DNA of 64,000 nt from Schistosoma haematobium (lineage: Eukaryota > Platyhelminthes > Trematoda > Strigeidida > Schistosomatidae), in NCBI RefSeq assembly GCF_000699445.3, contig NC_067196.1, positions 77,056,364 through 77,120,363 on the forward strand, given 5' to 3'. Shown here in pieces: positions 1 through 64,000 of this stretch (the first letter of the stretch is position 1; every line of letters begins with the position of its first letter). The position numbers and the translations under genes are program-made. Below the pieces are notes generated by a model. It was given only the letters and a program-made list of their open reading frames with translations. It was not told the origin of the DNA and made no database searches.

Positions 1-365
1 CGTTTTTGATTGAGATCATGAACTGATTGATAGTAGACCACGACTGAAAGCCTGGAAGCACTAAACAGCCGCTTCGTCCTGTCGTGTGACTTCTCAGCAG
101 TGCGCATTCACGATTCCGCTTTCGGGATTCAAACTCAGGTCCTTCAGCCTCTAGCGCGAACGTTTAACCTCTAGACCACTGAGCTGGCCGGCATCCAACG
201 GTGTTAATGTCTAACCTCAGCCAATCCACGAAATTGCGGTACCATCTTCCATTGTACTGAGGTAGATGCATGTCTCTACCCGACATGGATTAGCTCCACG
301 GCATCTCACTAGAACTCCGAAAATTGCCTCACGAAGCTAGTCACTAGTGAACACATGGTATTATT
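1..365 (-). mobile_element. SINE A copy, 5'-extended, degenerate hammerhead
   Basis: Minus-strand member of the tRNA-derived SINE called A here. Reading the minus strand in order: an upstream block of about 110 bp, the tRNA-like segment with a Pol III A-box-like GCTCAGTGGTCTAGAGG and a degenerate B box, then the hammerhead region (about 55-110), then a tail ending in a TCATGATCTCAA-type sequence. The ribozyme core is damaged: GAAA reads GAAG and the GUC cleavage triplet reads GUU. The copy may be cut by the window start. Confidence 0.8.
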
Positions 366-1203
366 TTCAGAATGGATACCTTTATTATGCTCATGTTTAA
401 GTCTGGATGAAAATTTGGCATATATGCTCTTTCTCTTTTGCTTAAGTAATTTATTATTCCATAAACTGCTTTGGTTGGTTTAATAATTTCATATGTGCAT
501 ATAAATATTACAGTATATTAGAGCAAAGCTTGATGAGGATCTAACGGAAAACGATATTGTTCACCTATATATGTTGTTCTAAATCACAATATGCGAATTT
601 TTTTCAAATAATATTCCAACGTTTGGTTTCAAAGAATTAAATTTTGATTATCTCAAAGCTAATCTAATGATTTAAAAGAAAACCCATTCAAGACTGAAAT
701 GTGTGTGTGTTAAATGTACAAATAACTCAACTTACAAATAATATGAATAAATTAGGAATATAGTCGAGCATAACGGCCCTTATTGAAACATTAAATTTGC
801 AAGTTAAGCAAAATTATGCTTCTTTTCATTTAGTTCCTCATCATGAGTCTACACAAATATTAAAAATGATGGTAGGTCAATTCAGTAATATTTCCAAAGA
901 TTATAATCAGTTATTAGCTCAACAGATGCAAAATTACAATTAAAATAAACTTACATAATTGAATGATTATTAAAACTAGTTACGTAAGGGTAAAAATACA
1001 AATTATGATTGAAATCAAACAATTGAAAATAAATCTTAACTGTTATTTGTAAAATTACCACTAAGTAATTGATGAAAATGGGTGTTTAGAAAATCAGATC
1101 AGAATTAAAATGATTGCTCTGATAACTTAAACCCCAGTTATTTTGACTGGTGAGTCTTTAAACTATTTAGAAATTCTATAATAGAAATTATATATATATA
1201 CAT
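366..1203. other. No recognised feature
   Basis: AT-rich sequence with short (TG)n and (TA)n runs. I see no long ORF, RNA gene or repeat copy. Confidence 0.5.
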
Positions 1204-1392
1204 ATGGTGCCAGCTCAGTAGTCTAGATGTCAAGCATTCGTGCGCGAGACTGAAAGCCTTGGGTTTAAGTCTCGCTCATGGACCGTGCATGTGCACTGCT
1301 GAGGAGTCCAAAGGTGCAAAGAAACGGCCATCCAGTGCTTTCAGGTTTTCATTGGTGATCTAGCTTAGATTGACTCGTAAATTTAACTGTCA
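1204..1392 (+). mobile_element. SINE A copy
   Basis: Plus-strand SINE A: tRNA-like A box (GCTCAGTAGTCTAGATG), weak B box, then the ribozyme segment at 1292-1338. That segment has CTGAGGA and GAAAC and a perfect stem I (GCACTG with CAGTGC), but stem II no longer pairs. The tail ends near TTGACTCGTAAATTTAAC. Confidence 0.75.
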
Positions 1393-2264
1393 TTTAAATA
1401 ATAATTCCATGAGGACACAAAATTAATAAGAAAACATGATGACGTAATAGAAAGATTATAATACTGAATTATGTAGAACAAATAATAACAATAAAAGATT
1501 ATGCGTTTACGAATAAAAAGCTAAATAAAATAAGTTAGCAACGGATTTTAATGTGGATATAGTAACATAGTTAAAATGTTTATGTTATAATATTTAAATG
1601 TAATTTTTAAGTGGGAATTATTTGTCTATTAAAATAGTACCATTTTCTTCAACTCGAAAGTGATGAACGGGAAGAAAACGACAAAGTAAACTGATATAAA
1701 ATAAACTAAAAATCTACAGCGTGATTAATTGAACTGACTATTTTCTACCAAAAACATTATTTTCAGATGTACAACCACTAAAGTTGGTCAGTCATAAGCA
1801 AAGAAACTTCATGTCAAACATTACACATTAACCATTTCGTCTATGTTTATGTTTAAAAAAATCCTAAAATTATAAATCATTGTTATGTGATGGTATTGTT
1901 GTGGTATTGTTCAGACCTAAACTTACATGTAAGCTTTTATGGTTTAAGTTGGTTTGTAAAGCCACCAAATTACCTAGAATAACTCAACGGAAGATTTGAA
2001 TCCTAAAAGATGTTACCAGTGTGTTTAATAATGTTGATATGTTCACCTACTTTCCTTTTTTTCTAACTAGTTGTTTTAAGATTTAAAAAACCTACCATAG
2101 TTATCCTGGTTAAACCAGTGATTTTCGCTGTAGTGTAAAAAACTAAGTTAAGGTAGATCAACTTATTATTTTACGCAAACTCATACAGATCTTTTGTAAA
2201 ATATGAAAACCATATATTGAATACATTATTTGTACATTTTTCTTGAGTTACCCCTAATATAACT
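1393..2264. other. No recognised feature
   Basis: AT-rich intergenic or intronic sequence without recognisable coding or repeat content. Confidence 0.45.
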
Positions 2265-2399
2265 CATCATTCTTCCAATTCTAATGCTCACTGTTTTCCC
2301 TCCTGTTCTTTTTATTTCAATCTTTCTCTCGTAAGCATTCCACTTCCAATTCCTGCTACATACTACTTATATCTGTCATCATAAGTAGCGCACACAGCA
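2265..2399 (+). mobile_element. LTR-1 fragment (3' part of a solo LTR)
   Basis: The 3' part of the LTR-1 family defined by the copies at 10289 and 36259. It holds the family's stem-loop (ACTACTTAT ... ATAAGTAG, about 2362-2389) and ends CACACAGCA. The 5' half is missing or diverged beyond recognition. Confidence 0.55.
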
Positions 2400-3564
2400 T
2401 TATTACAAGAACACTATGATTTAAAAAACTATTTTTACCCATTTCTAAATACGTGTGTAGTATTGTAAGTTTTATTCATAATACATTCAATTTGAATGTT
2501 ATTTACAATTAACAGAAGTTCTAGAGTCTTTGTTTTGAAACTGGAATGATTTTTATTTTACTACGCGTAGAATCAGTTTCCGGACTGAACTATAACCACC
2601 CAACTTTTTACTCTTCATATAATTCTGTTCCGTTCTGGTAAATAAAAGGATTCATTATGTTAAGTAATTCGATAGCCGAGATATCTTGTTGATGAGACGC
2701 CTATGAGAAACATACAAGAAGATCGTTTATTATCTAAAGGAATCTTAGTTACTGAAGTGGTAATTTCATAGAAAACAATACTGGGTTTATTTCCAAACTA
2801 TTATCGTTATGCTTGAAGCAGTTGTGTAAAAATAATTACCATCAAAATGCTTACTCATCGTTTATCGTACTTCTCATCCTGTACACGCCTAACATAATCT
2901 TTGCGGGTTTATTCTTAATTTCGAAAATTTTTCTATTACAGTGTAATACATAAAATAGAATCGTTGAGAATAGACTTAAGCCTAAACCGTTCACTTGACA
3001 CACAAAATTATATTTAGTGAATTAAATTTTAAAAAAATAATGTCACATTAGGGTTACGAAATTTACTTCACATAGTATAGTAACTGGCAATTGTTCTCGG
3101 GCCATCTGTTAACGGACTACTGTACATATATTTTCATAAAGTAATTTTAAAACATTACTAAGTTACAGTTTTTTCTCTACTGATATTATCTTAAAATATC
3201 AATAATTGTGGAGTGAAAGAACAAATAATTTAGATCAGAAATTTATTTCCTCAAATATGTCTTCAAAGACAAATACCAAATTGTGATATGTCAACAAACA
3301 TGTTTATGTGTTTGTGTGGGCGGATTAAATTGCTGCCAAGTGAGTTGTTACTATTGAGTAATTGGAAAAAGTGATATAAAGAATTTCGAAATGATTGATT
3401 TAAACTTTAAATAATTTCAATGATAGCTGAAAAATAATACAAGTATGAAATGAACATCAGTTATTAAGAAAAATACCAGAATCTATTAGATACTGTAAAT
3501 CTTTTATTCTTGTAACGTTATTTTATCCGTAAACAAACAAAACATCACTTGCATTATAAGCAGA
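2400..3564. other. No recognised feature
   Basis: AT-rich sequence; nothing identifiable on either strand. Confidence 0.45.
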
Positions 3565-3725
3565 TAGGGTTGGCAATTAGCTGTAGAATTTAGAACGCGC
3601 GTTTCATTCTATTTGGGACTTTTCAGCTAGGATGTACCCTCAACTCAGAGTTTATGTTTACTCGAGAACTCGAAACCAGTACAGTTTGCTTCAAACGCCA
3701 TCGCGTTACCCATTTAACTACACAG
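3565..3725 (-). mobile_element. SINE B (Smα-like) copy, degenerate
   Basis: Minus-strand Smα-like SINE. On the minus strand, a tRNA-like segment (AACGCGATGGCGTTTGAAGC type, then a GGTTTCGAGTTC B box) is followed by the hammerhead region. CTGACGA has decayed to CTGAAAA, so the conserved G8 is lost and this copy is predicted inactive. Confidence 0.7.
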
Positions 3726-4128
3726 TCCAAATAACTACTAGTTTTTGGAATACGATAAAATTTTACTTGAAAAATCTTCCGTCGATAAAAATCATCAAAT
3801 ATTATCAGTTACACCCTCGGTATTATTAGTGATCGTCCTTAAAGTATCCATATAAGGTCAGTAACAGTCGAAATAAATAATCAATAAAGTTTAAATGACA
3901 AACAAATCTATCATGGAAATCGCTCGGCTTTTCCCGCCTAATTTCAATGCCAATAAATAATAATCGAATATTTTTCAACTTTTGAATTAGATCTATGTTC
4001 GCTACTAATTGTTTCTCTTTTATTGTGTTAAAACTAATAGACAATAACTAACAAGTTTTCATTAATTTTTTTCTAGCAGCTTTGATATTTCAATCTAACA
4101 TCTCAATATAAAACCAAATCAAAACAGT

Positions 4129-4380
4129 TTTTCACTTGGTACTGTTTGGCTTGTACCTTCCCATTGACGTTCAAGATTGCAATTGATCAGTCTGTTATTG
4201 GCATATGTGCATACTGTGCTTATGCCTCGATATTGCCTTAATTCACAAGCTTTTTGGAAACAATGTTGGATAGTGGCTAGCAGTGGAATTCAGGACGTGC
4301 TTTTTGTCCTATTTGGGACTCTTCGGCTGGATGTACCTGCATACATGGGAAGATACAAGCCAAACAACACCAAGTGAATT
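4129..4380 (-). mobile_element. SINE B foldback with ~33 bp inverted ends
   Basis: Minus-strand 3' part of SINE B with its hammerhead region at 4288-4332. CTGA has become CCGA and GAAA has become CAAA, so it is predicted inactive. Where the tRNA-like 5' part should follow there is instead an inverted copy of the element's own 3' terminus. The ends (about 4131-4162 and 4345-4380) are near-perfect inverted repeats around TTCACTTGGTRYTGTTTGGC. No convincing target-site duplication was found. Confidence 0.75.
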
Positions 4381-4473
4381 TAAATTCACCCCATTGTTAC
4401 AGAACATTCATTTCATTTATACGAATATTCGTCAAGATTAGAATGAATAGTTTGAATTTGATTTTCATTATTA

Positions 4474-4552
4474 CCCTGAAGAAGTTCAGACGAGTTAGCC
4501 GGACGAAACATTGGAATTATTTAAATCCCAATCGCTGAGATTATTTCAAATA
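4474..4552 (+). repeat. Family E hammerhead-like stem-loop
   Basis: CTGAAGA (4476-4482), one extra A, a GTTC/GGAC stem (4484-4487 with 4501-4504, one wobble) and then GAAAC, followed by ATTGGAATTATTTAAAT. Other copies near 27.4, 38.8, 44.4, 49.9 and 62.4 kb keep the same layout with different stem sequences. I place it among PLE-associated sequence by inference only. Confidence 0.5.
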
Positions 4553-4920
4553 TAATTTTCACATATAATGACTTCACTTCATTTAATTTATACTAATAAA
4601 TAGTTTTGAAGATTCTATACAAAATGTTTTAAAACACTAATTCTGATACGAAGATAAAGCTGAAGCATTGTCTATAATTTACAATTTTGATTAACTCAAT
4701 AATATGGATTATGATACCTCAATGACTGTAATCGACTTCATTCTTAAATATCTTGATTACATACCTGATCATTTATTTCACATTAATTCATGAAGATCAA
4801 AATCATAAAAAAATTGGATATGTCTTTATTACTACATAGTTCATCCAGTCTTTATAGACCATCTTATATTCAGAAAAGATTTTATTGTATATCAGTGTAA
4901 GGTTGTGAATATTGTTAAAT

Positions 4921-5008
4921 TTTTTATTGAGATCATGAATCGATGGATTTTAGACCACCATTGAAAACCTGGAAGCACTGGACGACCGTTTCGTTTTAGT
5001 ATGGGTTA
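4921..5008 (-). mobile_element. SINE A fragment (tail and ribozyme 3' half)
   Basis: Minus-strand tail (TGAGATCATGAATC...) plus GGAAGCACTGGACGACCGTTTCG. It stops inside the ribozyme, so the tRNA-like region is absent. Confidence 0.7.
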
Positions 5009-7082
5009 TACTGTATAGTAAGAGAACGAATCATGTTGTTTTGTGCTTAATTTAGTTGATGAATCTAACACTAGTTTATTTACTGTAAAACGATTGGTGT
5101 AATGACGGAGTAACTGAAACTTTAATGTTTTAACTAATCCAAAACATTTATTGAAACTACAGCTAAATAAAATGTGAACACACACCATGTTTCTAATCAA
5201 AATTTTAGTGGGCAGCTCATATAATGAACATTCATTTTTGAGTGAATAACTGTTTAACACTAATATAAAAACAAAGTTTCACTTGGATTATATTCCATTT
5301 CATCGTTTCTAAACATGCTAAAACGCATTTTTATCAAATTCATAATGTCATTTGTTCAGTAAATACTTTTTTTACTGAATCCTTACTTGAGAATGGCAAT
5401 ATCTTAAGGTAAGACACCTCAAATAACCAGTAATTTCTTGTAGCTTAAGTAATTAACGTTTAGATGTTGTAGAGAATGAAGTAGCTCATTGTGTATAAGA
5501 ACAATTTTTTCTAATGTTCAAGAAAGTGATAGTATCTTTAGGTTGCAAAATTGTTGCACAGATCGGACGTGACATATGTGGATCATGAATAATTGAGCTT
5601 ATAGATAGACAATAGTTCGAAGAAAATAGTGATCTTATAATTGGCGTATACATAAACTATGTTTTGTGATAAATATTTAAGATACACTATAAAAAAGTAG
5701 TAATTTTTTAGTTTTTGCGAAACTTACTATGCTCAAATACATACTGTTTATCCATAAAATGTAATATAATATCCAAATCCAGTTCCACATATCTTCTACT
5801 ACGTATATATCCAAGTGGATAACAAATATCAATCGGATACTTGCATCCTATCAAAAATGTAATCAATTATTTTTGACAATAATAATGCACATATCATTAG
5901 AATTATCCTAAAACTATGTGTAAACTTGCATGAAAATTGAATAAAACATACAATATTTGCATGTGATGATTTAAACAGTTTACATAGCTAATTAAATAAC
6001 GTTTATAATATAATGTATTCTAATCATTTGATCTTTTTTTCCATTTCATTATGACTGACCAGTTATTTGTTTTGTTATGTAAAAAATCGAATTAAACACT
6101 TACTAAACATAAAGGAATCTGTATATATAAATATTGACTTAGATCAGAAACTATTATGAAGTATTGCAAATCAAATCAAGTTCAATTGTTCTCAGTTTTA
6201 CAATAATAATGTACGTTGAAACATACATTCAAATTTCTTAATAAATTGTCAGTAACAAGTGGGCTATGCAATCCATTGGATCGTAAGAAGGCATCTTTCT
6301 TTACTAAGGAATATTTAACAAATACAATACATCTTAAACAAAACTATTTTATAATTCCAATTTAATTGAATAAAAATATTAATAATTTTAGTTTTAAAGT
6401 AATGATTTTATAGAATTATTATTGGTCAATCTTTCTTGAACCTGATTGGCCAATTATATTGAATTTTGATTGGTCATTAAAAATATCGTAATCATTGTTT
6501 TCATTAAAACTATTGATGAAATATGCGTAAATACATGAATTGAGTTTTTAGTACTCATAAAGAACATTTTGATCCGAAAGATATATTTATTATAGAACAA
6601 AAACTTTTGGAAAGCATTCATAACTCTAAAGTATCAAAAAACCAAAGTCGGAAAACAAAATTTCGGAATCGTTCTGTCTTAAAGCAAAATGTATTTGATT
6701 TAAACATGTCTAAATTAAATTGTCATGCAGTTTGTAATACTAACAAGCTGAAAAAATGATAAGACAATATCAAAAGTCAGATTTCCGTGTTAGTAAGTAC
6801 AATTAAGCATAAAACAATATAGAAATAAATTCTCTTAAGAACTGTACAAAACATATTTTAAATAGGTAATTAAAGGGACATTTAGACAGCGGTCAGTGCA
6901 ATAACTAAAGAGATAAAGATTTTTGATCACTATATGAAGTTTTTGGAGATTATTAGGCTTCTACAAACAACTGAGCTCGAGACTCAGTTTTACGAGCAAA
7001 ATCCTAACCTTATAACTCTTGCGCTGATATCCAGTGTTTAAATGCTTAACATTGGTTCACTCGTAATATTACTAAACCAGTG
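5009..7082. other. No recognised feature
   Basis: About 2 kb of AT-rich sequence with only short ORFs lacking recognisable protein character. No repeat copy was identified. Confidence 0.45.
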
Positions 7083-7240
7083 TGTGCCAGCTCAGCGGTT
7101 AGGGGGTCAAGAGTTCGCATGCGAAACCTAACGTTTTGAGCTCGGTTCTCTGTGCTGGGTTTGTGGATGAATAATTTTGAGTAGTCTTTTTCCAGAACGA
7201 AAAGGCTTTCCAGTATTTCCTGGTTTTTAATGGTTTTTTA
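7083..7240 (+). mobile_element. SINE A copy, strongly diverged
   Basis: GCCAGCTCAGCGGTTAGGGGG marks the A box. The B-box region and hammerhead are recognisable only by position and by the CCAGTATTTCCTGGTTTTTAATGG tail homology. The ribozyme core is not conserved. Confidence 0.6.
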
Positions 7241-10054
7241 AGGAATTTTTGTCCGAGTTGTCAACTATGATAAATTTTAGTTAACCCTCAAATAAATCAA
7301 TAGCCACGTCCACAAATCAATGCTACTTACAAATTTACGAAAATTCACAGCATTCGCTTTATCCTTCATTAATTACAAACTACTGTACAAGCTATATGTC
7401 GATACCTTGTGAATGTGTGTTAGTAATTGGGAAAAAATGTTATCTTCCATCTGATTCCTTTCCAAGAGCGACTTTAACGTTGTTTCCACTGGAGGTATCA
7501 CATATTAGATTTGTGATTTGGTTTTCGTATATTTCGTATACACATTCATCCTTTTGAATTCAAAATTCTATATATTTTAGTTCACTTTTTACTAACTTAA
7601 TTATCTAACTCCAGATTAATCTCGTTGATCCATTTTAACATAGTGACGTGGCTTTTATACATAGTGGAACAGATTGCACCTAGTAACCACACTCATGGGT
7701 AATGCATGTTATAAATCTATTTGGTTTAAAAGTGACCTTAATTCAATTGTGATAGAATACTTACCGTACATGCATGATCATCAGCCACCTGGTTTTAATT
7801 ATGTTTACTGAAATGATGACTGAGATACAAGTAAACGTAGAATCTACAGACTAATTTACTTTAAATGTTTAATTATTTTGATTCTAACTAGTTTATTCAT
7901 TAAAATTCGAATCATTTACAAGCAACAGATGTTCGGGTTGGGTTTTGTGAACCGAACTACCTAAAACTATATTTAATCTTTAAATTTGTTAACAGTTGTC
8001 CATTTGAAATGCTAAAAAACCAACGTGGTAATAATAATATTTATTTTGGGGTACAATTATATCATTTGATAAATTAGTCAAAAGTGTATTAAAACTTTAT
8101 ATCCACTTTTCGAACAGTAGTTTACATTTTTATTATAACTGAACCGATAAGCATTTACTAATTATTGAATGAATACGATAAAATCACAATATTATTGACT
8201 TCTATCTTCTTTGTTAGATAAAGAGATATGAGTGTTTATGAATCGAAATAGAGTTCGTTTGTGTTACGTTAGTTTATGACCGAAAATTGCTATCAACTCA
8301 TGCTTTGTTCACCATAAAAATAAGCTCATTCTAGATTATTTATGTTGTAACAAAAATATGTTCCACATGAATTGTGGAATGATTCGTGTGGCCGACTGAT
8401 GACCTCTAACAAAACATAAATAAGCAATGTTTCAAGTGGTTGAATATTGGATCACGGAATATTTCATAATCAAATAGTTATTGTTTTACATAGCAGTTTT
8501 ACACAATTATGTGAATAATATTTGATGCGAAATAAAGATGGATAAAACTCACTTTAAAAAACACATGATTTTAGGTAGTTGGTTTTATACTTAATGATCA
8601 ATCAGTCGTAAATGTTTCAGTCCCACATGGAGTCAGATGTGACTAGAATCGCTCAACACTGACATAGCCCGTAAAGTTGGGTGATGAGGACTTGATTTCT
8701 ATAGGAAACATCAGATCACTTGAGATTACAGGCAGGTCTCGATCAGTGCTAAAAGACTAGATAAACAGAAAATCGGTTAGTACTCACTGGTCAGTTATTT
8801 GTAAGACGAATTTTATGCTGTACATTATTCACTATCCTAAAGCATTACAGCCTGATTTTAATGTTTAATTGTTGCTCATTAAATCAAAATTTTATTAACG
8901 ATTTAATATTTCCTTCTTTTTGAAAGCCATATACATGAATAAAAAATTCCTTACGTACACAGCAGTGATTTAAAAAAAATCTCTTTAACTAACCCTGTCT
9001 ACACTTGCATAACTAGTGTGTTATAAAATCTGATAGACACTCAAATGTCTGAAATAGAAAACTCTCATGAAGCGTATTGAGTATCTATATATGTATGTGT
9101 GTGTGTGAATTTCGAAATATGAGAAAACCATATGGTATTATTCTGAATATTAAATTTCACATTTTTGGTTCAATGCGTCATACGTAGTCAAGATGGTAAA
9201 GCACAAGATTATTTCGATACCAATAAGTTTTGTAGAATACGATTACTAATAAGCGAAAATGAAATCATTGTTAAGCTAAATAAGTAAGGCTTTACTAAAC
9301 ATGCTCCAAGCGTTCTTGATAAGAAGTCAACAAATGTAAAGTATCCAGAAATTATTATATCTCAACTAGTATAAATCGTTTAATGATTGACTTTTACAAA
9401 ACTTAAACGTTAAATTATATGTTAATAATAAATAGATTTCTACATTTTAATAACTAACATGTAAACAGTATATAGTCTTACTCCCATGATCAGTCGAAAT
9501 GTAGTGAATGAGAACACAATATCTGTATAAAACATAATCAAGATCAAAACTTCTAATAATAACTTGTATTTTGAGACAGATTTTCATAAACTCACAAAAC
9601 ATATTGGAAAATACTTTGTAATTAACGTATTTACTGTACACTACATTAAAAACGAAAGAAAGAAACATAAAGGTATACACTATAAAGTAGAGAATCAATA
9701 TCTTCGTTTTCCCCTTCAAGTTATTTTTTTATTTAAAACGTATAAACTACTTATTTTTACTATTCTTAATAAAAATTAATCAAATGATAGTTCCATATAA
9801 ACAGATGTCGAACAATATTCATCTGATAATGGTAACTCAGTAAAAGTAACTAATTATTAGTTTAACATTGAACCTAACATTAAGAAAAGAACATATATGC
9901 TAATGAATATAAGAGTTTAAAAGTATATGCAAAGTAATTATGGTTAGCCTTACAGCGAATAACTTACTAAATTATACATTATAATCTGACCTATTAACTA
10001 AGTGTGTGTGTTGTTGTTTTGCTAATTAAAATTTATTTCTCATAAGATTATCAT

Positions 10055-10086
<32 letters not shown>

Positions 10087-10284
10087 AATAGAATATATAA
10101 TCATGACCTAAATATGGTCACACTTCTATTTTTACAAATACACATTACTTTAATACACTTATCATTTGTATTATTCTTTTAAATTTTACCAGTTACTTAC
10201 TGACCTCATTTGATTATTGTAACCATATTAAACCTATAAATCAAAGAGTAAATATTTCATCATCAATAAGATTCTTCCTTGATG
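7241..10284. other. No recognised feature; short simple repeats
   Basis: AT-rich. Contains (TG)n near 9095-9108 and a (TA)n run at 10054-10082. A slightly GC-richer block at about 8590-8780 may be an old repeat, but I could not assign it. Confidence 0.4.
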
Positions 10285-10288
10285 TTAT

Positions 10289-10590
10289 TGTAGTGAACAA
10301 GAACACCAGTGGGGACAATCGAATGTGTATGACACGAAATTACAGAGCATCTCAATAAAATCTGAGAATTATATAGTGAGTAGTTAATTTGCAAAATATC
10401 AATCCATCTTCTCAAACTTGACTGTTTCCTTTGCTAATATCAGTCCATTGCCTCAGATTTCATTGTTCATGCATTGTCATATCAATTGCATCCTGTTTCC
10501 GTTCTTTCCTTATCGATCTTCTACTGAAATACATTCTATGCCTGACCACAATCATATACTACTTATATTGGTATAAGTAACTCACATACA
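10289..10590 (+). mobile_element. LTR-1 solo LTR with 4-bp TSD
   Basis: Begins TGTAGTGAAC and ends CACATACA, 302 bp, with direct repeats TTAT at 10285-10288 and 10591-10594. A stem-loop (ACTTATATTGGTATAAGTAA region) lies just inside the 3' end. There is no internal retrotransposon sequence beside it. Nearly identical along its length to the copy at 36259. Read as a solo LTR because of the TG...CA ends, the fixed 4-bp duplication and the absence of terminal inverted repeats. Confidence 0.75.
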
Positions 10591-10935
10591 TTATTATTAC
10601 TACTATATTAAATAAGTTCGTTTGATGTTTAACTTTCTTCAAGTTTTTTGTTTTTTGTTGTTGATAAACCTGTTCATTTCATTCTTGTTTTCTTGTGGAC
10701 ACTGATAAATCTTTTAAAAAAATTTTTGTAAACAATTTATTGTTTGACATCAGATAAGAAATGAATCACAGATTTCATTTTAATTCGAAATATTTATAAA
10801 CAAAGATATTCAGATATTACTAATGATACAATTTCAAAAGGGATTAAATTCAAGTGTAATTCCTATAATTAATATCCATATGATCATAGAGAATTTAAAA
10901 GAAGCAAAAACAAACATGTAACAAACATTTATTAC

Positions 10936-11287
10936 ATGCAATTAATTCCCATTATGAATTTAAATGAAGCCGGAACAAATATTGATGCAGAATAATATGA
11001 ATTTATTATATTTCGAGTTTTCTCGTCAGCTGCTTACAACCAAATGTTTCCTTGATTCTAAACACCAAATAACCTCTGACCTGTTCTTGCACATATGTAT
11101 ATATATAGTTATCATTGATAACCTTAGTCATTCCGCTGTTTTACATTCACTTATGTCAATTGTTCCACAATATTTCTTATCTCAATGTAAATTCTAATGT
11201 ATACTTGGTTGTAAGCAGCTGACGAGAAACCTCGAAATATAATGAATTCATATTATTCTGCATCAATATTTGTTCTGGCTTTATTTC
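10936..11287. mobile_element. PLE-end inverted dimer with 12-bp TSD
   Basis: Two arms of about 80 bp (about 10965-11045 and 11207-11287) are inverted copies of one another, around a unique core of about 160 bp. The unit is flanked by identical AACATTTATTAC repeats at 10924-10935 and 11288-11299. The arm sequence recurs at the ends of the PLE-containing foldback at 42.5-43.6 kb. Each arm carries CTGACGAG...CTCGAAA, a hammerhead-like core. Confidence 0.75.
11211..11265 (+). ncRNA. Hammerhead-like motif in PLE end
   Basis: GCAG, CTGACGA (11219-11225), a short poorly paired segment, GAAA (11234-11237), then an AT-rich quasi-palindrome and CTGC that can pair with the upstream GCAG as stem I. The core residues fit a hammerhead. 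Stem II is unusually weak, so activity is uncertain. The opposite arm carries the same motif on the minus strand at about 10985-11040. Confidence 0.4.
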
Positions 11288-11299
11288 AACATTTATTAC

Positions 11300-11405
11300 T
11301 CTGGGTTCGAGACCTCGAGTGAACGTCAACTCTGTGATGCAGGTACATCCCACTGATGAAACGCGTGTCCTGTATTCCACTGCTAGCCACTATCTATCTT
11401 TGCTT
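11300..11405 (+). mobile_element. SINE B fragment with deleted ribozyme stem II
   Basis: B-box-like GGGTTCGAGACCTC, then GTGATGCAGGTACATCCCACTGATG joined directly to AAACGCGTGTCCTGTATTCCACTGCTAGCCAC. About 15 bp covering stem II of the hammerhead are missing. It begins immediately after the target duplication of the preceding dimer. Confidence 0.75.
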
Positions 11406-11430
11406 ACTATTCTTCCATTACAAAAAATAT

Positions 11431-11690
11431 TATACAGGACCTATCAGTCTTACGCGCGAACGATTAACCTCTAAATCACTGAACCGACATTCAACGGTAT
11501 TAATGTCTAACTTCAACCAATCCACGAAATTGAGCGACACATCCATCATTGTCATCAGTGAATTACTACATTACGACAGACCCAGTTGAACTCCATTGGT
11601 CACTGCTCCTCACTAGAACTCCAGGATATACCTCTTGAAGCTGGTCACTAGTGAGCATATGATGATTATTATCAGAAGGAGGTTTTATGA
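11431..11690 (-). mobile_element. SINE A 5' portion
   Basis: Minus-strand tRNA-like region (CGCGCGAACGATTAACCTCTAAATCACTG on the plus strand) plus the upstream block, ending with TCTTGAAGCTGGTCACTAGTGAGCATATGATG, which matches the end of the first copy in the window. The ribozyme and tail are absent. Confidence 0.75.
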
Positions 11691-11694
11691 TGAT

Positions 11695-11830
11695 TTTAAT
11701 AATTTAATAGTTGAATTCATAAATCAATTGAAGCTAGACCACTATGGAAAACCTGGAAGCACTGGATGGCCGTTTCTTCCTAGTATGGGACTCCTCAGTA
11801 GTGCACAGTACCTATCGGTCTCGCACTCTT
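11695..11830 (-). mobile_element. SINE A 3' portion with near-intact hammerhead
   Basis: Minus-strand tail and ribozyme. On that strand CTGAGGA, GAAAC and an AUC cleavage triplet are present and stem I pairs. The closing base pair of stem II is lost (GTCC against GGAA). Upstream it joins abruptly to a few bases of tRNA-like sequence, so it is an internally deleted copy. Confidence 0.7.
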
Positions 11831-12072
11831 TCTTTAAAAAAATAATCACATAATTTACTTAATATTAATGAAATTAAACAAATAACTGAATTTTACAAAC
11901 CAAAATTTGTAAAAAAGATGTTGGAAACTATTTTTTGAAAACGATTGAATGAACCACTCAATTATACCTACAACACAAATCGTTAACAAGTATATTTCAA
12001 ATTCAATGAAGTTATATAAAGTATAGAAATGTGAGCAATGTGTAATAAGCAAACTAAGACAAAATATTTTTT

Positions 12073-12300
12073 TGTCATAATTTGTGGCCTTGTGCCCTGT
12101 TAATATATAACGTAATGATACCGCCAATTAGAAAACAGTGATTTAGCGACCGGACGAATGACGCGTAAACCCATACAAGCAATCTAAATTCCTTGACGGT
12201 CCTTATTCCTACCTAGCCGTGCTGGTTGAGTTCAATATGCCAATAGCAGCTTCCACGATATGAATCATGTATTTCATTTTTTTTATACTCACTACATGAA
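12073..12300 (-). mobile_element. LTR-2 fragment (from TATA box to 3' end)
   Basis: Minus-strand match to the downstream half of the LTR at 59012-59509, sharing the GATTCATAT block, CAACYRGCYNGGCTAGGT, the TCATTACGTTATATATTRACAGGGCAC block and the terminal TATGACA. The upstream U3 part is missing. Confidence 0.65.
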
Positions 12301-13734
12301 CTATTAACCCAAGGAGATTAACTTTTTTATAATGTAATTGTAAATTTTGAAAATACTAAAACCATAGTTTAGAAAATATATCTGCGCTATGGAGCACTTG
12401 TGATAAATAAATAAACAGAACTTACTGTTTAATTTAGAGGTTTAGTAGATATAGTGTTATTACAAGAAACATTCAAAAGTAATGTACTCTTAAATCATTT
12501 TTTATTCCTTAAAGGATGAACTATGGATAGATTACAACTGACCGCTTGCATCGCTGTAATGCATGTGAAATATGTACTACCTTAACAATTTTTTAGCTAG
12601 AACACTTAGGACAATCTAATATTACATATCAGTTCTCTACATTTATTATTGCAACTTATATCAAGCTGACTACGCCTGTAAACTAGTACGAGTACTGTAA
12701 TTATTATTTTCAGTATATATACTATTATTATTATTAGTGGAATTTTAGGGAGTCTTGTGATTCTTGAAACTTTTTATTTGTTTAGTCAGAATAAGAATCA
12801 AATGGTAAGTTGTTTTAAGCATTCTTTGTGGACATTTCCACGGTACATTGATTTGTCAAAACATTGTCGAGATTATTTTGTATTTTCAGAAGATTCCGTA
12901 CAGAGATATTGACAATTCCCAACAATCTTAAATATTAGTATTGTGAATAAAATATTTTGTATGTATAAAGAATATGAACCGAGATTGATCATTAACATAG
13001 CATTTTCAAATAAGCATCAAAAAGTACAATTGTATGCTCATCGGGATAGTAAAACTTTATCCTTGTTTTCATCATAAACTGTATAGAATAGTTTTTTTCT
13101 TTTTACTGTAAAACATTCTCTCCGTTTAAAACCATACAACTAATATCAACATATACATCGGATACAATAAAAAAGGAACTATGCATGTCAATGTGTTCAA
13201 CAAAGAACTTAATCTATTCTTATTTACTTATTAAATTATGTTATCATTTTTCAATATAATCCCATTAAAAATATTATTTTCAGTTGAATTATTTGTAACG
13301 AAAAAATATAACATCTCGAATTTGAATGAATAAAAGTAATCAAAAGCTACTTAACATGAAGAAACCCTTTAATAACAATGCAAATGTAACCACTTAAAAG
13401 TATCACATGGCATTGAATAACTGATTCAAATGAATGCTTAAAAGTATTTTATACAGATTTAACGAAGAGTATATTTTCTGATGATGATGATAATAACTGG
13501 TAAAGAATATCATAAATCAGTATATGGTATAAATCTTGCAAAACAGACCAAAAGTTCAGAAGAGTGTTTTATATCAGCATAATTAACAATCAACAGAGAA
13601 TGGTAAATATTTATTTAAAAGAATTTAACAATCGGTTATTTTTTCCTATGATACTTTGTTTAGTTGAACTGGTTTCCTTAAGAAGTGATCATTTAAATCA
13701 ATAAGAATGTTCTTTTAATATTAAGTGACATCAA
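12301..13734. other. No recognised feature
   Basis: AT-rich sequence with short runs such as ATTATTATTATTAG near 12725. Nothing else identified. Confidence 0.4.
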
Positions 13735-14165
13735 TTGTGGCTAACATTAGAATCTAGGATACAGGTTTCGTCTTGCAAAAGATTCTTTAGCTGAATGTAC
13801 ACACATTCCAAAGTTGATGTTCACAACGACATCCAAACACAGTACCTCCTGCCTCAAATGTTAAATGAGTTATCTACATAGATATTGATTCTAGATAGTC
13901 GCTGATCAATTGCAACCCTAAACATCAGTGGGAAAATTCAAACAACTAATACAAATGAATCAACATTCACCCTATTTCACACATCAGTGGTTATCTGGAC
14001 TCGGCAGGTAAATGCTGGATGCAATGAAGTTTGAAGTGAGAGGTGCTAGATTCACATTTTGAAGTGAACATCAAATTTGAGATGTGAGTGCATTCAGCTG
14101 ATTAGTCCTAAATAAATCAAACCACACATCCCGAATTCCACTGATAACTTCCTCTCACCCTACCT
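13735..14165. mobile_element. SINE B inverted pair, old
   Basis: A minus-strand copy (13735-13880; GAACATCAACTTTGGAATG and ACGAAACCTGTATCC on the minus strand) and a plus-strand copy (13988-14165; AAGTGAACATCAAATTTGAGATG then CAGCTGATTAGTCCTAAATAAATC) face head to head across about 107 bp. Both hammerheads are heavily mutated. No target duplication could be defined. Confidence 0.6.
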
Positions 14166-16024
14166 AGAAACAGATGGATTTGGATTTCAGAAGCCTAAAA
14201 TCTCATTACTTTCAGTCTTATGATTTTAAGTCAACATGACATCTAAAAACTGCCTGTAACTTCAATATTACACATTGAACGATGTTGCCATTTCTTTAAA
14301 ATTCTATGAAACTCAGTGATCTATAAAATTTTCAACGAAATGACAACTGTTATCGTATTTTTCATCATTTTTTATTAACGTTTGAAAACTACAACAATTA
14401 AGTGATTTTCTATGCTATTGCAACTCAGCAGCTCAAAGTTTATTAATCATATTCAACCAAGAGTTTCACCTATATTTTTATTTAAAGCTATTTATATTCA
14501 CAGGCAAAAATGTGATTCAAACCAAACCAAACTGTTATATGTATGTCGTCTGCTCATCCTTTAACTACTTAACAGTATACCATATTGGTAATAGTTTTGG
14601 TAAACGTTACTTTAAAAAGTAGGATGCAAGTTAGGTTGAAATCGAGTCATACTTACAGTTGAATGCTGTAGTGATACATAAATAAATAATAATGCAACCA
14701 TGTATTTTTTGTAGTTATTTCAAATATCTTAACTTAGGAACTCAGTTTAATGATCAGTTGGTTAAAAATGGTGATAGTAATGCATTATTTTACAGAATTA
14801 TTTCAGTCTTTGATATTTTACTCATGTTAAGTGTGCCGTATATCGAATTTCATTCATCACTACGTTTGACTACAAGTTCAATAGAATTGGTATTTCAGTA
14901 AGGAATATGAGAAATGCTTCCATGGCAACAAATAAACTAGTCATGTTTAGACAAAATACAATTGTCGGAAATATTGTAAACCGTTTTATATGTAATATGC
15001 AACTAATGTTAAACGTCTGCATATCACCTTTAAAGTGTCTTGAATTTATCTTATTATAATATTAGCTGATACATTTAATTCTGAGATTTCGCAAACCTTT
15101 TATAAAAAACATTTTTACATATCCTGGTTAATTATACTTATTTAACTATTATGAGGTAAAAAAGATAGCCAACGTACTTTCGCTCACAGTCCAATTCAAC
15201 TGTTATGGAACGTAATTACTATTTTGAACCAACCTCTGAAGCTGATTATTGTCTATCTTAAGTGTTCCTAAATTTTAAAAACCATTTTATCTTTTCAATA
15301 GTAATCTACATTTTCAGTAGTGTTTGATCTTAGAGATACTGTTTATTAATCATAAATTTATATCATATTTGTTTCAAATAACAATTTTCTTTAAAATATA
15401 CTTTTCCTGAAACACTATGCCATTTCAAACTGTTCAAATGAAATGTAGGATAAAGAGCTTCAGTCTATATCAGAACCTTTACATCATCAAATTTTTAATG
15501 ATTATCTTCAAAACAGGAAATCCTGTAGTCCAATTTCTCTTGGTCTCATAAGTGATAAACGCTTTTGTAACCAGTTGTGATCAGATGTTTCCTATGACAT
15601 TTTACGTTCACCTAATGCGTAGACCAGGTATATGGTTCTGAAAGAATCAATTGCGTTTTATCCATTATTTGACTATCATGAAGGTTTGACTCTTACAAAA
15701 AAAGACTAACAGCCAGTAATATCCATTTTTTTAATAATTCATATCATCGAAATAGACGAGATGGAATACAGTTGAGTGCAGCATAGTCATTAATGAGTAT
15801 TGAGTAAATTCAATTTATTACTTCTTTATTTGTACCATATTTTGTAAACAACAACGAAATACGTTCATCTGTTTTAGTTGGCTATTATATTTGGATATAT
15901 CTTAAAAAGGAAGTCTGTTTGAAACAATCAACACAACAATGCGTGCATGTATCGATTCTTTTTCCACGAGTGTCCTGACATATTTGTTTTCTGACTTCAT
16001 CACAATGCGTAATTTTATCCACAA
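14166..16024. other. No recognised feature
   Basis: AT-rich sequence. The region around 15530-15620 is less AT-rich but was not assigned to any family. Confidence 0.4.
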
Positions 16025-16028
16025 GTAT

Positions 16029-16311
16029 TGTGGTGTGTGATACTTATATCGACATAAGTGGTACATAAGGCTAGTTGGTAACAGAATGTATGGCGGCAGA
16101 ACTTCAAGGTGAACCTGAATAGAAAGCAATTGGTATGAAAATGCAGGAACATTGAAGTCTGAAACGATTGACTGATATTTGCAAAAGAAACAGTTAAGTT
16201 TTAGACAATTGATTGACATTTTTCAAATAGTTCTCAGATTTTACTAAGATGTTCTGTAATTTTGTATTCAAGTACATTCGATTGTTCCCACTTATGTTCT
16301 CGTTCACTACA
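16029..16311 (-). mobile_element. LTR-1 solo LTR with 4-bp TSD
   Basis: Minus-strand copy, 283 bp, beginning TGTAGTGAACGAG and ending CACACACCACA on that strand, with GTAT at 16025-16028 and 16312-16315. The 3' stem-loop (ACTTATGTCGATATAAGTA) is preserved. The open frame that crosses it has no protein character. Confidence 0.75.
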
Positions 16312-16315
16312 GTAT

Positions 16316-16956
16316 AATCTAAGATTATAGTTTTTGTGCACTAGGTCTACATTAGCGTACATAGTATTCTTTTCGTACTACACTTTCACCATGTTTCACA
16401 TGAAAGAACTCATACTCATATTCATAGAAATTCTACATTCAATATTTTAACATGATTAGACCCTCGTTTAATATCTGGTGATTTTATGAACATTATCCAT
16501 ATTTTTCACATGGTTTAGGAGTGCGCCCTTTGCACATTGCCGAAGCCATCGCAATCCATGTTCACAAACTTAACCTTTGCATTCAAAAGAGATTTGTACA
16601 ACCACTTTCGCTGCCTTAACCATCGTTATAAGATTTCCGTCATAATAACTTTTTTTCGTACTTCTTCCACTTCTTTTTTTTAAAACTTTTGTAATTTTGT
16701 TTCTATTGCTTTTGAACTCTATAACTTCTCAACATTCATCTCTTGATTCTTACGTAACTACTATCCTATTGACCATCCGTTAAAATTCTGTTCCTTCTTT
16801 GTTTCTTATATTACTCAACGTAGCAACTTCTTGATTTAATAATTACTTTGGACATTAATAATCCTCTTTCTTCCAATCACTCAATGTTAATTTAAATGTC
16901 ATTATGTAATTATTACGTAACGTATCCACTCGATGAGTATTATAATATTATTGTAT

Positions 16957-17020
<64 letters not shown>

Positions 17021-18639
17021 TGTAGGGCCATGATGAAAAACTAATCGAAAAGAAATTTCTTCGCTCAATTCGTTCCTTCTTTATCCATAATTTCGAATAT
17101 TGATTATTTTCCCTGAAAATATTCAGAACAGACTGAGGGCAGAAAATTTGAAGTAATTTCCATTTTTATTTAATGAAGTCTGTTACAAAAATGATCTTTT
17201 CACAATGTCTATTAGATTATTATTATTATTCCGTTGTTGTTCCAAATCACAATATGGTAGTTTTCCAAAACAGTATAATACTAGCTTTTTTACTGTCACA
17301 TTTTGTTTGATTTACCTACTCCTAACATCATGTCAACTTGCTGTATTTAAGTATTGTAGTTATTTTTAAAACAAATTTCTGAAATATATATTTGGTATAG
17401 TTATTACATCTTATTACAAAATTAGTTCTATGTAGATTATGGTAACTCTGGAGTATTGTGTTTAATAATAAACGGGTTGAAAAAAGTTGAAATCTCTTGT
17501 TTTTTTTATCATAAGCGTCAGTTGAGTGATGTCCATTAGACTGAGAGACATATGTTGTCACCTTAGAGCCTGGCAGCGAAACGTGTCAAACCACGTTTCT
17601 ATACCTGATCTGTAAGATGAGATGAAAATAAAAAACGTAATCGAAATGTAACAGTAGAAATGATAAAAAAAGATTAAACCTTGAGGATATGGTTTGAAAG
17701 ATAAAGTAAAATGATATGTATGTATTGCTCACTAACCATAAAATGTCTTTAGATTTTCAGATTTCATAAAAAGTTGTTACTTCATAACACTCGGCATGTA
17801 TCACAAGAAGAAAATAAAAGTAATCCCAGTGATTTATCAGGCAATGATCAGTTTAAAACCCTAAATCAAAATTAGGCATTAAAATTACCGAAATCTATTT
17901 TTTAAATGGCTAATCCTTTTTCTTTTATTTCTCTGAAGAAGTTAACCTGAGATTCCATTTTTAAATTATAAACAGAAAATAAACAAACTGGTTGTAAGCC
18001 ATGAAAATATCTCTATTACAGTAAACAAACAACATATTTGAGATGGGAAATATAAATTATATACCAATTATTAACTATTATTACGTAATCTTATTCGATA
18101 ATCGGAGTCTTGAATCCCTTTATAACGCAACCTTTTCTATCCTTCTATAAACATATATTCACCATACAACTACAGCTTAAATAAATGATTTCGTCAAAAT
18201 AAAATTATCATTACACATTGTAAATAAGAACTTTCGTCTAAATTTGATTGAATAGTTTCGCAGTATTTGGGAGCCGAGTTAATGTGAGACATTTCAACTA
18301 ACCGATTTTTTTTCTAAATCAAAATCTTAATGCTGTAAAAGTATAGAATACGTTTCTTTCTTGCTGGGTTTCTCATAAAAATATAATACCCTCTTTGTGG
18401 CATCAGTTCAAAATATTCTAAAACAAGTAAGAAACAGAAGCCATTTTAAATGAAAAAGAGTAGATTGTAAAGTTTTTAAGACTAATAGTTGATTTATGAA
18501 CAACAAACCATGTTTATCAGATATATGAATGGTAATTTATCTTTCATGAAACATCCGAGAGTTATTTATCGGTTCAAAATTATTTATAAGTATGGTGAAA
18601 TCAGGCAGAAATTATAAAACATTTTAAGTTTAAATCATA
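16316..18639. other. Mostly unrecognised; long (TA)n array and two E remnants
   Basis: Holds an uninterrupted (TA)n of about 60 bp at 16958-17017. Weak family E remnants lie at about 17110-17170 (CCCTGAAAATATTCAG... then TTTGAAGTAATTTCC) and 17930-17960 (CTCTGAAGAAGTTAACC). The rest is AT-rich without identifiable content. Confidence 0.5.
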
Positions 18640-18890
18640 AACTAGTCTTAGGTAGATCACTACTGAAAACTAGGAAGCACTGAACAGTCGTTTCTCCCTG
18701 GTATTAAGACTCCTCAGCAGCGCACATCTATGACTCAACTTCCGAGGACTGATGGTCAAATGTTTGTACGAAAAACAGAAGGATCTGTCTAAGATCCCTC
18801 ATGATTCGGTCGTGAAGTCCCATACCTGAAGGAAACAACTGTCCAGTTCTACTGGTTTTACGATGGCTGTCTAGCTAAGATCGGTTTTTG
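18640..18890. mobile_element. SINE A inverted pair, degenerate
   Basis: A minus-strand SINE A 3' part (about 18648-18735, with CTGAGGAG and GAAAC on that strand) is followed by a plus-strand ribozyme-and-tail remnant (about 18800-18880: AAGTCCCATACCTGAAGGAAACAACTGTCCAG). The 3' ends point outward. No target duplication was found. Confidence 0.6.
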
Positions 18891-19649
18891 ATTTCAAATA
18901 CGAAAATGTTTCAATTACTTCCAGTTCCTAATTATTCTTGACTGAGATAATCACATAGCTTCAGTGAATATTATAAAAGATAGTTTTGGAAACCTGCACG
19001 GTATTTGTATTAAATCTTATTTCATGTATATACTATTTAAATCGATCTCTCAGGAATTTCGGTTAAATAAAAAGTAAATTTTTATAATCTCAATATTCCT
19101 AAGCCATATTTCAGATCAGTGATATCATATTGTTATATACAAGCAAGTGGAGTCCGTTGGAGTGGGCAAGAGATTTTATAGATTGTAACTAAACCTAACA
19201 AGATTCTCATAGAATTAAAACTAGGGGCACTACAAGAGCTACTTTTAACAATCCTAACCATCTAGAAAATCAAATAGATGAACTGAAAACAATATTTTGA
19301 AAAAATTCATCAGTCAGTGTGCTTTCAAGCTGCAAGTAATTTGAAGTAGGGTTTTTTTCTCATACTTAAATATAATCGCATCAAAAAAGTAAGCAATCTT
19401 CAATTTCGAGTAAAAAAATCCAATTTCTCATTATTTCCCACGTAAGCTAAAATAAGTAGTATGATACAGCATTCCAAAAGTTTATTATTCATGTGAGTTC
19501 GGTTTGACATAATACCAGAGTTTCATATTTTTTTACAAAGAAATCAGATGTATGGGGTTCCGTTTAGTCTATGCACTACAAAATACAAGAGTAGTCGGTA
19601 AGAAATCTGTTAAAAGTTATAAATTATCGTTATCGATAATGGTACGAGG
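18891..19649. other. No recognised feature
   Basis: AT-rich; nothing identified. Confidence 0.4.
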
Positions 19650-20445
19650 ATGTAGTTGGACGATCCAGACTGGCCCTTCTATCACAAACGCAACAGCAAA
19701 TGTGGGAGAAGACGACCAGTGTAGCAGCAGCCTCAGCTTAAGTAGGTCTCAACATACACAAAGGGAAAAGCAAGATTCTTCGATGCACTAATCCAATCAA
19801 AATTCACGGAGAAGATTTGGGAGATGTAAAAAACTTTACATATTTGGGCAGCATCATTAATGAACATGGTGGATCTGATGCAAATGTGAAGGCGCGGATC
19901 GGTAAAGCAACAGTAGCATATTTACAACTGAGGAACATCTGGAACTCAAAGCAACTGTCAACAAACACAAAGGTCAGGATTTTCAATACAAATTTCAAGA
20001 CAGTTTTACTGTATGGGGCAGAAACCTGGAGAACTACGAAAGCCATCATCCAGAAATTACAGGTGTTTATTAACAGTTGTCTACGCAAAATACCTCGGAT
20101 CTGTTGGCCAAACACTATCAGCAACAACCTGCTATGAGAGCGAACAAACCAGATTCCAGAAGAGGAAGAAATTAGGAAGAAGTACTGGAAGTGGATAGGA
20201 TCCTCATTGAGGAAGCACCCAGCTGCGTCACAAGGCAGGCCCTCATATGGAATCCTCAAGGCCAAAGGAAAAGAGGAAGACCAAAGAACACATTACGCCG
20301 GGAAATGGAAATAGACATGAGGAAAATGAACAAGAATTGGATGGAACTAGAAAAGAAGGCTGAGGAGAGAGTGGGTTGGAGATTGCTGGTTGGCAGCCTA
20401 GTTCCATTAAGAGTAACTGGCGTAAGTAAGCAAGTAAGCTAATGG
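19650..20445 (+). pseudogene. 5'-truncated LINE, C-terminal part of reverse transcriptase
   Basis: Relic of a non-LTR retrotransposon ORF2. It starts at the equivalent of the catalytic ADD-LALLS motif (about 19655, itself mutated). It continues through VGLNIHKGKSKIL, a DVKNFTYLGSII block, AVLLYGAETWR-like and WKWIG motifs, then GRPKNTLRRE and VGWRLLVGSL. All are typical of the region downstream of the RT palm in such elements. Breaks: a stop before the VGLNIH block, a TGG-to-TGA stop at about 20137, and a frameshift between about 20137 and 20191, after which 20191-20442 carries the true frame. The 3' end is a short GTAAGTAAGCAAGTAAG run. The clade was not assigned. Confidence 0.85.
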
Positions 20446-21103
20446 TATGGGTATGGTGGTTATCTTGAACAAATTTTTTATAAACAGCTGTCTGTAACAT
20501 TGTACATCTAAACTCATAACACTATGAGACAGTAAGATTACAACTTATTTTGTTATTCACTACTAATACAATTTAAAAACTACACTGAGGATTATATATT
20601 CATTCTCTTCACGACACTGTCTATGTGATATCTAAGAATGTTGGTTCCAGAGAGAAGAAATGAGTCAACCTGGGTTCGTTACTTTGTACAAATTTCTGAA
20701 ATACTTTCGAATAAAACCTAAGCTATTGATTTAATTTAGTGAAAATAGTAATTTGTCACTCAATGATTAAAAATAAGGGTAAAACTATTTGTAAATTGAT
20801 TTATAGGAATTAAAAGATTAATGCTTATTGTAATCGAAGAATGTACAGAAAAAAAGCTAGTATATAATGAACAGCTTTAAAGTTATTTGTAGCTTCATAT
20901 GCCTCGACATTTGCTCTAAACACCAACATAGATGGAAATGTGATCAATGTTCCATGATAAATTGTAGTTCAAATACACTAAAGAAAATATGATGAATCAA
21001 GTTTTGGAGGTATTGTTTTTCATTGTATTAATAAGTCGATTTATAAAATTTATCAAACATAGATCTCTTTTACTGTAATATATCAAAAATGAAAGTTTGT
21101 AAA
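20446..21103. other. No recognised feature
   Basis: AT-rich; nothing identified. Confidence 0.4.
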
Positions 21104-21273
21104 TTCATTATATTATGATTCACTTGGTATTGTTTACTTGAATCTTCACACTGGTGTTTAGAACTGCAAATGATCAGTCTCTTATTGGCATATGTGCAAA
21201 TTATGCAAACTGTCTTAATATTTTCCTAATTCACAAGCATTAAAAACAAAGATAGATAGTTGCTAGCAGTCGA

Positions 21274-21318
21274 ATCCAGGACGCGCTTTTCCTCCTATTT
21301 TGAACTCGTCAGCTGGAT
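21274..21318 (-). ncRNA. Smα-type hammerhead ribozyme, stem II damaged
   Basis: On the minus strand: ATCCAG, CTGACGA, stem II region, GAAA, GCGCGTC, CTGGAT. Stem I is perfect and the cleavage triplet is GUC, with predicted cleavage between 21279 and 21280. The closing pair of stem II is lost (G opposite G), so activity is doubtful. Confidence 0.75.
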
Positions 21319-21446
21319 GTGCCTGCCCATTACACAAACAGGTGGCTATCAGAACTCAGTAGCTAAGTGGATAACGCGATAGTATTTGAAGCCACCGGTA
21401 CTGGTTTCGAGTCCCAAAGTGAATATCAACTCTGGGATGCAGGTAC

Positions 21447-21491
21447 ATCTAGCTGACGAGTCCCAAATAAGACGAAACACGTATCCTGGAT
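21447..21491 (+). ncRNA. Smα-type hammerhead ribozyme
   Basis: ATCTAG, CTGACGA (21453-21459), GTC...GAC stem II, GAAA (21474-21477), cleavage triplet ATC, CTGGAT. The core is intact, stem I has one wobble pair and stem III is weak. In the published Smα family the short stem III is compensated by dimerisation. Cleavage is predicted after 21485. Confidence 0.8.
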
Positions 21492-21981
21492 TCCACTGCT
21501 AGCCATTTTCCATGTTCATTAAATTATGATTATAAAAAATTTATTGAATAATTTAATGATTAAATTACGTGAACCCTAAATCTACTCATTTTATTTTGAA
21601 TTTATTGTTGCTTTCTACCTAGTAAACACTTAAGTAAATTAAAATTAATTATCCATTCAAAAATAAGATTTGAACAATAAATTTATCATAATTTTTCTAG
21701 AATGTACAATGAACGACTATACTTAAATCATTTTACTACAACTAATTAACAGTTGTTCACTTGATGTTATCATTTAAACAGAAGCAACCATTTCAATTTT
21801 AATTATACATAATGATGTGAATACGTTTTATAAACGTTTGAGCAACTTATTGAAAAACTTTAGAAATTAAACAGGTCAAGTAAAAATATCCTCCCAATAA
21901 ACAATATTAATAAATCATTATAAATTTCACAGGTTGAAATCATGAGTTACCTGAAGCTAGACCACCATAGAAAATCTGGAA

Positions 21982-22027
21982 GCATTGGACGGCCGTTTCG
22001 ACATAGTATTAGACTCCTCAGCAGTGC
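21982..22027 (-). ncRNA. SINE A hammerhead, weakened stems
   Basis: Minus strand: CTGAGGA, GAAAC and a GUC triplet are present (cleavage predicted between 21987 and 21988). Stem I carries one mismatch and stem II pairs poorly. Confidence 0.65.
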
Positions 22028-22497
22028 GCATCCACGATCCCACACCCCGCGGGATTCGGACCCAGGGCCTACTGGTTTCGCGCGCGAGCACCTAACCATT
22101 AGACCACTGGGCCGGCATCCAGTGGTGTTAATGTCTAACTTCAACCAATCCACGAAGTTGCGCCACCGTAACCATCGTCTTCAGTGAGCTGATATCTCAC
22201 AACAGACCTGATTGAACCCCACTGGTAAGGGCTTCTCACTAGAACTCCAAGAGTATCTCCTGAAGTCTAACTTAATATCTAACTTAATAGTAAACAATGA
22301 ATGAAGATAGATTTTACTGGTTATTCCTGTCATGATAAGTTAGGTTTCACACATGGAATCATATCTGAAATACACAGAACACGAACTCATACATTTTATC
22401 AGATATAGAGACAAGCTGTGGTCTAGTGGTTAAGTACTCCCGCGCGAAACCAGTAGGCCCTGGGTCCGAATCCCGCGGGGTGTGGGATCGTGGATGC

Positions 22498-22543
22498 GCA
22501 CTGCTGAGGAGTCTCATACTATGACGAAACGGCCGTCCAGTGC
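22498..22543 (+). ncRNA. SINE A hammerhead ribozyme, predicted active
   Basis: GCACTG, CTGAGGA (22504-22510), GTC...GAC stem II (22511-22525), GAAAC (22526-22530), stem III ACGG/CCGT, triplet GTC, then CAGTGC. All invariant hammerhead core bases are present and stem I is a perfect 6 bp. Predicted cleavage falls between 22537 and 22538. It sits about 30 bp downstream of the B box of the same SINE, so a Pol III transcript would contain it. Confidence 0.8.
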
Positions 22544-22644
22544 TTCCAGATTTTCCATGGTGGTCTAGCTTCAATTGACTCATGATTTCAACCTGTGAAA
22601 TTTCTAAAAATCTCCACAAAACCCATTTAGATAAATCATTATAA

Positions 22645-25082
22645 GTTGTTTCCTCTCTTAGTTATCTTGATCCTTATATATAGGTATGTTTATATTTATA
22701 GCTATAAGGAATCTTTTATAGTCATTAAGTATGTATGTGTTTAAAAAAACTTTAAATAGCGCCAAATGATAGTTGTTAACCAAACAAATTTACAACACTG
22801 GGAACACTCTCAATTTTTAAATTAAAGGAACTTACATCAGGCAATTACATAGCGTTTTTATTTTACTTGGATAAGTTACCTGTTTGTTCTTAAAGTTTTA
22901 CAAAAGTTTCATTTAATTCTGTAACAGTTTAAATGTACTAGTGATATGTCCCTATTTGTTTTGAATTGCAGTTAATTGGTTTATAAATGTTTATGCGCTA
23001 GCTAACAATAAACTAATATGGGCTAAAGTATACTTCAAGGACGTGCTTAAAACAACTACGACGAATTTCCAGACAATTCATAGTCATCCAGAAAAAATTT
23101 TTATAGATAGGTAGTTTATGAAAAAGAAAACAATAAAAGTACAAATTTAGAAAATCTCTTAGTGTTTTCCACAAGTTACTCTGCCTATAGGTCGAAAAAA
23201 CAATGATATACTACTAGGTTATTCTTGTTAGGGTAAAACTTTAGGATTTGTGAGTGCCTTCTATATACCTGTTATATTTGAACTAGAAAAACGGAATTAG
23301 GAATTGGGTACATTTTGCACCAGAAGTTTTACTCCACGAATACAAATAATAATTTCAAGTGTTTTGAACAGTATACGAAAGTAAATTTACTGCTTGTGAC
23401 ACACAATTTGCATTGCGCAAAAGCCCAACAGTTGCGTTTTTTATTTTGATTGCCTCATTTCTAAAATATACTTATACCAACTATATTTTCCTATGATAAC
23501 ACATAAGGAAGAAAAATCAATAAAATATATAGCATTAAACACTATTTCCTAAGTCACTGAATGTTCTCTGATAATCATACTATGATAATTAGAAGTATTC
23601 AAATCAATGGACTAATCAAGGATTCCGAAAAATTACAGTTTAACGCAGGTAGAAATATATGAGCACAGATGACCGTTTTATATTTGGAATTCGTAATCAG
23701 ATGGAAGTCATATACAAATGGATCATTAGCTCCTACAATTACCAAACATACTCCCATCAAATATATTATTATACTCAACAAAACACTCTACAGTAATAAG
23801 TAAAGATATTCGCTTACAGTAACGTTGCATTACAAAATTGCAAGTAACTGTGTTATTGCTAAAACATTAGATAAATATTAATCTGTTATAAAATGTGTAT
23901 TGTAGTGAATTTTCGTAATTATCAGTATATACTTTTCCAAAATTCCATACAAGCATTGCAATCTTGCTACAATATCAACTGAAATCACTACAGATATTAT
24001 ATTTGATCATTTTCAATAGTTTGTTTTGTCTGGAGACCTCCGTCCTATTATCTAACTAGTCGCTTTCAAATACAATTCAATTTACCAAAACTTTTTGATC
24101 AGTATCGATATTTTTACAAAACTAAAGAGAGTACAAAAACTAGAATGTAACCAGAACCTTAAATTTGTCATATTTCAAATTACAAACGAATTAAATATAT
24201 ATTGCAATGTAGTCAGTGTGTAATTGCATTCAGAAACCATAATGAAAGCATTTGTATCAGGTACATTTGAAAACAGGTTGGTCTTAACTTTTATTCAAAC
24301 AATTTGCATTTAAATTTCATCCCTTTGAACTAGTTCGATTTCCGTACTTTGAAAAATCCATTTATATCGAATATTTAAATTCTAATTTAAATATCTTCCA
24401 TGGTACACTCGCTCATAATCCAATGACACCATCAAATACTTGTTGGTCTGTCTAAAAAAAGATTAAAAGAAATTTTATACTACAGCACGGCAGAATAGTA
24501 AAAGTATTTTGCTGACTGGTTTAATGACAAATTTCAATGAATAAAATCTCTGATTAATGATTTCTTATTTACAATGATTCTTGATCATCAATAACTAGAG
24601 TAAAATAAACTTAAAGCTATCAAGAGATATTTTTTTTATTTCAGACAAAAATATACACCCCAATATTACAACTTTAAATTACCTGCTGATGACTTGATGA
24701 ATAACTATACATAAATCTTGAGCGAGATCAAAGTAATAAAGTTAACACTTGATAAGAGCTGTCAAATATCACTATGCATTCAAGTATACAAGAAGTCTAG
24801 TTATATAAATCAATTAATGTCCATAAATCTAACGATGCTTCTTCAATTTGATGTCACTTACAAATAATTAAATTCGGTATTCGTATAAATACTCTGAAAA
24901 CGAATATTGTTTTTATTCACATAAGCACATCACAGTCATGTTTAACATTATTTTATATCAACCATGAAAATACATTTCGTACAATAAATTATCTCGTTAA
25001 TGTTTTATTTAAAAAACTTTTTTCGCACTTCGAATGAGCACAACATTTTTAATTGTTAATAAATTAACAAGAAAACACTTTT
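22645..25082. other. No recognised feature
   Basis: About 2.4 kb of AT-rich sequence. No ORF, SINE, LTR or ribozyme motif was recognised. Confidence 0.45.
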
Positions 25083-25425
25083 GATTGATATCATGAATGG
25101 ATCAATGTTAGACCACCATTGTAAACCTGTAATCACTAGACGGCTGTTTCGTCTTAGTATGGGACTTCTAAGCAGTGCACATTGACGATAATGTACCAAA
25201 AAGACTAGAACCCAAGACCTTCGGTTTTGCGCTAATGCTTAATCTCCAGACTACTGAACTGGCATCTAACGGTGTTAATATCTAATACCAACCAGTCCAC
25301 TATATTGCACCACTGTCTACCATTGTCTTCAATGAGTAACAGCCTCACAACAGATATATTTGATTTCCATAATTCGCGGCTTTCACTAGAACTCCAGGAA
25401 ATCCATTTTGAAACTGGTCATTAAA
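25083..25425 (-). mobile_element. SINE A copy, full length, mutated hammerhead
   Basis: Minus strand, with tail, ribozyme region, tRNA-like region and upstream block. CTGAGGA has become CTTAGAA, so the ribozyme is dead. It directly abuts an oppositely oriented SINE A fragment, forming a head-to-head pair. Confidence 0.8.
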
Positions 25426-25515
25426 GGTTAAGCAATCACGTGCGAGATTGAAGATTCTGGGTTCGAGTTGAGCGTGTGGGATCGTGGATGAGCACTTCTG
25501 CGGATTCCCAAACTG
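25426..25515 (+). mobile_element. SINE A fragment, right arm of an inverted pair
   Basis: AGGTTAAGCAATCACGTGCGAGA followed by a good B box (GGGTTCGAGTTGA) and GTGGGATCGTGGATGAGCAC. The copy stops inside the ribozyme. No target duplication was identified. Confidence 0.65.
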
Positions 25516-25852
25516 ATTACCAAGAGTTCTATAAAATTAATGGATCTTTAAGAAATTCTCACAACTGACTAATACATAATATAATGTTTCTTTTTTTCAG
25601 GATAAAAAATTATCATTGTGTTAGTCTAATAAATGATCTATAACGATAACTCATCTGATCGAAACTAAATGAAGTAACACTGGCAACAGTTATAATTTTT
25701 GTTGGTGTTGCTTGATTTAAGTGGTATTTCAGTATCTTATGTCATTCATTGATGTAAGTAGATTACTCCATTTATTTGAGCACTAACATGAATATTTTGT
25801 TTTTAGACTTTTGAATACTTAAGTAAGATTCAGTTTAAACCTACACTTCATA
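25516..25852. other. No recognised feature
   Basis: AT-rich; nothing identified. Confidence 0.4.
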
Positions 25853-25864
25853 AACATTGTTTCT

Positions 25865-26128
25865 GAAGGGAAAGGTACTGGGTTCGAGTCACGGAGTGAG
25901 CATCAACTCTGGGATGCAGGTACATCCAGCTGACGAGTCCCAAATGGGACGAAAATGAGAGTTCTGGATTCCACTGCTAGCCACTATCCATCTTTGCTTA
26001 AAAAGCTTGTGACTTAAGATTATATCGAGTCAATTCGCACAGGATGTACATATGCCAACATGAGACTGATCGAATGGAGTCCTAAATAACAATGGAAAGA
26101 TACAGGTAAAATAACACTAAATGAATTT
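25865..26128 (+). mobile_element. SINE B (Smα-like) with 12-bp TSD
   Basis: Single plus-strand copy that begins in the tRNA-like region just before the B box (ACTGGGTTCGAGTCACG). It then runs through the hammerhead and the 3' body, ending AACACTAAATGAATTT. Identical AACATTGTTTCT repeats flank it (25853-25864 and 26129-26140). This gives the natural 3' end of the family. Confidence 0.85.
25924..25969 (+). ncRNA. Smα-type hammerhead, stem III decayed
   Basis: ATCCAG, CTGACGA, a perfect GTCCC/GGGAC stem II with AAAT loop, GAAA, then ATGAGAGTT and CTGGAT. Core, stem I and stem II are intact. The family's CGCGCGTC stem III and cleavage segment has changed to ATGAGAGTT, which should impair cleavage. 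Confidence 0.75.
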
Positions 26129-26140
26129 AACATTGTTTCT

Positions 26141-26629
26141 AGTTATAAATTTTGTAATTATCATTAATTCATTTCAGTTATCTGTTACTAATTAATCAGT
26201 AAACTTAAAGCTAGACCTCACAGATTGAGAAATTTACTATATTTATTACTTTAAAAAAAACAAATGCGACCAAACTTAAATTACCGACATTATATCATCC
26301 GTAAATATTGTTTTAAAATTTGGAAATGCCTGACTAAATTAACTGTATAATAACATATAACATTAGATTTAGTAATGCATTTATGAATAGAAGTTATACA
26401 TAAACATAATACATTTAACCAATGGTCAAAACTAAACTGAAAGAAAGTTTGAGAGAAAGAGAGAGAACTATGTAATTGTAGTTTGTTTAAAGTAAGTAAT
26501 AAACTGTTGTATAAAATATATTACATGTAAAATTAATACGATTAAATGTTTAAGAATTGTTTAAAGTTATCTAATCACAAGATATCTTCAACCAGTTACT
26601 GGTGGAATGAAATTTCCAATTATCTTAGT
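26141..26629. other. No recognised feature
   Basis: AT-rich, with a short GA-rich run near 26440-26466. Confidence 0.4.
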
Positions 26630-27380
<751 letters not shown>

Positions 27381-27515
27381 TAGTAAAATCTCAGAGAATG
27401 AATTTGAAGTAAATCCAACGTTTCACCCGGTAATCTCGTCTAAGCTTTTTCAAGGAAATGTCAGATGGCCAGGCGAAACGGATTTACTTCAAATTCATTC
27501 TCTGTGATTTTACAA
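27381..27515. repeat. Family E inverted pair
   Basis: Left arm TAAAATCTCAGAGAATGAAT... to CCAACGTTTCACCCGG and right arm CCAGGCGAAACGGATTTACT... to TCTCTGTGATTTTA are inverted copies of about 45 bp with a 3-bp gap. The left arm, read on the minus strand, continues into the family E stem-loop (AAAGCTTAGACGAGATTACCGGGTGAAACG). Confidence 0.65.
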
Positions 27516-28499
27516 ATACATTCTTCGTCCTTAATGTCATACATGAACTCGGTGCTAAATTACTGTGAAACTGGATATCTTAGTGTTAATTCATTCAGCA
27601 ATGCGGATTTATAATAACATGAAGGGTCAGACTCAGGAATTTCAGATCAAGGCATGATTATGATACCTTTAACAACAAATTTCTAATCTGATGGTTGACA
27701 TGTTCAGTTACAGTCAATTTTGGATAAAATGAGATCTTAATGAAAACAGCTATCTAACAACTAATATACAGAGATAGAATTGTCCTCAGTGTATACTACT
27801 AACACTGATCCATTAGTCTTCTGACAAAGTAATATATATTTGTTTATTTAGGCAAACAAATCCTTAATTTATCAATAACGACTTGATTATATGTAAAATG
27901 TGACTCTAAGTAGTATGTGTTCTGAAATCAACTTAGCAATGTGATAAATGATTTCAAACTGAAATTTTAATGTAAGAAACATTGGAATGATGATATTGTG
28001 AGTTCATATGATGATCGAAGACAACAATCTTCAGTTCAGAAAATCTAAAATACATCCATTACAATAATGAGATAATTATTTATCCAAAACTAAAACAATC
28101 TAATGTTACTTCATGAGGAATTTAACAACCATCGCTTACCATGTTTATTAATATTCGGAGCAATCACTAAATCTATGGAGTATTTAATTTACTTCTAATC
28201 AGTTTTATGATCCATTATTCGTTTAAAGATTCCCATCATATTAAAAGACTAATATTTGAACGAAGAATATTCTTTTCAACGTATTCTCTTTAGGTTCTAC
28301 AATTATATATCCAAATTAATAATCTGAAAAATGGCTAGGTTAAGGGCAAAGTACATGGTTTAAAGTATGTGAATTTAGGATTGTTAAATAAAAGGCAATA
28401 AAATTGTTAACGTTGATATGACTCAGATAGAATGTTAACTTGAATCATCTTATATGTTAAGTGAAAATTTAAGATCAATGATCAGAATAAATATCGGAC
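27516..28499. other. No recognised feature
   Basis: AT-rich; may include distal 3' sequence of the PLE that follows, but no boundary can be seen. Confidence 0.35.
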
Positions 28500-28765
28500 A
28501 GATAGGATGAGAGAAATAATAGTGCAATTACAATTCGGTCAAATGTTTAGTGGAAGGTTATATTGTGTGAAAAATTAGTAAAACGTAATAAGGAGGGATA
28601 AGTGCGAAGTGAATGAATCATGAATAAGGGAGATTAATAATGATATTTAAACAATAAAACGAATAATAATAATGATAATACAAAGATCTGTGAATAAAGA
28701 TAACAGAAACTATTATGATTGACTACGAAAGTTCGTAGTTAAATTAGGTCATTCAATAGCTAAGA
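28500..28765 (-). other. Probable 3' untranslated region of the PLE fragment
   Basis: AT-rich sequence directly downstream (minus strand) of the PLE stop codon. Assigned by position only. Confidence 0.35.
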
Positions 28766-29140
28766 TTACCGTTGATTAATTGACCTTGATGTTAGCCATG
28801 AGAAGAGGAGTGGTTGAAGATATTTCTTCCGTACGCATAGCTCCGGTTTCTTCATCCGGATGGCTACTGCCTCAGCCGTTTGAAGGACTTTAAGTGTGAT
28901 AAGTTTTGGTAAAAAGTTATTGACCTTATAAATAATTGAAAAAGATTGGTTTATACTGGCACGATGACCAGCTTGTACTAAATGGGCCAATATTGAGCTG
29001 TTAACTTTCTTCATCAAACCTTTGTTTAGCCACGCTGGAAGGTGTTCACGATCACGAAAATGTAAATTCCTAGAACTTCGACCAATACAAATCGCTCCAC
29101 AGGAGCAGTCGAACTGATAAATACAAAATGAGGTGGTCAT
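28766..29140 (-). pseudogene. Penelope-like element, C-terminal GIY-YIG endonuclease domain
   Basis: An open frame of 124 codons corresponding to the C-terminal endonuclease of a Penelope-like retroelement. Seen near the N-end: CIYQFDCSCGAICIGRSSR (the YIG-equivalent being CIG), then an R..EHLPAWL block. These are followed by SSILAHLVQAGH, FSIIYKV and an EAVAIR..KPELC ending, all characteristic of the PLE GIY-YIG domain. The domain nicks target DNA for cDNA priming in this family. The upstream reverse transcriptase is missing, so this is a 5'-truncated insertion. The frame shown is uninterrupted. Confidence 0.85.
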
Positions 29141-29498
29141 CCATTATTGCTTATTTCGAACAACAAGAAAAAAATGTCATTAATATCATTGCCAACATCT
29201 AACTTGATAATAATAGATGAATTGAGTAATGAATGATTCATTTTAAGTGGTAGTGAATGGGAAATATACCCACTTGTTTATAACTTCTTATCAAAAAATT
29301 GTATCCTGTTTATAAGCAAAAGATGACAGTAATTTTTATATAAAGGTATATGTTACGAATAACGTCAAAAGAATGCATAAACTGTCAATATTTTGCAGAA
29401 ATCATTTAATGAATTAACTTTATAATGTATCAATAAAGATAGAGTGTGAGTTAAAAGTTTGTGTTCAACTTAGGTTATAACTGAATATTTTACTAATA
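29141..29498. other. No recognised feature
   Basis: AT-rich; nothing identified between the PLE and the LINE. Confidence 0.4.
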
Positions 29499-29499
29499 G

Positions 29500-30150
29500 T
29501 AGACAGTTCCCAGGAAATAGAACTCTTGATAGCGAAACTCTGGAAGATGTAGAATCCTTCACACACCTGGGAATCATCATCGATGAACAAGGAGGATCAG
29601 ATGCAGACGTAAAGGCGAGGATTGGCAAAGCAAGGACCGCATTCCTAAAGTTGAAGAACATATAGAACTCAAAACAACTTTCAACCAATATCAAAGTGAG
29701 AATCTTCAATACGAACGTCAAAACAGTCACTTCTACTGTTTGGAGCTGAAACTTGGAGAACTACAACAAACATCATCAAGAAGGTACAAGTACCTATAAA
29801 TAGTTGTCTACGCAAGATACTCAACATCCATTGGCCGGATACCATCAGCAACAGCCTTCTGTGGGAGAGAACAGACCAGCTTCCAGCTGAAAAAGAAATT
29901 AGGAAAAGACGATGGAAATGGATAGGACATACACTACGAAAATCATCAAGCTGCATCACGAGGCAATCCCTAACTTGGAATCCTGAAGGAAGGCGGAAAA
30001 GTGGAAGGTCAAAGAACACATTACGTTGGGAAATAGAAGCAGATATAAAAAGGATGAATAACAACCGGAAAGAACTTGAAAGGATTGCCCAGGACAGGGA
30101 TGGATGAAAAAATGCTGGTGAGTGGCCTGTGCTCCTTCCCGAGGAGTAAC
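29500..30150 (+). pseudogene. 5'-truncated LINE, C-terminal part of reverse transcriptase
   Basis: Same family region as the relic at 19650. It contains [47 protein letters not shown], a GAETWRTT block, [28 protein letters not shown] and [11 protein letters not shown]. It is broken by an in-frame TAG after KLKNI, a frameshift near 29730 (extra bases at CTTCTACTGTTTGG) and a stop near the C-terminus. The body is otherwise well kept and looks younger than the copy at 19650. Confidence 0.85.
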
Positions 30151-31990
30151 AGTTCCACTGATTATATTATCTTATAATTAATTCTTATTCAATTGCTATT
30201 CAAAAATGATTATCCACTACTGTAAGTGAATAAGAGACTGATATAACCTAGTTCGAATTGCAGTCAAAATAGGTAGCTTGTGGTATCATAACATATTACC
30301 AATTTACTCTTTGGATAGCGGAACCAGATGGTTTAAGATGCTTTTAAAGGTCACAACTGATGATCGACTCGTCTTTTATATTTTTTTAAAGATTTTAGGC
30401 AGTATATTCTGAGTTTTTTCATCATTACGGCTTTTAAATGATTTCTTTCGAAATTTTTTCAGTTTCTGATAGTTTTGTTGGGTGCTGACTATGACCTAAT
30501 ATAATTTTCTGTTTTGCTTTTTACTTAGTAACTGGTTACTATCATACTTTTACAGTTATAATTAAGTTATTCTTGTTTCCACGTTTTTTTTCATTTCCTC
30601 TTTATATCTGTGAACAAAGATATTTCATATGTCTAACCAATAAACATTTCTCATCTCATTATTCTTACATTTGACCATTATGTAATCATCTTGTAATACA
30701 TCGAATATCCGAATGTTTAATGATATATCCTCTTTCTACTTTTCCAATAGACTAATATATTTATCAAATCACTATAAATGTCATTATAAAGTTCAAAAGC
30801 ATTTTCTTTCGCTGAATCGTCTTTAATCCCTCTTCAATAGCACAATAGGTTACTGTCATTATTGGACAGACAAGTAACCCAAATATCGGTTAATTTGATT
30901 TTGTATAAATACTTATTATCAGTAATTTTACTCTATATTTTAGAACTGTATAGTTTCCATATCATACACTTATTTTATTAAAACCTATCTTAACAATCCT
31001 ATTACTGAAATTAACTGGGTCCGTAATTTAAAGCTAACTGATCCTGTGATCAAACAGTAAATGACTCATAATATTTCTAGATCTGTTCATTATTATTGAC
31101 CAGGTCTTCAAAAATTAAAGGCCTAATGATAAAGATAGATGATTCTGCAAAATATTCAGTATGTATACGGCGTATTCAATCAAGGTAATCAACTTATTTA
31201 TACAAAATCGCTTCGAGGCGATTCTGTATGACATTTCATGAGACGAACAGATTATTAATCCTGAATACAACAGATTGCCTCAAAAATCATCAGAGTTATA
31301 TATTATTGCTTATTTTATGTGTATTATTATGGTATTAATGTATACCGATAATAATATCAATCAACTTGAGGACCTGAACAATGTTCAGATATCACACATC
31401 CATGCATCAGAAAACTAGATAACACCTGTTTGTAAGCACTTTGGATTGGCTATGAATACGTTATTCATTGTATTAAATCTCATAGAAGTTGAAGTAAAGA
31501 ATGAACAAATGATCAGTCAACCAATCGATCTGAGGCACTGACAACTATTGTGCTTTGTCGAAACTTTTGCGATAAAAATATGTAAGCTGAATTTATACAT
31601 CCATAAAGAAACACTTAAAAAATCTTGTCTTACCCTGGCGACCTCATTTCTGTGAGATTATTATGTAAATCTTTATTCATATATTTTCAATAAAATTTAA
31701 TCGAAATTCTAATATCTTAGTTCTTGCTTCTGAGGTTTACTCAACTAGTTTATATTTACATAATCTGTATTCTGTTTCGAGAAGAAAAGTATTTTCTGTT
31801 TCCATACTGTCCTGGAATATTCGTATACAGTAAATCTATAAATAAATGAACGCTTAGATAATCTTAATTGTTTCGTATTATGTTCTCTTGATATTAATAT
31901 ATCTCCACATTTTAAAGCAGTTAATTATAGACGTTTCTGGTGTAAAGTATGTACACTTGTTTCGTTTTGATGATTAATACTATGGATTTA
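30151..31990. other. No recognised feature
   Basis: About 1.8 kb of AT-rich sequence with no recognised element. Confidence 0.45.
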
Positions 31991-31995
31991 GATTG

Positions 31996-32070
31996 TCGGC
32001 TGTTGAGTAAAATCCATGAAATAAATTAATTCATATTATTCTGTTACGGTATTTGTTCCTTCTTTCTTTA
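31996..32070 (+). repeat. PLE-end remnant with degenerate hammerhead-like core
   Basis: CTGTTGAGTAAAATCCATGAAATAAATTAATTCATATTATTCTG matches the PLE arm at 11219 in layout. The core is mutated (CTGTTGA). Confidence 0.45.
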
Positions 32071-32319
32071 AGTTTATAAATGAGAGAAACTACATGAATT
32101 TTTGTAGAAATAAATAAAACGAACTCTTCATTGCAGGACAAACTTAAACAGATTTCTGATGATTAACTCACAATTCACTGAATGTTTTAAATTGCTAGTG
32201 TTTAGAGACATAAGTTTTCGTACTATAATATTACGAAACTTTAATATCCTAGAAACAAGTTGATCGTTTTACTCAATTTTTTTCCCAACAGCGAAATCAA
32301 AATATTTTGTATATCATCA

Positions 32320-32615
32320 CCGAAATGAATCTTCCCATTGATGTTTAAGACTGCAGTTAATCAGTTTCTCATTGGTATATGTGCATACTGTGCGTATTGC
32401 CTCGGTACTTTCTTAATTCACAAACATTATAAGCAAAGATGGAGAGTGCCTAGTAGTAGTTAAGTGGATAATGCAATGAAGTTTGTAGCGAACGGTACTG
32501 AGTTCGAGTCCCAGAGTGAACATCAATTACGGGGTGCAGGTACATCCAGCTGACGAGTCCCAAATAGAATGAAACGCACATCCTGGATTCCACTGCTAGT
32601 CACTATCCATCTTAA
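32320..32615. mobile_element. SINE B inverted pair
   Basis: Left: minus-strand 3' body (about 32328-32455; TTCCCATTGATGTTTAAGACTGC through AAGCAAAGATGGAGAGTG). Right: plus-strand tRNA-like region, B box (GAGTTCGAGTCCC) and hammerhead (32456-32615). The junction falls at a GTGCCTAGTAGTAG sequence. No target duplication was recognised. Confidence 0.7.
32544..32588 (+). ncRNA. Smα-type hammerhead, stem II mutated
   Basis: ATCCAG, CTGACGA, GAAAC, ATC triplet and CTGGAT are intact. Stem II (GTCCC against GAAT) no longer forms a proper helix. Confidence 0.7.
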
Positions 32616-33234
32616 CTTAACGTTATTGCTTTGAAATATAATTACGAGTCATTATAAATTTGGTGAATTACATAATTCTGAAAATTTTTAATTTTCTTAT
32701 TACTATCACCATAGAAGAACATTTATAACCCAAAGCAACATACATATTCTTTTATAAGTTGTTCATACAACTAATAAATAATTTACTCTGTACAAAATCG
32801 TTCATTTAAGGTCATATCAAGTAATGTGTAACAAATTCTTATGCTTCACGTCGGGCTCACCAACTTTGTAGAGACTATTTTCCTCCATATCTGACTCGAA
32901 TAAATAGTATCCCATTAACTGAATATTCAATGCAGACTCAATCTCATTGTAGTACTATGAATTTACTAAAAATTATTCAAAAGCCTGAGTACCAGTTCTA
33001 CAGATAGCTTATTGTTAAAGATGAGTAAAATCCGCAAGCGTGCAGGAAGCAAGCACACAAGGAAACTAGTGAGAGTGTATATATATATGTGTGTGTGTGT
33101 TAAAAATCCCTATAAACTTATGAGTGTTAATTGGTTGTGCAGACATTATTGATTGTCTCAGTGTTACAACCAATAAGACATTGATGTAAAGACATGCGCT
33201 AAATCAGACTTACATATAATTTTACATAATGGAT
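32616..33234. other. No recognised feature; short dinucleotide run
   Basis: AT-rich, with a (TA)n(TG)n run at about 33078-33103. Confidence 0.45.
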
Positions 33235-33365
33235 TAAATGTCTTTTGATGGAGTTTTGTTCTCTGAGCTGGATGGTTTGGTCGTGGAGCTTTCATCGTTC
33301 TTCTTAACGACATCATCAGCACAAACTTCAGATAGAAGTCTAAATTACAACGAGTAGACAAATAA
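33235..33365 (-). mobile_element. Family D fragment
   Basis: Minus strand. Carries the family D 3' signature (TTGATGGAGTTTTGTTCTCTGAGCTGGATGGTTTGG on the plus strand) and the adjoining GGAGCTTTCATCGTTCTTCTTAACGACATCATCAGC. See the copies at 46101 and 50981. Confidence 0.65.
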
Positions 33366-33448
33366 AAAAAGTATTCGATTGAGGTTACTACAATATCATA
33401 ACTTTTTTTTAAAAAAGAAGAAAAAAAAAGGAAATTATTACTTTTTTA

Positions 33449-33682
33449 ATGGTTGAGATCATGAATCAGTTGAAGCTAGACCATCCTGGAAAACCTGGAA
33501 CCACTAGACGGCCGTGTCATCCTACTGTGAGACTCCCCAGCAGTGCGCATTCACGATCCCACCTCTCAAGATTCGCGCGCGAGCACTTAACTACTAGACC
33601 ACTGAGCTGGCCGGCATCCAACGGTGTTATTGTCTTCAACTAATCCACGAAATTGAGCTATACATTCACCACTGTCTTCATT
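33449..33682 (-). mobile_element. SINE A copy, mutated hammerhead
   Basis: Minus strand with tail, ribozyme region (CTGAGGA mutated to CTGGGGA, GAAA lost) and tRNA-like region (CGCGCGAGCACTTAACTACTAGACC on the plus strand). Confidence 0.75.
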
Positions 33683-34069
33683 CTTTTTCATTTTTCCATA
33701 GAAAAGATAAATTATTTTATGAGTGAAATGATATCACCGAATTATCATACTTGAGTTATTCTCTAATGATACAAACAAATTATTTTCAGATGAATAGAAC
33801 ATAATATTCATTGTAGTGTATATTATATACTTAAAATATAGATTTCTGATTCATTTTCTATAATCCCAATATGAAAACAAAAGTTAATCGTAAACTACAT
33901 TTAAAGAAATAAAATATTTATTTTTAAAAAATATGTCATACAAATTGACAATAGTGATACTTCTAATTATTCAACTGAAAACTTTACTATACATTTATTC
34001 AAATAAATCTAAGAAAATATCCATTTAGTTTCTTTTTTCAGAGAAGGGTTTTTTGTGGATATTATAGTA

Positions 34070-34920
34070 ATTTAATAGTTGAATTCATGAGTCAATTGAA
34101 AGTAGATGTGGGGCCGTTTTATTTGGTCGTTATTTAGATCGTATGATGTTTGTTGACGGGCTCTCCACTTTAGTGGCCCGTGATGTGACTCCAATTTGAT
34201 CGTATGAATGATCGTTATCAAAATATATGTGTCGCCTATCCTCGTATATAATCATGGACTTAAATCGCGTTAGCCAGCAACAGAATTAAATATTTCAAAT
34301 AACGAGAATGGACTTCTGAATACATATATTTTGTATATGAAGCGAATGGAATAGGGCAAAGCGAAACGACTGGCAATGGAGATGGCGGGTAAACCAACTC
34401 CTTTTTAGTTACGCACTAATCAATATTTATAGTCACGCAAAAATAAGTTACAGACATTTGATGAACGGTATAAGAAATGTAGTTAACAAAGTCAGAATGC
34501 GACTCAAGTAGAATGGATAGATTGGTTTGTCCGAAAGCTAGAATAGGGTATACGGGCTTAACATGTCAACCGACACTACATAGACCGCGATGAAAAGATT
34601 AGAAGCACTGGAAGGCTATTTCGTCCTATTGTGCGAATCCTCAGCAATGTGCATCCACGATAACGCCCCCCTCGGGATTCAAACTCAGGACTAATCGGTC
34701 TTGAGAGCGAACGCTTAACCCGTAGACCACTGAGCTGGCATCTAACGGTATAATTGTTTACATTCAACCAACCCACGAAATTGCGCCACCGTCCACAATT
34801 GTCATCAGTGAGTTACTATCTCACGACAGACTCGGTTAAACTCCTCTGGTCACGGTTTCTCACAAGAACTTCAGGAAATACCTCTTGGAGACCATCAGTA
34901 GGGAGTATATGATGATTATT
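34070..34920 (-). mobile_element. SINE A copy interrupted by a solo LTR
   Basis: The minus-strand SINE tail (34070-34106) and the remainder (34581-34920: ribozyme, tRNA-like region, upstream block) were separated by insertion of a 474-bp LTR. The ribozyme keeps CTGAGGA and GAAA but has lost the stem II closing pair. Confidence 0.8.
34107..34580. mobile_element. LTR-4 solo LTR with TSD TAGA
   Basis: 474 bp beginning TGTGGGGCCG and ending CACTACA, flanked by TAGA at 34103-34106 and 34581-34584. In other SINE A copies the site reads CTAGACC once, so the duplication is verified from within the window. No internal retrotransposon sequence is present, so it is a solo LTR. Family name not assigned. 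Confidence 0.8.
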
Positions 34921-35196
34921 AAAAAAATATATAAAAATCCATCTTATTTCATGAAATAATTTAAATTAAATACCTACATTTTAATATTCATTATATTATT
35001 AGTTTTGGTATAATTTACTTTTAAGTATTTGGTAACTATTATTGAAAATAAAATGTTAGAAATAAATGTTTATTTCATGCATAATGAACTCTGACAACTA
35101 AAATTAATGACGCAATTCATGCGAAAATTGTAAATGACCTCAACATTATTGTTTCATTTAATTTGATCAATACAATCATTCATTATTCAACTGACT

Positions 35197-35585
35197 TGTA
35201 ACGGTCCTTCTGTTGGGGTGATCCAGAAAACTTTTCGCAAATACCAAGAAAGGCTCAGAAAACACTAAGAAGCATTTTATCCAATCAGCGTTCGCTAGAA
35301 GTTTTAGTCAGAAATATCAAGAAAGTGAAAAGTCACCTGTAGAGTTTCTGATTGGTTGATTACTATACTGCTACTAGGTTGAGTAGCATTCCAAAATTTT
35401 CGGGAAACCTAAGAACATCTAAAATATTATAAAAACCCTATATTTTCTGCACTAAAATGAACCTTTGGAGTAAAGTGCTTCTCGCATATTTTGCGCCTTT
35501 TCTCTCGTGTTCAAGTCGCTGTGTAGTTCTAGCTTGGGGGTTACGAGGATAGCTTAGGAACTGAATATAGCGTTCAACTAGCAAG
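35197..35585 (+). mobile_element. Possible solo LTR (LTR-5)
   Basis: Less AT-rich block beginning TGTAACGGTCC. It has a TATA-like ATTATAAAAACCC near 35430 and possible GACT repeats at 35193-35196 and 35586-35589. Its 3' end (AGCAA) is not a canonical CA, so the call is tentative. Confidence 0.35.
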
Positions 35586-35683
35586 ACTTATCACCTTCAA
35601 ACTGGTATTAACTATTTTTAAAATGAACAAGTTACTATAAACCACTAAAACAAATTGGATAATGATAAACGAAAATGTACAAC

Positions 35684-35800
35684 TGTTATTCCCCGATAAG
35701 AATAATGAGTGGTAATTTTTGGGATTCATTTGTGGATCAATAATATACGTATATTTTACCGTATAATTATCAATTAGCTAAACTTTACTTATCGATTAAA
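35684..35800 (+). mobile_element. LTR-2 5' fragment
   Basis: TGTTATTCCCCGATAAGAATAATGAGTGG and the following bases match the first ~110 bp of the LTR at 59012, then homology fades. Confidence 0.6.
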
Positions 35801-36258
35801 TGTTTAAATATTTCAATGGCAGTAGATTGACTAACCGATTCAATGTTTAAAAAAACTTCCATGGCAATATCGATTATATACATATAATTGATATATATAT
35901 ACGTTTTGAATTGTGTTTGTGGGATCGCTCAATCCTGTCATGACTCGAAACGTATACAATAGTATACTTGAAATGACCTACAACACGGCACATCAATTAA
36001 AAAAATCGTACTTCAAACACAATCATCCTATGAGTGATAAACGACGGAGTGAACACTACATAATTAATTAACATTAACTGAAGGATATTAACGTGTACAG
36101 CAACAATTCTTAGGTCTATGGAAACCAGACAATAAAAAGAATATCAAAATGCAGTATAAAAGTCATCTACTAAATACAAAATATAAATAATAATAAGCAG
36201 ACAAATAGCTCAGGAAGTCTCAACCCTATAAATTCTCGTCTCGTTATATATGTAGTAT

Positions 36259-36561
36259 TGTAGTGAACATGAATACCAGTGAGGACAATCGAATGTGTAT
36301 GACACGAAATTACAGAGCATCTCAATAAAATCTGAGAATTATATAGTGAGTAGTTAATTTGCAAAATATCAATCCATCGTCTCAAACTTGACTGTTCCCT
36401 TTGCTAATATCAGTCCATTGTCTCAAATTTCATTGTTCATGCATCATCATATCGATTGCGTCCCGTTTCCTGTCTTCTCTTATTGATCTTCTACTGAAAT
36501 ACATTCTTTGCCTGACGATTGTTATATACTACTTATGTGGATATAAGTAACCCACACCACC
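36259..36561 (+). mobile_element. LTR-1 solo LTR with 4-bp TSD
   Basis: 303 bp, TGTAGTGAAC to CCACACCACC, with GTAT at 36255-36258 and 36562-36565. By eye only about one base in twenty differs from the copy at 10289. The 3' stem-loop reads ACTTATGTGGATATAAGT. Confidence 0.75.
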
Positions 36562-37009
36562 GTATGAGTACGGCTGTTAGACAAGCTGTAAATGTATACA
36601 TAAATAGTTTCTGAAACTATCCAAATATTAATAAGCTCTATTCAGAGAGAAGTTAATTTGGATAAACAAATTACTATTATTATTATTATTATCATTCGTC
36701 AAAAATATGTCTCAGTCTCAGTGAATTTACAAAACAGTTAGTGATTTGGTTTAGTGAACAAGAGGTCAAGGCAAAATTATTGTTCTTTAATATAAACGTC
36801 ATCTTTCTTATACAGAACAATAAAAAAAGACATATTCATTTACACAGATAACAAAGTTAATAAAAATCCTAATAAGTATTTCATATACTTTTGTTTAGTG
36901 TTTGGAAAATTTAAACAAGTAGAAGTAAGTCTGTTTTTAAAAAATGAAACAACATAATCTCTCAATTGGTTAGATGGTTGTTTTAGATAAAGCATAGTTT
37001 CATTAGTAT

Positions 37010-37200
37010 TGTGGTGTACACTACTTATGTCGACAGATATAAGTAGTATGTTGAACCTGTCAGAAGTGGGATGCCTGTCAAAAGAAAGTTGAGAAGATTG
37101 AACTGAAGAAAACAGAAAGAGGAATATAAAAAATATTTGGAAGAATCATGAAAGATATAAAGGACAAATAATGGTAGATGTGCAACTGAAGTATTTTATA
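37010..37200 (-). mobile_element. LTR-1 3' part
   Basis: The minus-strand terminus (TGTGGTGTACAC on the plus strand) and the stem-loop (ACTACTTATGTCGACAGATATAAGTAGT) are followed by diverging U3 sequence. The 5' end is not recognisable. Confidence 0.6.
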
Positions 37201-37951
37201 TATGGTATATATATTTAATGCAGACATCCTGTAGTATTATACTTAACGGTAAAATGGTTGCCTCCATTTTAGTGCTCATTCCCAACAGTACTACTGGGGT
37301 AAATAAGACATGTTTTTCAAAACTTTTGCAACAGATAAACCACTATCTTATTATATATATTTCGTAAGAATTAATTTGTCGATGAAAATGATTTGTATCA
37401 ACGTAAAGAACTAGATAAGGTCTACGTAGTACCTTTGAATACTTTAGTTACCTTTAAGCTATAAATTTACATCTAATGCATAGTGCTTAACTAACAATCA
37501 TCATAGGGTTGTATGTGTGCTCATCCAGTAAATGAAGTAAATAACTGTGCAAATGGTTTACTCCTTTCGTTTCTTACCGAGACATCAGATAGCATACTTC
37601 AAAGTAATATTCTCTTACGTTAACAATAAGTACAAAAATGACTTTTGTACTAAAATTGTAGACTAAAAGTGCCTGATAGAACTAAGTTTTAATGCATGTG
37701 CCATCTGATTAACAACTGTTTACAGCTAAAAAGTAACGAAATTTATGACACCTTTCAAATTCATGTGGTGTAACGTGTATTCTGTTGAAGACTTTTATAA
37801 ACGAAACAATATTTTGATAAATGCAGTGAAATAATATTGGCGACTATTTTGTTAGCCTTAACACATTTACCCACACAGTTCTATTCATATAAAATGTTAT
37901 TCAATTCATTTGCCTTTTGTGAACACGCACAAACACTGATCAACAAACATG

Positions 37952-38100
37952 TGCACTGCTAAGAAGCTTCACAATAGAATGAAACAGCCGTCTAGTGCTT
38001 CCAGGTTTCCCATGGTGGTCTAGCTTCAATTGACTCATGATCTCAACTATTAAAATTACTATAATATCCACAAAAATCCCTTCTGATATTAAACATATAA
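37952..38100 (+). mobile_element. SINE A 3' part starting at the ribozyme
   Basis: Starts at GTGCACTGCTAAGAAG, which is stem I of the hammerhead, and runs through the tail TTGACTCATGATCTCAACTATTAAAATTACTATAATATCCACAAAAATCCC. The core is mutated (CTAAGAA). The tail sequence beyond CAACTATTAAA is shared with the copy at 34070, defining the element's 3' end. Confidence 0.75.
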
Positions 38101-38790
38101 ATATCGGTATACGCTTAAACCTAAATTATAATTATTTCTTACAACCCGATCATTTAACTTGATCAAAGAGTATTGTGCTGAAGTCTCGTTTAAATCAAAA
38201 CAAATACAAAGTCATCATTCACCTCTGTATATATATTAAGACATAGTATAATGAGTAATTATTCCACAAAAAAACTTAACCTTTTCTTTCAGCAATCTAC
38301 AAACACTAAAACACTATTTAGTTCTCATGCTTATGTATTATGTATGATTTTGTTTCCATTCATTTTATTTTAAGGTAGATTCATTGTTGTTCTGTAATAA
38401 TAGTTCTTACTATTTTCTTCATGAAATCATATTTCACTTCAACAAAAATCATATTGAAAATCTTCTATTTCTCTTTTGAATGACTTTGAAAAAGTTCAGA
38501 TTTTCCGGTTAATTTCAACAAGAATGAAAATTGTTAAAGAATGTTGTTTTAACTATGAAAGTTGAGTTTTAACCGTTGAATTAAATAGGAAAAGTTCAAT
38601 TACTGAAATTGATTCACTAAACTATGTTCTCATTAAAAAAAAAGAACTATCTCACTTTAATGAGTGTCTATTAATTGTAAGTATCAGTGCCAAGGTTGGA
38701 CTAGATAATTTCAAATACATTGAGCATTAGGTAGAAAGTTAATAATAAATATACTTTTTGTTATATTCTGATGATTAGAAAAATGGGTTT
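38101..38790. other. No recognised feature
   Basis: AT-rich; nothing identified. Confidence 0.4.
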
Positions 38791-38794
38791 TTTC

Positions 38795-38832
38795 AATGTT
38801 TCGTGACTTGGTGTAAGCCATTTCTTCAGAGT
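38795..38832 (-). repeat. Family E hammerhead-like stem-loop
   Basis: Minus strand: CTGAAGA, then TGGCTT ... AAGTCA pairing, then CGAAAC. Same layout as 44440 and 62400. Confidence 0.5.
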
Positions 38833-39072
38833 AAATAAATAACTAAAATAAAAGTAACACAAGTTTAAATAGTACAAAGAAAACAATGCAGAATTTTTTT
38901 GGTACAATGAAAATCATAATAGGTCTGAATATGTAAATGTATTAATTAGAAGTTGGGCATGAAAGATGAAGAATGCATACATTTGTAATATGAAGTAGTA
39001 GGGTTGAAACTATGTGTGTATAGATTGTGTGGAAAATAAATACTATCAGATGTGGTTGTTTGAATAAATAGT

Positions 39073-39742
39073 TCAAATAGGATGAACATTCAGTCCGTCT
39101 TTCCTATTGAGAGCAGAGGGATTTAGCATTATGTGAAACGCTGCAGGTACTTGCCTCTCTTTGTAGTTGGAAAAGCCTTTCTGAATTATTTTGATATTTT
39201 TAATATCAATTTGGTGATTACTGAAAATAGCATGTACTGCTATTGCTGATTGAATCTGTAAAGTTTCCAATTCTATAGGACTATAAGGAGGTATTTTTGT
39301 GTAGCTTAAAAGTTCCTTAGCACAAGTTGAGATTAGATGGTAAGACTCCAACATAGAACGCATCACAATTGAAAACAACATAATCTGTAGAGACAATTTT
39401 TTGCTTAAGTGAACAGGATCGTATCTTTTGTTCTAACTGAAGCGTTCCTTAGAGTGTTGGTTGTCTCATAGAAGGCCTTAATTTTGTACGTTTACAATAT
39501 CTCTTGTAAATCTTCTGTTGTAGATTTGCGGTAAAGTAAAATCACAGTACCAATCCAAAATCTTAAAGCAGAATTGTTATTTACAGATAGACAGTTTTTT
39601 CTAACGTTTTTAATAATATTCTTAGGAAAATTATTGAAACGTGGGATGTTTATTATATTCTCTTTTGCTTTTAGTTTGTCATCTTCTGAAGTGGTGATCT
39701 TGGTAGCTCTTCTGAAATGACCCAGGGATAAGAAAATTATTA
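39073..39742 (-). pseudogene. Penelope-like element, RT C-terminus and GIY-YIG domain
   Basis: Minus strand. From 39742 a readable frame gives LGHFRRATKIT, IPRFNNFPKNII, ALRFWIGTVILLYRKST and, after a stop, KAFYETTNTLRNASVRTKD. This resembles the linker between reverse transcriptase and endonuclease in PLEs. Further on, after another stop and a frameshift, come a CDAFYVG-like YIG motif and the open stretch 39073-39396 with QSAIAVHAIFSNHQIDI, KIIQKGFSNYKERQVPAAFHI and a NPSALNRKDGLNVHPI ending. The C-terminal style differs from the fragment at 28766, so two PLE lineages are present. At least two stops and one frameshift make it a relic. Confidence 0.7.
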
Positions 39743-41547
39743 TGAGAGATATGCATTAATTATAAAAATGTTTACGAAACTGGAAACAAGTTAGCATTAT
39801 TACATTCATTTTATTTTATTCGAAATTTCATCATGAAAATGCTATTTATTTAAAGTTACTGGAATTTCGATACGAGTTAAGATACAGTTTAGCTTAGATC
39901 GTTACCAGATCACATTTATTTGTATCATGTTCAAATAATAAGGAATATTTGACTGATATTAATCATAATATGATAATTGAAATGGGTTATCTACGTTGTT
40001 TTCTGAAGTAACACTTGCATATAATGAACAGATAATTAGTGGCATCAACGGGTAGTAAGAAACTTCTCTTCCTGAAACTATGATTCTACGGAGATATAGC
40101 CAGTAATCTGCTATAAGGTAAACTGACTAAAGCAATGAAGAAGACTTTGAATGCGGCTCTAATTCAGAAATAGTTCAGTTAATATATTTCTCCTATGTAG
40201 AACTCTAATGAAAGGAGTCAGCCGAAAACTTTCAATTCTTTTTTAGTGAACATCCTTTTGATGCAAAAACCGTGTATTTAGAGTTATTTCCTGAGCTACA
40301 ACTAATTAATTATAGTCATCTATAACTTGAGAACATAAAACGGTTACACAAGGCACGGAACAACAAAAACAATATTTAATACAATAGGACACTCAGGTTT
40401 ACCATAGTATATGTGGTAGGTTATTTTATGATCTTCTGTTCGTGTTGGTTTGAGTCACATTTTCCATTAAGGGTCGAGTCTAAGTATATTACATCCGGAC
40501 CTAAAATTTAAGGTACAACTAGTCCCAACAATGAGAAATGCAGATCGTCTGTTAACAAAATTCAGTCTTAATTTATCCTTTATGAGAACGTTACTGAGGA
40601 TATACGTGCAGTATTCTAGGAATGGTTGAAAACATACTTTGTACATTAAAATATGCGACTCGTTATTACAGAGGTTAGAAATTATGTAACCTAGAAGACA
40701 TTGAGACTTGGGGTCTGTTTAGAGATCTGTTCTGAAAAGAACAAATTGTAGGTATGCCTAAGTTTCAAGTTCACTGCTGTATGTAATTTGTACAACATTT
40801 TACAATTTATGATAATGTCTAGGCTAAATAAATTATAGCCAAAGCATATCCATCCACATTCAAAGGTGTTAAGCTCCAGTTGTTGTATCGAACACCACTA
40901 GGCTACTTTGTTGAGCTCGATACTGATAAAATCTTGCATACTATACAGCTCATGAGGAGAAAATGAACCCCGTAATATACGAGCTCGCCTGCAAGAAGCT
41001 AGTGTTTAGCCATATCAGAAGCTCTAGAAAGAGAGTTAGTCAAAGTGGCAGATCATACAAGATCAGTTTTTAAGGAATCCATGTTAATAATCAGTGATGA
41101 GTTTTCGAGTAAGTGAATAGCTGGAGAGTTCGTCACCGACAATTATTTCTCTAATCCTGGAGAATAACTGAAGTAATATTTATGAACTGATAATTGTTAA
41201 TTCGTCTTTTGGCCGAATTTGTAAAGTGGTGTGATATATGCAGTTTTCTAACAGCAAGGGTAAGTATCTGTCTTCAAAGAGAGAGTAAACAGCTATAGAA
41301 GAAGCAGTGGAATATCATATTCACGAAATTTCGGAACCATAATTAAGTTTATAACCATATAGGGGTTGGTAAAATGTCAAGCCTACATGGGTTATTCTAG
41401 CCTTCGATCAGACCAGTCTATTCATTCTTCTCAAGCCACACTTTGACCTTGTTAATTATCCGATTATTAACTCTGACTGTTTTTATATGATACTATGTAT
41501 GTTAGAAAAAACACACCAAATATATTCATTTTCAAACGTTTTATATC
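39743..41547. other. No recognised feature; possibly an old unidentified repeat
   Basis: The first 600 bp is AT-rich. About 40380-41400 is noticeably less AT-rich and might be a decayed element, but no protein or repeat signature was seen. Confidence 0.35.
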
Positions 41548-41551
41548 CTGT

Positions 41552-41817
41552 TGCAGTGAACCAGAACACAAGTGGGGACAATCGAATGTATTTTACTACA
41601 AAATTACAGAACGTCTGAAAAACATACAGTAAATACTTCATTTGCAAAATGTCAATTAATCGTCTCAGACTTTATTGTTTTTTTCATTTCCACACCAATC
41701 ATTCTTTGTGCTTATTCTCTTTTCTTCAATCTTCTTAACCTTCTGCCGCCAACCATTTCACTTTCAACTGATGATATATACTACTTATATCTGTCGACAT
41801 CAGTAGCAAACACAAAA
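41552..41817 (+). mobile_element. LTR-1 solo LTR with 4-bp TSD
   Basis: 266 bp, TGCAGTGAACC to CAAACACAAAA, with CTGT at 41548-41551 and 41818-41821. The stem-loop reads ACTACTTATATCTGTCGACATCAGTAG. More diverged than the 10289/36259 pair. Confidence 0.7.
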
Positions 41818-41821
41818 CTGT

Positions 41822-42498
41822 AACATTTTATAAATAAATCTATTAAATATTTTAACTTATTTGATGATATTTAAATATAAACATTGTAAATTTAGCTATT
41901 TCTTTAAGTTATTTTACAATTATTTAAATGAAAATTAAGAAATAATGAAGTTAATTAAGACTTCAATGTTTCATTAAGTCATTTAATAGTAACATTCGGA
42001 AAATACTTTTAGGAGAATGATCATCTAAACATGTTCCAAAAATAGATACGAATTCATATTGAAGTAATTTGCATAATCAGCAGTAAGATTTTCATTATTC
42101 TGTGTCTAGATAGTGTTGTTAAAGTCATATTAGATTTTCTTTTTACCAAATAAATGTTTTATTAAAAGTTCATCAAACTTTAAGTTTTACACATAATTCC
42201 ATTTCATATATCTTTTTTATTTCATTGTCAACTCTAAATTCTTCATAGAAACTGTATATTGGAGGACAATGATATGCTGATAGGTAACATTTAATATAGC
42301 TATTATAAACAGATAACATTTGGGAGATGAAGTAACTACTACTCCTATACTTAAATTAAAAGTAATTTTCAGTGTACAAAATCTCATAGCTTAGACTTAT
42401 CTTTGATTCATAACCTCTATACAGCCAAAACTTGTTACGGTTTGAAGACTCATGCATATAATCTGGACAAAAATTCAATTTTTTTTCATAAAACTTCA
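41822..42498. other. No recognised feature
   Basis: AT-rich; nothing identified. Confidence 0.4.
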
Positions 42499-42540
42499 CC
42501 ACGTTCCCTTTATCATCTTAAAGAGAGTAAAAACAAAAGT

Positions 42541-42602
42541 TGGTGCAGAATAGTATAAATTCAATATGTTTCATTAAATTCTCATCAGCTGATTACAACC
42601 TA
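42541..42602 (-). ncRNA. Hammerhead-like motif in PLE end
   Basis: Minus strand: GTAATCAG, CTGATGA, weakly paired segment, GAAA, quasi-palindromic stem, then CTGCACC. Partner of the motif at 43465. Confidence 0.4.
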
Positions 42603-42954
42603 TTTAATATTTCAAAATCAAAGTTATCATATAAATTGATACACTTATAAATACGAAAGTGATTAAAGATGAATATGTGTATCATAATGTAGAGAAGATT
42701 CTAATAGAAATTGTCATAAAAGTATTTTGTTTCAGATAAATAAATAAAGTGTGAGGAGGAATGTTCCAGAACATCAAACTAGCGATAAGAAATCATAGAG
42801 TAAACAAACATTAAATGACTGTGTAAGGAAATAACTGAAAACAGATTAATGGTAGTAAAGAAAGGTAATGAGTTGAAATCAATCAATACGAATGAATGAC
42901 AATTATGTAGTCAAAACTTGAGAGAAAAATTAAAATAATGAGCGATGCAATAAA

Positions 42955-43065
42955 GAGGAAGACATATTACTACATTTTTGAACATGTAGATCAGGTGTTA
43001 GACGTTTGATCGCTATAGCTTCAGTTAATTTCAGGAGGTTGGAATCAGCTCTATGTATACAAAAA
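42955..43065 (-). pseudogene. PLE GIY-YIG C-terminal fragment
   Basis: The minus-strand frame reads RADSNLLKLTEAIAIKRL and then TPDLHVQKCSNM. This matches the pattern of the PLE endonuclease C-terminus (compare the domain ending at 63754). Only the last part of the domain remains. Confidence 0.65.
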
Positions 43066-43464
43066 GAGACAGTAATAAAACTTTCTTTGCCCTGGTAACA
43101 TTACCCGCCCCCCATTAATTAATTAATTAATTTATTACGTCATTCACTATTCCAACTCTTTCTGAATTTTAAAATTACATCATTCATAACTGACCGACTT
43201 CAATTGATATCTTTGTTTATTACCATTAATCTTTTTCCAGTCACTTCATCATATAATCATTTAATGTGTTTTAATTTCATGAGTTCTAATGTTCTGGAAC
43301 CTTTCCTCCTAAACTTTATTTGTCCGAAACAAAATTTTATGATCTCATTAACTCTAACGGAATCTTTGCTACGTCATGATACATATATTCATCTTTCATC
43401 ACCCTCGTATGTATAAGTATGTCAATATTTGTAATAACGTTGATTTTCAAATATTTTAGGTTGT

Positions 43465-43516
43465 AAACAGCTGATGAGAACCTAACGAGATAAAGTCGAC
43501 TGATACTGTCCTGCAC
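43465..43516 (+). ncRNA. Hammerhead-like motif in PLE end
   Basis: TAAACAG, CTGATGA (43472-43478), AACCTAACGAGATAAA region, then ACTGTC and CTGCACC. A GUC cleavage triplet and a short stem I are present. The GAAA element is disrupted to GAGATAAA in this copy. Confidence 0.35.
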
Positions 43517-43798
43517 CAATCTTTGGTCTTGCTCTCTTTAAAAAAGTAGTTGTATAGACGAAACATTGTTTGGTAACATGATATTGGCTGAAATTTGAAA
43601 TACCATTTAAAACAACTTTGGCATATTCAAATATGTTTGAACTAATGGAGTGGATATCCGACTTCTGGAATCAAAATCTGCAACCGTGACTTATGGCATG
43701 ACTTTCTATTTGAGAAAGGAAATCAGCTTCAGTATTACCGATCATTTGAATAATGTTAATTGTGAATGAAATAACATTAAAAAAATACCATATCTATC

Positions 43799-44199
43799 TG
43801 TTGTGACTTTAAACTTGGATCGATTTTTACCCCGTGCCAATTGTTGTGTCCTTGACTGAAAGACGAGAGAGCAGCGTATTTATCGATCGATTCAGTGACA
43901 CGTAAAACACGTACGAACGACCTACAGTCCCGATTGGCCCTGCTTCGCTGTCTATCCCAGCCAGTTGAGTCCAAAACGCAAGTCTTAGCCTCTGAGATAT
44001 GAATCATTATATTTCAGACATACTCTATTTATATACCAATCAACCAGACCACATCGTACCATAAAATAGGAAACAACATTTACACAATATTTGACAAGTG
44101 AAATAAATATTGACCAATAAGAAATGTCCATGCAAAGTCCAAGGTCACCGTTAGACTTAACATGACAATTATTAGTATATTTTTCTGCACATCCTAACA
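43799..44199 (-). mobile_element. LTR-2 solo LTR
   Basis: Minus strand, 401 bp, TGTTAGGATG to CACAACA on that strand. Shares with the LTR at 59012 a TATA box (TTGGTATATAAA), the GATTCATAT block and CTCAACTGGCTGGG. The last ~60 bp differ from the other copies. Flanks do not show a clear duplication. Confidence 0.7.
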
Positions 44200-44436
44200 C
44201 AATCCAAATCCTTTCAAGAGTTACGAGCATTTTATTTATGAGTCGCTTTGATTGATTTCAACCACGTGACCACTGAGTTATTCAATAAATGAGGTGGTGT
44301 CAGAAAATTTGTTCAGTTTTTACAACTTAGTAATTAAAGAATCATATGTCTTTTTTTAAGACGATAAAATTTTATCTTTGGTGTTATTAATAAATAATAT
44401 TCCAAATAATATCCCAATCAGTAGAAAAATGAGATT

Positions 44437-44480
44437 TTCTAAAGTTTCGTGACTCAGTGTAAGCCATCTCTTCAGAGAAT
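44437..44480 (-). repeat. Family E hammerhead-like stem-loop
   Basis: Minus strand: CTGAAGA (44469-44475), stem with bulge (GATGGCT ... AGTCAC), GAAAC (44444-44448), then TTTAGAAAATCTCATTTTTCTAC, which is shared with the copy at 62400. Confidence 0.5.
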
Positions 44481-44559
44481 AAATAACCAAATCAATGTTG
44501 AACTTCTGAAATGCTAATATCTAACTGACGATCCGTTAATATTTATCGTCAATATCGAA

Positions 44560-44645
44560 CAAGAAATAAGGAACGAAAATTCGCTGAAATACTTTATGCT
44601 GAGAATTCTATATTGTACCAAAAATATAATATTGAATAAAGCTTA
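44560..44645 (+). mobile_element. LINE 3' terminus fragment
   Basis: CTGAAATACTTTATGCTGAGAATTCTATATTGTACC and then ATATTGAATAAAGC match the 3' end of the CR1-like LINE at 54505 (minus strand there). Only the last ~85 bp is present. Confidence 0.65.
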
Positions 44646-46087
44646 TAATATAGTAATATAACGACTGTCTACCAGTTGATAACAAACTCCATTACTTTGA
44701 GAATATCACAATGTAACCAATGCAATATCATAATACTTATAGTCCATATTGTTTTTAATAATTTTATAGAATTTAACTTGGAAAAATTTCTTCTGGAATC
44801 GGTGAGACTATAATTTATGGACGAACGAATTACTATAAGATAACAGGTCTCGGATTTCGGTGCGAAATCCATTCATCAATTTGGCAAACTAGAGTTTTGG
44901 CATTATAGCTGATGACAGTTCGTGATGAAAACCCTAAACATTATTCCTAACCTTAAACATTAACCGCAAATCACAATTCGGTCCTAGGTATTAGGTAGAC
45001 ACTCTCAAGGTCATTTTAGCGTCGCTCAACGGTCACCCATGAATTATAGTCTCATCTTGGAATCTACTAAAAAACAATGAAGTAGATTATTTTTACCAAT
45101 TATTAAACAGACTTGTATGTTCAAATTGTCAGTTTTATTCTTACTTTAAAATATTATACATATATTTATACATTCAAAAGATTGTGTTTTAAAGGATTGA
45201 AAGCGAAACAAAAACTTACCATGTTTATTTCCAAATTTCACATATGGTTTACGATTTTCTTCTCCTAAAAAAAAGAAAAGAAAACAAATCCCTGTATTCT
45301 ATTGAGTCCTTTTTTTTGTGTGTGTGTGTGTGAAATATTCTCAAGTAATCAGTAAAATGATCTTGAAAAAAATTATTGATAAAAGTATATGAAACTGAAA
45401 AACGCCAATTTAAAAGTCACCAATGTTTTTCCCTAGTAAATCAATGAATTCCAAATGTTTAGATGATATACACATGTATGTATAATGATACATACATGAA
45501 TTCAGTATATGAATAGACACTTCTATTCTTTTCATGATACTATATGAAATGAAATTATATTTCTATTACGCCTATTACGCCTTTAATATTCTCCTGGGTC
45601 CCATTTTTTTTGTTTCTAAGTCATTTATCTAGATATTTATTTATAGTTTAGTGATATAGATAAAATATAAAAAAAATAATTTTATATTAAGCACCATTAT
45701 AAGTATGAATAAAGTAGAAACAATAAACGTAACATAATAATAATACTTTAATTTTATAAGACGTTATACGCATTAAAAAAACAAACGTATTATTGCATAA
45801 TTAAAAAATGGTAATTGTAATTATGTAACAGGGTGTACATGTTATCATTTAACGTGAATAGAGTTCTAAGTAGATAGACACAATTCATTAAATGGTAGGA
45901 ATCCATATTAATTTGTTTCAATAGTTTCTTTTAATTTTTTCAGAAGAGAAAAATGATTAGAATGAGAGTATCGTTTAATACGGTTATAAAATAATTTTTA
46001 TAATAAAAATATATTTGAACTTGGAATACGTATTGCTATGACATGGAAATAATTTTATTCAAAGATAAATCGAAAAAAAATGAAAAT
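44646..46087. other. No recognised feature
   Basis: AT-rich. A (TG)n run lies near 45315-45332. A short telomere-like segment (AACCCTAAACATTATTCCTAACC) near 44930-44960 is too diverged to call. Confidence 0.4.
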
Positions 46088-46100
46088 TCTTCCCTCAATT

Positions 46101-46868
46101 ATTTTGATAGAGTTTTGTTCTCTGAGCTGGATGGTTTGGTCGTGTGACCATGCAGTTTTTTGTGTTCTCTTCCATGGGTGGTTTTGAGATCTTGATACGT
46201 TTCTTCTTTAGGGTGTTTCTTCTTTGTTCTCTGTGTCGTTTGCATGATATCTCGATGGCTGTTGTCAAGATTTCTAAATGTTCTGACGTGAGTATCCTTT
46301 GTAGCTTCATCTCTTGGTCCTCTATGACATGTTGGTATTTGCGGATCTTGTAGCGTGCATCCATTATCATTGGGTGTACCATTTTTCTTCCACCTTGCTC
46401 AGCTATTCTCCATCCTAATGGGCAGCTGATTGGAGGTCTATATCTTACACTTGTTAGTAGAACATGCTGGCGAAGACACTCATGGGGAAAACACAGTTGT
46501 TCTCGAATGAAGCCTGCCTTTTGGCGAAATTCTCCCATTTTCGAACAATGAGAAGCGTGCTACACTAATATGATCTTGAGATGGTGGAGAAGATTTATAG
46601 CTCAGATGGATGATTTTGATGGAGTTTTGTTCTTTGAGCTGGATGGTCTGGTTCAAACATTTAGAAATCTTGACAACAGCCATCGAGATATCATGCAAAC
46701 GACACAGAGAACAAAGAAGAAACACCCTAAAGAAGAAACGTATCAAGATCTCAAAACCACCCATGGAAGAGAACACAAAAAACTGCATGGTCACACGACC
46801 AAACCATCCAGCTCAGAGGACAAAACTCCATCAAAATTATCCACCTGAGCTACAAATCTTCTCCACCA
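46101..46868. mobile_element. Family D inverted composite with 13-bp TSD
   Basis: Left arm 46101-46570 (minus) holds the longest frame of family D, 147 codons at 46095-46538. It is basic and helical: MKLQRILTSEHLEILTTAIE, then KRHREQRRNTLKKKR, then PNHPAQRTKL. Next come a short minus-strand 3' end (46573-46652) and a plus-strand right arm (46655-46868) repeating LEILTTAIEISCKRHREQRR. Flanks TCTTCCCTCAATT (46088-46100) and TCTTTCCTCAATT (46869-46881) match at 12 of 13. The layout of the protein is reminiscent of the N-terminal region of PLE proteins, but I do not firmly recognise it. Confidence 0.65.
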
Positions 46869-47096
46869 TCTTTCCTCAATTTTGTTTTAATAATTCAATG
46901 ACACTCTAATAGCACTAATCACTTCTAAGTATTAATTAATTAATAAAAACTAATATACTTTAAATTAGATTCTGTCCATAAAACACATTTTTATTTAGGA
47001 GGGAACACTGCAATCGATTTGATAAATTTAAGAAATCTAAGTGAGTGTAAGAAGATTGATAATAAACTTATCCAAATTTATGGCACTATATATAGT

Positions 47097-47373
47097 AATT
47101 AAGAACAGGTAGAGACAACCAATTTTATTGTTTCAAACAAATTACAAAATTTCTTGGTAAAATATGAAAATCATACTTTAAATACTTCATTTATGAAATT
47201 TCATCATTTGGCCTTCACATTCTAAATAATTCTTCTAAGTCGCAATTCCTTGCTATTTTCGTTTCTGTGTTTTACAAGTCGACCTACCTAACTTTCTGAT
47301 GCTAGAATTTCCACTTCCGAGTGGTGTTTCATAATATTTATGTATGTCAACATAAGTGGCATATATCACATAT
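47097..47373 (+). mobile_element. LTR-1 copy, diverged
   Basis: TATAGTAATTAAGAACAGGTAGAGAC through the stem-loop (TATTTATGTATGTCAACATAAGTGG) to CATATATCACA. The target duplication is not clear (TATA against TATC). Confidence 0.5.
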
Positions 47374-47420
47374 CTATCAAGTCATTATTTCATTTCCGTT
47401 ATTAATTGTAATGTTATCAG

Positions 47421-47530
47421 AATGTGTTTTGTGGAGATTTTTAGAAATTTTCACAGATTGAACTCATGAGTGCTTCCAGGTTTTCAATGGTGGTCTAGCT
47501 TCAACTGACTCATGAGTTCAATCTGTGAAA
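47421..47530. mobile_element. Tiny SINE A foldback with ~16-bp TSD
   Basis: A plus-strand SINE A tail beginning GTGCTTCCAGG, a few bases past the ribozyme cleavage point, is preceded by an inverted copy of its own 3' terminus (TTTTCACAGATTGAACTCATGAGT against ACTCATGAGTTCAATCTGTGAAAA). Flanks ATTGTAATGTTATCAG (47405-47420) and ATTGTAATGTTATTAG (47531-47546) match at 15 of 16. Confidence 0.8.
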
Positions 47531-47546
47531 ATTGTAATGTTATTAG

Positions 47547-48010
47547 TTTATTCAAAGAAATTCTACAGTTACTTATAAAAGAATTATAAATTAGGAAGTT
47601 GATTTTGTGAAATGATAACAGCTTTCAATTCTAAAGACATTAACAGTAAGGATACATTTAAAATATGTAAACAAAACAGAAGAAACGACAACATCTCTAG
47701 CACTTTCAGTTACAAATATTCTCTATCATTGTTTACAGGATTTAATAGATACATGTTGTATAAATAAAGGTCATAAAGTACTAACATAATATAATTTTTC
47801 TATTATCAATTAAACAAAATTACAAGAATACTACTTAATAAAATGGTACATATAACGAAATACAAAGATTTGATTTTAAATCAAAACAATGAACCGATGA
47901 TAAAATCTGAGACATTACATTCATGAATAATTTCAAAACATTCTCCTATTTATGTATCTTTTATTATTTCTAATAAGTTGATCAACCAATGATACGTTTT
48001 TCCTACTTTC
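47547..48010. other. No recognised feature
   Basis: AT-rich; nothing identified. Confidence 0.4.
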
Positions 48011-48014
48011 TTTC

Positions 48015-48292
48015 CAGGTCTGTTATGAGATAGTAACTCACTGAAAAAAAATGGTGCAACTTCTTGGATTGTTTTAAGTTAAACATTAACACTGTTCGAT
48101 GCCAGCCGGCTCAGTGATCTAGTGGTTAATTGTTCACCGGCGAGACCGATAAGTCTTGAAATCAAATTGCACGAGGCAGGATCGTGAATGACCACTGCTG
48201 AGGAGTGCCACAATAAAACGAAACAGCCGTCCAGTGCTTCTAAGTTTTCCATCGTACTTTAACTTTAATTGACTGATGAATTCAATGAATAA
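48015..48292 (+). mobile_element. SINE A copy with near-intact hammerhead core
   Basis: Upstream block, A box (GGCTCAGTGATCTAGTGG), decayed B box, ribozyme at 48192-48237 and tail. CTGAGGA, GAAAC, GTC and stem I are intact. Stem II (GTGCC against AAAAC) is weak. Confidence 0.8.
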
Positions 48293-48915
48293 ATTTAAAA
48301 AGAATTTAAGCTTTACTATTCATTTGGAAACAAAATAATACTGAAATTACATAACAATTTTTTTTCAATTTAAAGTATTCAAATCAGTAAATAAATCATT
48401 TCTGAAATGTTCATTATAGAATGTTTATAAGTGTTGACGACTTTATTGTTATAACTAATTTGTTCCGTAAATATTAAGTTGTTTCCTTTTCTTATCTTTA
48501 AGAACAAATATTTCTACAATAAGCCTGCATTCAAGTAAATAAATGTGAAGTTAGATTGAAACAGGAAGTTATAGATTAATTTATTAAGGTAAATATTTAC
48601 ATATTTGAAGCAATTCTAAGACTGTATATAATTTACCATAAGTAGTCATTATAATAGGAATGACTTTATTCAATATTCTATGACAGTTTCAACAAACTGC
48701 TTTTACTATTATTACACATTACAAAAAGAAAATCTAAACATATCTATATATGAAATAAGTAAATAGTAAAATTTATGAAAATTAAATGAAATATTTGTAG
48801 GAAAATAGATTAGCGATAGTTTCTAATTAGATCAGCTACTGAAATAAGTGGATACACTAGATAAGATATCACAAAGATCTAGTACGTTAAGTTATGTGCA
48901 TAGAATTTATAGCAA
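48293..48915. other. No recognised feature
   Basis: AT-rich; nothing identified. Confidence 0.4.
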
Positions 48916-49315
48916 CTCACATGCAATTGAGTTTGTTCTCATTTAACTCAGTTTAAGCCCTTTTGTTAACTTATTTATCGGACAAAGTCATCCGTACTAT
49001 AACAGCTTATTGTACCTTTATTATTGTTATGCTTGTATGAAATATGTATACTCGAACATAGTTTGCCGCCTACGCACATATTCGTTCTGCTAGCTTTATT
49101 ATTAGCTGCTTAATTGATTCGATGATCTATTCATTTTCCTATATATATATATACATGTACATTTACACTCTACACACTCTCAGTTAGCTGACTCACTCAT
49201 TCACCTCACTGCTTTGTGCTCTGATTTATCTGCTAATAAAACTGTATTTGCTGGTTCTCTTTACCTTCTAATTTCAAACAGCGTTGAAGATTATATGGTA
49301 ACGGCTACGAGGGTG
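48916..49315 (+). mobile_element. LTR-3 copy (probable solo LTR)
   Basis: Shares with 51859-52270 the blocks CTCACRTGCAATTGAGTTTGTTC, TGTACCTTTAT and CTACGCAYATRTTC, a stretch CTGCTAGC through TTGATTYGATGATYYATTCATTTT, and a TATATATACATGTACATTT stretch. It has AATAAAACTGTATTTGC, a polyadenylation-type signal. There is no coding sequence nearby. Exact ends were not established. Confidence 0.55.
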
Positions 49316-49356
49316 ATTGGTTAACGAAGCACGGCCACTACAGACTCCAATATAAG

Positions 49357-49607
49357 TGTGGTGTGTGCTACTTATATTGACATAAGTAGTATATGATGTT
49401 AGTCGTGCACAGAAGGTTTGGCAGCAGAGAGACAAGAGGATCGAACAGTAAAGAATGGAAACAGAATGCAATTTGTATCAAACTGCAAGAACAATGAAGT
49501 CTGAGTCATTTTGAGACAATTGATGGATTGTTAGATTTTATTAACAAGTCTCGTAATTCTGTATTAAATACGTTCAATTGTCCCCACTGGTGTTCTTGTT
49601 CACTATA
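49357..49607 (-). mobile_element. LTR-1 solo LTR with 4-bp TSD
   Basis: Minus strand, 251 bp, with TAAG at 49353-49356 and 49608-49611. On the minus strand it runs TATAGTGAACAAG (one change from TGTAGTG) to CACACACCACA, and the stem-loop reads CTACTTATGTCAATATAAGTAG. It lies about 40 bp after the end of the LTR-3 copy. Confidence 0.75.
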
Positions 49608-49624
49608 TAAGTACATCTCATTTT

Positions 49625-49690
49625 AATAGTTGAGTTCATGAGTCAATTGAAGCTCGACAATCATTGAAAACTTGGGAGCACTGGACTGTG
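49625..49690 (-). mobile_element. SINE A tail fragment
   Basis: AATAGTTGAGTTCATGAGTCAATTGAAGCTCGACAATCATTGAAAACTTGGGAGCACTGGAC; only the tail and one stem I strand of the ribozyme remain. Confidence 0.65.
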
Positions 49691-49856
49691 GCCTTCCTCA
49701 AATTCATTTTACCGGAAGATATATAAAGAGAAAAAGTGAGTAAAGTAAATGTTTAGCCATTGATAAAATAAAACTTCCTAGTAGTTCACAAAATTTCGAA
49801 TGTCTCTCCACAAACATCTTCATAGTGAGTCATTAAAGAGAAATAATATATATTTG

Positions 49857-49935
49857 TAAAATCTCAGCGAAAGAATTTGAAGTAATTTCAACGTTTCGCC
49901 TGGCGATCTGGTTCAAGCTTTTTCAAGGAAAATAT
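49857..49935 (-). repeat. Family E stem-loop
   Basis: Minus strand: CTTGAAAAA (a decayed CTGAAGA), a GCTTG ... CAGGC stem (49914-49918 with 49898-49902), CGAAACG, then TTGAAATTACTTCAAATTC and CTGAGATTTTACAAATA. Confidence 0.5.
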
Positions 49936-50474
49936 AATTAAACAACAAAATTATCGAATATATATATCTTTAATGACTCACATTAACTCAGCGCCCAAAT
50001 ATTGTAAAACTATTCGTTCAAATTTAGACGAAAGTTCTTATTTATTTTCATAGTGACTTCAAAAGATTTATCATATACTCTACTAATTATTTTTAGTCAT
50101 CTCTATAATCTAGATAAATCTTTTCCCAAAAGCCTAAAAAGTAAGACAACGGAATAATAGTTGCAAACAATGTTGTACTTATCCAAAATGTAGTGAACTT
50201 CCATGTCTGAACCTTGTATATCTTCAATCTTAGGGTTATATTTTATCGTGAGTCATTTCTACCGTTACATTTATTACTCTGTGAACTTAATATTTATCAT
50301 TTATTTTAATAATTACTTACAACCAAGTAAATATATGTCTAACGATTTCCTTTACTGAAATGTTTGAAGATGATTAAATTATTATTCCATTTATCTGTAT
50401 TCTTTCTTGAAAACTAAGAAGTATTACTTGATAATTGACGATTCAAATTATAGAAAAATCAAACATTGTAGTGT
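49936..50474. other. No recognised feature
   Basis: AT-rich; nothing identified. Confidence 0.4.
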
Positions 50475-50477
50475 TCT

Positions 50478-50535
50478 TACACATAGTTCCCTTTATCATT
50501 TCGAAAAGAACAAGAACGAACATTCTAGCAGTTTA
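50478..50535. repeat. PLE-end fragment
   Basis: CACATAGTTCCCTTTATCATTTCGAAAAGAACAAGAACGAACATTCTAGCAG matches 63137-63189 beside the PLE-end motif there. The hammerhead-like part is absent. Confidence 0.55.
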
Positions 50536-50967
50536 GTGTTCGATATATTTTTCAGATATTTTTTTGTTTACTTATGTACTTTAATATTTTAAAAATTGGA
50601 TCAAGATTATTCTATGCAAAGTTGAAAAAATAAATAAAATATGACATTTTCTACAAATCTGTTTGTTTAGTCAACTACAATCCATCAAAATAAGAAGTCG
50701 TTGTTAAATAGTCAACATAAATAATTTCTGAACGACCTTTGAAAAATTATAAAAATTAACTTAACGAAATATATTTTTTCCGCTATTTTTTAATTATTTT
50801 TTTTATTTTTATTTTGGATATGACGTATTGTCTCAAATGTCTATTTGATTATTTTGTAATATATACATAGTTTTCTTATAAATATTGTATTTCCATCTCT
50901 AGGTGTTCTCAGTTATAGACACTTACCACAATTTTTAAATTAGTGTAGCATCATGAGAAGAGAATGA
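50536..50967. other. No recognised feature
   Basis: AT-rich, including T-rich runs near 50770-50815; nothing identified. Confidence 0.4.
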
Positions 50968-50980
50968 ATAATCAATTCTG

Positions 50981-51155
50981 ATGAAGTTTTGTTCAGTACA
51001 GTACGTGTGAAGCATTTCGAACATTTCACTTCTACCAGACGTTTGTGCTGATGATGTCGTTTAGATGAATGATGAAAGCTCCACGATCAAACCATTCAGC
51101 TCAGAGAACAAAACTCCATCAAAATTATCCGCTTGAGCTACAAATCTTCTCCATT
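50981..51155 (+). mobile_element. Family D foldback with 13-bp TSD
   Basis: Plus-strand family D 3' part (CATTTCACTTCTACCAGACG through GAGCTACAAATCTTCTCC) preceded by a ~20 bp inverted copy of its 3' region (TGATGAAGTTTTGTTC). Flanks ATAATCAATTCTG (50968-50980) and ATAATAAATTCTG (51156-51168) match at 12 of 13. Confidence 0.7.
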
Positions 51156-51283
51156 ATAATAAATTCTGTCAAAAAAACAATGACTGACATGATCAAATTA
51201 CTACTCTTTAATATTATTACTAATGATATTTAATTTATAATTGACATTATTAACAAAGACTGGATAAAGAAATACTATAAACT

Positions 51284-51575
51284 AGGGATCTCTAGACAGC
51301 TGTTTCGTACCAGTGTGAAACTCTTCAGCAGTGCGCATCCACCACCTCACCTAGGGTCTTTGAGCCTTGTAATAAATCCATAATCTTTAGACTATTGAAC
51401 CGGTATCCAGTTGTATGAATGTTTAAATTTAATTGATCATTAAAATTCGGTAATTATCTATAAGAGTTAGTGATGAATAACAGCTTCACACTCAACTTGA
51501 TTAAACTCTATTGGTCAAGACTTATCAAAACTCCAGAAATTACTTCTCAGAATTATTTGCTAGTAAGCACATGGT
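51284..51575 (-). mobile_element. SINE A copy, diverged
   Basis: Minus strand: ribozyme region, tRNA-like region (ATCTTTAGACTATTGAACCGG on the plus strand) and upstream block ending TTGCTAGTAAGCACATGG. The tail is missing and the ribozyme core is mutated. Confidence 0.7.
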
Positions 51576-51858
51576 TGTTAATAAAAGACGATAATAGTAC
51601 TAATCAATGGTAGTTAGATAAGTGATTATATCACCTTAGATATGGTAATCAGATGAACACGTTCGCAAATAATAAAAATGATGATTTTCAACCTAATCTT
51701 CGCAAAGTACGACATGATCAGATATTTCAAAACATTTCTCATTTTATTAGTGGATATTTCAAATGTATTTTAAAAGCATTCATTTCATTACAATTAACCT
51801 TTCAAGATTACTGATCCTGCATGTCGTACATACAAGTATTATCTAAACACACTATACC
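51576..51858. other. No recognised feature
   Basis: AT-rich; nothing identified. Confidence 0.35.
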
Positions 51859-52275
51859 AGCTCACGTGCAATTGAGTTTGTTCACATTTAATTTGGTCAT
51901 TCGTACAATAACAACTTATCTATACCAGTGTACCTTTATAATTGTTGCGCTTGTATGAATGTGTATGTTTGAGCATTGCTTACTGCCTACGCATATGTTC
52001 ATTCTGCTAGCCTTACTTTTAGTCGCTTAATTGATTTGATGATTCATTCATTTTACTATGTATATACATGTACATTTTAATCCTGCTCATTCGACTCGCA
52101 CGCTCACTCGCTTGCCCGCTTGCTTTTCGGCACTACTCTTTTGTGCTTGCTTAGCCCACCTGTAATTTTAGTGGTCTGTGCGTGGTGCAATAATAAACGT
52201 AATCAGCATTTCGTATTTGCCTTCCGATTAGTATACTGTTGGTGCGTTATCTAGTGACGGTTATCAGAACGAACA
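51859..52275 (+). mobile_element. LTR-3 copy (probable solo LTR)
   Basis: Same blocks as 48916-49315. The 3' part is GC-richer (CTCGCTTGCCCGCTTGC), with GTGCAATAATAAACGTAATC and a terminal TTGGTGCGTTATCTAGTGACGGTTATCAGAACG stretch. The ~2.5 kb between the two copies is filled with other repeats and no gag or pol, so they are unlikely to be the two ends of one element. Confidence 0.55.
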
Positions 52276-54504
52276 GCATAAGAAGTTAAGGATTATATTG
52301 AATACCGAACACCACAACACTTTCCTGTTAAAATTGAAATGGAGCCAACTTAATGAACAAGTGATAAATGAAAGAATCCAATAAGACTATATTCTATAGT
52401 AAGTTAGGGGAAAATATTTGTAAAAAGAGTAAAGTTTTCATTTGAATGCTAATATTTGCTGACATCTTTAAAATACAATTTATTACATAAGAATTCAGTA
52501 TAGCAAAACCAGACACTTAAAGTTTTATGCTAGATACTTTTCAAGACAACACACCATTTTGATTGACATTATAACCCTTTCACCATTTAGTTAGAATTCA
52601 AAAAATTATTGGCTGCTTAACAGACTGTTCACTTTTTTAAAACATATATAATAATTACATTATAATATCGATGCACAAAGTATTTGCTTTGCACAGAAAA
52701 CATTATTGTGTTTACTCTTCAGTATGTGATATGAATTCATGACTACTCGACAGCTGTCGATATGTTTTTACGTTAAAAGATTATTTCATTCTGATGCTTA
52801 ATTACCATAACATATCCATGGTTGTTGTATGAAGGATGCCGATTAACCGGTTGTTTCCATTATCAGTTCGACAATCAATAGAAGAGAAATTGTGAAAACA
52901 TGAACTATTAATAATTATAGACATTTTTAGTTGCTTCAGCTTAAATGCCATAACTTTATAAAAGTATATGGTCTGTTAAATAAATACGTAAAGTGGATTA
53001 CTGGGAATATCAAATATAAAGATAACTAAAGAATCAATATCATATAAGTTCTATGAAGTGTAAGAAGATGTTGCATGGGAAAACACTGACTTTTAGGAAC
53101 TTTTTGAAATATTTTGAATAGAGAAAGTGTATCAGATGTATTATCAAACACTGATGATATCTTAAAGTGTGAATACAACAAATATACCTCACATTTTTTG
53201 GAATGAAATTTCCGTGAACTCAATTTGTGTATATATCAAAAAGACTACGTAGGATGTAAGTGGCTAATCAATAATATTCGGTATTTACTAAACTAACGTA
53301 GATATACACATATAATATTTAGAAATGATAAATTTTACTATTTTGTCTTTGGGAAAGTTAAGTCTAAGTTAATCACACATTGTTCTTGACTATTCGTTGG
53401 TCTTTTTATAAACCACGGTTAAGTTATATGTATCAGATTCCAAAGCTACATCACTCCACCCCCTTCGTTCATATTTAACTAGCAGGTTACCAAAAATTTT
53501 TAAATATTTTTTCTAGAATGAAACCAGGGTAAAATTCTAAGTGAATATGTTGACCTTGCAAGCATTTATAGAAACGATTTTCTTCCTGAGACTTGATAAA
53601 TTTAATTTGCTTTCAAGAATCTCCATAAAATATTTAAAAATAAAAAAAATTACAAATTCTACCTTTATCAGGTTCTTACAGTTAGAAATCCATAATTCCA
53701 CGAGACAAAATAGTAAAGTATACAAACAAATACTCTAGTTGAATTTACTGTTTCTTTGTAATCGCATCTGTCAACTGACTAAAGGTACGTTGCCTTGAAT
53801 GTCTTTTTCCAAAGTTAATTAAAAGATATACACACGAAGAACATTTGCAAGTTTTGGAATTTCTTCTATAGTAGTAAATGATATGCAACTAATGACGTTA
53901 TTGAAAACGAGTGAAGTATCTTAGCTAGAACTAAACAGGATAAACACTAGTTGTCATTGGATTATTTGCCTTAGAATCTGAGTGTATGATGTAAACAAGA
54001 TTTGATACGATAGTTTTACGAAGAGTTTAAAACCATCTCTTTTCAACTAAGGCGATACTTTTCGTAATCATTCTGAAGGCATTTAATCAATTTTCTAATG
54101 ATGTATGTGGAATATATACGTTGTCAGTATCATTCTAAAATTAAAAAGGAAAACCACCCTTTATGTTTTAAACTCATAAAATTACCGAATAAATTGAAAT
54201 AACACTAAAATAATATTATTTTTCACGTTAGTATCATATCTAAATAAATAACAGATGATTGGATTATGAAGCTAGGATTTTTGAGATTAATAAAGTGTGA
54301 TAATTAGGAGTATTTGAATTATAGTATGAACTAAGAATCCCAGAAATAACATAATCGGATCAAGAAGTACTAGATAAGCACGAACGAATGTACTGTATTT
54401 GGAAATCGAAATCAAGCATTCAAAAAGTACAAAGGAATCATTAGTTCATTCAGACACCACATAAAGCCAGAACGAATATGAATCTATAATATTATGAATT
54501 ATTA
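52276..54504. other. No recognised feature
   Basis: About 2.2 kb of AT-rich sequence. The short frames here show no protein character and I see no repeat copies. Confidence 0.45.
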
Positions 54505-55168
54505 TTATTATTGGCTTTATTCAGTATTATATTTTGGTACAATATAGAATTCTCAACACAGGGTATTTCAGCAAGTTTCTTATACAAAAAAAAATAAAGC
54601 CAAAAAAAGTTTTAAAATCTAAAAAACTGTACAACTTTTACAAATTAGAGACATGTTAAGAATGCAGGTTAACTCTAACCACGTGTTCGTCACAGAGTAT
54701 ATTTGCTAAGTAAGGTATTATAGAACTTTTATACTTTTGCTTACGTGCGTGAATTTTAATGTGAAGGGGATGGTTAGTATCTGATAAAATAACACCTGCC
54801 AGGAGTTTGCATGACTTTAGATGTCTATCCATAACCATTTTAATTATGACCTCGAAAGATTCACCACACACCTTGCTAACTGCTTTCAGCACTCTCCGCA
54901 ATACAGCAAATTTTTTTTCTCAAAAGCCCGGGAAAGAATAATGGAGAACAGTAAAGAATAATAGGTAATATGCAAGAATTGACAAGTTGTAAGAGTAAAT
55001 AACGAGTACTCCCAAGGGCATGCAATCTCCTTATGTAGTAAGTCAGACGGAAAACCTTCTTCGATAACAATAAAACGTGAGAAGACCAAGAGAGATTAGA
55101 GGAAAAGGTAACACCCAGATAATCGACCCTCGACACTGCGTTTATCAAAGAGTCTCCAATGGCACAAA
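54505..55168 (-). pseudogene. 5'-truncated CR1-like LINE, C-terminal RT region and 3' UTR
   Basis: Minus strand. The frame from about 55168 reads PVCAIGDSLINAVSRVDYLG, then SSNLSWSSHVLLLSKKV, then RRLHALGSTRYLLL and CILPIILYCSPLFFPGL. After a one-frame shift near 54890 it continues RRVLKAVSKVCGESFEVI, DRHLKSCKLLAGVILSDTNH and PLHIKIHARKQKYKSSIIPY to a stop at 54656. This is the thumb and C-terminal region of CR1/Jockey-type reverse transcriptases. The 3' UTR ends AATAAAGCCAATAATAATAATAATT, and the same 3' end recurs at 44560. It resembles schistosome CR1-like elements; the exact family is unconfirmed. Confidence 0.8.
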
Positions 55169-55231
55169 CAGGTTTTCTATGGTAGTCTGGCTTCAACTGA
55201 CTCATGATCTTAATCACTGAAATAATTTTTA
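55165..55231 (+). mobile_element. SINE A tail fragment
   Basis: CAGGTTTTCTATGGTAGTCTGGCTTCAACTGACTCATGATC, starting just past the ribozyme. It abuts the truncated 5' end of the CR1-like LINE on the other strand. Confidence 0.65.
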
Positions 55232-55316
55232 CCCTATAGATACTCTATTCAAATATACTTTTTCATCAATGTTTGTCAAAAAGATCACGATATTATTTAG
55301 TTTAGTTGTATATTTG

Positions 55317-55581
55317 TATTTATATGGAGTTTTGTTCTCTGAGCTGGATCGTTTAATCGTGGAGCTTTCATCGTTCTTCTGTTTGTGCACAAACATAAGA
55401 ACAAATATCAAACCAATGAGAGACAATCAAAACAAAGAAGTAAATTATGACAGGTTTAAGGTCAACAAGAAACAGTCAACATCGAGGTGTACAAGACAAG
55501 CTGTGAACCACATGTGGAGAAATTCGAGCACTTCACTTCTACCAGACGTTTGTGACGATGATGTCGTTTAGAAGAATGATG
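55317..55581. mobile_element. Family D foldback disrupted by the RTE-like LINE
   Basis: A minus-strand 3' piece (ATGGAGTTTTGTTCTCTGAGCTGG ... GTGGAGCTTTCATCGTTCTTC) is joined head to head to a plus-strand piece ending CACTTCTACCAGACGTTTGTGACG and GATGTCGTTTAGAAGAATGATG. The plus-strand piece stops at the LINE's 3' tail. The expected continuation (AAAGCTCCACGA...) was not found beyond the LINE. Confidence 0.65.
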
Positions 55582-55782
55582 TTATTTTATTTTATTTTAT
55601 TTGAACACATAAATATTGGCACAAGAGAGCACGAAACAATGAGAATTCGAGGAGAAAAAAAGGTAAGGGGTGTAAAAAAAAACAATAACGAAGAGATTGG
55701 TGTAAGGTAGTGTAGTAATAATGAGGGAACGGAAAGGTACAATCAAAAGAAATCTTCCAGATAAGGGAGATACAACCACTTT

Positions 55783-56253
55783 TTATGAAGAAAGTAAAAG
55801 AAGGTTACAGCAGGATCGCCACTGGCTTCTATTCTGAGCCATATCTGATAACGTCTCTAGCCACTGTGTAGCACCATCTCTCAGACCCCAACCAGGGAGT
55901 CGTGAAGGACCGACAGAAGCCAGTCCTTTGCAGCTTTCTTCCATCCCACGACACCATGTCATACACCGACGACCTCTCCGCTTTTTCCAACCAGTCCCAG
56001 CGTCGGCAAATAATGCATGACGTGGAATTCTCTGGGACGACATTCGTAGAACATGTCCAAGCCACCGAAGTCGGTGTTTCAAGATGGTGATACCAATTGC
56101 ATTATCGTCTCTGTGCCCGAACACACGATGCCGAATCTCTGCATTACTAACATGGTGTTGCCACTGGATGTCAGCAATCCTTCGGAGACAGCGATGATCG
56201 AACACAGAGTCGTCTAACGTCCTCAACTCGGAGAGGCCAGGTTCCACAAACAT
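55783..56253 (-). pseudogene. RTE-like ORF2 C-terminal segment
   Basis: Carries VFDHRCLRRIADIQWQHHVS, NAEIRHRVFG, HRLRWLGHVLRMSSQRIPR and GLASVGPSRLPGWG, ending with MAQNRSQWRSCC. This is the conserved region after the RT domain in RTE-like elements of flatworms. It is out of frame with the RT segment; a 2-bp deletion at the DVRRL-SVFDH junction (about 56200-56215) explains the shift. Ends at its own stop at 55783. Confidence 0.85.
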
Positions 56254-57325
56254 GGAGCAAAACCGCTCTCACCGACGCGTTGTAGATCCGACCTTTTACA
56301 GCTAGACTAACGTCACGAAGGCGCCAAAGATGGCCCAGATTGGCATGAGCCGCTCTGGCTTTCACTATTCGTGCATTGATCTCATCACTCACACCCCCAT
56401 CAGCACTTATGCAGCTACCCAGATACACGAACTTCTCGACTACTTCTATCCGCTCACCATCCAGGGTGAGTACAGGATTAGAATCCTGCCAGTCTTGTAG
56501 AAGTACTTTGCACTTCGAAGGTGCAAAGCACATACCATACCTACGGACACTGATTGCCAACTGATTAAGTGCGGATTGCATGACTTGGGCATTATCGCAC
56601 AGTAAGATAATATCATCCGCATACTCAAGGTCGAGAAGTCTTTCTCCAGGCAACAGGTCCACACCACCATTACTTACATCCATCAGAGCTGTTTCCAGAA
56701 TGTCATCAATGGCAAAGTTGAAGAGGAATGGTGAGATTGGGCAACCCTGCCTAACACCACTGCTTGAATGGAACAATGGAGAGAGGTGGTTGTATGCCCT
56801 CACTCTACCTGAGGTGTTTGTATATAGGGCTTTTAGGATGTTAATAAACTTCTCAGGCACACCCTTCTTCAACAGACAATCCCAGAGAACAGTCCTGTCC
56901 AACGAATAGAAGGCAGTCCTGATGTCAAGAAACACTACGATTGTTGGCCTTTGATAAGTATGACAATGTTCTAACATTTGGCGGAGGGTGAAGATATGAC
57001 CAAAACATCCTCGACCAGAACGAAACCCAGCCTGCTCTTCGCGAGTCAATCCTTCTCGGGTTTTGAACAACGTATGAATTATGACGGAAGCCAATAGCTT
57101 GGACGCAATCGGAAGTAGACTAATTTCCCGATAGTGGTTACAGGAACGACGTGAACCATTTTTAAAGATAGGGACAACTATCGACTCATTCCATGACGTT
57201 GGAACACTCTCTAGTTCCCAGAGCTTTGTAAACAACGTCGACAGTTCCTTAACCGGAAATTCACCACCATTTTTAAAAAGAGCCGGAGGTAGGTCATCTG
57301 GGTCGGGTGATATGTAGCGTTTCAA
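56171..57325 (-). pseudogene. RTE-like reverse transcriptase domain
   Basis: 384 codons open. In order: SPDPDDLPPALFKNG (about 6-20), WNESIVVPIFKNGSR (about 45-59), NHYREISLLPIASKLL (63-78), AGFRSGRGC (99-107), FLDIRTAFYSLDR (132-144), SGVRQGCPISPFLFN (189-203), LEYADDIILL (233-242, the YADD catalytic site) and DGERIEVVEKFVYLGSCIS. The first catalytic aspartate (FLDI) and YADD are intact. The family's usual FDSLDR reads FYSLDR. The ORF's first Met is internal: the same frame continues upstream through a TAG at 57338. Confidence 0.92.
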
Positions 57326-57337
57326 GATTCGGAGTTC

Positions 57338-58024
57338 CTAGCAGAATGCCGCTTCATTTAGTGGATCAGTCGTCACCGACCATGGAGTGCAGGACAATTC
57401 GACCGATGTTGCTGGAGCAGCAGGCCAGTTGAAATGCCCTTCGAAAAATTCTGCCCATCGTCCAAGAGGTCGATGGATGTTAGTGATTGGCATCCCATCA
57501 TCCTCGCAGATTGTTTCGCTCACACCAGTCTTCTTGCTGCCAGTGGCTCGGATGAATTGGAAGAGATCCCGGTAGTTACCAGATACAGCTGCTGCTTCCA
57601 GCTCATTAGCACGCCCCGATCACCAGGCTTCTCGGTCCTTATGCAAGCTTTGCCCAATTTCATTACGTAACATCCTTCGTTTGTGGTCAAACTCACGGTC
57701 ACCCGGAGTAGACCGACGGGCTTCAATGAGTTGTAAGGAGCCTGAAGAAACCCAGTGCTTAAAAGCGGGACGTTTCGCAAACCCACAACTGACTGTTCCC
57801 GACATTTTCATGGCGTCATGCGATTGCAACCAATGCTCTTCTATACTTTTCGGTGGAGTGGTAGCTAGCCTAGAGGCTAGCCCGGTTCGATACTTACTTG
57901 CAACAGAAGTTGCAACCAACTTGCTAACATCAATCCGTTGGTGGCGGTCACTTCGTTGTCCACTGAAAAGTAAGGTAAGATTGGCGCAGACCAAGGCATT
58001 GTCAGAGTCCAGATAGGTACTTCA
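57338..58024 (-). pseudogene. RTE-like linker between endonuclease and RT
   Basis: Same frame as both neighbours. 57623-57994 carries SKLVATSVASKYRTGLASRL, SIEEHWLQSHDAMKMS, CGFAKRPAFKHWVSS and FDHKRRMLRNEI, ending at a TGA (57620). Then SGRANELEAAAVSGNYRDLF, FIRATGSKKTGVSETICED and GRWAEFFEGHFNWP run to the TAG at 57338. The stop positions fall where a single base change from a sense codon suffices. Confidence 0.8.
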
Positions 58025-58438
58025 AAAGGAGCGGCAGTCTTGTACACAACCACGCCAGCGGTAGCTGATCGCGATGTGATCAATCTGAGTCCAGGCTTGA
58101 GATGCAGAGGGAGGACGCCAGGTGGCACATTGGCGATGACTATGCCGGAAGTTGGTGCTAGCCAGAGTCAGGTTGTGGTCTGTGCACAGTTGCAGTAGAC
58201 GGTCCCCGTTATCTGTCCTGCGACTAACAAGTCCCCATCGGCCACCTAAACGACTCTCTTCTGTGCCTAGACGCCCGACCTGAGCATTGAAGTCTCCGGC
58301 TAGTACTACAATATCTGTCGAACGCACTTTCTGGAGAAGAACAGTCAACTGGTGGTAAAACTCATTCTTGATTGCATCCGGGCTGCAATCTGTCGGAGCA
58401 TAGGCGGAGATGACGAAAAGACATTGTTTCTCACGCAA
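58022..58438 (-). pseudogene. RTE-like apurinic endonuclease domain, C-terminal part
   Basis: Shows VISAYAPTDCSPD, VLAGDFNAQVGRLG (the GDFN motif), DHNLTLASTNFRH, ATWRPP and QIDHIAISYRWR (the DH catalytic motif). These are the second half of an endonuclease/exonuclease/phosphatase fold that nicks the target in non-LTR elements. The N-terminal half is missing: the element is truncated at about 58444. The stop at 58022 (TGA) probably replaces a Trp codon. Confidence 0.9.
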
Positions 58439-58501
58439 AATGTCATAGAGGAAACAACTATTATTGATAATTCCTAATAAAAACTAAAAATAATTTATTC
58501 T

Positions 58502-58747
58502 GGACGGTGGTGCGATTTCGTGGATTGACTGAGGTTAGACATTAACACTGTTACATACCGGCTCAGTGATCTAGAGGTCAAACGTTCGCGCGCGAGACCG
58601 TTAGGTCCTGGGTTTGAATCCTACATGTGGGATCGTTGATGCGCACTGCTGAGCAGTCCCATCCTAGGACGAAACGGCCGTCCAGTGCTGCCAGGTTTTT
58701 AATGGTGGTCCAGCTTCAATTGACTCATGAGTTCAACTATTAAAATT
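58502..58747 (+). mobile_element. SINE A copy, well preserved
   Basis: Plus strand with part of the upstream block, A box (GGCTCAGTGATCTAGAGG), B box (GGGTTTGAATCC), ribozyme and tail ending GAGTTCAACTATTAAAATTATT. It sits just upstream of the truncated end of the RTE-like LINE. Confidence 0.85.
58643..58688 (+). ncRNA. SINE A hammerhead with a single G8 substitution
   Basis: GCACTG, CTGAGCA, perfect GTCC/GGAC stem II, GAAAC, GTC triplet, CAGTGC. Everything fits an active hammerhead except CTGAGGA changed to CTGAGCA, which removes the invariant G8 (catalytic, and paired to C3). Predicted inactive. Confidence 0.8.
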
Positions 58748-59011
58748 ATTCTGAATAATTATTACATTTTTTGGAAAGTTTTTAGAGTATTACTTAACAT
58801 ACTTGCCTGTCATTGGAAAAGCACTATAAATTTTTATTTTATTATTCCTAAGTAAGCGAAAGAGTATCTCAGTAGATTCTAAATTATTGATAAAAATCAC
58901 AAAAAAAGCATTTTTGCATTATTTGAAATCTCTTTATTATTATTCCGTTTTACGTTACCTCTGTTCCTTCAGTTTGATCTGATGGCAGCAAGTAATATAA
59001 GTTTATAAAAG
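58748..59011. other. No recognised feature
   Basis: AT-rich; nothing identified. Confidence 0.35.
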
Positions 59012-59509
59012 TGTTAGGTCCTGATAAGCATAATGAATGGTAACTTTGGGATCCATTTATGGACCAATACTAAACGTATATTTTTATCGTTAAATAACTA
59101 AACTGTTCATATTCCTCTTATTATAAGTTTTATTTTGACCTATGAACCATTATTGTACGTTTACCATCCTTGAATTATGCCCTGTCTATTAGTCACTGCC
59201 TTACACATTCACAGCCACATTTGGACAAATTTTGTACAAATGTTATTTTCTATTTTATGCTACGTTGTGGTCTGTTTGATTGGTATATAAACGCAGTATG
59301 TTTGAAATATAAGGATTCATATTGCAGAGGCTGAGATTGGTGTTATGGACTCAACTGGCTGGGCTAGGTGGAAAACAGGATCAATCAGGACTCTAGGCTG
59401 CTCGCACGTGTTTTAAGCGTCCTTGGTTCGATCGATAATTCACTGCTCTTTGATTGGTGGTATCGTTACGTTATACATTGACAGGGCACTTGGGCCACAA
59501 GTTATAACA
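59012..59509 (+). mobile_element. LTR-2 solo LTR, full length
   Basis: 498 bp, TGTTAGGTCC to TTATAACA. A TATA box (TATATAA, 59284-59290) lies in a TTGGTATATAAACGC context, with CAACTGGCTGGGC downstream. Flanks are AAAAG and AAAAT, so a 4-bp AAAA duplication is possible if the end is shifted by one. No internal region follows, so it is a solo LTR. Reference copy for the fragments at 12073, 35684 and 43799. Confidence 0.75.
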
Positions 59510-59848
59510 AAAATAAAAACAAATGCTTTGGTATAAATCAGTTTAGTTCATTGTGGATGAACATTTCATTAGTACTTACTTTGAGTAACATTTCTTCTCA
59601 GCTCCAAGTAGGTACACGTCAGTATAAAAATTGTGTTCCAAATATTGAAGTTGAACAGATATGTGGGATAAATTTATAAGTATACTAACAGTAATAGTGT
59701 GTATCATGTATGATCTTGACTTAGAACTTAATCTTACAAATTTGTTTATATGTAGTGTATGAATAAACAGACTGCTGTACTTAACCGCCTTTTATTTAAT
59801 AACCCATTTCAAAATCTGTTAATCGTAAACTTCGTATTTTTTTTCGAC
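59510..59848. other. No recognised feature
   Basis: AT-rich; nothing identified. Confidence 0.4.
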
Positions 59849-60105
59849 TGAGACCATGAACCGATTGATGTTAGACCACCATGGAAAACCTGGAAGCACT
59901 GGACGGCCATTTCCTTCTTAGTACGGGACTCCTCAGCGGTGCGCATCCACGATCCCGCACCCCGCGAGACTCGAAGCCAAGGCCTGTCGGTCTCGCGCCA
60001 GGCGCTTAACCAACTATACCACTGAGCCGGCATCCAACGGTGTTAATGTCCAACTTCAACCAATCCACGAAGTTGCGCCACCGTACACCATTGTCCTCAG
60101 TTATT
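59849..60105 (-). mobile_element. SINE A copy, damaged stem II
   Basis: Minus strand with tail, ribozyme region and a GC-rich tRNA-like region (GTCTCGCGCCAGGCGCTTAACC on the plus strand). CTGAGGA, GAAA and GTC are present, but a base insertion and changes around stem II (AAGAAGGAAA) disrupt the ribozyme. Confidence 0.8.
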
Positions 60106-61839
60106 GTTAAGTCACAACTTGATTCATTCATTTTTATGAATAACAGAAGTACTTGTAATACTTAGCCACGATTAACATATATTCATCTTATACTTACAAT
60201 TTGCAGAATGAATCTTTCATAAAGCAATATACCTGTTAAAGTATATTTTCATATGATAAAATGGATTCATTCTTATCAACTACTTTCTTCCCAATGGATT
60301 AAAAATTGTAATGACAAAATACGGAACTAAGTTTTTAATTATTTACTTGAATTTTATTTACAAACAGATAACTTTACTAATGGGATGATTAGAGTACCCA
60401 ACCACCTGCCAAGATCTTTTATTCATGGATGTAGTCATATTTACAATAATTTAATTCGTCAAAAGTAAACAAATTGTGCTGTCTGATAATTTATATGAAA
60501 AGTTGAAAAGCCATAACTGGCTTCAAATATCTTATAGTTGAAATTAATTGTCATAAGTATATGTCACTCAGAAGTACCAGCGTTTATGTGTTTAAATAAA
60601 TAAGTCACATGCAGTATGTACATAGATTTAAGTTCCCACACTCGATTAGAGCAGCAAGAGAAAATTATCAGAGTAAATACTAGAGCAGTAGACGTGGTAA
60701 CACTAATAATGGAGGTAAAAAATATTAGATATCAAAGATCAGAGTGGAAGAAAAAACATGGATCAGTGGAATATAAAGTGATTTAAAAAGTGATTTAAAG
60801 ACTTAAGATCTAATGGGAGATAAAGAGTGAATATACCTGCTTCATCATGTAAGATTTCGAGCCCTATCGTTCAAAATCTCCAAACATTGGTTACAATAAT
60901 CACGCGAACCATAAACAGGTAGTCCGCACCCACCTACATGAATCAGTCCAACAGTGATTGTCTTCATAGAGCTTTAACATCACTATAAGTCCTCATGTTA
61001 GCGACCAATCCTTTATACATATTATATATATATATATATCTTTTTGTATTTTGTCATAATTTGTAGTGAATCAAAGATATCATTGATTTTTCCCTCCATT
61101 TGCTGACATAATCATAATATTTCTGGAGTCTTTTTTATAAGTAAAACTGCAGTATACCAAAATATGAAAGAAATCATTATTTGTAGAGATTTTTATCAGT
61201 GGTACTTCGATGTTGTGGTTAGCGATATTTTATTTATTTATCATATGGTTTCTATCACAGTCGGCGTACGAGCTAGCAAACTGAGCAATAGATCAAGTTG
61301 CTTCGCTTCAGGTTACAGAATATTAATAAAGCAAAAAAAGAATCGAGATAATAATATGAATAGTGGTTAGAATGTAAACACAGGAAATACTGTTTTAAAA
61401 TAATGAGTTGAGAAGTAAAACATATGAAACATCAGTAAAGTTCAAGGTACAAAGAAAGACAATGAATAAGTTCATTTGTGCAGTTATCATCACTTTTCAG
61501 GCTTTTCCCCGAAAATTCTTTAACCTTATGCAATGAATATCTTTCTGATTATGACTAGAAAGTCTGAACTTCCCAATATGGTTCAGTTCATCACTCAATA
61601 ACTTCATTCACAAATGTTTTTGTTCGTCTGTTTAATTTCTTCTTGGCATTATTATTACCTAATAAAGACTTATGTACTTGGCTTCAAATCATACATTTTA
61701 GGTAAAAGTCAGTAGCATCATCAGGCTAAATAAAATAAATTGGGTGAAGGAGCATGCGAACTAATAAACCCAATGATTAAGAAACTGATTCATATAGAAG
61801 GAATAAAATTACTGAAAAACTACTTTCAGAATACTAGCC
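60106..61839. other. No recognised feature; short (TA)n run
   Basis: AT-rich, with (TA)n at about 61022-61040. Nothing else identified. Confidence 0.4.
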
Positions 61840-62175
61840 TATCTAAGATGCAGTCCCATGATAGACGATGACCAACGACTGGTTCATACGCCATTTGTTC
61901 CCGCAGGATACTGGAGACCATGTGCACCATTGGTTTGAAATCAGGGTTTTCCAACTCCCCTAGGTGTACTCTCCATGTCCACCAACCCTGTTAAAGCGCC
62001 GGGAATTCGCTTTTCGTCTTCTCAATTTCGTAAACAACACCTCCGCTACGAGAAGGCAGTGAGTAGGAATTCCCTGGCAGGGGCTATATACGCGTGGCCA
62101 TGTGAGAGCATTTCGAGAAGGAGAGCGAACTCTCTTCACTCTCGACCGTACCAGGGCATTTGGGGGCCATTGATT
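61840..62175. repeat. GC-richer unidentified repeat-like segment
   Basis: A block of about 335 bp with much higher GC than its surroundings. It contains GCGCCGGGAATTCGC and ACACCTCCGCTACGAGAAGGC. The minus-strand frame 61960-62214 is open but has no domain I recognise. It may be an element fragment or a piece of a conserved untranslated repeat. Confidence 0.4.
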
Positions 62176-62394
62176 TAGTAAGTAATATGAAGTTAATTTA
62201 AACAAGTATGTCAACGTTTATTTGATTGAAAAATAACTACAAAGAAATGATAACAATCCTTATATATTATTTTGCTTAGATGAAACTAAAGTCGCCAGCT
62301 AAAAATACATCAGTATTTTAAAGTGTTTCTTTGTAAATAAACAAGTTAACACTGATAAATAACCAAATCAAAATTAATCCAAATTTCGTTATTT

Positions 62395-62470
62395 ATTCTC
62401 TGAGGAAGTAACTTACACTAAGTTACGAAACGCCAGAAAATCTAATTTTTCTACTCATTCGAATATTTCA
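62395..62470 (+). repeat. Family E hammerhead-like stem-loop, best stem
   Basis: CTGAGGA (62400-62406), one A, perfect 7-bp stem GTAACTT/AAGTTAC (62408-62414 with 62420-62426) with loop ACACT, then GAAAC (62427-62431) and GCCAGAAAATCTAATTTTTCTAC. Confidence 0.55.
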
Positions 62471-62793
62471 AATATATTATTTTTATTTAATAAGAATCTA
62501 TTCAATGCTCAATTTATTCGAAATTATCAAATCAAACCTTGGTCATGATACCTATAAGTTAACACTGATTTAAAAATGATCAGTTATAATATCACTATTT
62601 AAACAAAACTTTTTTTATGTGGACATGAATAGTCCATATTCTTTTTTTTTTCTTGAATCATTTTGATCTATTACTATTCAACTTAATATTGATATTGAAG
62701 GGAAAAAAAGCAAAGTCAAATAAATATGTCATACCTTTACATAGGCTTGAAATAAACGATTATAATTCGAAGAACTCGATCAATTCGAATAAC

Positions 62794-62826
<33 letters not shown>

Positions 62827-63135
62827 GGAATATAGTTAACACCCAAAATTTATTCAGTTATGATTGTCATATGTTTTCCTTTATATTTCTATTTTGGCGA
62901 ATAGGTTAAGCTTATTTTTTGTCCAAAATTTAATATTGAAATAAATCCTATAATCTGTTCATTTTTATTATGGTAAATTGCTTTCTCTATCAAAAATAAA
63001 TAAATAAATATAATAGATCTATTTATGCAATAGTTAAATATCAGTTAGTTTGATGAGAAAGATTTTTAGAAAAAAAAATTCTTAGATATATCGCATGGAT
63101 TGATAGATTAATTGATTGAAGAATTCGATTATCAT
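62471..63135. other. No recognised feature; (AAT)n microsatellite
   Basis: Contains (AAT)n at about 62790-62826. Otherwise AT-rich. Confidence 0.5.
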
Positions 63136-63136
63136 A

Positions 63137-63245
63137 CACATAGTTCCCTTTATCATTTTGAAAAGAGCAAGAACAAAGATTCTAGCAGAATAGCATGAAT
63201 TCATTTTTATTTCGTTGGATCTCGTCAGCTGCTTACAACTTATGA
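63137..63245 (-). repeat. PLE-end sequence with hammerhead-like core
   Basis: Minus strand: GTAAGCAG, CTGACGA, short segment, GAAA, TAAAAATGAATTCATGCTATT, CTGC (63184-63240). It is followed by the block shared with 50478. No PLE coding sequence is attached directly; an SINE A and a PLE domain lie to the right. Confidence 0.5.
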
Positions 63246-63447
63246 TATTTAAAAATCATAATTACATAATGGGTTTAAATTGCTTACTGAATATTGTAAA
63301 TATATACCTAATGTAAAAGAATATTCTACACCATTATTTGTGACAACAGTTCAAAAGGATGTTAGAAACAATTGATTACATAATGAATAAACAATGATAG
63401 GAATGTAGTGAGTAGAGTTCAGTTGAAAGATTATTCATTTGAAAGAT

Positions 63448-63663
63448 TGGTTGAGGTTAGACATTAACACCGTTGGATGCCGGTGGTCTAGTGGTTAAGT
63501 GCTCGCGCGCGAAGCCAGTAGGTCCTGGGTTCGAGCCCCGCGTGGTGCGGGATCGTGGATGCGCACCGCTGAGGAGTCCCATACTAGGACGAAACGGCCA
63601 TCCAGTGTTTCCAGGTTTCCCATGGTGGTTTAGCTTCAGTCGACTCATGATTTCAACTTGTGA
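63448..63663 (+). mobile_element. SINE A copy with 12-bp TSD, best preserved
   Basis: Starts TGGTTGAGGTTAGACATTAAC and ends TTTCAACTTGTGA, flanked by identical CATTTGAAAGAT repeats (63436-63447 and 63664-63675). Contains the B box GGGTTCGAGCCCC and an intact hammerhead. The A box is partly deleted (GCCGGTGGTCTAGTGG lacks CTCA). This defines a natural short form about 216 bp long. Confidence 0.88.
63563..63608 (+). ncRNA. SINE A hammerhead ribozyme, predicted active
   Basis: GCACCG, CTGAGGA, GTCC/GGAC stem II with CATACTA-type loop, GAAAC, ACGGCCAT stem III region, AUC triplet, CAGTGT. All core bases are intact and stem I has one mismatch and one wobble. Cleavage is predicted between 63602 and 63603. 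Confidence 0.78.
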
Positions 63664-63753
63664 CATTTGAAAGATAGTTAGAAAAATAAAATCAGTGGTG
63701 TAATAAATACAAAAGAAAAAAGGAAAAAAATTTTTAAGGTGAGGCAAAAGAAT

Positions 63754-64000
63754 ATTTGTCACCAAGGCAAGGAAAGATTAACAACCATCTCCTTTTGAAC
63801 ACATAGGTCAGATTTTTGACGCCTGATGGTAACGGCTCCAGCAAACTTCAGAAGACTGGAGTTTGGCTGCTTACTAATCTACCTAAAAGATTGTAAGGTA
63901 TCTACCTGATGTCCTGCATCAAAGAGATGTTTGGTGATTGCACTATTCAGAGTCTTTCTTTCCCTTGTTCAAAGACTTTTTGGAACATGTTCAAAAAAAT
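63754..64000 (-). pseudogene. Penelope-like element GIY-YIG domain, C-terminal part
   Basis: Minus strand, running in from the window edge. SAITKHLFDAGHQVDTLQSF, a stop, then ISKQPNSSLLKFAGAVTIRR and SDLCVQKEMVVNLSLPW end in TGA near 63754. This is the family pattern seen at 28766 (SSILAHLVQAGH ... EAVAIR...LC). At least one in-frame stop and a frameshift upstream (EHV...NKGKK region) are present. The rest of the element lies outside the window. Confidence 0.75.

Follow-up and report, generated by a model that had tools for sequence, protein, structure and literature searches.

Inverted dimers within single target-site duplications

The window, a stretch of 64,000 nucleotides of Schistosoma haematobium DNA (NC_067196.1, positions 77,056,364 to 77,120,363), holds six insertions in which two arms of a repeat lie heads together inside a single duplication of 12-17 bp (Table 1). 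The repeats are two SINEs (A and B), a Penelope-like terminal repeat (P) and a further family, D. All six had been claimed in a preliminary description, and all are present; where that description had the 3' ends facing the target in most of them, we find that both outer ends are 3' ends at all six loci. Two of its readings were amended. The insertion at 46101-46868 retains its duplication and its inversion but is not a simple dimer, as it consists of two minus-strand pieces and one plus-strand arm. The inverted copy at 50981 stands, but its inverted tip is only ~14 bp long. Dimer boundaries were drawn by hand from alignments to other copies of each repeat, and p values of duplications come from 40,000 randomly drawn pairs of sites, simple repeats having been masked. 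In cross-pairings between flanks of different loci, a score of 10 was reached by 1 of 240.

Table 1. Coordinates of inverted dimers, their target-site duplications (TSDs) and further head-to-head pairs in the window
Feature	Position	Strand	Remarks
P dimer, left TSD	10924..10935	.	AACATTTATTAC; 12/12 identity with 11288-11299; p 0.00017
P (Penelope-like terminal repeat) left arm, long 3' end	10936..11049	-	hammerhead-like core 11011-11029
P right arm, short 3' end	11205..11287	+	hammerhead-like core 11219-11237
P dimer, right TSD	11288..11299	.	
SINE B dimer, left TSD	21104..21120	.	full reading 17 bp, 1 mismatch; 13 bp scored, 1 mismatch, p 0.0018
SINE B left arm, long 3' end	21121..21326	-	hammerhead 21274-21318, Rfam RF00163 54.0 bits
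SINE B right arm, short 3' end	21329..21514	+	hammerhead 21447-21491, Rfam RF00163 54.9 bits
SINE B dimer, right TSD	21515..21531	.	
SINE A dimer, left TSD	21910..21923	.	ATAAATCATTATAA; 14/14 identical; p 7e-5
SINE A left arm, short 3' end	21924..22280	-	weak hammerhead 21982-22027 (26.8 bits)
Spacer between SINE A arms	22281..22417	.	no repeat match
SINE A right arm, long 3' end	22418..22630	+	hammerhead 22498-22543, Rfam
SINE A dimer, right TSD	22631..22644	.	
D insertion, left TSD	46088..46100	.	13 bp, 1 mismatch; p 0.0018
D left arm, outer 3' end short	46101..46578	-	with coding-like stretch 46095-46559
Second D tip	46579..46652	-	through own tail into coding-like stretch (partial tandem)
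D right arm, long 3' end	46656..46868	+	
D insertion, right TSD	46869..46881	.	
Small SINE A dimer, left TSD	47404..47417	.	AATTGTAATGTTAT; 14/14 identical; p 7e-5
SINE A tip, long 3' end	47418..47471	-	by eye; end-placing script gave no placement
SINE A tip, short 3' end	47469..47529	+	
Small SINE A dimer, right TSD	47530..47543	.	
D tip insertion, left TSD	50968..50980	.	13 bp, 1 mismatch; p 0.0018
Inverted D tip, short 3' end	50981..50994	-	~14 bp
D arm, long 3' end	51003..51155	+	hammerhead-like core 51048-51077, no Rfam detection
D tip insertion, right TSD	51156..51168	.	
Extra SINE B pair	4131..4383		
Extra SINE B pair	13738..14146		
Extra SINE A pair	18611..18900		
Extra SINE A pair	25081..25514		
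Family F pair	27377..27536	.	TSD not detected; hammerhead-like core in F copy at 4476
Extra SINE B pair	32326..32620	.	TSD not detected
Extra P pair	42503..43543	.	left arm long, right arm short (by eye); TSD not detected
Extra D pair	55315..55581		

Head-to-head pairs in the window and in a genome sample

Beyond these six, the window contains eight head-to-head pairs (Table 1), which are the 8 of 14 window pairs from which a convincing duplication is absent. Among neighbouring copies at most 300 bp apart, a count for which the tip at 50981 is too short, 13 pairs are head-to-head, 0 tail-to-tail and 3 tandem; raising the limit to 1200 bp adds one tail-to-tail SINE A pair. Tandem pairs are few, with the 3' end of one unit running into the next at 11419-11807 (SINE A) and 13902-14146 (SINE B). 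In a random sample of 20 stretches of 10 kb from the genome (200 kb), with pairs counted up to 300 bp, head-to-head versus tail-to-tail pairs numbered 15 versus 0 for SINE A (49 matches), 3 versus 0 for SINE B (9 matches), 1 versus 0 each for D and F, and 2 versus 0 for family G, the sense of which was set from its core. Up to 1200 bp, SINE A has 4 tail-to-tail neighbours in this sample.

LINE copies had been expected to lack the pattern, and the 16 LINE-query matches in the random sample include no inverted pair within 300 bp. The other controls gave 16 (E), 2 (H) and 0 (J) matches, and the E "pair" in L026 is one copy overlapping itself by 27 bp. Family G began as a control and was removed from the controls after its core and two inverted pairs were seen; with G kept, the controls would include these two pairs. 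The 23 control copies in the window, G included, form no inverted pair within 300 bp, and one E pair in opposite orientation is 428 bp apart. A family-blind search returned 31 inverted structures, of which 0 were assigned to a LINE query and 4 had no assignment; a LINE-like ORF lies ~130 bp away from one of these 4 (L019 5277-5620).

LINE enzymes are the usual explanation for SINEs. The dimers could reflect twin priming, in which a LINE enzyme moves the SINE and a second primer, annealed internally to the RNA, gives a 5' inversion; the inverted piece then comes from further upstream in the same RNA and has an internal point as its outer end. Twin priming also yields inverted pieces within target duplications (PMC2837659), and RVT_1 and Exo_endo_phos ORFs are common in the sample. 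However, both outer ends are here 3' ends at two fixed sites and the arms repeat one sequence, and the sampled LINE-query matches and the family-blind structures behave as described above. We rejected twin priming because the same 3' sequence is found in both arms, and consider it very unlikely.

Duplications are more frequent than chance: a score of at least 9 is reached in 9 of 20 random head-to-head pairs, with a null of 0.04 each, and the other 11 have no duplication of score 9. One of the nine is low-complexity (ATAAAAAAA), one, in the D pair of L010, is microsatellite-like, and that of L021 vanishes after end placement. Among SINE A pairs with placed ends, 8 of 14 have a duplication of score 9 or more (null 0.0077). 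Of 26 SINE A dimers picked by hand (19 from 38 loci found with a long-ended query, 7 from the window and random sample), 24 have aligned duplications of 10-18 bp that are 87% A+T. When the 38 long-query loci were scanned, 19 reached a duplication score of 12 by hand count, while in the cross-locus null score 10 is reached in 10% of cases and score 12 in 0.9%. Recent pairs are surrounded by a single duplication; in a large share of all pairs none can be detected. Copies 58504, 63445, L053 and L064 have a duplication with no inverted arm inside. When the flanks of 14 insertions were joined and used in a local search for empty sites, no copy spanned the join; two of the insertions gave matches, which were those loci's own right flanks.

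One long and one short 3' end

The arms end at one of two 3' sites, the inner of which lies ~30-35 nt upstream of the outer in SINE A and D and ~130 nt upstream in SINE B. Of 19 SINE A pairs in the window and random sample, 6 had an unplaced arm and 1 was ambiguous (L016 4857-4964, short/short under the two-class rule); one long and one short end were present in 12 of the 12 clearly scorable pairs. Likewise, among the 38 SINE A copies retrieved with the long-ended query, 18 have an inverted partner, and all 18 partners are short and 0 long. In other words, a short inverted partner accompanies about half of the SINE A copies that most resemble the long arm in the window; a looser printed count of 21, taken as an inverted short end inside the left duplication, includes the weak L056 and L062. 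In 24 of the 26 chosen dimers, one repeat adjoins the short end or is only a few bases away from it, and the other repeat adjoins the long end.

For SINE B, all four pairs scored by eye have a long and a short end, and the same form is seen in 28 of 29 rows, but these loci were chosen with a long-left/short-right query. Exceptions in SINE B are 4131-4383 and L031 (both ends long), 13738-14146 (short at its two outer ends) and L007 (with a borderline right end); elsewhere, F in L022 is long at both ends, D in L010 is short at both, and a P pair in L022 is tail-to-tail. Apart from such exceptions, the tail in SINE A and SINE B dimers is present at one of the two 3' ends, as in Penelope-type insertions. 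If the two DNA ends use different start sites in SINE A dimers, the machine that inserts them would be asymmetric.

A fold-back or MITE-like DNA transposon with terminal inverted repeats would equally leave inverted arms within a target duplication. It was rejected because the ends are unequal, long versus short; moreover, the arms are truncated to different extents, some insertions with a duplication have one arm only, and box A/B-like motifs and hammerheads occur in the units. We regard its probability as close to negligible.

Junctions and 5' stops of the arms

The arms often abut or overlap slightly, with an overlap of 2-8 bases in 9 of 20 pairs. Their 5' stops are unrelated: as printed, with some spurious coordinates among them, 12 of 13 pairs have stops that differ by more than 10 nt. 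Junctions and arm lengths vary in SINE A, as does the side carrying the long end. A prediction that the short-end cDNA, having a head start, runs further was not borne out (short in 7 pairs, long in 5, equal in 1, as printed; the value for 47418 is a spurious match, and by eye its short arm runs further). Hairpin self-priming as a general route was ruled out, as the arms are not mirror images. L026 6389-6468 and L075, which resemble near-perfect palindromes, may be exceptions.

The arms could also have inserted independently of each other at a preferred site, or stem from later inversion or palindrome formation; SINEs are dense in this region and their duplications are AT-rich. Independent insertions were rejected on the single duplication around both arms and the fixed orientation (13:0 in the window). 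The fixed partition into long and short ends, the lack of mirror symmetry and the separate 5' stops also speak against this group of explanations. We judge these routes highly improbable.

Alternatively, the inverted dimer could be a stable lineage that moves as a unit, its architecture going back to a few joining events. The SINE B dimer of the window is matched over almost its full length at about 38 places, and among 28 SINE B loci selected by likeness to that dimer some junctions recur (105/1 three times; 111/1, 81/26, 90/21 and 108/1 twice each; 125/1 in three loci, two of them apparently one duplicated locus). However, the same 28 loci have ~20 distinct pairs of junction coordinates by our own count from approximate BLAST ends, and SINE A dimers vary in junction, arm length and long-end side. 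We find a stable lineage very unlikely.

Hammerhead ribozymes and other features of the families

Ten matches to the type I hammerhead (RF00163) lie above the Rfam gathering threshold; SINE B accounts for six of them, at 36-55 bits, and SINE A for four. Hammerhead-like cores number 26 in the window versus 3.9 expected, and by coordinates 24 of the 26 sit in the pair-forming families A, B, P, D, F and G; head-to-head pairs and hammerhead cores thus occur together. The core pattern lacks specificity in the random sample: there are 38 matches versus 12.9 expected, of which 17 fall in families A, B, P, D or G and 2 in matches of control queries, while 19 are unassigned. The core CTGANGA..GAAA is found in four copies of P and two of D. 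Even at E<=10, Rfam gave no match to the cores of P, D, F or G, and those of P, D and F have no unusual fold by energy, folding being uninformative here. For the D 3' end, 199 of 200 shuffles fold less well than the sequence itself, and on reading the structure its inner start site lies in a loop.

SINE A and SINE B have box A/B-like motifs, seen by eye, and no ORF was seen in either. The tRNA origin given in the preliminary description would rest on such motifs; ARAGORN found no tRNA in the window. At E<=1e-4, the SINE 3' ends do not match the single LINE 3' end that the window contains. Ten ORFs tested for domains gave RVT_1 (7), Exo_endo_phos (2) and DUF6451 (1), with no GIY-YIG domain and no Penelope ORF among them. 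The D ORF at 46095-46559 has no Pfam match and one match to an S. haematobium hypothetical protein. D and P, of which the window contains terminal parts only, are called Penelope-like by their structure, not by a reverse transcriptase. SINE B is very probably of the SMalpha/Sjalpha kind (W36.2), an assignment based on the literature (PMC8490949), not on sequence comparison.

A model for the insertion of inverted dimers

We suggest that, with high probability, each dimer arose in a single insertion event, the enzyme being a Penelope-like reverse transcriptase/endonuclease that would work in trans when it copies SINE RNA and in cis for Penelope-like terminal repeats such as P and D. In this model, the enzyme would cut AT-rich DNA in a staggered way, leaving two 3' overhangs of ~10-18 nt, and both 3' ends would prime reverse transcription on the element RNA. 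One DNA end would start at the outer site, giving the long end, and the other at the inner site, giving the short end; for SINE A, one RNA, or a pair of RNAs, would offer the outer site to one DNA end and the inner site to the other. Each cDNA would halt at its own point, the two cDNA ends would be joined, often via a few shared bases, and gap filling would duplicate the target. We infer the identity of the enzyme, the use of SINE RNA, as monomer or multimer, as the template, and the order of these steps.

Two-ended priming followed by cDNA joining had been put forward in the preliminary description, and it fits the duplication around both arms and the outward 3' ends as well as the unrelated 5' stops, the abutting or overlapping arms and the lack of inverted pairs among LINE-query matches. 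The link to Penelope elements drawn there has become stronger because the arms differ by a "tail", as published for Penelope elements (PMC3846280 and PMC11167929), and because hammerhead or hammerhead-like cores are present in the families that form such pairs. For one Penelope-like protein, cleavage and extension of both strands have been described, with starts at two adjacent sites that explain its "tail"; in vitro, the start site did not differ between strands (PMC11167929). The long/short rule is a mechanistic constraint that this in vitro work alone does not predict.

It also seems likely that these SINEs represent a class with a Penelope-like partner, not a LINE partner, which is marked by hammerheads and two reverse transcription start sites, and that an asymmetric machine inserts the SINE A dimers. 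The insertion mode of Penelope-like elements (PLEs) is poorly known. If our model is correct, the many SINE dimers would be a record of Penelope-type insertion, including the geometry of the cut, the start sites and the site used at each end. PLEs have been proposed as movers of animal hammerhead retrozymes (PMC7229834). If hammerhead SINEs are clients of Penelope, this hypothesis would gain a genomic test and SINEs a second kind of partner.

Comparison with known systems

As in LINE-1 twin priming, inverted pieces lie within one duplication, but here both arms begin at the 3' end and the same sequence is repeated. Metazoan non-LTR retrozymes are similarly small and non-coding, with type I hammerheads, tandem copies and target duplications (PMC7229834 and PMC7761336), whereas the word "inverted" occurs 0 times in PMC7229834. 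In a limited search, no earlier report of inverted SINE dimers or Penelope-driven SINEs was recognised among titles and the beginnings of abstracts. SINE B resembles SMalpha/Sjalpha (W36.2) as a type I hammerhead in a schistosome SINE-like repeat (PMC8490949); inverted SINE dimers, a two-site 3' end and mobilisation by Penelope do not form part of those descriptions as far as they were available. SINE A and SINE B differ from PLEs in that no ORF is seen and box A/B-like motifs are present, and the tail of SINE B is ~130 nt instead of 30-40; SINE A duplications are 10-18 bp versus the 8-10 bp quoted for rotifer PLEs. By contrast, the dimers share with PLEs that have a GIY-YIG endonuclease (Penelope/Poseidon, and Perere-10 of schistosomes) the inverted and direct repeats in one duplication, mostly head-to-head, the tail at one of two ends, partial tandems, AT-rich targets and hammerhead motifs (PMC3846280 and PMC11167929).

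Results

Inverted dimers in the window and in the random sample

In the window (C2:77,056,364-77,120,363 of a 400-Mb assembly; G+C 31.8%), six insertions had been presented in the preliminary description as inverted dimers or copies with an inverted tip, with 3' ends facing the target on both sides in most, and one 12-17 bp duplication per insertion. Direct reading of all six loci bore this out. Each consists of two opposite arms of one family (SINE A, SINE B, P or D) with their 3' ends outward, i.e. head-to-head, and a single direct repeat of that length encloses each (p 0.00007 to 0.0018 against 40,000 random site pairs). Among window neighbours at most 300 bp apart in SINE A, SINE B, P, D and F (56 merged matches), 13 were head-to-head, 3 tandem and 0 tail-to-tail. 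Head-to-tail SINE A and SINE B units are also present, as expected from multimeric or circular templates.

Positions of features in the window and at sampled loci outside it (L-numbers)
Location	Position	Feature	Details
Window	10936-11287	P dimer	
Window	11419-11807	SINE A, head-to-tail	unit's tail continues into start of next
Window	13902-14146	SINE B, head-to-tail	unit's tail continues into start of next
Window	21121-21514	SINE B dimer	
Window	21924-22630	SINE A dimer	
Window	26625-27152	tandem repeat	minus strand largely an isoleucine codon run
Window	38671-38847	G copy	
Window	44383-44492	G copy	
Window	46095-46559 (-)	D, coding-like stretch	one partial match, S. haematobium hypothetical protein, 64% over 29%
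Window	46101-46868	D dimer	
Window	47421-47530	SINE A dimer	one arm unplaceable by script; long/short by eye
Window	50981-51155	D dimer	
Window	55582-58490 (-)	LINE-like element with RVT_1 ORF	plus-strand T-rich end abuts D copy at ~55581; no duplication found, ends set by eye
Window	62383-62562	G copy	
L010	1574	another repeat	core like CTGACGAGTGCTAACTAGTACGAAAC
L011	8821	same repeat as in L010	core like CTGACGAGTGCTAACTAGTACGAAAC
L014	7079-7449	G head-to-head pair	no duplication found
L016	4857-4964	SINE A pair, ambiguous	short/short if two-class rule applied
L022	1364-1497	P pair	3' ends facing each other
L026	3213-3459	G head-to-head pair	duplication 15 bp, 1 mismatch

The random sample comprised 20 stretches of 10 kb (200 kb of 400 Mb; N at 5,000 of 200,000 bases). 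Within 300 bp, the 49 SINE A matches formed 15 head-to-head, 5 tandem and 0 tail-to-tail pairs, with 4 additional tail-to-tail neighbours at up to 1200 bp; the 9 SINE B matches formed 3 head-to-head and 0 tail-to-tail pairs, and D and F one head-to-head pair each. The P pair in L022, the sole tail-to-tail pair within 300 bp among SINE A, SINE B, P, D and F, could have originated by self-priming at an RNA 3' end. As the preliminary description had anticipated, LINE queries gave no inverted pairs in this sample (16 matches), and the sole "pair" among 18 matches of the control families E and H was a spurious self-overlap. The 4 matches of family G, initially a control, included 2 inverted pairs. 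This family has a hammerhead-like core, CTGARGA..GAAAC, and with sense set by this core both pairs are head-to-head. A family-blind inverted-repeat scan of window and random sample found 31 structures, 27 of which overlap SINE A, SINE B, P, D, F or G (a few being joins between copies from separate insertions), 4 are unassigned and 0 were assigned to a LINE query.

Reverse transcriptases close to that of the LINE-like element in the window are recorded as Streptococcus dysgalactiae proteins (P0014, P0015, P0023), probably reflecting trematode contamination in bacterial assemblies.

One duplication encloses both arms

Direct repeats exceeded chance in the random sample, with scores of at least 9 around 9 of 20 head-to-head pairs (SINE A 15, SINE B 3, D 1, F 1) against 4% of random sites. 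For SINE A pairs with alignment-placed ends (window and random sample), the figure was 8/14 against a null of 0.8%, one of the 8 being low-complexity. The long SINE A arm of the window, used as genome query, gave 5,406 candidates, of which 40 were scored. Of these 40 best-scored matches 38 were used; the two excluded were the query copy itself and a match on C10. An upstream repeat scoring at least 10 was found at 27 of these 38 loci, against 10% when flanks of different loci were compared; the 18 loci with an inverted partner all scored at least 11 (rows read by eye). For 24 of 26 hand-chosen SINE A dimers aligned in a single orientation (19 from the 38 loci, 7 from window and random sample), duplications were obtained that measure 10-18 bp and are 87% A+T. 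In these dimers the inverted short end lies at most a few bases from the left repeat, and the right repeat follows the long end immediately.

The SINE B loci were chosen for their similarity to the dimer in the window; their 29 rows represent 28 loci, since that of the window is listed twice, and L002 and L006 are similar. Duplications scored at least 10 in 15 of the 29 rows, with mostly differing letters, and there are about 20 distinct junction coordinate pairs, some repeated. This points to many events, although some dimers may have moved as a unit.

Two classes of 3' end

SINE A copies align into two 3' end classes, short ends near ...TTCAACCTGTGAAA and long ends about 33 nt beyond, at ...CTCCACAAAACCCATTCTGATA. 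In SINE B, the short end is near ...CATCTTTGCTTA and the long end about 130 nt beyond; D and P also have two 3' ends. By eye, each of the six window dimers has one long and one short arm. By a scripted long/short rule, 12 of 19 SINE A head-to-head pairs (window and random sample) were long/short, 6 had an unplaceable arm and 1 was ambiguous. In the independent set of 38 long-ended SINE A copies, inverted partners, tested for both end kinds, were found in 18: 18 short and 0 long. Exceptions to the rule exist in other families. The start sites look alike by eye (CTGTGAA and CTGATAA in SINE A; CTCCATCA and CTCCACCA in D).

Hammerhead motifs

Ten type I hammerheads scored above the Rfam threshold: SINE A holds 4 of them and SINE B 6, and SINE A copies have additional weak matches. 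In the window, the CTGANGA-GAAA core was counted 26 times where 3.9 were expected, and the coordinates place 24 of the 26 in SINE A (10), SINE B (4), P (4), D (2), F (1) and G (3). The cores in P, D, F and G had no Rfam match even at E<=10, and ribozymes in these families are therefore candidates at the motif level. The random sample is less telling (38 cores, with 12.9 expected; 17 lie in SINE A, SINE B, P, D or G, 2 belong to control matches and 19 are unassigned). Judged by its core, the repeat in L010 and L011 is perhaps a further hammerhead family.

Discussion

Based on this anatomy, i.e. the placement of the repeats, the two 3' sites, the 5' stops and the junction overlaps, the mechanism proposed in the preliminary description, priming from both 3' ends of a staggered break and joining of the cDNAs, remains the most likely. 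The left arm reads on the top strand as antisense DNA that begins directly behind the left repeat at a 3' site of the RNA, the product expected if the top-strand 3' end primed reverse transcription. The right arm would be the equivalent product primed by the bottom-strand 3' end, and the target repeat would be the 3' overhang pair after fill-in. In other words, both ends of one staggered break would prime, each at a different RNA site, and the two cDNAs would then be joined. The 5' stop points of paired arms are unrelated (approximate coordinates); 9 of the 20 pairs of the random sample show a 2-8 base overlap between the arms, and others a gap of a few bases. These junctions look like end joining at microhomology.

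Penelope elements have been described with minimal hammerheads in their terminal repeats (reviewed in PMC7761336), reportedly first by Cervera and de la Pena and by Lunse and others. Hammerhead SINEs of schistosomes, SMalpha and Sjalpha, are likewise known (PMC8490949), and Penelope elements have been proposed, from co-occurrence and tandem structure, as possible movers of animal hammerhead repeats (PMC7229834). Inverted pairs with one tail are already known in Penelope elements; on structural grounds, P and D are putative members. At the level of titles and opening lines of abstracts, neither inverted dimers of SINEs nor a long/short rule for them turned up in earlier work. Thus, what appears new is a putative product of Penelope-type insertion with SINE RNA as its template.

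The two-ended priming suggested for the dimers agrees with the account of a Penelope-like protein in vitro (PMC11167929). According to PMC3846280, Penelope inserts have inverted terminal repeats, a short target duplication and an optional 31-bp tail at one inverted repeat, and a host gene was mobilised in trans between Penelope-type repeats. The SINE dimers described here are the same insertion product.
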